Shown here: positions 1 through 46,789 of the stretch, one piece after another
Position numbering within the stretch: the first letter of the stretch is position 1
Layout: every line of letters begins with the position of its first letter
Origin: an uncultured Prevotellaceae bacterium
GTDB lineage: Bacteria; Bacteroidota; Bacteroidia; Bacteroidales; Bacteroidaceae
Direction of reading: 5' to 3'
Length of the DNA: 46,789 nt
Assembly (NCBI GenBank): GCA_900318685.1
Contig: ONLL01000028.1
Span: 1-46,789, forward strand
Notes under the pieces: model-generated
Seen by the model: only the letters and a program-made list of their open reading frames with translations
What the model was told of the DNA's origin: nothing
The model's database searches: none
Made by a program: the position numbers and the translations under genes

Positions 1-89
1 CTGCGTGTAAATGCAATCAATAGACAAGGATTGTTAAAATGTCTCACTTTTAATCCAAAAAGTTTGGTTTTTAAAACAGTATCTGTCCC

Positions 90-120
90 TTGTCACCCCC
101 TTGTCACCCCCTTGTCACCC
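90..120. repeat. 11-bp tandem repeat TTGTCACCCCC
   Basis: Two full copies of TTGTCACCCCC and a third cut to TTGTCACCC lie in tandem just past the end of the S41 protease gene. The style (TTGTCACC at an 11-bp step) resembles the repeats near 37352 and 39955 that border the DUF6078/VapE module, so this may be the edge of a similar element lying left of the window. That link is inference; the repeat itself is directly visible. No gene is seen in bases 1-140. Confidence 0.7.
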
Positions 121-140
121 TGTCGGATGCCAGCCGCCGG

Positions 141-1862
141 TTAGACGCGCTCAGCTGAGGCGAGGTGCTCAGGGTGGAGGTGGACGGAGCGGTAGTCGTA
201 GGCACGGGCTACCTTGCCGTCGGTGGTGGCAGCTGGGGCGTCATCGGGAGCCTCCGGGAAGGCCTTGCCCTCCTTGAGCACACGGATGGCCTCGCGGATG
301 GCTGGATCGTCGCGATTGAGATACTGGATCCACGCCTGCTCGTCGAGCATGTTGTAGACGATGCGGCTGACGAGGAACTCCTCGAGGAGATGGTGGGAGC
401 GCTGTATCATGAGGTTGCGACGACGCAGGCCGTGGCTGTCGGCATACTGGGCAAACTTCTCGACGATATTCTGACGCTTGAGGTACTTGGCCAGCGACTG
501 CTCATCATTAAACTCAGTGAGCTTCTGGCGGTTCTGGTCGGTATAGTCGTAGCTGAACTGCAGGATGAGTCCGCTAAAGGCTGCCTCGCGGTAGTAGACG
601 GTGTAGTCGGTGGTGTCCTCAGGGATGAAGATATCGGGGGTGATGCCTCCTCCGCCATAGACAGTGCGGCCGATGCGGGTGTGATACTCTGGTCCTGTAT
701 GCTTGATGCTGTCCTGCGAGAAGAACTCGCCATGCTGATAGCGCAGAAGCATGTCCTCCTCATAGTCACGGTCCATACCGCTGGTGTAGGGCTTCTGGAT
801 GCAGCGCCCTGAGGGAGTGTAGTAGCGGGCGATGGTGAGGCGCATGAGCGACCCATCAGTGAAGGGAATGGGCTGCTGGACGAGTCCCTTGCCGAAGGAG
901 CGACGGCCGATGATAGTACCACGGTCGTTGTCCTGGATGGCACCTGCGAGGATCTCGCTGGCCGATGCCGACCCTTCGTCGATAAGCACCACGAGGGGCA
1001 TGTAGACGTAGGAGCCGCGTCCGCTGCTGCGATACTCGTCGCGTGGATAGTGGAGTCCCTCGGTATAGACAATGAGGCTGTTGCGCGGCAGGAACTGCTG
1101 GGCGATGTTGACAGCCGACTGGAGGTAGCCGCCCGTGTTGCCACGAAGGTCGACGACGAGGCGGTTGAAGCCTTCCATCGACAGCTGTGCGAGGGCGATG
1201 ATGAGCTCCTCGTAGGTATTCTCGCCGAAGTTCTTGATCTTGACATAGCCCGTGGCCTCGTCGAGCATATAGGCAGCTGTGACGCTGTGGGTCTCGATCT
1301 TGTCGCGGATGACGGTAAACTCATGCTTGCGTCCCTCGAGTCCTCTGACCACGCCCAGGCGTACCTGGGTGCCCTGGGGGCCTTTCAGGGTGTGCATGGC
1401 GACCTCGTTGGTGAGGCTCTCACCAGTGAACACGGAGTCGTCGACGGTGACGATCTTGTCGCCTGCGAGGAGTCCGGCCTGCTCAGCTGGTCCGCCGCTG
1501 ATGACGTTCTGCACGCGCAGGGTGTCGTTGCGGATGATAAACTCGATGCCCACGCCATAGAACGATCCTCGGAGGTCGTCCTCGGCCAGCTCTACGTCCT
1601 CAGTGGAGATATAGACGGAGTGGGGGTCGAGCTCGCTGAGGATGAGGGGTATGGCCTTCTCGACGAGTTGGTCGACATCGACAGAGTCGACGTACTGCTT
1701 GTCAATGCCCGAGAGAAGGTTCGACAACTTGTTGGCTCCCGCCTTGATGGTGATGCTCAGCCGGTTGCCTGAGGACTGGAGTCCATAGAACGATCCTATG
1801 ACAATGCCCACGATGACTGCGAGAGCGAGCCAGAGGGGCATGAAACGATTCTTCTTGTTCAT
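141..1862 (-). CDS. S41 family C-terminal processing peptidase
   Basis: Periplasmic serine protease of the tail-specific (CtpA/Prc) family, 573 aa, which trims or degrades envelope proteins. An N-terminal membrane anchor (WLALAVIVGIVIGSFYG) follows a short basic start. A PDZ domain (GVGIEFIIRNDTLRVQNV and onward) comes next, then the S41 core with the Ser motif DEGSASASEILAGA near residue 298 and the catalytic Lys in GRRSFGKGLVQ near residue 324. I chose the ATG at 1862 because it gives MNKKNRF directly before the anchor and overlaps the upstream stop as ATGA; the frame stays open further upstream but that part encodes only shadow sequence. It is the last gene of a three-gene operon. About 150 residues follow the core, somewhat long for the minimal family. 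Confidence 0.92.
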   Translation of the reverse strand: MNKKNRFMPLWLALAVIVGIVIGSFYGLQSSGNRLSITIKAGANKLSNLLSGIDKQYVDSVDVDQLVEKAIPLILSELDPHSVYISTEDVELAEDDLRGSFYGVGIEFIIRNDTLRVQNVISGGPAEQAGLLAGDKIVTVDDSVFTGESLTNEVAMHTLKGPQGTQVRLGVVRGLEGRKHEFTVIRDKIETHSVTAAYMLDEATGYVKIKNFGENTYEELIIALAQLSMEGFNRLVVDLRGNTGGYLQSAVNIAQQFLPRNSLIVYTEGLHYPRDEYRSSGRGSYVYMPLVVLIDEGSASASEILAGAIQDNDRGTIIGRRSFGKGLVQQPIPFTDGSLMRLTIARYYTPSGRCIQKPYTSGMDRDYEEDMLLRYQHGEFFSQDSIKHTGPEYHTRIGRTVYGGGGITPDIFIPEDTTDYTVYYREAAFSGLILQFSYDYTDQNRQKLTEFNDEQSLAKYLKRQNIVEKFAQYADSHGLRRRNLMIQRSHHLLEEFLVSRIVYNMLDEQAWIQYLNRDDPAIREAIRVLKEGKAFPEAPDDAPAATTDGKVARAYDYRSVHLHPEHLASAERV

Positions 1863-2284
1863 ATTTCGAGATATACAACTTCTATTCCTGCACGCTCGAG
1901 CAGCTGGATGCCGTCCATGAGACGGTATTTCTCGCCGTACACGACGCGTTTGATGCCTGCCTGGATGATGAGCTTGGCACACTCGATGCAGGGCGAGGCG
2001 GTGATGTAGATGGTGGCTCCGTCGCTGTTGTTCGACGAGCGTGCCAGTTTAGTGATGGCATTTGCCTCGGCATGGAGGACGTAGGTCTTGGTGAGTCCCT
2101 GCTCGTCCTCACAAATGTTCTCGAAGCCGCTGGGCGTGCCATTGTAGCCGTCGCTGATGATCATCTTGTCCTTGACGACGAGGGCTCCCACCTGGCGCCG
2201 CTGGCAGTAGCTGTTCTCGGCCCAGATGCGCGCCATGCGAAGATAGCGCTGGTCGAGGTTATGTTGCTTTACGTTTGATTCCAT
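1859..2284 (-). CDS. dCMP deaminase (cytidine/deoxycytidylate deaminase family)
   Basis: Cytosolic zinc enzyme of 141 aa that deaminates dCMP to dUMP and so feeds thymidylate synthesis. The zinc site is complete: HAEANAI supplies His and the catalytic Glu, and SPCIECAKLII supplies the two Cys. The substrate-side motif GYNGTPSGFENICED is typical of dCMP deaminases rather than nucleoside deaminases. The start at 2284 lies 26 bp inside the M3 peptidase gene, and the end overlaps the protease start as ATGA, so the three genes are translationally coupled. Length and start match the family. I see nothing odd. Confidence 0.93.
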   Translation of the reverse strand: MESNVKQHNLDQRYLRMARIWAENSYCQRRQVGALVVKDKMIISDGYNGTPSGFENICEDEQGLTKTYVLHAEANAITKLARSSNNSDGATIYITASPCIECAKLIIQAGIKRVVYGEKYRLMDGIQLLERAGIEVVYLEI

Positions 2285-4409
2285 TGCGTTTCAAAAGTGC
2301 GTCGATGGTGGGCTCACTGCCCTTGAACTGCTTGTAGAGGGTCATGGGATCGGCCGTGCTGCCTCGCGAGAGTATGTTGTCACGGAAGCTGCGGGCAGTC
2401 TTCTGGTCGAAGATGCCGTGGCGCTTGAACACTGCGAAGGCGTCGGCATCGAGCACCTCGGCCCATTTATAGCTGTAGTAGCCTGCGGCATAGCCGCCTG
2501 CCATGATATGCGAGAACTGGGTGGTCATGCAGGTGTCATAGCGCTGTGGCATGATGATGGCGCGCTGCCATGCCCGTTTCTCGAAGGGGATGATATCATC
2601 GGTGAACTCATCCTTCTGGGTGTAGTAGGCCATGTCGAGCAGTCCGAAGCTGACCTGACGAAGGCAGGCCGTGGCTGCCATGAAGTTGCGGCTGCGCACG
2701 ATGCGACGAATGAGGTCGTCGGGCAGGGGCTCGCCTGTCTGATAATGGAAGGCGAAGGTGCGCAGGAACTCGCTCTCGACGGCATAATTCTCCATGAACT
2801 GCGAGGGCAGCTCGACGAAATCCCAGAGGACATTGGTGCATGAGAGGCTCTCGAAACGGCAGTTGGAGAAGATGGCGTGGAGGGCATGGCCAAACTCATG
2901 GAGGAAGGTCTCGACCTCGCCCAGGGTGAGCAGTGCCGGCTTGGCAGCAGGCTGTGGTTCCTGTGACGTGGCATCGGCTGCAGGGGGAAGGGGCTTGGTG
3001 AGGTTCATCACCACGCTGACATGGGGTCGGACGTTCTTGCCCTTCTTGTCGATCCACTGCCCCTGATACTGGGTCATCCATGCCCCACCCTGCTTGCCCT
3101 GACGCGGATGGAAGTCGGCGTAGAACACGGCTAGGAAGGTGCCGTCGGCATCGAACACCTCATAGGCTTTGACATCGGGATGGTAGACGGGTATGGCAGC
3201 ATTCTCCTGGAAGGTGATGCCATAGAGCCGATGGGCCAGGCCGAAGATGCCTTCGATGACGCGGTCGAGCTGGAAGTAGGGGCGCAGCATCTCAGCGTCG
3301 ATATTGTATTTCCTCAGCTGCAGCTTGTGGCTGTAGAAGGAGAGGTCCCAGGGTTCGAGAGTGGAAAGTGGAGAGTGGAGAGTGGAAAGTGGAGAGTTTG
3401 CTACCGCTTTCATATCCTTTGAAGCGAAACTTTGCAGCTCCTCCATCTCCTTGAGAGCGGCAGGCTTGTAGGCATCGATGAGGTCGTAGAGCAGACGATA
3501 GACGCTGCGGACGTTCTTCGCCATGCGACGGCGCAACACATAGTCGGCATAGGTCTTGTAGCCCAGCAGCTGTGCTATCTCGCGACGGAGGTTGATGAGG
3601 CGCCGGCAGATCTCGAGGTTGTTGTTCTCGTCGTCGTGGATGCCCTTGGTGTTGTAGGCAATATACATCTGGCGACGCAGCTCACGCTGGGTGCTGTAGG
3701 TCATGAAGGGCGAATAGCTGGGTGCATCGAGGGTGAACACCCATCCCTCGAGCTCGCGCTGACGGGCCTCCTCGGCAGCAGCGTCGATGGCGGTCTGGGG
3801 CAGCCCGTCGAGCTGGGCGGCATCTGTGATGTGGAGCATGAAGTCCTTGTTCTCCTTTAGCAGGTGCTGCGAGAACTGCAGGCCCAGCAGCGATGCCTCT
3901 TCAGTGAGGGCACGCAGGCGGTCCTTCTCGTCCTTCGAGAGCAGGGCGCCACTGCGTACGAAGCCTTCGTAGCAGTCGTCAAGGAGCCGCTTCTCCTCAG
4001 GCGTCAGACGGCGATGATGGCGATGCACATACTGCACACGCTGGAAGAGCTGCTCGTTGAGGCGCATGTCGTTGGCATGCTGCGTCAGGATGGGGCTCAT
4101 CTTCTGTGCCAGGGCGTCCATCTCGTCGTTGGTCTCGGCCGAGAGGAGATTGAAGAACACGGTCGACACACGGTCGAGCAGGTCGTAGTAGCCCTCCGTG
4201 TCGTCGTCCTTGTTGATGATGGTATTGTCGAAAGTGGGACGTGCAGGATTATTGATGGTTTTCTCGAGGTATTCCTTGTCACGGCGGATGCCCTCCATGA
4301 ACGCCTCCTCATAGTCCTCCATACGGATACGGTCGAAGGGCGGCGTGTCGTGGGGCGTGCCATAAGGCTCGAAAAACGGGTTCTTCCGTTGCGCTTTATC
4401 TTCAGTCAT
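2259..4409 (-). CDS. M3 family metallopeptidase (Dcp/oligopeptidase A type)
   Basis: Zinc peptidase of 716 aa that cleaves short peptides. The HExxH site is in ETFLHEFGHALHAIF near residue 500, with a downstream Glu-containing helix, and the family end motif GGYAAGYYSYKWAEVLDADAFAVF is present. There is no clear signal peptide, so it is probably cytoplasmic. It heads the operon with dCMP deaminase and the S41 protease. Odd feature: residues about 335-350 (NSPLSTLHSPLSTL) are encoded by six tandem 7-bp repeats at 3357-3398 that look like an in-frame insertion into a helical region. The frame is kept, so the protein is probably still made. Exact assignment (Dcp or PrlC) is not certain. Confidence 0.92.
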   Translation of the reverse strand: MTEDKAQRKNPFFEPYGTPHDTPPFDRIRMEDYEEAFMEGIRRDKEYLEKTINNPARPTFDNTIINKDDDTEGYYDLLDRVSTVFFNLLSAETNDEMDALAQKMSPILTQHANDMRLNEQLFQRVQYVHRHHRRLTPEEKRLLDDCYEGFVRSGALLSKDEKDRLRALTEEASLLGLQFSQHLLKENKDFMLHITDAAQLDGLPQTAIDAAAEEARQRELEGWVFTLDAPSYSPFMTYSTQRELRRQMYIAYNTKGIHDDENNNLEICRRLINLRREIAQLLGYKTYADYVLRRRMAKNVRSVYRLLYDLIDAYKPAALKEMEELQSFASKDMKAVANSPLSTLHSPLSTLEPWDLSFYSHKLQLRKYNIDAEMLRPYFQLDRVIEGIFGLAHRLYGITFQENAAIPVYHPDVKAYEVFDADGTFLAVFYADFHPRQGKQGGAWMTQYQGQWIDKKGKNVRPHVSVVMNLTKPLPPAADATSQEPQPAAKPALLTLGEVETFLHEFGHALHAIFSNCRFESLSCTNVLWDFVELPSQFMENYAVESEFLRTFAFHYQTGEPLPDDLIRRIVRSRNFMAATACLRQVSFGLLDMAYYTQKDEFTDDIIPFEKRAWQRAIIMPQRYDTCMTTQFSHIMAGGYAAGYYSYKWAEVLDADAFAVFKRHGIFDQKTARSFRDNILSRGSTADPMTLYKQFKGSEPTIDALLKRNGIKRKAT
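3357..3408. repeat. In-gene 7-bp repeat array with GCTACCGC core (locus A)
   Basis: Read on the plus strand, six heptamers GAGAGTG/GAAAGTG (the last is GAGAGTT) run from 3357 to 3398 and are followed at once by TGCTACCGCT at 3399-3408. The whole block is read in frame by the M3 peptidase gene. The junction AGAGTTTGCTRCCGC recurs inside malQ at 31712-31727, so the two insertions are related. Confidence 0.85.
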
Positions 4410-4434
4410 GTTGCTCTATAACATTATCAGCCTG

Positions 4435-4442
4435 CAAAATTA
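4435..4442 (-). promoter_or_regulatory. Probable -7 box for the M3 peptidase operon
   Basis: On the minus strand this reads TAATTTTG, a fit to the Bacteroidota TAnnTTTG box, about 26 bp before the M3 start codon. A good -33 TTTG is not evident. Confidence 0.45.
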
Positions 4443-4484
4443 CTAATTTTCTGCGAAACACACATATATTTTTAAATTATTTAG

Positions 4485-4492
4485 TACCTTTG
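4485..4492 (+). promoter_or_regulatory. -7 box for the PIG-L deacetylase gene
   Basis: TACCTTTG lies about 62 bp before the ATG at 4554, followed by an A-rich leader typical of Bacteroidota. It shows that the gene is transcribed on its own, not as the tail of a longer fusion gene. Confidence 0.65.
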
Positions 4493-4553
4493 CACCAAAG
4501 AAAACAAAATAAAACAAAACCTCGAACCAAAAAACATAAAACATATCGCGACT

Positions 4554-5690
4554 ATGAACCTACACCTCACCTCCACCATCCAGCTGCCCGAGCACAAGCT
4601 GCGCAGGCAGGTCATCGACCTCTGCAACCATGTGGGCAAGCCACTGCTCAAGCTCTCGACCAAGGACTATGTCGACAACAACCTGGGACACCTCGTAGAG
4701 CAGTTCGACGGGCAGGCCGGCCTTGTCAACATTGAGGTGTTCAACGAACTGCAGCACACCATCACAGGATGGCCTGGAGGCAAGCCCGGAGTGGACGACA
4801 CCTACCGCCCTGAGCGTGCCCAGCCCTACCCCAAGCGTGTGATCGTGTTCTCGCCTCATCCTGACGACGACGTCATCTCTATGGGCGGCACCATACGACG
4901 CCTGATGCAGCAGCACCACGACGTGCACATCGCCTACGAGACCAGCGGCAACATTGCCGTAGGCGACGAGGAGGTGTCGCGATTCATGCATTTCATCAAC
5001 GGCTTCAACACCATCTTCGCCAACGGCTCAGACGAGGTGATCAAGCACAGCTACCAGAGCGTGAAGAACTTTCTGCGCAACAAGAAGCCCGGCGACCTGG
5101 ACAACGGCAACATCCTGCGCCTGAAGGGGCTCATACGTAGAGGCGAAGCCCGCCTGGCCTGCTCCTACAACGGCATCCAGAGCGACCACATACACTTCCT
5201 CGACCTGCCTTTCTACGAGAGCGGACGAATCGAGAAACTGCCGCTGCAGGAGGAAGACGTGCGCATCGTACAGCAGCTGCTGGCCGAGGTGCGTCCTCAC
5301 CAGGTTTATGTGGCTGCCGACCTGGCCGATCCCCACGGCACCCATCGTGTATGCACAGATGCCGTGCTAGCTGCCATCGAAGAGGAGCGGCTGGCAGGGG
5401 CTGCATGGGTGAGCGACTGCCGCGTGTGGATGTACAGGGGTGCCTGGGCCGAATGGGACGTGGCCGACATCGAGATGTGCGTGCCCATGAGTCCTGAGGA
5501 GCTGCGCGAGAAACGTAATGCCATACTACGCCACCAAAGCCAGATGGAGAGCGCACCCTTCCTAGGCAACGACGAGCGGCTGTTCTGGCAGCGGGCCGAA
5601 GACCGCAACCGTGACACCGCCCGTCGATACGACGACCTAGGACTGGCCTGCTACGAGGCCATGGAGGCCTTCGTCGAGTACAAGTTCTAG
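4554..5690 (+). CDS. PIG-L/LmbE family deacetylase, equal to C-terminal half of the NagB fusion
   Basis: Zinc-dependent N-acyl-sugar deacetylase fold, 378 aa. The metal motif SPHPDDDVISMGG is near residues 100-112 and a second metal/active-site block is DLADPHGTHRVCTDAV. From memory, the sequence follows the second half of the ~660-aa Bacteroides glucosamine-6-phosphate deaminase fusion (NagB plus PIG-L), including TGWPGGKP, DDTYRPERAKPYPKR and the ending EAMEAFVEY. Here there is no NagB half: the region upstream is a promoter and a divergent gene. The start at 4554 fits the TACCTTTG box. Role in amino-sugar metabolism is inferred; the substrate is unknown. Confidence 0.85.
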   Translation: MNLHLTSTIQLPEHKLRRQVIDLCNHVGKPLLKLSTKDYVDNNLGHLVEQFDGQAGLVNIEVFNELQHTITGWPGGKPGVDDTYRPERAQPYPKRVIVFSPHPDDDVISMGGTIRRLMQQHHDVHIAYETSGNIAVGDEEVSRFMHFINGFNTIFANGSDEVIKHSYQSVKNFLRNKKPGDLDNGNILRLKGLIRRGEARLACSYNGIQSDHIHFLDLPFYESGRIEKLPLQEEDVRIVQQLLAEVRPHQVYVAADLADPHGTHRVCTDAVLAAIEEERLAGAAWVSDCRVWMYRGAWAEWDVADIEMCVPMSPEELREKRNAILRHQSQMESAPFLGNDERLFWQRAEDRNRDTARRYDDLGLACYEAMEAFVEYKF

Positions 5691-5735
5691 CCCTACACCT
5701 TCTTCATGCTCTGCCAGATGAGCAAGGATGATGCA

Positions 5736-7127
5736 TCAATAGCGCACGTTGCCGTCATAGTTGAAGATGGCCTGTCGCGTGTTGACTTCCTGATCGTAGA
5801 ACTGCACGGCTGAGTCGTTCATCTTGGGATGCTGCTGCTTGAGCAGGCGGATGACCTCGGCTCCTGCCCAGATGACGGGGCCATAGCCGTGGGCAGCCAT
5901 GACGTTGACTGGACGATAGGCATAGAAGGAGGGTTCGAAGCCCATGCCTGTGCCTACGCAAACGCCTTCCACCTGCCCCTGCTCGTTGACAGCCGACTGA
6001 ACGGCATGCCACCCTAGCAGCACAGCTGGTCCATAGGCCTTGGCATCGAGCCATCCCTTGTTGATGCCGTGTGCCAGACAGCAGGTGTAGATGGCCGTAG
6101 CTGAGGTCTCGAGATAGGTATCGTTACGATCAAGGAGCTGATGCCAGAAACCATCGTGGTGCTGCAGGGCTGCCAGTCCCTCGGCATGCTGTTTCAGGAG
6201 GTCGAGGATCGGCTGACGCTGTGGATGGTTCTCAGGCAGCACATCGAGCACCTCGCAGAGGGTGAGGATAGCCCATCCATTGGCTCGTCCCCAGAAGAAG
6301 GCAGGATGCGGCTGCATCTCCTCCACCCATCCATGGCGGAAGAGCTTTTTCTCAGGCACGAACATGCGACTGGCAAACTGTAGCACCTGGCGTGCGGCCT
6401 CGTCGTAATACTTTGCGTCGCCCGTGAGACGTCCGTAATAGGCCACTGGAGGTATGCCCATGAACATATCGTCGAGCCAAACAGTATTCTTCTGAGGGCG
6501 CAGACGTGCGAAGGTGCCGTCGGCCAGCCGATACTCCTTGTTGACGATATAGGAGGCATAGTTATCGATGAGGGGACGCAAGGCCAGCGAGGGGTCGATG
6601 CTGAGCGTCTTGATCATCGAAGCGCAGACGGCACCGGCATCATCGAGAGCATGGGGGTCGATGACACGGCGTATGTTGCCGTCGAAGCTCTTGCGCTGCT
6701 GGTGCAGCTTCTGAAAATAGGGGAAAATGTCGGCCAGGAGACGATGGCGCTTGACCACATAGTCGCGATAGGCCACGTCGCCAGTGACATCGTAGGCAGC
6801 CAGTACACCAGAGTAGGTGACACCCCACTCGTAGCTGGTGAGACGGAATCCGCCCTGCTTCAGCTGCGTGCGCTCATTGATGTCGCTGAGACGGGTGACC
6901 TCGGCTCCGCTGGAGCGATCGACGATCGAGGCTGGTGTCTCACGATCGATATAGGCGAGGACACGGTCGATGGTCTGCTTCACCTCTTCGACCTTGGGGA
7001 TGCCATAGGCTATGCGATAGCCTGGCCGCATGAGGTGCAGCGGCGTGTTGTTGTCATTGACGGGCTGCTGGGCTGTCAGCAGCGTGGGTAGTGCCGTGAA
7101 AAGGCAAGCGAACAGGATTTTCTTCAT
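5736..7127 (-). CDS. GH105 unsaturated rhamnogalacturonyl hydrolase
   Basis: Secreted enzyme of 463 aa predicted to remove the 4,5-unsaturated galacturonic acid that PL11 lyases leave at the non-reducing end of rhamnogalacturonan oligosaccharides. Signal peptide MKKILFACLFTALPTLLTAQ. Typical GH88/GH105 (alpha/alpha)6-barrel motifs are present: HALDDAGAVCASM, VWLDDMFMGIPPVAYYGRLTGD with the acidic pair, HPAFFWGRANGWAIL, GFWHQLLD and YLETSATAIYT. Its ATG lies 1 bp past the stop of the PL11 gene, so it is the third gene of a CotH-PL11-GH105 operon. GH88 is the main alternative; context favours GH105. Confidence 0.9.
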   Translation of the reverse strand: MKKILFACLFTALPTLLTAQQPVNDNNTPLHLMRPGYRIAYGIPKVEEVKQTIDRVLAYIDRETPASIVDRSSGAEVTRLSDINERTQLKQGGFRLTSYEWGVTYSGVLAAYDVTGDVAYRDYVVKRHRLLADIFPYFQKLHQQRKSFDGNIRRVIDPHALDDAGAVCASMIKTLSIDPSLALRPLIDNYASYIVNKEYRLADGTFARLRPQKNTVWLDDMFMGIPPVAYYGRLTGDAKYYDEAARQVLQFASRMFVPEKKLFRHGWVEEMQPHPAFFWGRANGWAILTLCEVLDVLPENHPQRQPILDLLKQHAEGLAALQHHDGFWHQLLDRNDTYLETSATAIYTCCLAHGINKGWLDAKAYGPAVLLGWHAVQSAVNEQGQVEGVCVGTGMGFEPSFYAYRPVNVMAAHGYGPVIWAGAEVIRLLKQQHPKMNDSAVQFYDQEVNTRQAIFNYDGNVRY

Positions 7128-7128
7128 A

Positions 7129-9084
7129 TTATTTCAGGAATGGATTAACTGTTTTGTCAGGACCCAGGTAGAAGCCTGTTTCAGGCGGCTGGTTATAGGC
7201 TGTGTTCTCGGCAGCCACGCTGAGACGGTAGGGGATATCCTCCATGAGGCAGTTGATGCGATACTCAGTGGGCATGGTGGTGACATAGAGCCGCAGCTCA
7301 GTGCTCTCACGGTTGCGGATGAGCACCTCTTCACGCCAGTCGCCCAAGAGGTCGGCAGAGAGCGTGGGGTTGGACTTCGAACCATTGTTGAACTGTCCGT
7401 CGAACTTCTCCAGGTCAACGACAGCATGATTCTGCCAGTCGTACTTCGAGACGGTCTCATGGTCGAGGAGCTCACGCAGGAGGTCGCCATCCCACCAGAT
7501 GCCGAAGTTGACAGAGAGCCAACGGCCATTCATGGTAATCTGAGTGTTGTGCTGCGGATCATCGCTATCCTTGGCTCCGATGACGACCTCACCCTTGATG
7601 TTGCGCACGCCATGACTGTCAGAGCTCCACATCTCAACACCAGGGTTGGTGGGATCGATGTCGGCAGCCATACAACGTCCGACGTCACTCTTGCTGGGTA
7701 TCTGGAAGATGACTTCGCCAGTGCGTGCATTGCGCAATTCGGAGCCATCGCGACGGTTCTCGTGGCAGTCCCACACATGCAGGTCGGTGGTGGTGGGGTC
7801 GAAAGCGGTGAGGTGCATGGCATCACCATGTCCGAAGCGGGTATTGTAGAGTCCGCGTCCGTCGTTGTCAACGCACATAGCACCATAGGTGATTTCGTCG
7901 CAACCGTCGCCATCGACATCAGCGATGCGCAGGTTGTGGTTGCCCTGTCCGGCATAGGTGGCCCACTCAGGATCGCGTGTGTCGAAAGTCCAGCGGTTCT
8001 TCAGTGTCCGTCCGTCCCAATCCCAGGCAGCAATAACGGAGCGAGTGTAGTAGCCTCGGCAGAAGATGCCACTGGCATGGATGCCATCGAGATAGCCCAC
8101 ACCAGCCAGGTAGCGCTCTGAACGATTACCACGGTCGTCACCCCAGTCGGGCAGGTTGCCACGATCGGGCACATAGGGCTTGGTGTCCATGACCTCGCCC
8201 GTCAGCCCATTGAAAACGCTAATGAACTCTGGTCCCTCAAGGATGCGGCCTTCCTTAGGGATGCCTCCTCCACGCTGCTGGCGCTGTCCTGGCTGTGCCT
8301 GCTGCTGAGGCTGCGGATTGGCTAGGCGCTCCTGGGCCTCCTTTACTCCAACGCGATAGTCGGCATTGGGGTCGCCAATGACCTTGCCACGCCCGTCGAC
8401 GGTGCCATCGGCCGTCTTCACCATCATCTCAGCCTTGCCGTCGCCATCAAAGTCGAAGACCATGAACTGCGTGTAGTGTGCTCCGGCACGTATGTTGCGC
8501 CCCATGTCGATGCGCCAGAGACGGGTGCCATCGAGACGATAGCAGTCGAAAAGTACGTTGCCCGTGAAACCGTCGTGGGCATTGTCATGGGCATTGGAGG
8601 GGTCCCACTTCAGGATAATCTCGTATTGTCCGTCGCCATCGACATCGCCCACACTGGCATCATTGGCCGAGTAGGTGAAGCGGCGGCCGTCAGGGGTTGT
8701 ACCGTCGTCGGGCTTCTGGATAGGAATGGGGATGAAGCCGATGGGGGCATCTTTCTTGAGGGTGTAGCTGCCGTTCTTTCCGCCGCCTCGCACTTCATAG
8801 ACGGCATCCTGATCGGAGGGTTGCTCGTCGACGAAGAAGGTGCCTCCCTTCTTGAGGGGGGATGTATTGAGCTTCTTCCCATCACGATAGACGTCGAAGG
8901 ACTCTCCGACAGCATCAGAGGTGAGCGTCCGCCAGCTGACGACGACTTTCTGTCCGCTACGAATGGCAACGACGCCACGGTTCAGTTTTTCTCGATTCAT
9001 CTTGTCCAAGTTGTAGCGGGGCTGTGCTGCAGCAGTCAGGCATCCCACCATCAACAGGCATCCTAGCATGAGTTTTGTTTTCAT
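7129..9084 (-). CDS. PL11 rhamnogalacturonan lyase (single-domain copy)
   Basis: Secreted lyase of 651 aa that cleaves the Rha-GalA backbone of rhamnogalacturonan I by beta-elimination. Signal peptide MKTKLMLGCLLMVGCLTAAAQ. The PL11 beta-propeller shows repeated calcium-loop motifs DVDGDGQYEIILKWDPSNA, DFDGDGKAEMMVKTADG and DVDGDGCDEITYGAMC, then LSADLLGDWREEVLIR and the ending NTAYNQPPETGFYLGPD. It lacks the C-terminal modules of the paralogue at 13813. Odd feature: a Gln-rich stretch (NPQPQQQAQPGQRQQRGGG) near residues 255-275 in a loop before the EFISVFNGLTGE block. It sits between the CotH-like gene and GH105. Confidence 0.93.
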   Translation of the reverse strand: MKTKLMLGCLLMVGCLTAAAQPRYNLDKMNREKLNRGVVAIRSGQKVVVSWRTLTSDAVGESFDVYRDGKKLNTSPLKKGGTFFVDEQPSDQDAVYEVRGGGKNGSYTLKKDAPIGFIPIPIQKPDDGTTPDGRRFTYSANDASVGDVDGDGQYEIILKWDPSNAHDNAHDGFTGNVLFDCYRLDGTRLWRIDMGRNIRAGAHYTQFMVFDFDGDGKAEMMVKTADGTVDGRGKVIGDPNADYRVGVKEAQERLANPQPQQQAQPGQRQQRGGGIPKEGRILEGPEFISVFNGLTGEVMDTKPYVPDRGNLPDWGDDRGNRSERYLAGVGYLDGIHASGIFCRGYYTRSVIAAWDWDGRTLKNRWTFDTRDPEWATYAGQGNHNLRIADVDGDGCDEITYGAMCVDNDGRGLYNTRFGHGDAMHLTAFDPTTTDLHVWDCHENRRDGSELRNARTGEVIFQIPSKSDVGRCMAADIDPTNPGVEMWSSDSHGVRNIKGEVVIGAKDSDDPQHNTQITMNGRWLSVNFGIWWDGDLLRELLDHETVSKYDWQNHAVVDLEKFDGQFNNGSKSNPTLSADLLGDWREEVLIRNRESTELRLYVTTMPTEYRINCLMEDIPYRLSVAAENTAYNQPPETGFYLGPDKTVNPFLK

Positions 9085-9099
9085 TGTTGTGTAGTTGTG

Positions 9100-10959
9100 T
9101 TAGTGAATGATAAGTTTATTGTTTCTGATGTAGATCCCACGACGGGCAGGACGCTGGACACGGCGACCCTGAAGGTCGTAGACAGAGTTGTCAGACTGGG
9201 CATCTGAGAGTTGAGGAGTGATGTTGGTGGAGTACCACCCCATCTGCTCCATATCGTTGAGCACACGCTCGCTGCGGTAGGGGAAATAGTCGTTAAGCAA
9301 GCGCTGACGCTCAGCCAGATAATAATCGTCAGGGGTATAGAGGTCACCTTGAGTCTGATATGGATGCACGTCACGCCGATAGTCACCCCAGCGGGCCGCC
9401 TCGGCATAGAGCGAGGAAGCGATGGTGTTGTACAGGCTGTCCCAAAGAGCTATGACAGGCTCCGGCGAGAGCATACCTGGTGGCGTGAGCAGCCGGTGGG
9501 CTCGATCCATATAGCGATTTTGGAACAGGCGGTTGCGCATCAGCTGCATGAAAATGCCACTTGGACAATCGCGTGTGTTAAGTCCCAGTTTGTTGTCGGA
9601 AAGCGATTCGAATATCGACTCCGTATCCCAGCAGATGAACTCGAAGCCCTTGTCGGCTTGGGTGCGATTGCGGAACGCTATCCAGTTGTGCTGATCCCAG
9701 TCAGTATTGCCGCCATACTGGTTGATAAGCATATAGTCGATGAAACCGTCGATGTCGAGTAACGGCTCAATCGAGGCATCACGCTCACCTTGGGCATTCA
9801 GTCCCTGCAGGCGGTAGTAGCTGTCACGACTGGAAGCAGCCTTTTCGACTAAGGCCAGCATCTCATTCCATTTGTCGAGCGTGCCATCGCCTGCCTCAAT
9901 GGTGTGGCGTCCACCCTGCTCCTCTACTTTAATCACATCGTAGTCGCTTTTCTTTCCTCCGAAATGCTCTTTGCAATAGTTGTCATCGACACGTTCGGCA
10001 ATGTTGTAGATTCCCCAGTAGAGACCATTAATAAAGAGGTGTACATAAATGCCGTCGGCACAAGGATGTCCCAGGAGGCGTTGCATATGCCTTGCCCATA
10101 GGTCGCGTGTGTACTGAGCACGCTCGCGAGAATCATTTTTCCAATGCTGCCACGCATTGCCAAAAAAGGCTCGTAGGACAAGAGAGTTGAACGTAGAGAC
10201 ACCACGCTCACCAAACAAAGGATAACGAAGTTTGCCTGGGCCGCCAAAGTCGCTCTTGAAGGTAATTCGCAGCGAGTGCTTGGGATTCTTCTCAGGCAGA
10301 CGGCCGTGACCCCCGTGAATCTTCACCACGCAGTCGATGGTGAGGTCGTGCAGCTGAGGGCCGCCTATCAGTTCCATTGACACTGGACGCTCCCAGCCAC
10401 GTCCCACGCCACTTCCCACGGGCGCGCCCGTAAAAATATAAATGCCACCACGCTCCTCGTCTTGTTCGAGGTTGAAGAAATGACCACGATCAGTTACGAG
10501 TGAGAGGATGGGCAGCTCGCGCAGGCCCTCGCTGATTTTCTCTCGATAGGTATTATCAGCCGTCAGTTCAGGGTCCATCTCATAGTCGGCAGTGGCAGTT
10601 CCCCTCATCTGGGCATATTTTCCCCAGTTATCAGGATAGCCCTCAGGATTGTTGGGCTGAGACAATACTGACTGGGGAAAGATGTAGGTGGCAGTGGTCA
10701 CTGGCTTGCGAATGGAGTCGCCACTCACCTCCCCTACCCTCAGCACAGTGGTTTTGCCCAGCACGAACGGTTTCTCGTAGACAGGACTCTGCATGGTGGG
10801 CTCACTGCCATCGAGAGTGTACCTCATCTCTGCACCCTGGTCACTGGTCGCTTTGACAGTTGTCAGCTGGGTGTAGATGCCATGAGGCTTGCTCAGCTGC
10901 TGCGCCCAGAGGGTAGCTGTGCAGCACATCAGGAGGCAAAGACAATCATATCGCTTCAT
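9100..10959 (-). CDS. CotH kinase-like secreted protein with chitobiase-type domain
   Basis: 619-aa secreted protein. After the signal peptide (MKRYDCLCLLMCCTATLWAQ) comes a chitobiase C-terminal-like beta-sandwich (MRYTLDGSEPTMQSPVYEKPF) near residues 30-110, then a CotH domain about residues 145-520 with KHSLRITFKSDFG, GLYWGIYNIAERVDDNY and FICWDTES, matching the family's K-, E- and D-containing blocks. CotH proteins are atypical protein kinases of spore coats in Bacillus and are also found next to plant-wall enzymes in other bacteria; whether this one phosphorylates anything is unknown. The C-terminus (VYDLQGRRV...GIYIRNNKLIIH) resembles a sorting/anchoring tail. First gene of the operon with PL11 and GH105, divergent from 11153. 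Confidence 0.85.
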   Translation of the reverse strand: MKRYDCLCLLMCCTATLWAQQLSKPHGIYTQLTTVKATSDQGAEMRYTLDGSEPTMQSPVYEKPFVLGKTTVLRVGEVSGDSIRKPVTTATYIFPQSVLSQPNNPEGYPDNWGKYAQMRGTATADYEMDPELTADNTYREKISEGLRELPILSLVTDRGHFFNLEQDEERGGIYIFTGAPVGSGVGRGWERPVSMELIGGPQLHDLTIDCVVKIHGGHGRLPEKNPKHSLRITFKSDFGGPGKLRYPLFGERGVSTFNSLVLRAFFGNAWQHWKNDSRERAQYTRDLWARHMQRLLGHPCADGIYVHLFINGLYWGIYNIAERVDDNYCKEHFGGKKSDYDVIKVEEQGGRHTIEAGDGTLDKWNEMLALVEKAASSRDSYYRLQGLNAQGERDASIEPLLDIDGFIDYMLINQYGGNTDWDQHNWIAFRNRTQADKGFEFICWDTESIFESLSDNKLGLNTRDCPSGIFMQLMRNRLFQNRYMDRAHRLLTPPGMLSPEPVIALWDSLYNTIASSLYAEAARWGDYRRDVHPYQTQGDLYTPDDYYLAERQRLLNDYFPYRSERVLNDMEQMGWYSTNITPQLSDAQSDNSVYDLQGRRVQRPARRGIYIRNNKLIIH

Positions 10960-10981
10960 CTGTTTAGTAGAATTAGTGGTG

Positions 10982-10989
10982 CAAATTTA
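10982..10989 (-). promoter_or_regulatory. Probable -7 box for the CotH-PL11-GH105 operon
   Basis: On the minus strand this reads TAAATTTG, 22 bp before the ATG of the CotH-like gene. The GTAYG-N6-GAC operator spaced as at the four plus-strand promoters is not found relative to this box; a GTCATGAC palindrome at 11033-11040 lies between the two divergent units and overlaps the upstream half-site of the 11153 promoter. Confidence 0.5.
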
Positions 10990-11026
10990 CGCAAAATAAT
11001 CGAAAGACCATGCATTTCTCGCATTT

Positions 11027-11104
11027 TTTTTTGTCATGACTAAAAAGTGTACGTCAAAAGACGATTTTCCGTCCCCCATATTCCACAGGTTATTATTATC
11101 TTTG
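11027..11104 (+). promoter_or_regulatory. PUL operator and promoter, copy A (before 11153)
   Basis: The -7 box TATCTTTG is at 11097-11104. GTACG-N6-GAC is at 11049-11062, with an upstream half-site ending in GAC at 11038-11040, exactly 22 bp before the second GAC. GAC to -7 box is 37 bp, as in copies B, C and D. The arrangement fits a transcription activator binding two direct half-sites two helical turns apart, just upstream of the -33 region. Confidence 0.7.
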
Positions 11105-11152
11105 CAGCCGAAAAGAGAAACAAACTAATCATTAATACTAAACATTACAGCT

Positions 11153-13816
11153 ATGAAAAGAATCTTTATCCTCATGACCGTAGCGATGTTGGCATTTGCA
11201 GAGACTGTCAACGCACAAAGCTATCGCCGCTGGGACTTCACCAAGTTTAGCCAGCAAACCATTGACAACCTCATCGCCGATGATGAACAGGGCGATGAAA
11301 CAGGTTGGAGTGACGTAGAGTATCTAAGTAATATGAATGCCGTCGACAAGCGTTGTTTCTGGTATCAGGACGGGGACAACTATGGAACGGTTAAGGCTAA
11401 CGGTGTGGTGATCTCCGAGCTCGAGGGTCTCGACTTTGGTCAGGAATACTGCGCTAGCCGCAACCTAGCTATCGCCGTTGACTATGCTTCAACTAGTATC
11501 GGTACCTATGCCGGCCCACAATATCTCTGGTTGGGTATCAACAATACTCCCTATGCCTTCCGCATTCCCAATGTCGGCATTGGCCAGAAGATGACATTCG
11601 TCGTTGAGTCACACCGTAGCGGACAAGGACGCGGTATTGGACTCTATGTGAGCGATGAAAATGGAGAGATGCACATCATCGGCGATACCTTCACGCCTGA
11701 TGCACAGGAGTCGCGCACATGGGACATGTGGACACTGCCTGAAGGTGTGACCGACCCTGACGGCGACGGACTAGTAGACATCTATGTTAAGCCCACCAGC
11801 GGTTGCCACATCTACCTCATCGAAATTGGCGAGAATACGGAAGCACGCACCGTGGGCTACCTCTACAATGGCTCTCTCGATGCAGACCTGGGGTATCAGA
11901 CGCTCTCAGGCGACTATATGAATAAGGTGACTGCCATCGAGGCCAACAAGACCTTTACGATGGAGGACTTCGCCGACTATGATGCTATCGCCATCAGCTC
12001 TACCGTCGACAATGCCGATGCCATTGCTTCGCTGAAGCTGGTGCAGCCCTTCGTGCCCATCCTGAACCTCAATCCCAACCTCTATGCAGCATGGGGCTAT
12101 GGAGAAGCCGTTGACGCAGGCATCCAATTTGCCACCACCACTAATCCAAACCATGCATTGTTCAGGAAGCTAGAACTAATCGAGGATCCTGATGCTGAGG
12201 AACCCACATTCGTGCTAGCTGTGAGCAACGAGGTGCCTTTCCAGGGTCTGAAACTTGCCGGACTCTTTGCCGACGATCCCGTCTTGGCTGTAGCTTACCA
12301 GAACGAGGAGGTCGTAGCCATTCATACCCATAACCTTGCCCACAATGGCTACATTTATATCCCCTACACGCAGGAGACACTGGCCGATGCCGCTACACCT
12401 GACATTTTGGGCAATGCCCTTGCACTGCTTGCTAGCTCAAAGGCCCCTGTCACTCAGGCTCCTGCTCCCACCTTCACACTTGAGTATGAGAATCTGGCAA
12501 CCACCGTTTCTATCCAGGATGCAGCCCCACTACCAGAGATTTTCTACACACTCGACGGATCAGACCCGACAGAGGAGAGTACTCGCTATACTGAGCCTTT
12601 CACCGTCGAACAAGAAACTACAGTCAAGGCTATTGCTCGTGGCGACGGTTATCTGATGAGTCTTGTCGCCGAGAAGCTGATTGACATCCGCCAGAAGGCC
12701 CCGCTACCCACCTTCGCCATGGAGCAGGAGGATGGTAAGACCATCGTCACCATCAGCTCTGAGCTGGAGGGAGCCAAGATTTACTACAACTACAAGGGCG
12801 ACGGCACCACACAGAAGAGCAGCCCCTACAACGGCCCGATTACCATTACCAGAGGCAAAACCATCTATGCCTTCCAGACTTGCGAGGGATACCTCGATTC
12901 GAAGGTGGCCGAGGCTAAGGTTAGTGTGAAGAATCCACACGTGCGCATTGACATTCTGGCACAGATGGACGCCAATCAAGACACTTACTACGAGCGCACT
13001 AACAAGTCGGGTGGCAACGTAGGCTACTATTTCAGCTGGGCCAACACCAACGACCATCCCTACTGGGATCCTGAGTTTGACGAGACAGTGGTTGGCAGCG
13101 ACGGCAACGACAGTATCATCCACCACAAACTGAACAACGAGGAAGTGGTCGACTTCGAGAATGGCTGGAGCGTACGCTCACGCGGACAGCGCGTCTCCTG
13201 GGAGGGTGCCAACCCTGAACTGAACTATGGCGACTCAGGCAGTGGTCCCTGCAACCCCGCTACTGTTGAAGATGAGGATACCTACCTGCCTGTCACCCCG
13301 TTCATTGTGAACCTCTTCGACTGGGACACTCAGTATCCTGCCAGCGCCAAGATCCAGACCACACAGCCCATTGCCGGCCCGTTCGACTATGTGGCATACA
13401 TCGTCAACTACAAGGGTTCGCCATACGCACGACTGGTAGTCGAAGTGGCTACCGATCCTGAGGCTGACGACGCTGGATGGAAACAAGTTGGCGATACGCT
13501 TGAGCTGAACCCCACTCGCCGCCTCTACCAGATGTACGTGCGTAGCTATGAGGAGACCACTCCAGTTTACACACGCGTTCGCACTGTCAACAATGGTCCT
13601 CGCGCCGGATTCTTCAATATCTACATCACCAACGAGGGTGAGGAGTCGAAGAAGCTCATCCAGGAGCAGATGGACGGCATTGCCGAAGTGGAGCACAGCA
13701 TCAGCATGCCTGAAGGCATCTACAACATCAGCGGCTCACGTCAGAACGAGTTGCGAAAGGGCATTAATATCATTGTAAATGCTGACGGTAACGTCAGGAA
13801 AGTATTGGTGAAATGA
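11153..13816 (+). CDS. Secreted multi-domain protein: WDFT module, GATase-like and chitobiase-type domains
   Basis: 887 aa, signal peptide MKRIFILMTVAMLAFAETVNAQ. Residues about 25-228 are the WDFT module shared with the next three proteins (RRWDFTKFSQQTIDNL, CFWY, GPQYLWLGI, VESHRSGQGRG, SGCHIYLI). Residues about 230-430 look like a glutamine-amidotransferase-like fold without catalytic Cys (VGYLYNGSLDADLGYQ; inference). Two chitobiase-type beta-sandwiches follow (IFYTLDGSDPTEESTRYTEPF; IYYNYKGDGTTQKSSPYNGP). The remaining ~250 residues are not recognised. The end (GIYNISGSRQNELRKGINIIVN...KVLVK) resembles the tail of the neighbours. No catalytic domain is visible, so a glycan-binding surface role is inferred. 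First gene of a unit with the PL11 gene, ATGA overlap. Confidence 0.85.
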   Translation: MKRIFILMTVAMLAFAETVNAQSYRRWDFTKFSQQTIDNLIADDEQGDETGWSDVEYLSNMNAVDKRCFWYQDGDNYGTVKANGVVISELEGLDFGQEYCASRNLAIAVDYASTSIGTYAGPQYLWLGINNTPYAFRIPNVGIGQKMTFVVESHRSGQGRGIGLYVSDENGEMHIIGDTFTPDAQESRTWDMWTLPEGVTDPDGDGLVDIYVKPTSGCHIYLIEIGENTEARTVGYLYNGSLDADLGYQTLSGDYMNKVTAIEANKTFTMEDFADYDAIAISSTVDNADAIASLKLVQPFVPILNLNPNLYAAWGYGEAVDAGIQFATTTNPNHALFRKLELIEDPDAEEPTFVLAVSNEVPFQGLKLAGLFADDPVLAVAYQNEEVVAIHTHNLAHNGYIYIPYTQETLADAATPDILGNALALLASSKAPVTQAPAPTFTLEYENLATTVSIQDAAPLPEIFYTLDGSDPTEESTRYTEPFTVEQETTVKAIARGDGYLMSLVAEKLIDIRQKAPLPTFAMEQEDGKTIVTISSELEGAKIYYNYKGDGTTQKSSPYNGPITITRGKTIYAFQTCEGYLDSKVAEAKVSVKNPHVRIDILAQMDANQDTYYERTNKSGGNVGYYFSWANTNDHPYWDPEFDETVVGSDGNDSIIHHKLNNEEVVDFENGWSVRSRGQRVSWEGANPELNYGDSGSGPCNPATVEDEDTYLPVTPFIVNLFDWDTQYPASAKIQTTQPIAGPFDYVAYIVNYKGSPYARLVVEVATDPEADDAGWKQVGDTLELNPTRRLYQMYVRSYEETTPVYTRVRTVNNGPRAGFFNIYITNEGEESKKLIQEQMDGIAEVEHSISMPEGIYNISGSRQNELRKGINIIVNADGNVRKVLVK

Positions 13817-16800
13817 AAACAAACCGATTGCTTAGCATTGCGGTAGCCATCACGGCTACCGCTTTACCCTTAGAGGCACAGAATACCCCCGTCAGCCAGA
13901 TGGAGAAGCTGGATCGAGGGCTTATCGCATTGCCTGCATCAGGATCAGGAATGTTCGTCAGCTGGCGCTCGCTGGGCTACGATGCAGATGACACAAGTTT
14001 TGAATTGCTGCGCGACGGAGAGAGTCTGGCAAAGGATCTCTATGCCACGAACTACACCGATGCAGCAGGAAAGAAGACCAGCAGCTATCAGGTTGTCACC
14101 TTCGTGGGCGGTCAGTCTGTCGACACCACTGCCGCCGTCAAGCCATGGGCACAGCGTTACCTGAAGCTAGTGCTAAATCGACCCGCCAAGGGAACCAACG
14201 GAGGTACATACAATCCTAACGACTGCTCTGTAGGCGATGTCGACGGAGACGGAGAATACGAAATCTTCGTGAAGTGGGATCCTTCCAATGCCGCAGACAA
14301 CTCGCAGAGCGGTACCACCGACAACGTGTTCATCGACTGCTACAAGCTCAACGGCAAGCGTCTTTGGCGCATCGACCTGGGGCCTAACATCCGTGCCGGT
14401 GCCCATTACACCCAGTTCATGGTCTACGACTTCAACGGCGACGGACTCGCCGAGATGATCTGCAAAACCGGTCCCGGCTCGAAGGACGGTAAAAACCACT
14501 ACGTCAATCAGGCAGCTACGGAAGACGTCATCAAAAGTGCTGACAACACAAAAGTCTACCGCAATGGCAGTGGAAAGATTACTGGTGGACAAGAGTACCT
14601 CACCGTGTTCAACGGACTGACGGGCGAGGCCGTACACACCATTTTCTACAATCCTAACCGCGATGCAGGCTATGGCGGAGCAGCTACTGGCACCTTCAAC
14701 TGGGATGACCGTTCCGGCAAGAGTGACTATGCTGCCTATGGCAACCGTGGCGAGCGTTTCTTGGCCGGTGTTGCCCAGCTCGACGGCCCTGACAAACCTG
14801 CCAGCGGCATCTTCTGCCGTGGATACTATACCTTCGCCTTCATTTGGGCTGTGGACTTCGACGGGCAGTTGCTCCATCAGCGTTGGTTCAGCTCGCATAG
14901 GTCCAGGAACAGCTACACCGTGACCACCTTCGATGCCGATGGCAAGGGCTCCAGCAAGAACTTCTCGGGTTGCAGGCCCACCAGTGGCGGAGGCAGCGGC
15001 ACAATGTACGGCAACGGCAACCACAATATGTCGATTGCAGATGTCGATGGCGACGGACGTGACGAAATCGTTTGGGGCGCAGGTGCGCTCGACGACGACG
15101 GCACACTGCTCTATGGCACGGGCTTTGGCCATGGCGATGCCCTCCACCTGAGCGACCTGAACCCTGACCGCCCTGGACTGGAGATGTTCCAAGTGCACGA
15201 GGGGGGAGGCACTTACGCCTGGGACGTGCATGATGCACGCACTGGCGAGATACTGCTCAAAGGCGGCCCCGAGGGCGTGGACAATGGCCGAGGCATAGCC
15301 GGTAATTTTGGAACTGACATACGCGGAGCCGTCTTCTGGAGCAAGGAAGCCGCAGTGCGCAGTGCCATTACAGGAGAGTCGGTATCCACGAAGAAAGGGT
15401 CGAACAACTTCCGCATCTACTGGGACGGCGACCTCCAGGAGGAACTGCTCGACGGCAACAAGCTTGACAAGTGGAGCAAGACGGCAGTCACACGACTCGT
15501 CACTTTCAGCGACCTAGGCCCCAGCGGCACCTGCAACAGCACGAAGAACACTCCCAACCTCTCGGCCGATATTCTGGGCGACTGGCGTGAGGAGGTCATT
15601 CTCTGGCGAGCCAGCGACGCTGAGACCTGCCTGGCCATCTACTCTACCAACACACCCACCAACTACCGTGTGCCCACCCTGATGCATGACCATACCTATC
15701 GTATGGGTGTCTGCTGGCAGAACACGGCCTACAACCAGCCGCCACACCTGGGCTACTACCTGCCCGACATGAACATGCCCAGCATGACTGATGCAGGCAA
15801 ACGATTCGTGGTGAAGCTCGAAGAGCCCATAGACTGGACGTTCGCCACCAGCAACACCAAGGCGATTGAGTTCAACGGCTACACCTTCAACGGCGCAGCA
15901 CAGGAAGGCATGCCCCAAGGCATCGCATACACCATCGAGGGCGAGGAGACCCCCACGCTCAACATCAAGGGTGCTTTCCACGAAGCAGGCAACTACACAT
16001 TCAACTTCACGCTGACTGGCACCAAAGGCAATCGTGTGCCCGTGAGCATCAGCGCAGCATGCCGTAGCAACGAGCAGGTGTCGGGCGTCGTACGTCAGTG
16101 GGACTTCACCAAGTGGAGCCAGCAGACCATCGACAACCTCACAGCCGATGCCGAACAGGGCGATGAGACAGGATGGAGCGACGTGGAATATCTCAACAAT
16201 CCCAACCCTGTCGACAACCGCTGCTTCTGGTATCACTCTGACAACGAGGCTGGCACTATGAAAGCCAATGGACAAACTATAGCCGAACTCGAAGGACTCG
16301 TCTTCAGCGACGATTACTGTGCAGGACGCTCGCTCGCTATTGCTGTCAACTATGCCTCCACCGACATTGGCACTTATGCCGGACCTCAATATCTCTGGCT
16401 AGGTATCAATGGTGCACCTTACTGCTTCTATATTCCTAATGTAGTCGTCGGCCAGCCTCTCACCATGAGCGTAGAGTCGCATCGCAGCGGACAAGGACGA
16501 GGCGTGGGTATCTACGTCTTAGGTGACAACGGCAGCCTCCTTCAGATTGGAGACAACTTCACGCCTGATGCCAAGAGCAGCTACACCTGGGAGGACTGGG
16601 TGCTGCCCGATGGCGTGACCAGTATTGGCGGACAGGTGGACATCTACGTCAAGAACACCAGTGGATGCCACATCTACGACATCAATGCCGTGGTGGCTGA
16701 CAAGGGCGATACGGGCATCGACGCCCTACCCTCCCCCAACGACTCTCAGTCCACTATAATCTACAACCTCAACGGACAGCAGGTGGCTTCACCACAGCAC

Positions 16801-16842
16801 GGGCTGTACATTATCAACGGCCGGAAAACGGTGTTGAGATAA
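13813..16842 (+). CDS. PL11 rhamnogalacturonan lyase with C-terminal WDFT module
   Basis: 1009-aa secreted lyase, signal peptide MKTNRLLSIAVAITATALPLEAQ. Residues about 24-650 are a full PL11 domain: DVDGDGEYEIFVKWDPSNA, DFNGDGLAEMICKTGPGS, GNGNHNMSIADVDGDGRDE, LSADILGDWREEVILW, NTAYNQPPHLGYYLPD. A beta-rich linker follows (PIDWTFATSNTKAIEFNGYTF onward), then the WDFT module at about 762-968 (QWDFTKWSQQTIDNL, CFWYHSD, SGCHIYDI), closest in sequence to that of 11153. The end IIYNLNGQQV...GLYIINGRKTVLR matches a sorting-type tail. The start overlaps the upstream stop as ATGA. This is the second PL11 in the locus, far longer than the 651-aa copy. Confidence 0.93.
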   Translation: MKTNRLLSIAVAITATALPLEAQNTPVSQMEKLDRGLIALPASGSGMFVSWRSLGYDADDTSFELLRDGESLAKDLYATNYTDAAGKKTSSYQVVTFVGGQSVDTTAAVKPWAQRYLKLVLNRPAKGTNGGTYNPNDCSVGDVDGDGEYEIFVKWDPSNAADNSQSGTTDNVFIDCYKLNGKRLWRIDLGPNIRAGAHYTQFMVYDFNGDGLAEMICKTGPGSKDGKNHYVNQAATEDVIKSADNTKVYRNGSGKITGGQEYLTVFNGLTGEAVHTIFYNPNRDAGYGGAATGTFNWDDRSGKSDYAAYGNRGERFLAGVAQLDGPDKPASGIFCRGYYTFAFIWAVDFDGQLLHQRWFSSHRSRNSYTVTTFDADGKGSSKNFSGCRPTSGGGSGTMYGNGNHNMSIADVDGDGRDEIVWGAGALDDDGTLLYGTGFGHGDALHLSDLNPDRPGLEMFQVHEGGGTYAWDVHDARTGEILLKGGPEGVDNGRGIAGNFGTDIRGAVFWSKEAAVRSAITGESVSTKKGSNNFRIYWDGDLQEELLDGNKLDKWSKTAVTRLVTFSDLGPSGTCNSTKNTPNLSADILGDWREEVILWRASDAETCLAIYSTNTPTNYRVPTLMHDHTYRMGVCWQNTAYNQPPHLGYYLPDMNMPSMTDAGKRFVVKLEEPIDWTFATSNTKAIEFNGYTFNGAAQEGMPQGIAYTIEGEETPTLNIKGAFHEAGNYTFNFTLTGTKGNRVPVSISAACRSNEQVSGVVRQWDFTKWSQQTIDNLTADAEQGDETGWSDVEYLNNPNPVDNRCFWYHSDNEAGTMKANGQTIAELEGLVFSDDYCAGRSLAIAVNYASTDIGTYAGPQYLWLGINGAPYCFYIPNVVVGQPLTMSVESHRSGQGRGVGIYVLGDNGSLLQIGDNFTPDAKSSYTWEDWVLPDGVTSIGGQVDIYVKNTSGCHIYDINAVVADKGDTGIDALPSPNDSQSTIIYNLNGQQVASPQHGLYIINGRKTVLR

Positions 16843-16870
16843 CATCAGCAGCCAATCCTTAATAATAGCG

Positions 16871-16901
16871 ACCCCGACAGCCATGAAGTGGCTGCCGGGG
16901 T
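16871..16901 (+). terminator. Intercistronic hairpin between PL11 and CE12 genes
   Basis: ACCCCGACAGCCA pairs with TGGCTGCCGGGGT (one mismatch) around a TGAAG loop. No T-run follows, so it may stabilise or partly terminate the message rather than act as a full intrinsic terminator. No promoter box is seen between it and the gene at 16927. Confidence 0.65.
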
Positions 16902-16926
16902 TCATAACCTACCTACAACATAGCTT

Positions 16927-19569
16927 ATGAAACGAATTGCAAGACTTATCGCAGCAACTGCGCTTTTGACACTCAGCCAGCCGGCAGAATCGCAGAGACT
17001 GGTAGAAGACCAAAACGTGTTCAAGGACATCACCATACGTGCCGACGTGCGCAACACGCGCTATCTCATCCCCTCACCGGCAGGCAAGCTTCGCAAGGCA
17101 GGCAAGCCCGTGGCTTTCTTCTGCGGCGACTCCACCATGCGCAATGGGTCGAAGGGCGACGGTGGCATACAGGGGCAGTGGGGCTGGGGACTATTTGCCC
17201 AGGAATGGTTCAATGCCGACGAGCTCGTCTGTGAGAACCACGGCATGGGAGGAATGTCTTCCCGCACCTACTATACCAGCAACCTTTGGCGGAACGTGAA
17301 GAACGCCCTAAAGCCCGGCGACTACGTCATCATAAGCTTCGGCCATAACGACGGAGGCAGCAACTGGGAAACAAAGTCGAGCATTGGCGGGACATCGGCC
17401 ACAGAGACGCGTACGGTGAAAAAGAGCGATGGCACTACCGAGACGGTGTATACCTTCGGGCAGTATCTGCGCTTCTTTATCGACGAGACCCGTGAAAAAG
17501 GTGCCACCCCCATCCTGTGCTCACGCACGCCGCGCTATGGATTCACCAACGGCAAGCATAACATTGAGACCAACTACCGATCCTGGGGAAAGGCCATCGC
17601 CCAGGAGAAAGGAGTGAGCTATATCGACCAGGAAGCTGTGGTCAGCGAGCACTATAACGTTTTCGGCGAATGGAAGACCTATCAGATGTATTGCGCCGAC
17701 CAGTCCCTCCACCCCGGTCTGCGTGGTGCCTGGGAGTGTGCTTATGGAGCTGCATTGGCCATTGCCGCCGACCCTGAGAATCCGCTCTATGAATACCTCG
17801 TCGACATGACTCCCGCCAAACTCGACATAGAGCGCACTGAGGGTCAGCCATATACTTTCACCATCGGAGGAACGAACCAGACGAGCGCCCGCGATTGCTA
17901 CCGATCGGGCGACTGGTATCTTGTCTACAACACCATGCAGCCCGGCGACACCGTCATCATGCGCTTTGGCCAGTCAGAACTGACATCCACACAGGCTGGC
18001 AACGAACTGGGCAGTCTGCAGTCGGCGGATGACAAACAGAGCAACCTGAGTATGTCGGCCACGAAGCGCAATGAGATGGTATACAGCTACGGCTGGTACA
18101 TCCATTTCTTCGTCAACGACTGCCTGGAGCGAGGTGCAATTCCTGTACTGGTGAACGATAAGGACTGGACACCCGAGGTCATTAAGGGTTGGAATCAGAC
18201 GTTGGCTAAAAAGTTCAACATCGAACTGCTTGAGTCAAACAAATACAAATATAATATCACCATCAATTGCAATGGAAGCCAACTGGCCACGCTTGTCTCT
18301 GGATCCATCTATGAAGGCGAAACGCTGACCATCCCTTACCCCCGCTACTACAACCACAACGGACATCTCTACGTGACCGAGCCCACCGAAGGGAAGTATC
18401 AGCTCCAGTTGTCGCTCCACGCTCCACAGGACATTGCGCTCGACTATCATGACACCAACATTAGCGACGCGATCCTGCTCTCCGAGGCCGAGGACATCAA
18501 GGCCCTGAAGACTGTTCAGAGCGAGGTCTGCTCGAATACTGCCGCTGCCTATGCAGCCAGCGACACCAAGGTCCTCCGACTTTCTTCAGGCACCTACACC
18601 CTTACTGCTGCCGCCATTGGAGGTGAGATGCAGTTCAAGGCCGGCCAGACGAAAGTGCTGACGATGGATGCCTCGTCCTCATGGAACGAGCAGCGCAGCG
18701 CAGCCTTCACGCTGACCGAGCCTGCCGACCTGCTTTTCAAGGGCGGATCGGGACAGGACTCCGCACTCGACTATTTCTTCCTGCAGAGCACAGACGGCAC
18801 TGTCGTCGACGAGCTGTCTCGCTGGGACTTCACCAACTGGAGCGCAGCCACCATAGCCAACCTTACCGCCGATGCCAATGCTGGCGACGAGACGGGATGG
18901 AGCGACCAGGAATACCTAGGCTCGTCGACACCCGTCGATAACCGATGCTTCTGGTATCATTCTGACACCGACTATGGCACCGTGAAGGCCAACGGTGAGG
19001 TGATTGCCGAACTCGACGGGCTCTACTTTCCAGAGGAATACTGCAAACAGCGCAACCTGGCCATCGCCGTCGACTATGCTTCTACCTCCATCGGCACCTA
19101 CCACGGCCCACAATACCTGTGGCTGGGCATTGCCAACACTATTTGTTTCGTCATCCCCGACGTGAAGGCAGGTACAGAGATCAAGATGGCCGTAGAGTCA
19201 CACCGCAATGGTAATGCCCGTGGTGTACAGCTGTTCCTGAACAACGGCACGCTGACCAACATCGTCAAGGGTGCCGAGTTGAAGGATCCCAACGGCAAGA
19301 CAGTGCCTGTGCCCGATGCATATACCGAACAGACATGGCTCGTTCCTAGCGATGCCGGCACGGTCGACGTGCTTGTCTACAACACCAGTGGATGCCACGT
19401 CTACTACGTCGAGGCCGTCCAAGCCACCGGTTCCACAGTCAACAGCATCAACATTGTTAAAACCTGCCAGCCGTCGACAGACCTCTTCTACAACCTCCAA
19501 GGCACGCCAGTGGGCCATCCCACGAAAGGCATCTACATCAACAACGGCAAGAAGGTCGTGATTAAGTGA
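16927..19569 (+). CDS. CE12-type rhamnogalacturonan acetylesterase with degenerate second SGNH domain and WDFT module
   Basis: 880-aa secreted esterase predicted to remove acetyl groups from rhamnogalacturonan. Signal peptide MKRIARLIAATALLTLSQPAESQ. The SGNH domain (about 50-290) has FCGDSTM (Ser69), NHGMGGMSSRTY, FGHNDGG (N141) and ADQSLHPGLRGAW (D258, H262; one residue wider than the usual DxxH). Residues about 300-435 look like a second SGNH core without Ser or His: LVYNTMQPGDTVIMRFGQSE and YIHFFVNDCLERGAIPVLVND mirror the first domain's KNALKPGDYVIISFGHND and LRFFIDETREKGATPILCSR. Two more modules shared with 19806 follow, ending with the WDFT module (about 630-840) and the tail GIYINNGKKVVIK. 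Confidence 0.88.
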   Translation: MKRIARLIAATALLTLSQPAESQRLVEDQNVFKDITIRADVRNTRYLIPSPAGKLRKAGKPVAFFCGDSTMRNGSKGDGGIQGQWGWGLFAQEWFNADELVCENHGMGGMSSRTYYTSNLWRNVKNALKPGDYVIISFGHNDGGSNWETKSSIGGTSATETRTVKKSDGTTETVYTFGQYLRFFIDETREKGATPILCSRTPRYGFTNGKHNIETNYRSWGKAIAQEKGVSYIDQEAVVSEHYNVFGEWKTYQMYCADQSLHPGLRGAWECAYGAALAIAADPENPLYEYLVDMTPAKLDIERTEGQPYTFTIGGTNQTSARDCYRSGDWYLVYNTMQPGDTVIMRFGQSELTSTQAGNELGSLQSADDKQSNLSMSATKRNEMVYSYGWYIHFFVNDCLERGAIPVLVNDKDWTPEVIKGWNQTLAKKFNIELLESNKYKYNITINCNGSQLATLVSGSIYEGETLTIPYPRYYNHNGHLYVTEPTEGKYQLQLSLHAPQDIALDYHDTNISDAILLSEAEDIKALKTVQSEVCSNTAAAYAASDTKVLRLSSGTYTLTAAAIGGEMQFKAGQTKVLTMDASSSWNEQRSAAFTLTEPADLLFKGGSGQDSALDYFFLQSTDGTVVDELSRWDFTNWSAATIANLTADANAGDETGWSDQEYLGSSTPVDNRCFWYHSDTDYGTVKANGEVIAELDGLYFPEEYCKQRNLAIAVDYASTSIGTYHGPQYLWLGIANTICFVIPDVKAGTEIKMAVESHRNGNARGVQLFLNNGTLTNIVKGAELKDPNGKTVPVPDAYTEQTWLVPSDAGTVDVLVYNTSGCHVYYVEAVQATGSTVNSINIVKTCQPSTDLFYNLQGTPVGHPTKGIYINNGKKVVIK

Positions 19570-19646
19570 GTGACGAACCGAGCTTGCTCGAGTTCGTCCG
19601 AACGTGAACGAGCTCGAGCGAAAGCTCAAGGTCGTGATTAAGTGAG
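19552..19646 (+). repeat. 76-bp repeat carrying duplicated gene-end codons, copy 1
   Basis: AAGGTCGTGATTAAGTGAG, which encodes the final K-V-V-I-K and stop of the esterase, is repeated exactly at 19552-19570 and 19628-19646. Between them lie 57 bp rich in inverted repeats (GAGCT...AGCTC, GCTCGAG, TTCGTCCGAACG). The same structure follows the next gene at 22092. The paired arms may also act as a terminator. Confidence 0.85.
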
Positions 19647-19673
19647 CTATTGGACAACGGGCAGAGTGACGTT

Positions 19674-19751
19674 ATTTCATCATTGACATAAAAATGTATG
19701 CTAAAAGACTGATTTCTGCCCCTAACCTTTGCCTTTTTTTCATTACCTTTG
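19674..19751 (+). promoter_or_regulatory. PUL operator and promoter, copy B (before 19806)
   Basis: The -7 box TACCTTTG is at 19744-19751. GTATG-N6-GAC is at 19696-19709, the upstream half-site GAC at 19685-19687 (22 bp apart), and GAC to -7 is 37 bp. The flank AAAAATGTATGCTAAAAGAC closely resembles copy A. A TAACCTTTG at 19723 is an unused-looking second box. Confidence 0.75.
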
Positions 19752-19805
19752 CACCCAGAATATGCAAAACATTTTTATTCACTAACCATTTAAACTAAAA
19801 ACAGT

Positions 19806-22109
19806 ATGAGAAAAAGAATCTTTACGCTAATCTCGGCTGCATTCGTAGCAGCCGGAGCATGGGCACAGATCAGCTCGCTCCCCTTTGCTGCTAACTTCGA
19901 AGAGTCGACAGCTCCATTCGATGCTGGCATTGTCAAGGCTGCCACAGAGGTAGGCAACGTACTCAGCGTGGGCAACACCACAGCCACCGCTACCTTCGCC
20001 ATGGGCGGAGAGGGTGCCTATGCCATCGCCGAGAACGAGGAGATCACTATCCAGTTCGACGGACTGCAAGGATGGGCTAACGACGCCTCGACATCTACCA
20101 TCCAGCTGGTCAACTCCGACGGTGTGGTACTCGTGGGCTACACCTACACCCGTAAAGCCTGCCAGGTCACCGACGTGGCGCTGGGCGGACAGACCGCAGC
20201 CGGATTCGCCGCATTCACCGGACAGGCCAACTTCAACAACAACAAGAGTGCCAACGGCTTCACCCACAGCCAGCACTACGTCAACACCGCAAACTACACG
20301 CCGAAAGTGACCTTCAAGGTGCACGGACTGGGAGCCGTCACGTTCAACATGGTCTACCAGCCTGCCAAGAAGGCCCTGCAGAACATCACCTACTCGGCCA
20401 ACCTTGAGGGCGTGAAGATGGACTTGGCCAAGATCGTCATCATCGACGACTGCACCAATGACGACCGCAACATCGGTATCGACAACCTGACCGTTACCAC
20501 TGCCGAGAAGTACCTCTACAAGTACGTCATCAACTATGTCGACGAGAACGGCACCACTGTCAAGCAGGAAGAGGGTGCTGCTGAGGAAGGCACGAAGATC
20601 GCCGTCACCACCGACCCCGTATGGGCCAACGGCGTGAAGTACTTTGTGGTGAGCAACGACAGCGAGGAGAATCCCGTTGACAACACCAACGAGACCGTCA
20701 TCACCGTTCAGGTGAAGCAGGCAGCCACCTACAAGTACACCGTCATCGCCACCGACGGTGAGAACACCCTGGCCACACTCGCCGACAAGTCATGGTTCGA
20801 GGGCGAGACCGTGGGCTACGCCTATCCGCGCTACTTCTGCGTTGACGGTACACTTCTGAAGAAGGATCCCACCGACATGGTCTACAACGGTTCCTTCCTC
20901 CTCGACGCTGACGGCAAGCAGGTAGAGGCCGTCTATGCTGCTACCGAGACCACCGGTGTCATGTTCTTCAAGGAGGCTGAGGACTTCGACGTGCTCACCG
21001 TCTGCAACACCGGCACCGTGGCCGACCGCTGCTCCTACCGTGCCGGCGGCTATGCCAAGGAAGAGGTGACACTGCTCAAGCTCGCTGCAGGCACCTACAA
21101 GCTCACCGCTGCTGCCTACGGAGGCGCCTACACCTTCAAAGTCGGCGAGCAGGAAGTGCTCAATATCGCTTCCGCCGGATCATGGCGTGAGACAGCAGGC
21201 GAAGAGTTCACCCTGACCGAGCCCACAGAGATTATCTTCGTCGGAGGCAATGGCGAGGCAGGATCTCTCGACTACATCTTCATCCAGAGTGAGGACGGAG
21301 CCATCGTCAGCGATGTGACACGCTGGGACTTCACTGCCTGGAGCGCAGAGACCGTGGCTAACCTCCTCGCCGATGCTGCTGCCAGCAAGCTTGAAGGATG
21401 GAGCGACGTGGAGAAGCAGGGTGATGCTGAAGCCGACAAGGATCCTACCGAGACCTCAAAGGACAATTGCTTCTGGGCTGCCAAGACCATGGAGCCCGAC
21501 GAGCAGGGACAGCTCTATGCCAACGGTGTGGTCATCCAGGAGCTTGTGGGCCTCATCTTCCAGCAGCCCGCCCTGGCCAACCGTAACCTGGCCATCGCCG
21601 TCAACTATCCTCACGCCCTGAGCGACTACTACGGAGGCGCTTACCTCTGGCTGGGTGGTTCGAACAAGGACTACTTCATCATCCCCAATGTGAAAGTTGG
21701 CACTGAGATCAAGATGGCTGTCGAGTCACACAAGCTCTCCGACGCCCGTGGCGTACGCCTCTTCATCAACGCTCCTGAGGAGGGTGCCAGCGTCAAGCAC
21801 GGCACACAGCTGACGGCTCCCGACGGCAGCGAGGTCGCTATGCCAAAGGAATACACAGAGCAGACATGGCTCGTACCTGCATCGGAAGAGACGGACAAGG
21901 TCGACATCATCGTCAACAACAGCAATGGCTGCCACATCTACTACATCGAGTGCGAGCAAGTGCCTCAGGAGGATGTGCCCGTAGCCATCCAGGAGGTTGC
22001 TGCTGAGAAGGTTGCCGCAGAAGGCATCTTCACCATCAGCGGCCAGCAGGTCACCAACCCACAGCGTGGTCTCTACATCATCAATGGCAAGAAGGTAGTA
22101 ATTAAGTGA
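19806..22109 (+). CDS. Secreted non-catalytic multi-domain protein with WDFT module
   Basis: 767 aa, signal peptide MRKRIFTLISAAFVAAGAWAQ. Residues about 22-235 form a beta-rich, lectin-like N-terminal domain I do not recognise. A MucBP-like segment follows (YKYVINYVDENGTTVKQEEG), then a domain shared with the esterase (YTVIATDGENTLATLADKSWFEGETVGYAYPRYF), a second shared domain with FKEAEDFDVL, AGTYKLTAAAYGG and SLDYIFIQSEDG, and the WDFT module at about 504-725 (RWDFTAWSAETVANL, CFWAA, GCHIYYIE). The tail is GLYIINGKKVVIK. No enzyme domain is visible. It has its own PUL operator, so a glycan-capture role alongside SusD is inferred. Confidence 0.85.
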   Translation: MRKRIFTLISAAFVAAGAWAQISSLPFAANFEESTAPFDAGIVKAATEVGNVLSVGNTTATATFAMGGEGAYAIAENEEITIQFDGLQGWANDASTSTIQLVNSDGVVLVGYTYTRKACQVTDVALGGQTAAGFAAFTGQANFNNNKSANGFTHSQHYVNTANYTPKVTFKVHGLGAVTFNMVYQPAKKALQNITYSANLEGVKMDLAKIVIIDDCTNDDRNIGIDNLTVTTAEKYLYKYVINYVDENGTTVKQEEGAAEEGTKIAVTTDPVWANGVKYFVVSNDSEENPVDNTNETVITVQVKQAATYKYTVIATDGENTLATLADKSWFEGETVGYAYPRYFCVDGTLLKKDPTDMVYNGSFLLDADGKQVEAVYAATETTGVMFFKEAEDFDVLTVCNTGTVADRCSYRAGGYAKEEVTLLKLAAGTYKLTAAAYGGAYTFKVGEQEVLNIASAGSWRETAGEEFTLTEPTEIIFVGGNGEAGSLDYIFIQSEDGAIVSDVTRWDFTAWSAETVANLLADAAASKLEGWSDVEKQGDAEADKDPTETSKDNCFWAAKTMEPDEQGQLYANGVVIQELVGLIFQQPALANRNLAIAVNYPHALSDYYGGAYLWLGGSNKDYFIIPNVKVGTEIKMAVESHKLSDARGVRLFINAPEEGASVKHGTQLTAPDGSEVAMPKEYTEQTWLVPASEETDKVDIIVNNSNGCHIYYIECEQVPQEDVPVAIQEVAAEKVAAEGIFTISGQQVTNPQRGLYIINGKKVVIK

Positions 22110-22205
22110 GCCGCAAACCGAGCTTGCTCGAGTTCGTCCGAACGTAAACGAGCTCGAGCAAAAGCTCAAGGTCATGATTAAGTGAGCGACGAACCGAGCT
22201 TGCTC
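22092..22205 (+). repeat. 76-bp repeat carrying duplicated gene-end codons, copy 2
   Basis: The gene end AAGGTAGTAATTAAGTGAG (22092-22110) recurs as AAGGTCATGATTAAGTGAG at 22168-22186, again 76 bp apart, with nearly the same 57-bp palindrome-rich middle as copy 1. A third middle starts at 22187 and is cut off at 22205. The second gene-end copy here resembles that of locus 1 more than it resembles its own gene end. Confidence 0.85.
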
Positions 22206-22217
22206 ACACCCCATTAT

Positions 22218-22253
22218 CTGGCCTCCGCTTTTACGGCGGGGGCCAGTTTTATT
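22218..22253 (+). terminator. Intrinsic terminator after 19806
   Basis: CTGGCCTCCGC pairs with GCGGGGGCCAG (one G-T pair) around TTTTACG and is followed by TTTTATT. It separates the 19806 unit from the SusC/SusD unit. Confidence 0.85.
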
Positions 22254-22301
22254 GATTCCCACCCCTCTTTTTCGCTACCTTTTTTCGTCAGAATGCCACT
22301 T

Positions 22302-22379
22302 TTCTCTGCATTGCCGAAAAAACGTATGGTATTTGACAGATTTCCGTTTGCACCATTTTATAAAAAGTATGTACCTTTG
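22302..22379 (+). promoter_or_regulatory. PUL operator and promoter, copy C (before susC)
   Basis: A -33-like TTTG at 22347-22350 and the -7 box TACCTTTG at 22372-22379 are separated by 21 bp. GTATG-N6-GAC is at 22324-22337; the upstream half-site reads GCC at 22313-22315, 22 bp before GAC. GAC to -7 is 37 bp. Transcription from here would give a leader of about 255 bases before the susC start. Confidence 0.75.
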
Positions 22380-22579
22380 CACCGACAAACTACTTCATCA
22401 ACATATTTTTTATGGTATCTGCAAGACAGAAACACATTTTGGTTTTAGTTAATTTAGTTAGTAATGTAGGTTGAACGGGGTTTGACTAGGGTAATGAGAT
22501 TGTTTTCGGATAACTTAGAAGTAACTACTAAAAAACATAAAATAACAACCTGAGAGAAAAAGAAATGAAATACATTTGC

Positions 22580-22587
22580 TATCTTTG
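22580..22587 (+). promoter_or_regulatory. Possible second promoter close to susC
   Basis: TATCTTTG lies 58 bp before the susC start and has no GTAYG-N6-GAC operator at the usual distance. It could be a second, differently controlled start, or chance in an AT-rich leader. The rest of 22380-22644 holds no gene that I can see. Confidence 0.45.
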
Positions 22588-22644
22588 CACAATTAAAAAC
22601 AACTACAACTCTATTATTTCTAATTTACAAAACCATTATTAAAC

Positions 22645-25600
22645 ATGAAAAAACAAAAAAGGATGAATCCCTGGGGACGTAGCACATCGTGGCGACGCCT
22701 CCTGCTCCTCGCCTTGCTGACTGTCTGCTCGACAGTGGCTATGGCTCAGGGAAGGGTGACAGGAAAGGTGGTGGACGCCTCTGGCGAGCCAGTCATCGGA
22801 GCCAGTGTTGCCGTCAAAGGTACTACCAATGGCGCTGTGACCGACCTGGATGGTAACTACACGATCAGCAATGTACCCGCAGGCGCAACGCTCACCGTGT
22901 CGTACATCGGCTATCGCACACAGAACGTCAGCGTTGGCGGCAAGCAGAGTGTGAACTTCACGCTCGAGGAAGACAAGCAATTGCTCGACGAGGTCGTTGT
23001 TGTCGGCTATGGCGTACAGCGCAAGAGCGATGTCACTGGCGCATTAACGCGTGTCGGTGAGAAAGAGCTGAACGCTAAACCTGTTACGAACGCTTTCGAA
23101 GCCCTGCAGGGTAAGGCAGCCGGCGTAGACATCACCAGCAGCCAGCGCCCTGGCACATTGGGGAGTATCATGATTCGTGGTACTCGCTCACTCAACGCAT
23201 CGAGCGAGCCTCTATACGTAGTCGATGGAGTTCCTCTTCAGTCAGGAGGCATTGAGACACTCAACCCTCGCGACATCGAAGCTATCGACATCCTGAAGGA
23301 TGCATCCTCGACAGCCATCTATGGAAGCCGTGGTGCCAACGGTGTGGTGCTCATCACCACCAAGCGCGGACAGGAAGGCAAGACACAGCTGAACTACAGC
23401 GGCACGATGACTTTCGAGAAGATTGTGGACAAGAGTCCTGCCATGAGTGCCAGCGACTATATCACCTGGCGCCGCTGGGCTTACTACAACTCAGCTCCCG
23501 ACAAATATACTCCTGGCGACCAGCCCACACTGGAACAGGACAAGTCGTTCTTCTCAGGCGACGAAGTGGCTTGGGCCAACATCGAGAAGGGATGGGCTGG
23601 CGGCACTTGGGATGGCTCGAAGGTGACCGATACCGACTGGACCGACTTTGTCACCCGTACTGGTATCACCCAGGAGCACACCATCAGCGCACGTGGCGGC
23701 TCAAAGAACATGAGTGGAAGCATCTCCTTTGGCTACCTGAACAACAAAGGTACGCAGAGAGGACAGCAGTACGAGCGCTACACCCTGAGCACTTCTGCCG
23801 ACATCCAGGCCAAGCCTTGGTTCAAGGCTGGAGGTTCGTTCAATGCCAGCTACAGCGAACTACAATATGGTTTCTCGCGTACCGGCCAGTCGAGCAATTC
23901 TGGTCCTACCGACATCTACGGAGCTGCCAAGCAGATCCTGCGCTATACCCTGCCTTACGATGACGCAGGCAACATCATCCTCGTTCCTGGCGGATCAGTG
24001 AGCAACACCTATACCATCATGGACGAGTGGAACAAGTCGAACGACAACCGTCAGACCTTCCGTGCACTGGGTAGCTTTTACGGACAGATTGACTTCGGCA
24101 AGATCTGGGAGCCTCTGGCAGGCCTGCAATATAAGCTGCAGTTCGGTCCCGACTTCCGTTTCTATCGTATGGGCAATTTCATCGATGCCAGCTCGGCTGC
24201 ACGTGGTGGCGGCAACAACTATGCACGTCGCAACGACATCCGCAACTTCGCCTGGACACTCGACAACATGATTCTCTACAACAAGTCCTTCGGCGAGCAC
24301 GACCTCGGACTGACCCTCTTGCAGTCGGCATCGAAGAGCAATACTGAGACCAGTGGAATGAACTCAGAGAACATTCCCCTTCCTTCGTTCCTGTGGAATA
24401 ACATGGGCTCAGTCGACATCACACAGTCGGCCAATAAGTCGGGCATGAGCACTGGCCTTACAGAGCGCGCCCTGTCATCTTACATGGCCCGTGTCAACTA
24501 CGCATTCCGCGACCGCTACCTGCTCACTGCTTCAGCCCGTTGGGACGGCAGCAGCGTGCTGGCCGAGGGCAACAAGTGGGACTTCTTCCCCTCGATGGCC
24601 CTAGGTTGGCGCATGGAGCAGGAAGACTTCATGAAGGACGTCAGCTGGGTTGACCAACTGAAGGTGCGCTTCGGCGTGGGTGTCACTGGCAACTCAGCCG
24701 TCGACCCCTACGGCACCCTTGGTGTCATCAGTTCTTACTGGATGCCTTTCAGCCTTGGCAACTCCCAGATACTCGTGACCAACGAGCCCTACTACAGCAG
24801 TGGTTCCAACAAGATGCCTAACAAGAACCTCTCTTGGGAAAAGACCACACAGTGGAACTTCGGTATCGACTTCAGCTTCCTGAAGGGCCGCATCGGAGGA
24901 ACCCTCGACATGTACACCTCAACGACCACCGACCTGCTCATGCTCATGACTGTGCCTTCACTCTCGGGCTATCCCTCGATGATGGACAACGTGGGTAAGA
25001 CCTCGAACAAGGGTGTTGAGCTGACACTGAACACCATCCCCGTGTTGACCAAGGACTTCATGTGGCAGTCGAACCTGAACCTGGCATGGCAGAAGGACAA
25101 GATTGAGGAGCTGTCCAACGGTAAGGAGGACGACATTAACAACTCTTGGTTCATCGGCGAGAGCATCGCTGTCTTCTATGGCTACGAGAACGATGGTCTC
25201 TGGCAGGAGAGCGATGCTGCTGAGATGCAGAAGTTCAATGACAACGGCGAGAAATTCTCTGCAGGTATGGTGAAACCCGTCGACCAGAACGGCGACTACA
25301 AGATCAACGAGGAAGACCGTGTCATCCTGGGCAATCGCAACCCACGTATCACGGCCGGCTGGACCAATACACTCTCATGGAAGGGATTCGAGCTCACACT
25401 CGAGCTGCAGGGTCGCTTTAAGTATATGATCAGCACGGGTGGCGAAGGTCAGCTTGGTATGTATCAGCAGCGTGAGATCAGCTACTGGACTCCCTCGAAT
25501 ACCGATGCCGACTGGCAGAAGCCTATCTACAGCACAGGCGGTGGCGACCAGAAGGCTGCCCTGCTCGGCTTCAAGGATGCTTCGTTCGTGAAGATCCGCA

Positions 25601-25785
25601 ACCTCTCTCTGGGCTACAACTTCGACAAGAGCATCTGCCAGACGCTGGGCATCAGTGGTGCCAAGCTCTATGTGCAGGGTAAGAACCTGGGCATGCTCTG
25701 CTCGTCAGTCGACTTTATGGACCTCGACACGGGTGCCACTTTCTATAACCGTGGCTTCACCGTCGGACTGAGCGTCGACTTCTAA
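22645..25785 (+). CDS. SusC-like TonB-dependent outer-membrane transporter
   Basis: 1046-aa outer-membrane porin that imports oligosaccharides, here presumably from rhamnogalacturonan I, using TonB energy and a SusD lid. Signal peptide up to TVAMAQ; a carboxypeptidase-regulatory-like domain (GRVTGKVVDASGEPVIGASVAVKGT, about 33-110) and the linker LLDEVVVVGYGVQRKSDVTGAL (TonB box region) precede the plug (ALQGKAAGVDI, SIMIRGTRSLNASSEPLYVVDGVP, IYGSRGANGVVLITTK), then the barrel. The end (FYNRGFTVGLSVDF) fits the usual aromatic terminal strand. It is followed 46 bp on by the SusD gene. A start at the second Met (22663) is possible. Confidence 0.96.
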   Translation: MKKQKRMNPWGRSTSWRRLLLLALLTVCSTVAMAQGRVTGKVVDASGEPVIGASVAVKGTTNGAVTDLDGNYTISNVPAGATLTVSYIGYRTQNVSVGGKQSVNFTLEEDKQLLDEVVVVGYGVQRKSDVTGALTRVGEKELNAKPVTNAFEALQGKAAGVDITSSQRPGTLGSIMIRGTRSLNASSEPLYVVDGVPLQSGGIETLNPRDIEAIDILKDASSTAIYGSRGANGVVLITTKRGQEGKTQLNYSGTMTFEKIVDKSPAMSASDYITWRRWAYYNSAPDKYTPGDQPTLEQDKSFFSGDEVAWANIEKGWAGGTWDGSKVTDTDWTDFVTRTGITQEHTISARGGSKNMSGSISFGYLNNKGTQRGQQYERYTLSTSADIQAKPWFKAGGSFNASYSELQYGFSRTGQSSNSGPTDIYGAAKQILRYTLPYDDAGNIILVPGGSVSNTYTIMDEWNKSNDNRQTFRALGSFYGQIDFGKIWEPLAGLQYKLQFGPDFRFYRMGNFIDASSAARGGGNNYARRNDIRNFAWTLDNMILYNKSFGEHDLGLTLLQSASKSNTETSGMNSENIPLPSFLWNNMGSVDITQSANKSGMSTGLTERALSSYMARVNYAFRDRYLLTASARWDGSSVLAEGNKWDFFPSMALGWRMEQEDFMKDVSWVDQLKVRFGVGVTGNSAVDPYGTLGVISSYWMPFSLGNSQILVTNEPYYSSGSNKMPNKNLSWEKTTQWNFGIDFSFLKGRIGGTLDMYTSTTTDLLMLMTVPSLSGYPSMMDNVGKTSNKGVELTLNTIPVLTKDFMWQSNLNLAWQKDKIEELSNGKEDDINNSWFIGESIAVFYGYENDGLWQESDAAEMQKFNDNGEKFSAGMVKPVDQNGDYKINEEDRVILGNRNPRITAGWTNTLSWKGFELTLELQGRFKYMISTGGEGQLGMYQQREISYWTPSNTDADWQKPIYSTGGGDQKAALLGFKDASFVKIRNLSLGYNFDKSICQTLGISGAKLYVQGKNLGMLCSSVDFMDLDTGATFYNRGFTVGLSVDF

Positions 25786-25831
25786 TTTGCGAGTGTACAC
25801 ATACATTATTAATAAAAGGAAACTAACGAAC

Positions 25832-27967
25832 ATGAAACATATCAATAGTAAATTAGTTTGTGGTGCATTGACGCTCTGCGCTGCCATGAGCCTCACCTCC
25901 TGCAGCGACGACTTCCTCAAAGAGGATGCCGGACACCTCTATAGCGATGCACTGCTGGAGACTGGAGACGGTGCCTTGAAGATGGCTGCCGGCCTCTATG
26001 GCAACATTCGTTGGCATTTTGGCTACGAATGGGCATACGGTATCACGCTCTATGGTTGCGACGAGTTCACCACGGGTGCCGACAACACCTCTGAGATCTG
26101 GAACACCTACGACAACAACCTCAATCCACTCGACTTCACACGTGCCTTGGGCGCTCCCAACAACAACTGCCCGCCCGTGTCGGCCCTGTGGAACCAGATG
26201 TACTATGGCATCTCCACTGCCAACCTGGTGCTCTCGAAGGCCAGCCAGGTGGCCGATGAGGACTCGCGCAACAAGGCCATGGGCGAGGCCTACTTCCTCC
26301 GTGGCTACAACTACTATCGCCTGTTTGCCCAGTATGGCGGCGTGGTGCTGCAGACTGAGCCTGCCAATGGTGAGGTGAAGAAAGACTACACCCGTGCCAC
26401 AGAAGAGCAGACACTGAACCAGGTCATCGCCGATCTGGAGCAGGCCTATCAGCTGCTGCCCACCTCAAAATGGCGTGGCAACGGCACATGGACGAAGTAC
26501 ACGGCTGCCCACTTCCTGGCCAAGGCCCTGCTGTTCCGTCAGTCGGAGCGCTGCGGCAAATGGAATGGCAGCTACGACAAGTCGGCCGACCTCAATCGTG
26601 CCATCAACCTCTGCAATGAAGTGATCGCTGCATGTCCACTGGCTCCCAACTACAGTGACCTATACGCCAACTGGACAGGCATCAACTGCCCCAACGAGGG
26701 TCTCGACGAGATTCTCATGGCTGCTGAGCACAATGGCGACGCTACCACGCAGGGACGCTTCGGCAACCGTACCTACAACTATTTCTCGCCCCAGTTCTCC
26801 AACTTCTCAGGAGGATGGATCAAGCGTGGCGCTTACATCGGAGAGATGGACTTCCAGCGCTGCCGTCCCACGGAGTACACCTACTCCACGTTCGACAATG
26901 TGAACGATGCCCGCATGTGGAAGACCTTCAAGACCATCTACGGACTGAACAACCAGCAGCAGTCGGCTGCCGACCTGCAGGCCAAGTATGGTCTGACACC
27001 TGAGCAGTGCCCCACCATCGGCGATCAGGGATGTATCTTCATCCTTAACAAGAAGAGCGACCACCGCTTCGACGGCGAGCCTTACGGCACCTTCGGACGT
27101 GGCGGACAGGACCACACCTTCATCAATCCTGAGACAGGCAAGTGGGTGCCCAACGCCTTCCCCCTCTTCCTCGACGGCAAATATGTGCTCAACACCTATG
27201 GCGTGAGCGGCAACCCTGCCACCTCTAACGTCTTCTGCGGCATCAACAAGACCGCCGATGGCAGCCGTACGGCTGAGAAGGGCGATGCCCATCGCGATGT
27301 GATCATGGCACGCTCTGGCGAGACCTATCTGGTGAAGGCCGAGTGCCAGGTGCGCCTGGGTCAGTATCAGGAGGCCATCAACACCATCAACATCATCCGT
27401 GCACGCGCCCAGTGGAAGCAGGGCGAGGACCGCAGCTACTATTCTGATGGTTCCATCGCTTTCCTGAAGGCTGACGGCGGCATGACCGACAACGCTATCG
27501 CTGGCAACAACTCCAACTGCAAAGATGCCAACGGCAAGACAATGACGATGACTGATGCCTACTACGCATCTCACCTGCATAAGAACACTTACTATCTCTC
27601 GACTGGCATTGCCGAGACCACGGCACCCTCCGACCTGCAGATCAAGAGCTACACCCAGCTGCCGCAGGAGGATGAGGACATCCTGGCCGCCATCGGCGCC
27701 ACGGGAGACTACGACCGTATGCTGAACTTCGTGTTCAATGAGCGCACTCGTGAGTGCCTCGGCGAGTGGAACCGCTGGGAGGAGCTGAGCCGTGCAGGCC
27801 TGCTCATCAAGCGTGCCAAGGCCTTCAATCCTGAGGCCCAGAACATCACTGCCAACAAGCACGAACTGCGTCCCATCCCACAGGCTTTCATTGATGCCCT
27901 TCAGAATTCTGACGGCACCAACCTCTCCAGCGAGCAGAAGAAAGCCTGGCAGAATCCTGGCTATTAA
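25832..27967 (+). CDS. SusD/RagB-like glycan-binding lipoprotein
   Basis: 711-aa surface lipoprotein that binds glycan and caps the SusC pore. I start it at 25832 (MKHINSKLVCGALTLCAAMSLTSC), since this gives a lipobox LTSC with Cys at about 23 followed by SDDF; the frame is open 15 codons further up but those lie in the A-rich leader. SusD features: AYFLRGYNYYRLFAQYGGVVL near residues 145-165, the TPR-like core, GETYLVKAECQVRLGQYQEAINTINIIRARA, and NFVFNERTRECLGEWNRWEELSRAGLL near the end. It is longer than the archetypal ~550 aa, as in complex-pectin loci. Same transcript as SusC. Confidence 0.95.
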   Translation: MKHINSKLVCGALTLCAAMSLTSCSDDFLKEDAGHLYSDALLETGDGALKMAAGLYGNIRWHFGYEWAYGITLYGCDEFTTGADNTSEIWNTYDNNLNPLDFTRALGAPNNNCPPVSALWNQMYYGISTANLVLSKASQVADEDSRNKAMGEAYFLRGYNYYRLFAQYGGVVLQTEPANGEVKKDYTRATEEQTLNQVIADLEQAYQLLPTSKWRGNGTWTKYTAAHFLAKALLFRQSERCGKWNGSYDKSADLNRAINLCNEVIAACPLAPNYSDLYANWTGINCPNEGLDEILMAAEHNGDATTQGRFGNRTYNYFSPQFSNFSGGWIKRGAYIGEMDFQRCRPTEYTYSTFDNVNDARMWKTFKTIYGLNNQQQSAADLQAKYGLTPEQCPTIGDQGCIFILNKKSDHRFDGEPYGTFGRGGQDHTFINPETGKWVPNAFPLFLDGKYVLNTYGVSGNPATSNVFCGINKTADGSRTAEKGDAHRDVIMARSGETYLVKAECQVRLGQYQEAINTINIIRARAQWKQGEDRSYYSDGSIAFLKADGGMTDNAIAGNNSNCKDANGKTMTMTDAYYASHLHKNTYYLSTGIAETTAPSDLQIKSYTQLPQEDEDILAAIGATGDYDRMLNFVFNERTRECLGEWNRWEELSRAGLLIKRAKAFNPEAQNITANKHELRPIPQAFIDALQNSDGTNLSSEQKKAWQNPGY

Positions 27968-28028
27968 TTGATAGCCGGACACGCGGCTGTGACAGTCGCA
28001 GATTATTGTTTTATTATTAGGTTGTTTG

Positions 28029-28063
28029 TAGAGGCTGCTCCGTGATGGTGCGGCCTCTATTTT
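28029..28063 (+). terminator. Intrinsic terminator after susD
   Basis: TAGAGGCTGC pairs with GCGGCCTCTA (one G-T pair) around an 11-base loop, followed by TTTT. It lies just before the operator of copy D. Confidence 0.8.
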
Positions 28064-28068
28064 CGTCG

Positions 28069-28146
28069 TTATGCCCCTTGACGATAATCTGTATGAAGAT
28101 TGACGAAAAAGCGAATGCCCTTTTCCAGAGATTATCACTACCTTTG
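28069..28146 (+). promoter_or_regulatory. PUL operator and promoter, copy D (before 28180)
   Basis: The -7 box TACCTTTG is at 28139-28146, GTATG-N6-GAC at 28091-28104, the upstream half-site TTATG-N6-GAC at 28069-28082. The two half-sites are 22 bp apart and both carry TATG-N6-GACGA, so this copy shows the direct repeat most clearly. GAC to -7 is 37 bp. Confidence 0.78.
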
Positions 28147-28179
28147 CGGTCGAAAAACGAACAAAAAGAATAACCCAAA

Positions 28180-30315
28180 ATGAGAAAACTACTATTGACA
28201 CTCGTCCTGCTGCTTGCCACAGCAGGCGTGACGACGGCACAGACGCCTGTCGACACCAGCCTCGCCCGCCACAATTTCTTCTATGCCGGACAGAGCAAAC
28301 GCATGCGCATGTTCATTGTCAAGGACGGAAAGGTCAGCTGGGCCTGGGAGACCAAGCAACTCAAAGGCGAGATCAGCGACGCCATCCTCATGACCGACGG
28401 TCACATCCTCATCGCCCATCAGTATGGTGTGGCCGAGGTGACTCAGGACAACCAGATTGTGTGGAGCTACAAGGCTCCTGAGGGCACTGAGATCCACACT
28501 GTCCAGCCCGTGGGCCGCCAGCATGTGGTCTTTGTGCAGAATGGCCATCCGGCCAAGGTCGTCGTGATGGAGATTCCCTCCACACGCATCGTTCGCGAGT
28601 ACGAGCTGCCCACACCTGAGAAGGGCTCCGTCCACGGACAGTATCGCAACGCCCGCCTCTCATCACGAGGCACGCTGCTCATCGCCAACATGCAGGAAGG
28701 CTTCATCAGCGAGTTCTCCAGCGAGGGACGCGAGGTAGATCGCTGGACGGGCTTCCTCCCCTGGTCCGTACAGGAGCTGCCCAAGGGCAACCTGCTCATC
28801 ACGGGCCGCAAGGGTCTCATTCAGGAGATCACACGTTCTGGCGAGACCGTCTGGCAGCTCAACACCACTGAATACGGCGTGACGCAGCCCCAGAAGACCG
28901 TCCGTCTGAAGAACGGCCACCACCTCATCAACAACTGGTACAACGAATGGAACAAAGAGCCCATGGACACCACCAACGCCCCTGTGCAGGCCATCGAGGT
29001 CGACGAGAAAGGCAAGGTGGTGTGGCAGCTCAGGGAATGGCGCGACCCAGACCTCGGCCCATCGACCACCATCCAGCTGCTCGACGAGCCCGTCAATCGC
29101 AACCGTCTGTTCTTTGGCGAGTACAACGGTGTCACGCCCAAGCTCTTCGTCAAGCCCAACGAGCCCATCGGCCAGGGCATAGGCATCCATCCTGGACGTG
29201 TGGCATGGATCCATAGTCCTGGCGTGGCCAAGTGGGACGGACACACGGGCCTCTGGGTTGAGGACCGCTGGAACGACCAGTCGAAAGCCGACGCCATGGT
29301 GCAGGAAGCAGTCCTTCAGCTGACGGGCGAAGCCACTCCCAAGGCTGCCTGGAAGGCACTCTTCACCAACTTCAACCAGCGCCACCTACACAAAAACCGT
29401 GGATATAAGAAAGGCGAGACCATTGCCGTCAAGCTCAACCTCAACAATGCCATCACCCACCACGACACCATCGAGCTCAACTCCTCGCCCTTCGTCACCC
29501 TCGCCCTGGTGCGGTCTATGGTCAACGATGGCGGCGTGCGCCCTCAGGACATCATCATCTGCGAGCCCAGCCGAGCCATCACCGACAGCATCTACGACAA
29601 GATTCATCGTGAGTTCCCACGTGTGCGCTTCATCGACAATATTGGAGGCGACGGACGTGAGAAGTGCGAGTACTACCCAGAGCAGATAGTCTACTCCGTC
29701 GACAACGGCAAGATGGCTCGTGGACTGGCCAAGTGCATCGTCGATGCCAACTACCTCATCAACAGTGCCCTGCTCAAGACGCACTCTGGCCCTGGAGTGA
29801 CGCTCACAGGCAAGAACTGGTATGGAGCCACTGACATCAATCTGCTCTGGCGCCAGAACGCCCACAACAACGTCAGTCCTGACAAGCGCAACGGCAAGCC
29901 TGGCTACAAGACCTTCGTCGACTTTATGGCTCACAAGGATATGGGACAGAAGGCCCTGCTCTTCCTCATCGACGGCACCTACGGCTCACGCGATGTCAAC
30001 GGCGCACCAGCGCCCAAGTGGCAGAAGGAGCCCTTCAATGGCGACTGGGCCTGCTCGCTCATCGTCTCTCAGGACGAGGTGGCATGCGATGCTGTGGGCA
30101 TGGATATCATCATCGGCGAGTGGCCAGAGTTTGGCAGCCTGAACTACTGCGACGAATACCTGCGCGAGGCTGCCAGCATCCCTCATGCTCCCAGCGGCAC
30201 CGTCTACAAGCAGGCAGGCCAGCCCCTCACTCAGCCCCTGGGCCTGATGGAGCACTGGAACAACGCCAAAGAGCGCAAGTACACCAAGATCGATCTGAGG
30301 TATAAGAAATTGTAA
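28180..30315 (+). CDS. Secreted beta-propeller/DUF362 fusion protein
   Basis: 711 aa, signal peptide MRKLLLTLVLLLATAGVTTAQ. Residues about 25-310 form repeated WD/PQQ-like blades (KVSWAWETKQLKG, QIVWSYKAPEG, ETVWQLNTTEYG, KVVWQLREWRDP), similar in style to arylsulfotransferase-like propellers. Residues about 330-690 match DUF362 (GIHPGRVAWIHSPGVAKWDG, FNQRHLHKNRGYKKGETIAVKLNLN, LVRSMVNDGGVRPQDIIICEPSR, LKTHSGPGVTLTGKNWYGATDINLLW). I see no ferredoxin-like Cys cluster. The function is unknown; DUF362 proteins are widespread and uncharacterised. The operator of copy D places it in the pectin regulon, and it stands alone with its own promoter and terminator. Confidence 0.85.
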   Translation: MRKLLLTLVLLLATAGVTTAQTPVDTSLARHNFFYAGQSKRMRMFIVKDGKVSWAWETKQLKGEISDAILMTDGHILIAHQYGVAEVTQDNQIVWSYKAPEGTEIHTVQPVGRQHVVFVQNGHPAKVVVMEIPSTRIVREYELPTPEKGSVHGQYRNARLSSRGTLLIANMQEGFISEFSSEGREVDRWTGFLPWSVQELPKGNLLITGRKGLIQEITRSGETVWQLNTTEYGVTQPQKTVRLKNGHHLINNWYNEWNKEPMDTTNAPVQAIEVDEKGKVVWQLREWRDPDLGPSTTIQLLDEPVNRNRLFFGEYNGVTPKLFVKPNEPIGQGIGIHPGRVAWIHSPGVAKWDGHTGLWVEDRWNDQSKADAMVQEAVLQLTGEATPKAAWKALFTNFNQRHLHKNRGYKKGETIAVKLNLNNAITHHDTIELNSSPFVTLALVRSMVNDGGVRPQDIIICEPSRAITDSIYDKIHREFPRVRFIDNIGGDGREKCEYYPEQIVYSVDNGKMARGLAKCIVDANYLINSALLKTHSGPGVTLTGKNWYGATDINLLWRQNAHNNVSPDKRNGKPGYKTFVDFMAHKDMGQKALLFLIDGTYGSRDVNGAPAPKWQKEPFNGDWACSLIVSQDEVACDAVGMDIIIGEWPEFGSLNYCDEYLREAASIPHAPSGTVYKQAGQPLTQPLGLMEHWNNAKERKYTKIDLRYKKL

Positions 30316-30350
30316 GGGGCCTCCCCCTAGCCCCCTCCGACTGGAGGGGG
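30316..30350 (+). terminator. 35-bp GC-rich repeat, left arm (terminator for 28180)
   Basis: It starts directly after the stop codon. It contains the hairpin CCCCCTCC-GACT-GGAGGGGG followed by TATTTTT, a good intrinsic terminator. The whole 35 bp is repeated in inverse orientation at 30441-30475 with a single difference. Confidence 0.85.
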
Positions 30351-30364
30351 TATTTTTATGCGGG

Positions 30365-30420
30365 GATGGTCGAAGGTGGATGGTCGAAGGTGGATGGTGG
30401 AAGGTGGATGGTGGATGGAG
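30365..30420. repeat. 7-bp repeat array between convergent genes (locus C)
   Basis: Eight heptamers without a gap: GATGGTC, GAAGGTG, GATGGTC, GAAGGTG, GATGGTG, GAAGGTG, GATGGTG, GATGGAG. The consensus GANRGTG matches the heptamers of locus A (GAGAGTG, GAAAGTG). It lies between the two 35-bp arms. No gene is present. Confidence 0.88.
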
Positions 30421-30440
30421 AATAGTTCGCCCCTCATTTT

Positions 30441-30475
30441 CCCCCTCCAGTCGGAGGGGGCCAGGGGGAGGCCCC
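30441..30475 (-). terminator. 35-bp GC-rich repeat, right arm (terminator for malQ)
   Basis: Inverse copy of 30316-30350, ending 1 bp from the malQ stop codon. On the minus strand it contains the same GC-rich hairpin, followed by GAAAATG rather than a clean T-run, so it is a weaker terminator than the left arm. Confidence 0.75.
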
Positions 30476-30476
30476 T

Positions 30477-32978
30477 TTACTTTCTCCCACTACTCACGAT
30501 CAGCTCCTGCAGCTCATTGTTCAGGTCGTCGGCCTGCAGGAGTTGCTCTATGGTGAGGTGCATGCGGTAGCGCCAGTAATGGCGGGGATTGGCAGGGATG
30601 TTGATGCGCTCAGCATTGGCGTCGGCCAGACGGTACTTCTCGCTCAGCGAGAGCCAGTCCTGCAGCGACAGCAGACAGAGCATCGAGGGTGAGGTCAGAT
30701 GACGGCTCACGATGTCCTTGGCCAGCCATCCTGGCAGCGGATGCGGAGCAGCACCCGACCGGTAGAGCATCGTGTTGTAGTACTCCTGTGTGCGTGCCTC
30801 GTCCTCGTCCCACCACTGACGCAGCGTGGCCATGTCATGGGTCGAGATAGTGCACACCGACCGATAGGGATTACGGCTCAGGTGGCCGAATTTCACGGCA
30901 GGATCCTTCGGCATCGACTGAATCTCGAGCGAGAGGATGCGCAGCTCGTTCATCACCCAGGGCACACAGTCGGGCACCATGCCCAGGTCCTCGGCACAGC
31001 ACAGCATGCGTGTGGCCTGCGTCAGTCGAGGCAGTTTCTTCATCGCCTCCTGATACCAGAAGTGGTTGTTGCGGCGATAGAAATAGTCGTTGTACAGGTT
31101 CCAGAAGCGCTGGCGCTCCTCCTCGCTCAACAAGGTCTGGAACTCCTTCATCTTAGGAGCATTGATGCGAGGATGCCAGGCATTAATCGAGTTGAGAGAC
31201 TCTTGCTGGGCTTTTGCTTTATGATCGGGCAGGAACAGCTCCTCACGGAAAGGCACTCCATAGGCCTCCACCTCCTCACGCGTCATCGGCAGCGAGGGTT
31301 GGAACTGGCCGTAGAGTCCGCTCTTGTAGGGCACGGGGATCTCCCAGATGCGGAAGAATCCCAGCACATGGTCGATGCGATAGGCGTCGAAGTACTCCTG
31401 CATCTTGCGGAAGCGACGCGCCCACCACTGGCAGCCGTCCTTCAGCATCTCGTCCCAGTTGTACGTGGGGAATCCCCAGTTCTGTCCGTCCTCCGAGAAG
31501 GCATCGGGCGGCGCTCCAGCCTGTCCGTTCAGGTTGAAGTAGCGCGGCTCGGCCATCACGTCGGCACCATCACGGTTCACGCCGATGGGTATGTCACCTT
31601 TCAGTATCACGCGCTGCTTGCGAGCATGCTCGTGCGCGTTGTGCATCTGCTGGTCGAGGTTGAACTGCACGTAGTACCAGAAACTAAGTTTAGAGTTTAG
31701 AGTGCTGAGTTTAGAGTTTGCTGCCGCACTACCTTCACCAGACGGGATAGCGGTAGCAGACTCATCACTATCAACTCTACACTCTACACCAGAATCCCGC
31801 TTCACGCAGAACCGTGCGTAGGGCTCCAGCCACTCCTCGTTCCTGGCCACGAACTCCTTGTAGGCCTTCGTGCGCCTAACCTTTGTTCCTTCCTGTGCAA
31901 ACAGCTCGCGCAGGTAGTCCATCTTAGCCTTGAACATACGCTCATAGTCTATCTGCGGCAGCTGGTTCAGCACCTGGCGCAGCTGCTCATAGTGCTGGCT
32001 CCGTGCCTCGTCCTTCAGTGGCGGCAGCTGCCTCAGGTCCATATACTGCGGATGCAGGGCATAGATGCTGATCGAGTTGTAGGGATACGAGTCCTCCCAC
32101 GATCCCGTCGTGTTTGTATCGTTGATGGGCAGGATCTGCAGGATGCGCTGCTGCGTCTTCGCACACCAGTCTATCATCATCTTCAGGTCGCCGAAGTCAC
32201 CCACGCCGAAGCTGCCCTCGCTCCTCAGCGAGAACACGGGGATCACCGTGCCGGCGCCCTTCCATGCATAGACGGGGAAGAAGGCCTGCGGCAGCTCATA
32301 CACCAGCACGTCGCCCTTCTCCACGCCCATGTCGGGCAGTTCCACGAAGCGGTTGTCGCAGTTCTCCCACAGCGGCGACACGTCCGTCCTGTCGTTCAGC
32401 ACCACGAACTTAAACTCGAAGCACCCAGGCAGGCGGTCGGCATCCAGGCTCACCACCCACTCGTGGTATTCGTGCTCCGTCATCGTCAGCGCACGGTCCG
32501 TGTCCCAGGCTCCCAGATACACTGGGGCGCCCACGATGGCCAGCCGCTGGTTCTGTCGCAGCTGTGGAGCGCGCACCTTCAGGCGCACCGTCCGCTGAAA
32601 TCCCGTCAGCACGCTCAGCTCACGCTTGCGGGCCATCACACACTCCGTGAAGGCCGACGAGTACATAAATGAATCCTCAGGCATGTCGTTCCAGTGGTCG
32701 TACACCACATAGCGCTCAGCGCCGCTGGCGGCCAGCTCCAGCCTGTGGGGCACCGTCATCCACTCATGGCGTGTCACCTTCTCACCACGACATACACTAT
32801 AATAATAGTCCAGGCACGAGCCGTCCTCCTGCTCGCAGGGCAGCTCTGCCGTCCAGCACCGTCCGTCCAGCGTCAGCATCGGATGCGCCGTCGACGTGCC
32901 ATCCTTCTGGAGGAAGTTCAGCGTCAGCTGCTCACCAAAGACGGTCTGATACTCAAGGTTAAATAGCAATTTCTTCAT
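30477..32978 (-). CDS. malQ: 4-alpha-glucanotransferase (GH77) with two N-terminal CBM20-like domains
   Basis: Cytoplasmic amylomaltase/disproportionating enzyme of 833 aa that transfers maltooligosaccharides in glycogen or starch use. Two starch-binding domains come first (about 1-115 and 125-235; PVYLGAWDTDRALTMTEHEYHEW is the clearer one). The GH77 core has VIPVFSLRSEGSFGVGDFGDL, VLKGDIPIGVNRDGADV, FDAYRIDHVLGFFRIWEIP with the nucleophile Asp, CAEDLGMVPDCV with the acid Glu, and ISTHDMATLRQWW. Odd feature: residues about 397-430, before FWYYVQFNL, are encoded by a symmetrical heptamer-repeat element (31689-31788), where relatives have a GTxDFSxW-type segment. The frame is intact. Confidence 0.94.
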   Translation of the reverse strand: MKKLLFNLEYQTVFGEQLTLNFLQKDGTSTAHPMLTLDGRCWTAELPCEQEDGSCLDYYYSVCRGEKVTRHEWMTVPHRLELAASGAERYVVYDHWNDMPEDSFMYSSAFTECVMARKRELSVLTGFQRTVRLKVRAPQLRQNQRLAIVGAPVYLGAWDTDRALTMTEHEYHEWVVSLDADRLPGCFEFKFVVLNDRTDVSPLWENCDNRFVELPDMGVEKGDVLVYELPQAFFPVYAWKGAGTVIPVFSLRSEGSFGVGDFGDLKMMIDWCAKTQQRILQILPINDTNTTGSWEDSYPYNSISIYALHPQYMDLRQLPPLKDEARSQHYEQLRQVLNQLPQIDYERMFKAKMDYLRELFAQEGTKVRRTKAYKEFVARNEEWLEPYARFCVKRDSGVECRVDSDESATAIPSGEGSAAANSKLSTLNSKLSFWYYVQFNLDQQMHNAHEHARKQRVILKGDIPIGVNRDGADVMAEPRYFNLNGQAGAPPDAFSEDGQNWGFPTYNWDEMLKDGCQWWARRFRKMQEYFDAYRIDHVLGFFRIWEIPVPYKSGLYGQFQPSLPMTREEVEAYGVPFREELFLPDHKAKAQQESLNSINAWHPRINAPKMKEFQTLLSEEERQRFWNLYNDYFYRRNNHFWYQEAMKKLPRLTQATRMLCCAEDLGMVPDCVPWVMNELRILSLEIQSMPKDPAVKFGHLSRNPYRSVCTISTHDMATLRQWWDEDEARTQEYYNTMLYRSGAAPHPLPGWLAKDIVSRHLTSPSMLCLLSLQDWLSLSEKYRLADANAERINIPANPRHYWRYRMHLTIEQLLQADDLNNELQELIVSSGRK
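31689..31788. repeat. Symmetrical heptamer element inside malQ (locus B)
   Basis: On the plus strand: four heptamers (TTTAGAG, TTTAGAG, TGCTGAG, TTTAGAG; 31689-31716), then TTTGCTGCCGC (31717-31727), a 22-bp middle, GCGGTAGCAGA (31750-31760), and four heptamers CTCATCA, CTATCAA, CTCTACA, CTCTACA (31761-31788). The GCTGCCGC and GCGGTAGC cores are inverted copies, so the element is two mirrored arms. One arm matches locus A in the M3 peptidase gene. Confidence 0.85.
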
Positions 32979-33001
32979 GCGATCGATGTTTTTAGCTACT
33001 G

Positions 33002-33009
33002 CAAATTTA
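33002..33009 (-). promoter_or_regulatory. -7 box for malQ
   Basis: The minus strand reads TAAATTTG, 24 bp before the malQ ATG. Confidence 0.6.
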
Positions 33010-33064
33010 CTGCTTTTCCCCTAGCCTGCCATGCAAAGGGCATGCGAAAAGGGCGTGAGCAGAG

Positions 33065-33078
33065 CGCAAACGTTTGCA
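33065..33078. promoter_or_regulatory. LacI/MalR-type operator upstream of malQ
   Basis: CGCAAACGTTTGCA contains the perfect 12-bp palindrome GCAAACGTTTGC with a central CG, the standard form of LacI-family operators, and matches the MalR-type CGCAAACGTTTGCG known for maltose genes. It lies about 57 bp upstream of the malQ -7 box, above the -33 region, which would suit activation as well as repression. Confidence 0.65.
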
Positions 33079-33210
33079 CGTTTTTCTATATGCACGTTAT
33101 GTTCCACATTGCCAACGTAGCCTCAGAAAAGATCGTCCAATACAATGCTTTGGTTCACATCTTTGGCATGCTCGTTTTCCGTGATTCCATTTGTGGTCAC
33201 CATTACCCAA

Positions 33211-33258
33211 AAAAATCAGCCGTTTTTAAAAAAAATGTCGAAATCGGCTGACTTTTTT
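33211..33258. terminator. Hairpin with T-run in the gap before the DUF1016 region
   Basis: TCAGCCG (33216-33222) pairs with CGGCTGA (33245-33251), preceded by an A-run and followed by CTTTTTTC, so it could stop transcription from either side. The rest of 33079-33456 shows no gene. Confidence 0.5.
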
Positions 33259-33456
33259 CTTTTCTTTACCACGCTTCCTGCTGCCCCGCTGCATGGTGGA
33301 GGGCATCATGGCGAAACTATTGCAGCTTCCCCCATCTTCTTTACTTCCTCAGCTGGTTTCGGCTGAAATTGTGTTCATCTGCTATGATGTGACAGGAACT
33401 CTTACATTTTTGTCACATTGCTGCGTCAAAATCCAATTTATATCACAAAAAAATCT

Positions 33457-33516
33457 AAATATTGCAGATTGTCTACTCCGTTACAACGAAAGTCTGCAAT
33501 ATTTTATATATCTTTG
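33457..33516 (+). promoter_or_regulatory. Promoter with 12-bp inverted repeat before the small ORF
   Basis: AAATATTGCAGA (33457-33468) and TCTGCAATATTT (33493-33504) are perfect inverse copies bracketing the expected -33 region; the -7 box TATCTTTG is at 33509-33516. This looks like an operator for a small regulated operon starting at 33549. Confidence 0.6.
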
Positions 33517-33548
33517 TAGTCAGAATTTGGCAAATCAAATTGAGGATT

Positions 33549-33731
33549 ATGTATAACTTGAATGAATTAGCATTTGAAGCAATGCCTGAAGATGTAAAGC
33601 AAATATACAACGGCAATCCTTTTATGAAGTTAGCCGTTGACATTATGTCGTATGAGTGTTACTGGAGAATTTGCATAACTAGTTCTTCAACTACTATACC
33701 TTCAAAGACCTTTATTGATATTGATATATGA
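33549..33731 (+). CDS. Small hypothetical protein, possibly truncated
   Basis: 60 aa, MYNLNELAFEAMPEDVKQIYNGNPFMKLAVDIMSYECYWR and onward. I do not recognise it. The ATG at 33549 lies 33 bp past a TATCTTTG box, and the stop overlaps the next start as ATGA, which suggests an operon with the AlbA_2 remnant. The last ~20 residues (ITSSSTTIPSKTFIDIDI) look less protein-like than the first 40, so the end may be decayed. Confidence 0.5.
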   Translation: MYNLNELAFEAMPEDVKQIYNGNPFMKLAVDIMSYECYWRICITSSSTTIPSKTFIDIDI

Positions 33732-33865
33732 CCGAACCCGAATTACGACAATACCTACTCCGTGAGTACCCACAAGAGAATGCTCGATGTGAGTGGAAGG
33801 AATTTAAGAATTTGAAGGACTCGTTCTGTGGGGACAAAATAACTAGAACTAAAAGACGTTTATAG
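33728..33865 (+). pseudogene. N-terminal remnant of an AlbA_2/Schlafen-type ATP-binding protein
   Basis: 45 codons. MTEPELRQYLLREYPQENARCEWKEFKNLKDSFCGD is, from memory, the start of the common Bacteroidota AlbA_2-domain (putative DNA-binding/helicase) proteins, which normally run to several hundred residues. After CGD the sequence leaves the family and stops at 33863. The rest is gone and a DUF1016 gene begins 3 bp later. Recognition rests on the CEWKEFKNLK block. Confidence 0.6.
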
Positions 33866-33868
33866 AAT

Positions 33869-35014
33869 ATGGATACTAATCACGAAATGATTCCTTCAAA
33901 GGACAAACTTGCCAATGCTGTGCAAGTCATAAAGGATGCTATATTGCTAAGCCAACAGCGGGCGTTGGGTGCTGTGAACCAAGAACAATTGGCTCTTTAC
34001 TATGGCATTGGTAGATATATCTCTGCCAATACCCGGACAAAGAACTGGGGAAAAGGCTTTATTGAGGGGATTAGCGAACAATTGCGAAAGGAGCTGCCTG
34101 GGCTCAGAGGTTTTTCTGCACCAAGCTTGCGAAAGATGCGTACTTTCTATGAAGAGTGGAGGCTACTTTCTGATGATTCGTTCGTTGAAACGAACAAATT
34201 ACCCAATGACGATAGTAATTCGTTCGTTGAAACGAACAAATTTCCTTCATTTCAATTTACGATGACATCAGATTTCCCAATCGCTGCATTCATGAACATT
34301 GGCTTTAGCCACCACTATACTATTCTCAGTAAGGTGAAAGAAGTGGAACAGCGAAAGTTCTATATTCAATTCGCTGCTGACACGAAAGTAAAGGTTGAAG
34401 ACTTGGAAAAGCTGATAGAGGATGGTTTGTACAACCATCAAGGTGATTTGCCAAATAATTTTAAGCGTACCATTCCCGACCAATTGCAAGCCTACCGTAC
34501 CATCAATATGTTCAAAGACGAATATTTGCTGGACTACATCAATACGGAAGAACTGTTTGTCCGTGACAAAGATCGAGACGAACGGGTGATAGAACAAAGT
34601 ATCATCAACAATGTGAAGAACTTTATCATGACTTTTGGTCGTGACTTCACATTTGTAGGCAACCAATACCATTTGGAGAAATTCGGCATAGAACAGTTCC
34701 CTGATTTGCTGTTCTTCAACAGAGAACTGTCTGCCCTTGTCTGTGTGGAACTCAAAGACGGCCCATTCAAGACTGCCTATTTAGGGCAATTGGCCGGTTA
34801 TTTGCGAATCCTTGATGACGAGGTTCGCAAACCTAATGAAAATCCTTCAATAGGAATCATCCTCTGCAAAAGTGCAAACAAGAGATTCGTGGAATATGTC
34901 ATCCAAGACTATGAAAAGCCAATGGGGGTAGCAACGTACAAGACCTCAGCAGATATGGATGATAGGTTAAAAAGACTCCTTCCTCCAGTAGAGGACTTGG
35001 AAAAACTGTTATAA
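33869..35014 (+). CDS. DUF1016 (YhcG) family PD-(D/E)XK nuclease-like protein
   Basis: 381 aa. The N-terminal DUF1016 domain (LYYGIGRYISANTRTKNWGKGFIEGISEQLRKELPGLRGFSAPSLRKMRTFYEEW) carries the DNA-binding-like region, and the C-terminal nuclease domain has EQFPDLLFFNRELSALVCVELKDGPFKTAYLGQL, with the D...ELK signature. Such proteins occur in defence islands, restriction loci and integrons. The residues NSFVETNK appear twice, in a 42-bp repeat at 34176-34242. Base composition is more AT-rich than the flanks, which suggests transfer. It is flanked by remnants on both sides. Confidence 0.88.
   Translation: MDTNHEMIPSKDKLANAVQVIKDAILLSQQRALGAVNQEQLALYYGIGRYISANTRTKNWGKGFIEGISEQLRKELPGLRGFSAPSLRKMRTFYEEWRLLSDDSFVETNKLPNDDSNSFVETNKFPSFQFTMTSDFPIAAFMNIGFSHHYTILSKVKEVEQRKFYIQFAADTKVKVEDLEKLIEDGLYNHQGDLPNNFKRTIPDQLQAYRTINMFKDEYLLDYINTEELFVRDKDRDERVIEQSIINNVKNFIMTFGRDFTFVGNQYHLEKFGIEQFPDLLFFNRELSALVCVELKDGPFKTAYLGQLAGYLRILDDEVRKPNENPSIGIILCKSANKRFVEYVIQDYEKPMGVATYKTSADMDDRLKRLLPPVEDLEKLL
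34176..34242 (+). repeat. In-frame 42-bp repeat with palindromic GTTCGTT-GA-AACGAAC
   Basis: Two 25-bp identical blocks start at 34176 and 34218, 14 codons apart, each containing a palindrome with perfect 7-bp arms. They encode SFVETNK twice inside the DUF1016 protein, between its two domains. Confidence 0.8.
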
Positions 35015-35036
35015 ACGGACTTAATGACCGAAGATT

Positions 35037-35144
35037 ATGGATAAGCAACAACTAAAAGAAAGAGAAGCAAAGGTGATAGAACTTGCAGTATCCTTTTGCA
35101 ATGAGCACTTGGACGAAGAGTGCGCAGAGCTTCATTTTCTTTGA
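35037..35144 (+). pseudogene. 35-codon ORF, probable remnant (DUF6398-like start)
   Basis: MDKQQLKEREAKVIELAVSFCNEHLDEECAELHFL resembles the start of the family that has 'I..LTD.FC.EHLDEEYAELC' (DUF6398, from memory), then ends at once. Low certainty; it may equally be a short ORF by chance. Confidence 0.35.
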
Positions 35145-35162
35145 TGACTAAAAGGTACAGAT

Positions 35163-35801
35163 ATGATGTTTGGAAAGATGAAGACACTGCCCATACTACT
35201 CATGCTGCCGATGCTCCTCTCGGCATGCCACTCCAAGCCTGCCGCGACTCCTGAACGCGACACGCTAGCCTCCGTGGTGCAGGCCGCTGAGCAGGGCGAT
35301 GCCAAGGCACAGATGCGCATGGGCATCATCTACGACAACGGTCTCGAGGGGCGGCTTCAGGACTATGCACAGGCAGCACGCTGGTATCGCATGGCAGCCC
35401 TTCAGGGACTGCCCGAGGCCCAGAACAACCTCGCCGTGCTCTACAAGGACGGGCAGGGCCTGCCCCAGGACTATGCCCAGGCAGCCCACTGGTTCACCCT
35501 CGCCGCCCGTCAGGGCAATGTCCTCGCCCAGTCCAACCTCGGCTGGCTCTATCAGTCGGGCAATGGCGTCGCACAGGACTTCGACTCCGCCCGTCACTGG
35601 TATCTGCTTGCAGCCTGTCAGGGCCATGCCGCTGCCCAGAACAACCTCGCCACCATGTATCGCGACGGCCAGGGCCTTAAGCCCAATGCCGACTCAGCCC
35701 GCTACTGGTTCGAGCAGGCTGCCCGTCAGGGCATGAAGCTCGCACGGCGCAACCTCGACAGAATGAACGACTCAACAATAACGACAACCCACAACGAATG
35801 A
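35163..35801 (+). CDS. Sel1-repeat lipoprotein
   Basis: 212 aa. Lipoprotein signal MKTLPILLMLPMLLSAC with Cys at about 21 (start at 35163; 35178 is a possible second start). Then four to five Sel1-type repeats of ~36 residues: GDAKAQMRMGIIYDNG, GLPEAQNNLAVLYKDGQGLPQDYAQAAHWFTLAA, NVLAQSNLGWLYQSGNGVAQDF, HAAAQNNLATMYRDGQGLKPNADSARYWFEQAA. Sel1 repeats form alpha-solenoids that bind proteins; the partner is unknown. The stop overlaps the next start as ATGA, so it is coupled to the CapA-like gene. High GC, back to chromosomal composition. Confidence 0.9.
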   Translation: MMFGKMKTLPILLMLPMLLSACHSKPAATPERDTLASVVQAAEQGDAKAQMRMGIIYDNGLEGRLQDYAQAARWYRMAALQGLPEAQNNLAVLYKDGQGLPQDYAQAAHWFTLAARQGNVLAQSNLGWLYQSGNGVAQDFDSARHWYLLAACQGHAAAQNNLATMYRDGQGLKPNADSARYWFEQAARQGMKLARRNLDRMNDSTITTTHNE

Positions 35802-36994
35802 AACACTCACTCACCATCGCCCTGCTCCTAGCAGCGCCCCTGCTCATCCTCACCACCCACTCCTGCCGTGCCGCTAGCCGGCAGTCCGCCGCTCCTGCCG
35901 ACACCACCATCGTCGCCCCACACGACCATCACCTCAGCCTCCTCTTCGCTGGCGACCTCATGCAGCATGGGCCGCAGATCAAGGCAGCACTCCAGAGCGA
36001 CGGATCGTACAACTACGACGAGTGCTTCGCACGCATACGCCCTGAGGTGGAGCGTGCCGACGTCGCCATCGCCAACTTCGAGGTCACCCTCGGCGGCAAG
36101 CCCTACACCGGCTATCCCCAGTTCCGTGCGCCCGACGAGTACCTGCAGGCCGTCGTCGATGCCGGCTTCGACGTCCTCCTCACAGCCAACAACCACTGCG
36201 TCGACAGCCATCGCGCAGGCCTCGAGCGCACCATCCTCATGATGGACTCCCTCCACGTGCCCCATCTCGGCACCTATGTCGACCAGCAGTCGCGCGACCT
36301 CACCTATCCCTTCCTCCTCGAGCGCAATGGGTTGCGCATAGCCCTGCTCAACTTCACCTACGGCACCAACGGACTGCCCGTCGAGCATCCCAACATCGTC
36401 AACCTCATCGACACCCTTCAGCTGCGTGCCGACATCGCCAAGGCGCGCCAGATGCAGCCCGATGCCATCATCGCCCTGCCCCACTGGGGCATCGAGTATC
36501 AGCAGCTGCCCTCCGCTGAGCAGCGCTCCCTCGCCCAGTGGCTCATCGACAACGGCGTCGACCATGTCATCGGAGGCCATCCCCATGTGGCCCAGCCCCT
36601 CGAGCTCAGTGCCGACAGCTGCCATCTCATCGCCTGGTCCATGGGCAATGTCATCAGCAACCAGTCGCGGGCCAACACCTACGGAGGCTATTTCGTGCGC
36701 CTCGACATCACCCGTCGCGACACCCTCACCACCACCCTCACCGAGGGCCGCCAGCATGCCGACACCCTCGTCACCAAGGGCCGTGCCCGCCTCGCCGACT
36801 GCGCCTACACCCTCTACTGGGTCAGCCGTCCCTCCGACAGCGGCAACCGCCACAACTACCGCATCCTCCCCATCGACGAGCCCGACTCCGTCCTCACCGG
36901 CCTGGAGCAGAAGAACCGCTATGCCATCCGCTCCTCCATGCGCCGCCTCATGGACCGTCACGCCAAAGGTGTCCGCGAGTATCCCTTCAAATAA
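35798..36994 (+). CDS. CapA-family (PGA_cap) metallophosphatase-like protein
   Basis: 398 aa, signal-like start MKHSLTIALLLAAPLLILTTHSC with a Cys that could be a lipobox. The fold is the calcineurin-like CapA type: LLFAGDLMQHGPQI, ADVAIANFEVTLGG, FDVLLTANNHCVDSHRAGLERT, DAIIALPHWGIEYQ, and VDHVIGGHPHVAQPLEL, which give the D, N, H and GHPH metal ligands. CapA proteins act in polyglutamate capsule synthesis in Bacillus, but in Bacteroidota the role is not settled. Second gene of a two-gene unit with the Sel1 lipoprotein. Complete, with no oddities. Confidence 0.9.
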   Translation: MKHSLTIALLLAAPLLILTTHSCRAASRQSAAPADTTIVAPHDHHLSLLFAGDLMQHGPQIKAALQSDGSYNYDECFARIRPEVERADVAIANFEVTLGGKPYTGYPQFRAPDEYLQAVVDAGFDVLLTANNHCVDSHRAGLERTILMMDSLHVPHLGTYVDQQSRDLTYPFLLERNGLRIALLNFTYGTNGLPVEHPNIVNLIDTLQLRADIAKARQMQPDAIIALPHWGIEYQQLPSAEQRSLAQWLIDNGVDHVIGGHPHVAQPLELSADSCHLIAWSMGNVISNQSRANTYGGYFVRLDITRRDTLTTTLTEGRQHADTLVTKGRARLADCAYTLYWVSRPSDSGNRHNYRILPIDEPDSVLTGLEQKNRYAIRSSMRRLMDRHAKGVREYPFK

Positions 36995-37009
36995 GCCCTT
37001 CCACCATCC

Positions 37010-37044
37010 ATTATCCTAAACAGGATTATCCTAAACAGGATAAT
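37010..37044. repeat. 15-bp tandem, palindromic TTATCCTAAACAGGA repeat
   Basis: TTATCCTAAACAGGA occurs twice in tandem (37011-37040); the second copy completes the palindrome ATTATCCT-AAAC-AGGATAAT. It follows CapA, preceded by CCTTCCACCATCCA, whose complement also occurs inside the locus C array. It could stop transcription, but no clear T-run follows. Confidence 0.7.
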
Positions 37045-37126
37045 TTTGCAAAAATTGGCATTAACGCATTAACACACATCGTCTTACGGCCGTTTTCACC
37101 CTGCACCCCCTCCCCGCCACAGCCGT

Positions 37127-37150
37127 CCCCCCTCGCCAGTTGGAGGGGGG
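37127..37150. repeat. GC-rich hairpin related to the 35-bp arms
   Basis: CCCCCCTC (37127-37134) pairs with GAGGGGGG (37143-37150) around GCCAGTTG. The following GGTAGGGGGTGAGGCC resembles the 35-bp arms at 30316 and 30441, where the same order is seen (hairpin, then a run ending in GAGGCC). A heptamer array follows 27 bp later, as at locus C. Confidence 0.7.
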
Positions 37151-37177
37151 GTAGGGGGTGAGGCCGGGGGTTAGGCT

Positions 37178-37233
37178 CTCATTCCTCATTCTTCATTCCT
37201 CATTTCTCATTTTTCATTTCTCATTCCACCATC
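37178..37233. repeat. 7-bp repeat array after CapA (locus D)
   Basis: Eight heptamers: CTCATTC, CTCATTC, TTCATTC, CTCATTT, CTCATTT, TTCATTT, CTCATTC, CACCATC. No gene is seen between 36995 and 37485. Confidence 0.88.
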
Positions 37234-37351
37234 GGGAGTGCCCGCGGGATGTCTATATACGGGATTCGCGAACCGTTATTCTATAAAATTTTTGTTTTTC
37301 GTTGCAACAATGTCACAGAGAGCATAATTAATTGTGAAAGAATATGTTCGC

Positions 37352-37382
37352 TTGTGGCAAACTTGTGGCAAAGGTGGCAAAC
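37352..37382. repeat. 11-bp GTGGCAAA direct repeats at the left edge of the DUF6078/VapE module
   Basis: TTGTGGCAAAC (37352-37362), TTGTGGCAAAG (37363-37373) and GTGGCAAAC (37374-37382). The 13-mer CAAAGGTGGCAAA at 37369-37381 has an exact inverse copy at 39955-39967, at the far end of the module. Confidence 0.75.
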
Positions 37383-37418
37383 TTTGCTGAAATTTAACAT
37401 TATTTTTGACTGAAAAGC

Positions 37419-37449
37419 TTGCAAAACAGCCCATTTTTTTGTAACTTTG
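37419..37449 (+). promoter_or_regulatory. Promoter for the DUF6078 gene
   Basis: TTG at 37419-37421 and the -7 box TAACTTTG at 37442-37449 are spaced about as usual, 36 bp before the ATG at 37486. Confidence 0.65.
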
Positions 37450-37485
37450 CAGTACGAAAACAAACTTCAAACCAAACATCAGACT

Positions 37486-37926
37486 ATGGAGACAAACAAC
37501 TTCGATTTCAGCAAAGTGCCCTCGGGCTATCCTCTCTGTTTCCACCAGCAGTGCCCTATGAGCAGGCAGTGCATTCACTTCGTGGCCGGACAACACGTAC
37601 CGCCTGACATCACAGCTGGCTATGCCATCTATCCTTCGGCCTGCCTGAACGGCAAGTGCAAGTTCTATCGGGAGGCTCGCGAGGCCCGCCTGGCTTGGGG
37701 ATTCAAGCATGTCTACGACAAGCTTCCCCGTCACCTGCGTTCAATGGCCCGAAAGGATATCACCGGCTATCTGGGCAGCGTGGGCACCTACTACCGCTAT
37801 CAGAGCGGAGAACGCAAGCTGATGCCCCACCAGCAGGAAGCTATCAAAGCCTACATGAACAAACTCGGCGCGGAGGGCGACGTCGACTACGAGCACTATG
37901 AGCTGTCCTATGACTTCGGGCACTAG
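37486..37926 (+). CDS. DUF6078 family protein
   Basis: 146 aa, start chosen at 37486 (METNNFDFSKV) because it lies 36 bp past the TAACTTTG box; the frame is open further up through the promoter. It has the Cys-rich pattern CFHQQCPMSRQCIHF and ACLNGKCKFYREA, then YYRYQSGERKLMPHQQEAIKAYM near the C-terminus, as I recall for DUF6078. The function is unknown; four to six Cys suggest metal binding. It commonly sits next to VapE-type primase-helicase genes in Bacteroidota, as here (161 bp downstream), so a role in a mobile element is inferred. Confidence 0.75.
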   Translation: METNNFDFSKVPSGYPLCFHQQCPMSRQCIHFVAGQHVPPDITAGYAIYPSACLNGKCKFYREAREARLAWGFKHVYDKLPRHLRSMARKDITGYLGSVGTYYRYQSGERKLMPHQQEAIKAYMNKLGAEGDVDYEHYELSYDFGH

Positions 37927-37939
37927 GGGCAAAGCGGTT

Positions 37940-38000
37940 GTTCCACCCGTTGGAACAACTTGTTCCACCCCACGGAACAAAACGTTCCACCCCATGGAAC
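37940..38000. repeat. Three 22-bp-spaced palindromic iterons GTTCCACCC-N-GGAAC
   Basis: GTTCCACCCGTTGGAAC (37940), GTTCCACCCCACGGAAC (37962) and GTTCCACCCCATGGAAC (37984) are exactly 22 bp apart, each a 17-bp interrupted palindrome. Another inverted pair follows (AACGG...CCGTT, 38011-38026). They lie just upstream of the VapE gene and could be origin iterons or binding sites for self-regulation. Confidence 0.85.
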
Positions 38001-38087
38001 AATCGTTGCGAACGGCTCTTTGACCGTTCTTGAACGGTTCGCTGTGACTTTAAGAACTAACCATTCAAAGCTTAAACTACGTTCAAT

Positions 38088-39941
38088 ATGGATCTCAAAG
38101 TAACTCAAATCAAAACCACCAAGCAGAACAAGCAGCATACGAAGCTGCTGCCAATGGACGAGCTGATGAAGACCATCAGCATCGGCAAATACTGCACGGA
38201 GATCACCCAGCTGAATGATTTCATGTACTATGCCGACAGCGCCTCGCCCTTCAAGGGCATCCACCGCCTACCCGTCGTCTATCCGTCGGCAGAGATGAAG
38301 CTGGACAAGGAGGGCAACAGCGTGATGCTGCGTTTCAACGGTCTGCTGACGCTGACCGTCGGTCAGCTGCACGACAAGCAGGAGGCTGAAACCATCAAGC
38401 AGGCGGCAGCCATCCTGCCCTCGACGGCCGCCGCCATGCTGGGCAGCAGCGGACGAAGCGTGAAGATCATCATCGCCGTCAGTCGCCCAGGCGGCACCTT
38501 GCCACAGACAGAAGACGAGGCAGAGGCTTTCTGTCAGCAGGCCTACCCCATCGTGTGCCGGCTCTACGAAACGGTCATCCGCATGACACCCGCCGGCGAG
38601 ACACTCAGTATCGGTCCTGCCATGCGTACGGACAACACCAGCCTGCTCCGCACGGGATTCCGCATGACCTGGGACCAGCGGCCTTTCTTCCAGCCGGCAC
38701 CATCGCCACTGAGCATTCCCCAGGGTCTGGCAGCAGAAGAGATGCCAGGGTCAGTTGCCGCAGAAGGCAAGCTGACCGACAGCAAAGCCGGAGAGGAGAC
38801 GCGCCGGCTGATACTGCTGCTGGAGGGGCGCTATGCCTTCCGCATGAACACCGTCATGGGCTATGTGGAATACTGCTCGAAGACCACCTGGCATCACGGG
38901 TGGCAGCCCGTCGACGAGCGGGTGCAGAACTCATTCGCCATGGAAGCAAGGATAGAGGGGCTGAACGTGTGGGACAAGGACATCAGCAGATACCTGAAGT
39001 CGAACCATATCCGCAACTACAACCCCATCGACGAATACCTCTGGCAGCTGCGTAACAAGTGGGACGGGAAGGATCACATCGCACGTCTGGCACGTACCGT
39101 GCCCACCAACAACAAACATTGGGCCAGCTGGTTTCGCATCTGGTTCCTGGGGATGGTGGCACAGTGGATGGGCAAGAACTACCGCTATGGCAACTCCATC
39201 GCCCCGCTGCTCATCTCGCGTCAGGGATATAACAAGTCCACTTTCTGCAAGTCACTGATACCAAAAGAGTTGCAATGGGGATACAACGACAACCTGGTGC
39301 TGTCGGAGAAGAAGTCCGTCCTACAGGCCATGAGCCAGTTCCTGCTCATCAACCTCGACGAGTTCAACCAGATCAGTCCCAAGGTGCAGGAGGGATTCCT
39401 GAAGAACATCATCCAGCTGGCGAGCGTGAAGGTGAAACGTCCCTACGGCAAACACGTCGAGGAGTTTCCCCGCCTGGCCTCGTTCATCGCCACAGCCAAT
39501 GTCAGCGACCTGCTGGCAGATCCCACGGGTAACCGCCGCTTCATCGGCATCGAGCTGACGGGACCCATCGACGTGTCTTATCGCATCAACTACCAGCAGC
39601 TCTATGCCCAGGCCATTGCACTGCTCGACCGCGGGGAGTCCTACTGGATGGACGAGGAGCAGACGCGCCTTGTGATGGAGTCGAACCGCCAGTTCCAGAT
39701 GCGCACGCCAGAGGAGATCTACTTCCACGATCTCTTCACCATTCCCAAGGGCGACGAGGAAGGGCAGTGGATGAGCACCTCCGACATCTTCCTGCGTATT
39801 AAGAAAAAGGCAGGAGCATCGCTTCGGGGCGGCAACATCCGTTCCTTCGGCCATCTGCTGGCCAACATGGATGGCATCGTACGGCGCCGCACTCGTCAAG
39901 GAACAGAGTATCTGCTCCACCCCATCGAAGGAAATTCCTAG
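38088..39941 (+). CDS. VapE-type primase-helicase with BT4734-like N-terminal domain
   Basis: 617 aa. Residues about 40-170 fit the BT4734-like domain (FNGLLTLTVGQLHDKQEAETIKQAA), found fused to VapE in Bacteroidota mobile elements. Residues about 330-540 form the virulence-associated E P-loop domain: APLLISRQGYNKSTFCKSL (Walker A, about 378-385), FLLINLDEFNQISPK (Walker B), VKRPYGKHVEEFPRLASFIATANVSDLLADPTGNRRFIGIEL. The C-terminal part (ETYFHD-like EEIYFHDLFTIPKG...) resembles DUF3874. It would unwind or prime DNA for element replication; integrase or relaxase genes are not in the window. Complete, GC-rich. Confidence 0.88.
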   Translation: MDLKVTQIKTTKQNKQHTKLLPMDELMKTISIGKYCTEITQLNDFMYYADSASPFKGIHRLPVVYPSAEMKLDKEGNSVMLRFNGLLTLTVGQLHDKQEAETIKQAAAILPSTAAAMLGSSGRSVKIIIAVSRPGGTLPQTEDEAEAFCQQAYPIVCRLYETVIRMTPAGETLSIGPAMRTDNTSLLRTGFRMTWDQRPFFQPAPSPLSIPQGLAAEEMPGSVAAEGKLTDSKAGEETRRLILLLEGRYAFRMNTVMGYVEYCSKTTWHHGWQPVDERVQNSFAMEARIEGLNVWDKDISRYLKSNHIRNYNPIDEYLWQLRNKWDGKDHIARLARTVPTNNKHWASWFRIWFLGMVAQWMGKNYRYGNSIAPLLISRQGYNKSTFCKSLIPKELQWGYNDNLVLSEKKSVLQAMSQFLLINLDEFNQISPKVQEGFLKNIIQLASVKVKRPYGKHVEEFPRLASFIATANVSDLLADPTGNRRFIGIELTGPIDVSYRINYQQLYAQAIALLDRGESYWMDEEQTRLVMESNRQFQMRTPEEIYFHDLFTIPKGDEEGQWMSTSDIFLRIKKKAGASLRGGNIRSFGHLLANMDGIVRRRTRQGTEYLLHPIEGNS

Positions 39942-39954
39942 AAAACGCCCCAAC

Positions 39955-39967
39955 TTTGCCACCTTTG
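39955..39967. repeat. Inverse copy of CAAAGGTGGCAAA (right edge of module)
   Basis: TTTGCCACCTTTG is the exact complement of 37369-37381 and lies 14 bp past the VapE stop, directly before the terminator hairpin. Confidence 0.7.
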
Positions 39968-39972
39968 TCACC

Positions 39973-40031
39973 AAGAATGCCACACGCAACACCCTGATTA
40001 TCAGTCAGCGTTGCAAAGGTGGCATTCTTTT
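39973..40031 (+). terminator. Intrinsic terminator after VapE
   Basis: AAGAATGCCAC (39973-39983) pairs perfectly with GTGGCATTCTT (40019-40029), with an inner GCAAC/GTTGC pair, and is followed by a T-run. The sequence shares GTGGC/GCCAC with the edge repeats. Confidence 0.8.
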
Positions 40032-40178
40032 TGAAAAAAATAATTTAATAATGTAAGCATACGGACGGTATCTTGAAGTCATAGCCCCGTGGTCTCTCAG
40101 GGAACAGACAAAAGACATCTTTCTGAAATAGACATAACAATAATTTGGATGATAAATAGCATATTTTTCAGGTAATTC

Positions 40179-40209
40179 TTTGATTTCTCGCAAAAACATT
40201 GTATCTTTG
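40179..40209 (+). promoter_or_regulatory. Consensus promoter for the phosphoribosyltransferase gene
   Basis: TTTG (40179-40182), 19 bp, TATCTTTG (40202-40209): a full match to the Bacteroidota pattern. It decides the start of the next gene, since an upstream ATG at 40180 falls inside it. Confidence 0.8.
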
Positions 40210-40227
40210 CAAACGATTTTTAATGAT

Positions 40228-41031
40228 ATGGGAGTAACATTCGACAATACGGAGAAGAAGTTTGTGTTCGATTTTGAGCACGACGGTGCTGAAGACATTG
40301 TAAGTCTTACAGGTAACGGCTATCAAGTAGAGGCATTTGGAAAGTGCTTCTACTATGGCTATGAGTTTTCTGATCAAGTCGAGAGTTCAATTCGTACCGC
40401 TTTTATCAAATATGTGAAATTCACAGATGCTTTGCAGAACACCCCTGATCTGACGAATTTTATCAAGAAAGCGGTAGACAATCTCCATAAGAAGATCAAT
40501 CTCTACAACTATGACCTTGTAGTGATGCCAGAATCGAAGAGCGAGGTAAACAAATATATGCTGCGCTATATCTACAGATTTGCGCAACCCACTTTATATA
40601 AGATGACTCTTTTCAAGGCTCTTTCCTCAAACATCTCATTCGACATGAAAGCCTATGAAGAGCAATATCTTAACGACATTCTGGAGAACGGGATGCCTCG
40701 CTATAGCCCAGCAGCGAAAGAACAGGCCAAGAGCTCCATCAATGCAATGCTGGAAATGATCCATAAGAAAGATTATTTCACGATTGCCAAAGATGTAAAG
40801 AAGAGCAGACTTCGTCCGTACATTATGAACTTCCTGAGATTTGAAACAGAAGAAGAACGGGAACTTTGCACAATGATTCGCCAACAGAATGTGTTGGTGA
40901 TAGATGATGTAACCACAAGCGGCTCTACATTGAACGAGATCCTGCGTACACTCCGTATTCTCAACGAGGACAACGAAATCACCATCTTCAGCCTCATAGG
41001 TCGCCATGATCTGATGGCCGAGTCGATGTAA
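40228..41031 (+). CDS. Phosphoribosyltransferase-domain protein
   Basis: 267 aa starting MGVTFDNTEKKFVFDFEHDG. The C-terminal ~60 residues have NVLVIDDVTTSGSTLNEILRTLRIL, the PRPP-binding loop of type I phosphoribosyltransferases (ComF and relatives). The middle part has LVVMPESKSEVNKYMLRYI, a likely substrate-side element. The N-terminal ~100 residues are not recognised. AT-rich compared with the VapE side, with its own promoter. Function unknown; such proteins appear in accessory and competence-related loci. The coding end abuts a GC-rich gene fragment. Confidence 0.75.
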   Translation: MGVTFDNTEKKFVFDFEHDGAEDIVSLTGNGYQVEAFGKCFYYGYEFSDQVESSIRTAFIKYVKFTDALQNTPDLTNFIKKAVDNLHKKINLYNYDLVVMPESKSEVNKYMLRYIYRFAQPTLYKMTLFKALSSNISFDMKAYEEQYLNDILENGMPRYSPAAKEQAKSSINAMLEMIHKKDYFTIAKDVKKSRLRPYIMNFLRFETEEERELCTMIRQQNVLVIDDVTTSGSTLNEILRTLRILNEDNEITIFSLIGRHDLMAESM

Positions 41032-41199
41032 TACGTTGTCACCAATCCCCACACCCTCGCTGCCATCGCCGGCCCCATGGCTTACGCCTACTACAAGCAC
41101 ATGCCCGACGCCCTCGTCTACCAAGCCCTCAAGAAACTCCCCAACTGGATGGTGGATGTCAGCGAGCGGTTTGATGAGAGGGTGAATGGGGAAAAATGA
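41032..41199 (+). pseudogene. C-terminal fragment of an ADP-ribosylglycohydrolase-like gene
   Basis: 56 codons directly after the previous stop and in the same frame, ending with TGA at 41197: YVVTNPHTLAAIAGPMAYAYYKHMPDALVYQALKKLPNWMVDVSERFDERV. The pattern SDTLAAIAG-AYA-YY---P--L---A---LP matches the end of ADP-ribosylglycohydrolases. Codon use is GC-rich, unlike the gene before it, so the junction at 41031 joins two DNA histories. Family call is from memory of the motif. Confidence 0.55.
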
Positions 41200-41264
41200 C
41201 ACCTCCACAAGCCTTGTGAAAAACTATTTTCTTCAAAAACATGCTTTGATTGAAAAAATAGTTG

Positions 41265-41272
41265 TATCTTTG
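41265..41272 (+). promoter_or_regulatory. -7 box for the kinase remnant
   Basis: TATCTTTG, 24 bp before the ATG at 41296, with TTTG at 41245-41248 (a slightly short 16-bp gap). Confidence 0.6.
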
Positions 41273-41295
41273 CACTGTCCAATAAATAAAAGCTG

Positions 41296-41580
41296 ATGAA
41301 CTATCCACTCATATCTGAATATATAGAGGCTATAAGGGCTGCGGAAGACAACTTTAAGGAGTTGGCTCATCTTCGGCCTGTGCTTGGTGACGATGGGCAG
41401 CCCGTAATGACAAGCGGAAACTTTGCTGTGGTGTTCAAGATGCAAGATGTTGAGACGGGAAAAATCTATGCTTTGAAATGTTTAACTAAGCGACAGGTAG
41501 GCTCGCTAGTCGCGGACGGACATTCAGGGCACTTGCATCACACAATTGACGAATCGAATTTCAGCAACATGTCACAGTAA
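41296..41580 (+). pseudogene. Truncated protein-kinase-like gene (N-lobe only)
   Basis: 94 codons. MNYPLISEYIEAIRAAEDNFKELAHLRPVLGDDGQPVMTSGNFAVVFKMQDVETGKIYALKCLTK matches the start of Ser/Thr-kinase-like proteins of Bacteroidota, with a glycine-loop-like TSGNFAVVFK and the ATP-binding Lys in YALKC. After LTKRQ the similarity ends and the remaining ~25 residues are unrelated. The catalytic lobe is missing, so it is a decayed gene although the promoter survives. Confidence 0.65.
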
Positions 41581-41679
41581 TACGCGCTAGGTGCATCGAA
41601 CAGATAGAAGAATTTGCAGGGTAACACATACAAATCGCAACCACAAGGCTTGTGAAAACAAAAAAAGTGCCAAAAAATC

Positions 41680-41709
41680 TTTGTTATTCAATTTATTTTC
41701 GTAACTTTG
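41680..41709 (+). promoter_or_regulatory. Orphan promoter (plus strand)
   Basis: TTTG (41680-41683), 18 bp, TAACTTTG (41702-41709). A frame running from about 41710 to a TAG at 41863 (…RGIDENLGYDLATVLNSTFCYKLHQRTPDTEPPAVL) has no start codon near and may be a gene scrap. Confidence 0.5.
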
Positions 41710-41870
41710 CAAGAATTCTCAGCTTTTCTTTGTATAAAGGCAGTCAGGGGAATTGATGAAAATCTGGGTTACGATTTGGCAACTGTACTCAATTCCACAT
41801 TCTGCTATAAACTGCATCAAAGAACACCCGACACTGAGCCGCCAGCCGTACTATAGCCCATCATCGAGTG

Positions 41871-41902
41871 CAAAGGTACAAAGAAAAAATGATAACGCCA
41901 AA
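41871..41902 (-). promoter_or_regulatory. Orphan promoter (minus strand)
   Basis: On the minus strand TTTG (41902-41899), 20 bp, TACCTTTG (41878-41871). It points left towards the plus-strand orphan promoter, with no minus-strand gene behind it. The remaining parts of 41581-42048 hold nothing I can name. Confidence 0.5.
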
Positions 41903-42048
41903 TTCTTCAGGAGGCAAATTGCATTATGTCATTGTTTTTATGAAAAAGATTAGTAAATTGGAGGGTATTATGTCCACCACTCCTTAAAAAATATAAAAGA
42001 AAAGCACATTTTTGCTTGTCAAAACTCGTTAATAACAAAAATTTTATT

Positions 42049-42056
42049 ATATTTGC
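42049..42056 (+). promoter_or_regulatory. -7 box for the AbiE operon
   Basis: TATATTTG, 17 bp before the ATG at 42073; this excludes the longer frame that starts at 42016. Confidence 0.55.
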
Positions 42057-42072
42057 ACCAAAAAGTATTGAT

Positions 42073-42876
42073 ATGACTCTTCAAAAGTGGATAAAGGACA
42101 GAGCTATACATGGTTATCCCACGTTCTCCATTGAGGATGTGAGAAATACTGGTATGTATTCTTCTGAGCAGATTCTTCAGAATGAACTTTCAAGGCTTTG
42201 CGCTAATAAAACCATTGCTAACGTTTACAGGGGATTCTATGTTATTTTCCCTGTTCATTACATTTTAAGAGGTTCCATTCCTGCAAGCTATTATATTGAC
42301 CAGTTGATGTCCTATCTTGGCAAGCCTTACTATGTCTGTATGCTTAGTGCGGCAGAACATCTTGGTGCAGCTCACCAGCGTCCCCAGCAGTTCTCTGTCA
42401 TGACAACTTTTCCAAAGCGTCGGGTGGTTTCAACTCGTAATGTAACCATTGATTGGTTTTATCGTGACAGATTACCAGAGGAGGCTTTCATTATTAAGAA
42501 TACCGAAACTGGAACCATCCGCATCTCCAATCCACTCTTGACGGCTGCTGACCTTATCCAATATCAACAGCATGTGGGTGGACTTTCAAGAGTGGCTACC
42601 ATCCTTGAAGAACTGGCTGAGCAAATAGACATTCGTAACCAGTTTCGGCTGATTATGCCTTATGTCAAAACTGTTACATGGCAACGACTTGGTTATATAC
42701 TGGAAAAAATCATAGATGAGACTACCTTAGCGGATGAACTCTACGAACAGTTGTATTCTAAGTCTGTCCACATGGTATATAAGCCTTTAAGTACATCAGC
42801 AGAAGATAATCCATCAAACAGGGATAGCCGATGGAAAATAAATATAAACGTTCAAATAGAAACAGATGATATATGA
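42073..42876 (+). CDS. abiEi: AbiEi-type antitoxin/regulator of a type IV toxin-antitoxin system
   Basis: 267 aa. The N-terminal winged-helix-like part (IEDVRNTGMYSSEQILQNELSRLCANKTIANVYRGFYVIFP) precedes the AbiEi antitoxin core (YYIDQLMSYLGKPYYVCMLSAAEHLGAAHQRPQQFSVMT, then LLTAADLIQYQQHVGGLSRVATILEELAE). AbiEi represses its own operon and counters AbiEii, which stops growth of phage-infected cells. The stop overlaps the toxin start as ATGA. The start at 42073 was chosen from the promoter position. Confidence 0.9.
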   Translation: MTLQKWIKDRAIHGYPTFSIEDVRNTGMYSSEQILQNELSRLCANKTIANVYRGFYVIFPVHYILRGSIPASYYIDQLMSYLGKPYYVCMLSAAEHLGAAHQRPQQFSVMTTFPKRRVVSTRNVTIDWFYRDRLPEEAFIIKNTETGTIRISNPLLTAADLIQYQQHVGGLSRVATILEELAEQIDIRNQFRLIMPYVKTVTWQRLGYILEKIIDETTLADELYEQLYSKSVHMVYKPLSTSAEDNPSNRDSRWKININVQIETDDI

Positions 42877-43676
42877 TTAACAGAACAGCTATACAACAAT
42901 GGAGTAATCATGCTCCATGGATAGACAATGCCCAGATTGAGCAAGACTTGATTATATGTCGTGCCTTGGTTGTCATCTTCAGTGATGAGTTTCTGGCATC
43001 GCAACTTGCTTTCCGTGGTGGAACAGCTTTGCATAAACTCTATCTGTCACCCCAGCCACGCTATAGTGAGGACATTGACTTGGTTCAGATCAATCCAGGT
43101 CCGATCAAGCCCATCATGTATCGTCTTGGTGAAGTGCTCGATTTTCTTCCTGATAGAGTTACGAAACAGAAACGGTATAACAATACCATGCTGTTCCGAG
43201 TTGAGTCTGAAATACCGCCCACTGTACAGATTCGACTGAAAGTTGAAATCAACTGCTTCGAGCATTTCAATGTCCTTGGTCTAATCAAAGTTCCTTTCCG
43301 CATGGAAAACTCTTGGTTTACAGGTGAAGCAGAACTGACAACCTATCATTTCGAGGAACTATTAGGAACTAAGCTTCGCGCCCTTTACCAGCGTAAGAAA
43401 GGCCGCGACCTCTTTGACCTCTATATCGCCTTACAACGTAAGGAGGTAGATGTTGATAAAGTCCTACAATGCTACAAGAAATATATGGAGTTCGTGGTCG
43501 ATAAAGCACCTTCTTACAAGCAGTTCGTCAATAACATGCAGGAGAAGATGGAAGATGCCGATTTTATCAATGACACACAATCCCTCTTGCGTCCTGAAAT
43601 ATCATTCAATGTAAACGATGCCTATCCCCTTATTTACGAGACATATATAGATAAGATGGAAGGAAAAAGAGACTAA
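42873..43676 (+). CDS. abiEii: AbiEii-type nucleotidyltransferase toxin
   Basis: 267 aa. It has the DNA polymerase beta-like nucleotidyltransferase signature: RGGTALHKLYL near residues 48-57, then RYSEDIDLV with the metal Asp pair, and the family's later block LLGTKLRALYQRKKGRDLFDLYIAL. AbiEii-type toxins transfer nucleotides to RNA targets (tRNA in characterised relatives) and cause abortive infection. The active-site residues all appear intact, so the pair is probably functional. Partner of AbiEi by ATGA overlap. Confidence 0.92.
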   Translation: MINRTAIQQWSNHAPWIDNAQIEQDLIICRALVVIFSDEFLASQLAFRGGTALHKLYLSPQPRYSEDIDLVQINPGPIKPIMYRLGEVLDFLPDRVTKQKRYNNTMLFRVESEIPPTVQIRLKVEINCFEHFNVLGLIKVPFRMENSWFTGEAELTTYHFEELLGTKLRALYQRKKGRDLFDLYIALQRKEVDVDKVLQCYKKYMEFVVDKAPSYKQFVNNMQEKMEDADFINDTQSLLRPEISFNVNDAYPLIYETYIDKMEGKRD

Positions 43677-43706
43677 AAACTCACTTTTCCTAAACCTCTG
43701 CCACAG

Positions 43707-43732
43707 TTTGGCGTACCCTTGTCATACTTTTG
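43707..43732 (+). promoter_or_regulatory. Possible promoter for the WYL operon
   Basis: TTTG at 43707-43710 and TACTTTTG at 43725-43732; the 14-bp gap is shorter than usual, so only the -7 box is trusted. It lies 20 bp before the WYL start. Confidence 0.45.
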
Positions 43733-43751
43733 CAGATAAAATCATAGAAAC

Positions 43752-44681
43752 ATGGACAACGATAGAGGACAAAGTTTGATAACCAAATACGTTTGGGTGA
43801 TAGAAACCATCTATCGCAGACGCAAGATCTCATTTAAGGACCTGAACGAGTTGTGGCTTCGCGATGACATCAGCAGAGGTGTGGATATTCCCAAACGCAC
43901 CTTCGACAACTGGCGTTATGTCATTTGGGATATGTTCGGCATCAACATTGTCAATGAGAATCGTGGTGAGTATCGTTACTACATTGAGAATGAGGAGGAC
44001 ATCAGCAGAAACGGCCTCCGTTCATGGCTCTACAACACTTTCTGTGTGAGCAATGCCTTGGCGAATAGCCAGAGCATCAAAGACCGTATTCTTTTGGAAT
44101 ATGTTCCTTCTGGGCAGCAATATCTCCAACCCATCATTGAAGCCATGAAGGAGAACCGAGTGCTCAACATCACTTATCATAGCTATTGGAAAGATGAGGA
44201 GAACAACTTTGACGTGCAACCTTATTGTGTGAAGTTGTTCCGTCAACGTTGGTACTTGGTGGGCAGAAGCACCTATTTATATTATTACGAGAAAGGGCCT
44301 CGTATCTATGCTCTTGACCGCATCAAGTATCTTCATGCAACAGACGAGACTTTTGAGATGCCGAAGGACTGGACAGCCAAGGACTTCTTTGATGGTTGCT
44401 TTGGCATCATAGCCGAACATTCTATTAAAATCCAACCTGTTAAGCTGAAAGTATCGGCAGGACAAGCCAACTATATCCGTGACCTGAAAATGCACGAGTC
44501 GCAAGAAGAAATAGAACGCAACGAGGAATATAGCCTATTCACCTATTGTCTTCGCCCATCCTTTGACTTCATGCAGGAAATCCTCTGGAATGGTGAAGAT
44601 ATGGAGGTGTTAGAACCACTATGGCTCCGTAAGGAAATTATTGGGATAATTAAACGAATGTGGAACAAATATAGTAAGTAA
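43752..44681 (+). CDS. WYL-domain transcriptional regulator
   Basis: 309 aa. An N-terminal helix-turn-helix-like part (SLITKYVWVIETIYRRRKISFKDLNELW) is followed by a WYL domain (VLNITYHSYWKDEENNFDVQPYCVKLFRQRWYLVGRSTYLYYYEKGPRIYALDRIKYL, with RWYLVG as the signature) and a WCX-like C-terminal part (PVKLKVSAGQANYIRDLKMHESQ). WYL proteins bind nucleic-acid ligands and often control defence genes. The next gene starts 10 bp after the stop, and the genes after that follow at gaps of 15, 3 and 12 bp, so it probably heads a five-gene operon. Confidence 0.92.
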   Translation: MDNDRGQSLITKYVWVIETIYRRRKISFKDLNELWLRDDISRGVDIPKRTFDNWRYVIWDMFGINIVNENRGEYRYYIENEEDISRNGLRSWLYNTFCVSNALANSQSIKDRILLEYVPSGQQYLQPIIEAMKENRVLNITYHSYWKDEENNFDVQPYCVKLFRQRWYLVGRSTYLYYYEKGPRIYALDRIKYLHATDETFEMPKDWTAKDFFDGCFGIIAEHSIKIQPVKLKVSAGQANYIRDLKMHESQEEIERNEEYSLFTYCLRPSFDFMQEILWNGEDMEVLEPLWLRKEIIGIIKRMWNKYSK

Positions 44682-44691
44682 AAAAATCATT

Positions 44692-45387
44692 ATGAATATG
44701 ACCATCAGTGATGTAACTCTAAAGTATCTTTGTCAAAAGTATCGCATTGACATTGGTACGGGCACAAATAAGTTTTTGCCTGGTATAAAAGTTAGATATA
44801 TCTCAGAAAACAAGAGATTCGGCTATGACTATTTCGGCAATTTTTTCTTCTTTGGTGATGACTTTTATGTCTGGGAGCAGGACGACAAATATGCAGAAGA
44901 CCATAATCAGGACATTGTGCAAGATGTGTTTGGTGATGAATGTAAAGGACGTGGTTATGCCCGTAGAGTCATCTTTGCAGGTGTTCTTACAGATTTTACC
45001 GACGACAATGGAGAAGGAATTTACACAGGCGATGTCATCAAGGTTATGAAGGAGGGTGATTCTGATAATTATTTTGCAGTCGGAGCCTGGAGCCAAGAAG
45101 ATGGTATGGGCGAGTATTGCTTTATACTTGACAATCACAACTGGTCATTAGAAGACTGTCGTCGCCAACATTATCAGATGATGCGCGTAGGTACGGTGTT
45201 TTATCAATTGGATGCATGTGATGATATTGGTGTCAACCAGCGCGTCATGAGCTTCAATGGATGGAGAGACACGGAAGAAGAACGACAACAGAAAGTCTTA
45301 ATGGCAAAATACACTCCCAACTTCGACCAAGAACTATGGAAATATGAAGGTCTTGAGATTCTGGGAGCAGAATATGATTGGAGATAA
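44692..45387 (+). CDS. Hypothetical protein, YopX-like segment
   Basis: 231 aa, not firmly recognised. The segment FAGVLTDFTDDNGEGIYTGDVIKVMKEGD followed by YFAVGAW and YCFILDNHNW has the look of YopX-type phage proteins (IYTGDVI). No enzyme motif, signal peptide or membrane segment is visible; it is rich in acidic and aromatic residues. Second gene of the WYL operon, 10 bp after the regulator. Confidence 0.7.
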   Translation: MNMTISDVTLKYLCQKYRIDIGTGTNKFLPGIKVRYISENKRFGYDYFGNFFFFGDDFYVWEQDDKYAEDHNQDIVQDVFGDECKGRGYARRVIFAGVLTDFTDDNGEGIYTGDVIKVMKEGDSDNYFAVGAWSQEDGMGEYCFILDNHNWSLEDCRRQHYQMMRVGTVFYQLDACDDIGVNQRVMSFNGWRDTEEERQQKVLMAKYTPNFDQELWKYEGLEILGAEYDWR

Positions 45388-45402
45388 ATAATTGAGACTA
45401 AT

Positions 45403-45987
45403 ATGGAAAAGAAACAAAAAATCGATCAAACGCGCAAAGCTCGCATTGGTGCTATTGGTGAGAATTTGGTTGTTGCAAAACTAATGCAGCAAGGATGGGA
45501 CGCTTTTAATGCAAATTGTACCATCAAGAACTATAAATCTATTGATATTGTTTGTCTCAACACAGACTTGAAGGAAAGTGACGAGCTATGGTGGAAGCCT
45601 AGAACATCTCTCGTGCAAGTCAAGACGAGCGTACAGAACAATATTCCCGCTGGCTTCAGCATACAAGAAGCACTCAACAAAGATTACTTGCAACAAATGG
45701 TGAAAGGCCCGTATGTATTTGTATCTGCAAAGTTGATCGACAACAACTACACATTCCGGTTTTTCGTGATTTCGCGTAAACAATTCATTGACCTGCTTTA
45801 TGAGGCTCACAATTACTATGTGAATGTTTTGCACAAGGGCAACAATATAGAATTATCTGCTCCCGCTTGTATTTCTATCAGTTGGTTGGAGGGAAAAACA
45901 GATTTCTCTTCAAGGAATAAAGTACCTTTTGGTAATCCTTTAAACAAATCTTGTGAAGGCATATGGGATAATATTTGGGAGGACTGA
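45403..45987 (+). CDS. PD-(D/E)XK-like nuclease, uncharacterised
   Basis: 194 aa. IGAIGENLVVAKLMQQGWDAFNANCTIKNYKSIDIVCLN and SLVQVKTS give E20, D48 and Q72-x-K74, which fit the restriction-endonuclease-like fold in its QxK form. The second half (GPYVFVSAKLIDNNYTFRFFVISRKQFIDLL) continues the core. No characterised family comes to mind. It lies between a YopX-like gene and a DEDDh exonuclease in the WYL operon. The nuclease call is an inference from residue pattern. Confidence 0.7.
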   Translation: MEKKQKIDQTRKARIGAIGENLVVAKLMQQGWDAFNANCTIKNYKSIDIVCLNTDLKESDELWWKPRTSLVQVKTSVQNNIPAGFSIQEALNKDYLQQMVKGPYVFVSAKLIDNNYTFRFFVISRKQFIDLLYEAHNYYVNVLHKGNNIELSAPACISISWLEGKTDFSSRNKVPFGNPLNKSCEGIWDNIWED

Positions 45988-45990
45988 ATA

Positions 45991-46482
45991 ATGCGAAACT
46001 TTGCAGCAATAGACTTTGAAACGGCTAACAATGAGCGTAGTTCTGTTTGCTCCGTTGGCGTTGTCATTGTACGTGATGGTGAGATTGTAGATTCGTTCTA
46101 CTCTCTCATCCAGCCCGAGCCTAACTATTATAACTACTGGTGCAGCCAGGTTCACGGGCTCTGTCGCGAAGACACGGAGGAAGCTCCAGTGTTCCCAAAG
46201 GTCTGGGCGCATATAGAACCATTGATAAAGGGTTTGCCACTCGTAGCTCATAACAAACCTTTTGATGAAGGTTGCCTGAAAGCTGTGTTCCGCGTCTATC
46301 AAATGGACTACCCAGATTATGAGTTTTATGATACCCTTGCAGCTTCACGCAGAGCTTTCCGTTACCTTGAGAACCACCAACTGCATACTGTTGCCGCCGA
46401 ATGTGGATACTGTTTGGAGAATCATCATCATGCACTTGCCGACGCAGAAGCATGTGCCTGGATAGCAAGAGAAATTTTATAA
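45991..46482 (+). CDS. DEDDh 3'-5' exonuclease (DnaQ-like)
   Basis: 163 aa, a single exonuclease domain. ExoI: FAAIDFETANNERSSVCSVG (D8, E10). ExoII: PLVAHNKPFDEGCLKAVF. ExoIII: HHALADAEACAWIA, of the DEDDh class with a His before Asp. Similar to DNA polymerase III epsilon-type proofreaders, but stand-alone ones of this size occur in phage and defence loci. It starts 3 bp after the nuclease-like gene. The catalytic residues are intact. Confidence 0.9.
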   Translation: MRNFAAIDFETANNERSSVCSVGVVIVRDGEIVDSFYSLIQPEPNYYNYWCSQVHGLCREDTEEAPVFPKVWAHIEPLIKGLPLVAHNKPFDEGCLKAVFRVYQMDYPDYEFYDTLAASRRAFRYLENHQLHTVAAECGYCLENHHHALADAEACAWIAREIL

Positions 46483-46494
46483 ATAACAAGTGAT

Positions 46495-46789
46495 ATGAAA
46501 GACTTTATTATCAAGTATTACGGCAGAATGAGAGATTATCTGCTGGAAGCAAACGCAGAAGATGCAGATGTTGGAAGCATCGCCTTTGAAGTTGATCGTC
46601 TCAAAGAAGAGTTTTATAACGAAACGGACGAGGACGTGTTTTCAACTGATTCTGAGTATGAAGAACAGAATGCTGTATGGGGACTATTCAAAAAGTTTGA
46701 CCGTCTGCATGGTAATGATTCCAACTTTGTAGTAAGAGATCCAGAAAGCCTATTGGCAAAGAAACTGGATTTAGGCTTAGGCACATACG
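46495..46789 (+). CDS. Hypothetical protein (partial, runs off the right edge)
   Basis: 98 codons seen, no stop: MKDFIIKYYGRMRDYLLEANAEDADVGSIAFEVDRLKEEFYNETDEDVF and onward. Very acidic and helical-looking, with no motif that I recognise. It starts 12 bp after the exonuclease stop, so it probably belongs to the same operon. Confidence 0.6.
   Translation, partial: MKDFIIKYYGRMRDYLLEANAEDADVGSIAFEVDRLKEEFYNETDEDVFSTDSEYEEQNAVWGLFKKFDRLHGNDSNFVVRDPESLLAKKLDLGLGTY

Follow-up and report, generated by a model that had tools for sequence, protein, structure and literature searches.

The DNA analysed here, a contig of 46,789 bases (the window), raises the question of whether four of its promoters are controlled through one operator and, if so, which protein reads it. 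An earlier note had described the motif GTAYG-N6-GAC at four promoters, with an upstream GAC or GCC 22 bp away and the GAC exactly 37 bp before the -7 box. All of these coordinates and the spacing were confirmed. The motif is present at 11049, 19696, 22324, and 28091, and the upstream triplets are GAC at 11038, GAC at 19685, GCC at 22313, and GAC at 28080, each 22 bp before the second GAC. At all four sites the second GAC starts 37 bp before the first base of the -7 box, TATCTTTG or TACCTTTG. The note had called the promoters unlinked; they are separate, yet all lie within 17 kb on this one contig.

The four operator/promoter units are on the + strand, and their matrix (PWM) scores are those of sites that are themselves part of the matrix training set. 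Unit 1 (11036..11104) has half-sites at 11037-11052 and 11059-11072, a -7 box TATCTTTG at 11097-11104, and a score of 56.1. Unit 2 (19683..19751) has half-sites at 19684-19699 and 19706-19719, with TACCTTTG at 19744-19751 (score 63.3). Unit 3 (22311..22379) carries the GCC variant in its first half-site; its half-sites are at 22312-22327 and 22334-22347, with TACCTTTG at 22372-22379 (63.4). Unit 4 (28078..28146) has half-sites at 28079-28094 and 28101-28114 and TACCTTTG at 28139-28146 (54.6).

The repeat unit is a direct repeat, approximately TGACGAAAAWYTGTAtg / TGACGAAWWWYYGt, with a period of 22 bp and the second GAC 37 bp before TAnnTTTG. Offset 22 gives the greatest self-similarity (6, 6, 7, and 9 of 14 matches at the four sites), followed by offset 18 (5, 7, 5, and 2 matches). 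The half-sites are therefore better read as TGAC-N7-YGTAY and (T/A)GAC-N7-YG, and GTAYG straddles the repeat unit. GTAYG-N6-GAC occurs seven times in the window on both strands, and the remaining three copies, all on the minus strand, have no comparable repeat or promoter context. The chance of four of the seven falling at one fixed spacing is ~7e-13 per spacing tried by a simple binomial (seven motifs, local TANNTTTG rate 3.7e-4). The 100-bp stretches upstream of the sites are 20-33% identical to one another, so the four sites bear no sign of recent copying from a single promoter.

Downstream of unit 1 is an operon of three + strand genes. The first encodes p887 (11153..13816, 887 aa), which has two Fn3_assoc/CHB_HEX_C_1 stretches; relatives of this gene in other genomes are also preceded by a site. 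It is followed by a PL11-type rhamnogalacturonan lyase with an RGL11_C match (13813..16842) and a GDSL/SGNH esterase (16927..19569), whose NCBIfam match to pectin acetylesterase PaeY is 39.5 bits against a cut-off of 1000. The Glyco_hydro_88, PL11, and CotH-type genes (5736..10959, - strand) are divergent from operator 1, which faces the other way; for this divergent operon, a conceivable fifth target, the intergenic region showed no further operator on its strand. The gene after unit 2, also on the + strand, encodes p767 (19806..22109, 767 aa). It has no match in Pfam, NCBIfam, or PDB, and it shares a related C-terminal part with the operon 1 GDSL and PL11 proteins. Units 3 and 4 are followed on the same strand by a SusC-like TonB-dependent transporter (22645..25785) with a SusD-like protein (25832..27967, ATG start; the ORF table has TTG at 25787), and by a 711-aa Mala_s_1-like + DUF362 fusion (28180..30315), whose relatives in other genomes also have a site before them.

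The whole genome of origin (3.96 Mb) was scanned. The exact pattern of the earlier note has three matches. With GNC and up to two mismatches it has four, which are the four window sites, and there were none on the opposite strand and none for a reversed-pattern control. Occurrence of the motif before unrelated genes, which the note had named as evidence against a regulon, was thus not seen in this genome. The 25-base upstream part alone, with one mismatch, has 362 matches against 689 for the reversed control. Since this part is common and below its control, specificity resides in the whole unit. The 25-base part was dropped as a search motif because it is too common to be useful.

The same genome encodes a candidate reader, HTCS-A, a hybrid two-component (HTCS) protein of 1336 aa (C35:176045-180055). 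Reg_prop, Y_Y_Y, HisKA, HATPase_c, Response_reg, and AraC-type HTH_18 domains are joined in one chain, and its best PDB matches are the hybrid sensor 3v9f (372 bits) and the hybrid receiver-HTH 12aw (203 bits). Its gene is on a different contig from the window, at least 47 kb from the targets, with GH28 and PL22-like genes as neighbours. In relatives, HTCS-A often adjoins the target genes and lies next to SusC/SusD in 14 of 80 loci. In G001, both HTCS-A pieces belong to a single open frame, and each stop in G003 and G004 coincides with the end of the gene, so these copies are intact. The HTCS-A cluster of the home genome has no operator with a promoter. It has a single 20.1-bit repeat in the HTCS-A 5' region (reversed control maximum 18.7), which points away from the gene, has no -7 box at 37, and may be either a relic or an autoregulatory site. 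In relatives, further repeats lacking a -7 box at 37 occur close to HTCS-A or to its targets.

The SusC promoters of relatives were scanned with a matrix made from the window's four sites alone, and 74 of the 80 loci could be scored. A site at spacing 37 is present in 19 of them. Where HTCS-A lies upstream on the other strand (with an intervening PL11 gene in three), 13 of 14 loci have the site; the figure is 0 of 19 with another HTCS and 6 of 41 with no HTCS in the flanks. The genomes of those six all have an HTCS-A match elsewhere, although that of G006 is only 59% identical and sits at another SusC gene. At L081, HTCS-A lies beside SusC, yet no site was found at spacing 37.

Among 37 genomes, for which 36 of the 80 SusD loci were hand-chosen, the 15 with a site are the same 15 that have an HTCS-A match (counting the 59% match of G006), compared with 0 of 22 others and 0 of 37 for the reversed-pattern control. 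The hand-chosen loci comprised all 6 that had a site without a linked HTCS, 6 of 14 with HTCS-A, 14 of 19 with another HTCS, and 10 of 41 remaining. The search pattern (p1) was fixed after 25 sites were known, at least 14 of them from the hand-chosen genomes; the sites used to settle it did not come from the negatives, from G023 or G027, or from most genus genomes. G023 and G027 have HTCS-A and no site at SusC, and both have a site beside HTCS-A at a DUF362 gene. On the SusD tree, eight of eight independent contrasts agree for site and HTCS-A (p 0.0078). With G006 counted as lacking HTCS-A, seven of eight agree and one shows no difference (p 0.016).

Genus-wide (299 genomes), the pattern is present in 23 of 27 genomes with HTCS-A and in 5 of 272 others; it matches 41 times in total, and the reversed control 5 times. 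Eleven of the 27 were already known when the pattern was made, as judged from coordinates or site letters. Among the 16 that were new to it, 12 have the pattern and two more (G719 and G471) have a weaker site. These two are among the four HTCS-A genomes missing the pattern; in the other two, G670 and G518, no site was found near HTCS-A (in G518 this contig spans just 5.7 kb). Matches in G522 (32 bits, between opposite-strand ORFs) and G566 (10 bits) are likely due to chance and were kept in the counts. In the family-wide set, 10 of 17 pattern genomes have matrix scores below 14 bits and are regarded as chance matches, G428 and G072 score ~29 bits and may or may not be genuine, and G429 has HTCS-A at 60% identity and no site nearby.

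The sites recur in other genomes before the same genes: SusC, the DUF362 fusion, p887-PL11, and p767. By target, the 56 distinct sites comprise 24 susC, 10 duf362, 8 p887, 2 PL11, 1 p767, 1 gdsl-like, and 10 that were not assigned by script, five of which lie before p887, p767, or duf362 on separate inspection. The suggestion that the DUF362 fusion and the 887-aa and 767-aa proteins are co-regulated with SusC/SusD gains support from this conservation of sites or operon membership. So does, from the comparative data, the proposal that a hybrid two-component protein would read a direct repeat spaced by two helical turns immediately above the promoter.

Could the motif instead be an extended promoter element for a sigma or general factor? 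The spacing to the -7 box is fixed at nearly every site (one, in L174, is at 38 instead of 37), which speaks for such an element. Only four copies exist in the home genome, however, the element is a 22-bp tandem repeat, and it is missing from the SusC promoter of relatives without HTCS-A. This explanation is largely refuted and hardly credible.

A second alternative concerns the reader. HTCS-A travels with GH28/PL22-like genes, and co-occurrence alone therefore cannot name it as the binder. Another DNA-binding protein travelling with the cluster (SusR-like, a stand-alone AraC, or another HTCS) could read the sites while HTCS-A regulates something else. In the home genome, Y_Y_Y has three other matches, two of which lie in frames of >1300 aa whose C-terminus resembles that of an HTCS; the C-terminal domain of HTCS-A has 21 matches there at E <= 1e-3. 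G713 (76% complete) has two good sites and no HTCS-A match, and an ORF at its contig edge matches none of the HTCS compared. Against these stand the gap between HTCS-A (541 bits) and the next match in the home genome (143.5 bits), and the absence of sites at spacing 37 from all 19 loci with other HTCS genes, some of which have a different repeat. A different reader is improbable. The regulator of the four sites is most likely HTCS-A, and the sites are very probably the operators of one pectin (rhamnogalacturonan I) regulon that it reads.

Under HTCS-A control, a pectic oligosaccharide in the periplasm would lead to HTCS-A phosphorylation. The TGAC-N7-YG direct repeat would next be occupied by two AraC-type domains, on one DNA face and two turns apart, with the proximal half-site directly upstream of the -33 position. 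Bound HTCS-A would recruit RNA polymerase to a promoter that has a good -7 box and lacks a TTTG -33 box. TTTG is present 17-23 nt before the -7 box in one of the 56 sites and lacking in 55; this is weak evidence. No -33 box was identified in Flavobacterium johnsoniae either, in the text available of PMC7366714. Repression by the bound protein has a precedent in the HTCS BT2391, which was shown to repress its locus (PMC11253607, as excerpted). It is very unlikely here, given that the site is just upstream of the -33 region and not over the -7 box or start, and that nearly all sites lack the TTTG box.

HTCS proteins are a major regulator class for polysaccharide genes in Bacteroides and are commonly matched to their targets by adjacency. 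Here an operator, a spacing rule, a distant regulator, and regulon members from a rumen Prevotella are tentatively tied together from sequence alone. The poorly known DUF362 fusion, p887, and p767 are placed in a predicted pectin response, and a short motif is gained that is open to a simple binding test. SusD relatives up to 87% identical belong to genomes with both HTCS-A and the operator or with neither, and the SusD tree has at least eight supported switches. Some relatives have a different HTCS and a different direct repeat, 36 rather than 37 nt from the -7 box. In six loci (L055, L089, L094, L095, L090, and L092), GTACGTTTTTA starts 36 nt before TANNTTTG, and a regulator is present in the flanks of the first four. 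There is about an even chance that matched regulators and operators are exchanged together while the transporter genes stay nearly the same, with the promoter geometry as a fixed socket for different sugar sensors and the sensor moved from its targets here. Natural swaps of this kind between close loci would allow direct tests of how regulatory specificity evolves.

Several known systems can be compared with this one. In one paper, DUF362 is tied to polysaccharide utilization loci (PULs) as a domain appended to CBM9 (PMC5742341, in part), whereas here it is in a Mala_s_1-like fusion. In two related rumen species, rhamnogalacturonan induces PULs predicted to target it, according to the portion available of PMC11107044. 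Titles and abstract openings, a source that leaves subscription papers mostly uncovered, contained no description of this operator or of a comparable Prevotella HTCS regulon. The loci L055, L089, L094, and L095, with another HTCS, also have a direct repeat upstream of a promoter of this type; the repeat differs in sequence and has a period of 21, and the regulator scores 111-136 bits to HTCS-A. In Bacteroides, the excerpts of PMC3878776 describe HTCS motifs as direct repeats with a mean of 21 bp, or two helix turns, and only 25 of 36 HTCS genes as lying beside susC/susD, so co-localisation with SusC/SusD is not strictly defining. HTCS_Rgu-1 (BT4111/BT4124, Bacteroides thetaiotaomicron) shares rhamnogalacturonan genes, an HTCS with an AraC-type domain, and a direct repeat with the present system (same source). 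It has two 12-bp sites with a 9-bp spacer and a period of 21, against 22 here, in a comparison of architecture. HTCS_Rgu-2 (BT4178/BT4182) likewise has rhamnogalacturonan genes and a direct repeat, with two 14-bp sites, a 6-bp spacer, and a period of 20 (PMC3878776). The present operator fits the HTCS class as a direct repeat with a period of 22 bp against the published mean of 21 bp. HTCS-A fits it by its domains, a single chain that combines a putatively periplasmic sensor with a histidine kinase, a receiver, and an AraC-type HTH. Direct-repeat HTCS operators are already known in Bacteroides (PMC3878776), and this operator and regulon add another of that kind.

The positions and spacings described in the earlier note were borne out at all four sites when the window sequence was re-checked. 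The most fitting reading of the repeat is TGAC-N7-YGTAY followed by (T/A)GAC-N7-YG, with a period of 22 bp; from the start of the second GAC to the -7 box is 37 nt. The promoters had been called unlinked; they are separate, yet all lie inside 17 kb. The 100 bp 5' of each site are unrelated (20-33% mutual identity), and recent duplication of a single promoter therefore does not appear to account for the four sites. The home genome is 3.96 Mb in 66 contigs and is 87.5% complete, and the window is one entire contig (C23). A genome-wide scan had been proposed as a check on the regulon. With GNC-N8-GTAYG-N6-GAC-N34-TANNTTTG and up to two mismatches, it returned only the window's four sites, and the reversed pattern gave 0 matches in the same genome.

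The sites are followed by p887-PL11-GDSL esterase, p767, SusC-SusD, and the Mala_s_1-like/DUF362 fusion. The p767 protein (19806-22109) has no match in Pfam, NCBIfam, or PDB. Its residues 294-767 resemble the C-terminal end of GDSL (43%), and residues 439-766 that of PL11 (39%). This C-terminal stretch, which has no Pfam name, is common to p767, PL11 (15919-16836), and GDSL (18190-19566). A p767 match is present in 87 of 299 genomes of the genus, often as just the C-terminal stretch in larger frames.

The candidate reader of the sites is HTCS-A, a hybrid two-component protein with an AraC-type HTH, encoded at C35:176045-180055. Its gene is followed by PL22-like (Pfam score under cut-off), LamG/Mala_s_1, DUF5597/GH42, PKD, and GH28 genes. 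From the distances to the contig ends, the gap between HTCS-A and the closest operator is 47 kb or more. HTCS-A's own 5' region (L039:12077-12114) contains a 20-bit version of the repeat that lacks a promoter and is directed away from the gene.

A SusD search yielded 80 loci, mostly labelled as rumen Prevotellaceae. Fourteen of these have, upstream of SusC and on the other strand, an HTCS gene that matches the C-terminal 250 residues of HTCS-A at 311-387 bits, with a PL11 gene between it and SusC in L048, L054, and L058; HTCS genes at the remaining loci score 106-180 bits. SusC promoters were scanned with a matrix built from the window's four sites alone, taking the best match upstream of SusC; 74 of the 80 loci were scored and six, cut off or unparsed, were left out. 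This match shows the exact 37-nt spacing at 13 of the 14 loci that have HTCS-A, at none of the 19 that have a different HTCS, and at 6 of the 41 whose flanks contain no HTCS. All six genomes of the last group have an HTCS-A match elsewhere or beyond the flank. In five it is 69-76% identical or, in G001, in two pieces of one open frame. In G006 (locus L053) it is only 59% identical and adjoins a different SusC gene; L053 ends at a contig edge precisely where its sister locus L058 has HTCS-A.

Across the 37 genomes, the degenerate operator and promoter pattern (three mismatches allowed) matched 15, identical to the 15 with an HTCS-A match (Fisher p 1e-10, or 2.5e-9 with G006 counted as lacking HTCS-A, kinship ignored). 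Two of these, G023 and G027, have HTCS-A but no site at SusC and at first looked like exceptions; each turned out to have a site next to HTCS-A that precedes the DUF362 fusion. The SusD tree shows 10 changes of the trait, at least eight of them on well-supported branches. Independent contrasts agree in 8 of 8 cases (p 0.0078), in 7 of 8 with one showing no difference when G006 is taken to lack HTCS-A (p 0.016), and in 6 of 8 with two showing no difference when only the SusC promoter is used (p 0.031). The first five loci in the SusD list (L043-L047, 78-87% identity) come from genomes with neither operator nor HTCS-A match. The four sites are very probably operators of one predicted pectin regulon read by HTCS-A, a confidence slightly reduced because of G006.

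In 399 genomes of the family, the pattern occurs in 17, and the reversed control gives 2 matches. HTCS-A at 60% identity or more is present in seven, five of which have the pattern; of the remaining two, G146 has a site whose spacing is 38 and G429 has none near HTCS-A. The other 12 pattern genomes comprise 10 under 14 bits and two at about 29 bits (G428 and G072), which carry an HTCS 49-50% identical to HTCS-A. In the 299 genus genomes, HTCS-A (at least 300 bits) is present in 27, the pattern in 28, and both in 23 (Fisher p 1e-25, kinship ignored), with 41 pattern matches versus 5 for the reversed control. Among the five pattern genomes outside the 27, G527, whose coordinates equal those of G001, carries HTCS-A as a single open frame, which the search scored piecewise. 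G568 keeps the operator, and its HTCS-A is frameshifted over two overlapping frames (L248:13333-17303, contig C66), reflecting either assembly error or decay. In G713 there are two good sites but no match to HTCS-A, and the matches in G522 and G566 appear to be due to chance. The pattern is missing from four HTCS-A genomes: G719 and G471, with weaker sites, and G670 and G518, where none was found. Genomes with HTCS relatives at 54-58% (G687, G532, and G534) lack the pattern.

Over all loci, 56 distinct sites score at least 25 bits, 21 of which formed the matrix training set. They precede susC (24, a share inflated by the many loci collected via SusD, which the genus matches were not), the DUF362 fusion (10), p887 (8), PL11 (2), p767 (1), and a gdsl-like ORF (1, at only 50 bits). 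Ten had no automatic assignment; on inspection five are promoters of p887 (L229, L240, and L242), p767 (L171), and DUF362 (L168), leaving L173, L174, L177, L178, and L224 unassigned. The target set recurs in G282, a genome of the same genus, with sites before the DUF362 fusion, p767, and p887-PL11-GDSL; its fourth site precedes an ORF of 991 aa that has no match among the proteins of the window and is followed by a SusC-like gene (181 bits).

In G719, G649, and G471, p767 lacks a separate site and follows PL11 in the row of genes that includes p887. The order in G719 is PKD-GH42-PL22-HTCS-A-CotH, then a site and p887-PL11-p767 in the opposite direction; G471 and G649 are arranged similarly. 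Since HTCS-A's neighbours adjoin the operator in these relatives, the HTCS-A block and the operator targets were probably once joined and have been split in the window's genome.

Six loci without the HTCS-A operator (L055, L089, L090, L092, L094, and L095) have another repeat upstream of SusC, about GTACGTTTTTAC with a period of 21. In each, GTACGTTTTTA starts exactly 36 nt before TANNTTTG, and a near-copy (11 to 13 of 14 letters) lies 21 bp further upstream. The six comprise 4 of the 19 loci that have another HTCS and 2 of the 36 others; none of the 19 loci that carry the HTCS-A site is among them. The GTACGTTTTTAC repeat is probably the operator of another HTCS. This arrangement suggests that a different HTCS uses the same promoter geometry, although it leaves the majority of the 55 loci that lack the HTCS-A site unaccounted for.

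The layout would be that of an AraC-type activator whose proximal half-site lies immediately upstream of the -33 position. TTTG occurs 17-23 nt before the -7 box at only 1 of the 56 sites. Among the papers listed by the literature searches, none appeared to describe the window's operator or its HTCS, the split between regulator and targets, or the named target proteins. The kind of operator is already known: HTCS direct-repeat operators have been described in Bacteroides, two rhamnogalacturonan regulons included (PMC3878776), and HTCS receiver-HTH fragments have been shown by EMSA to bind susCD promoters (PMC11253607).
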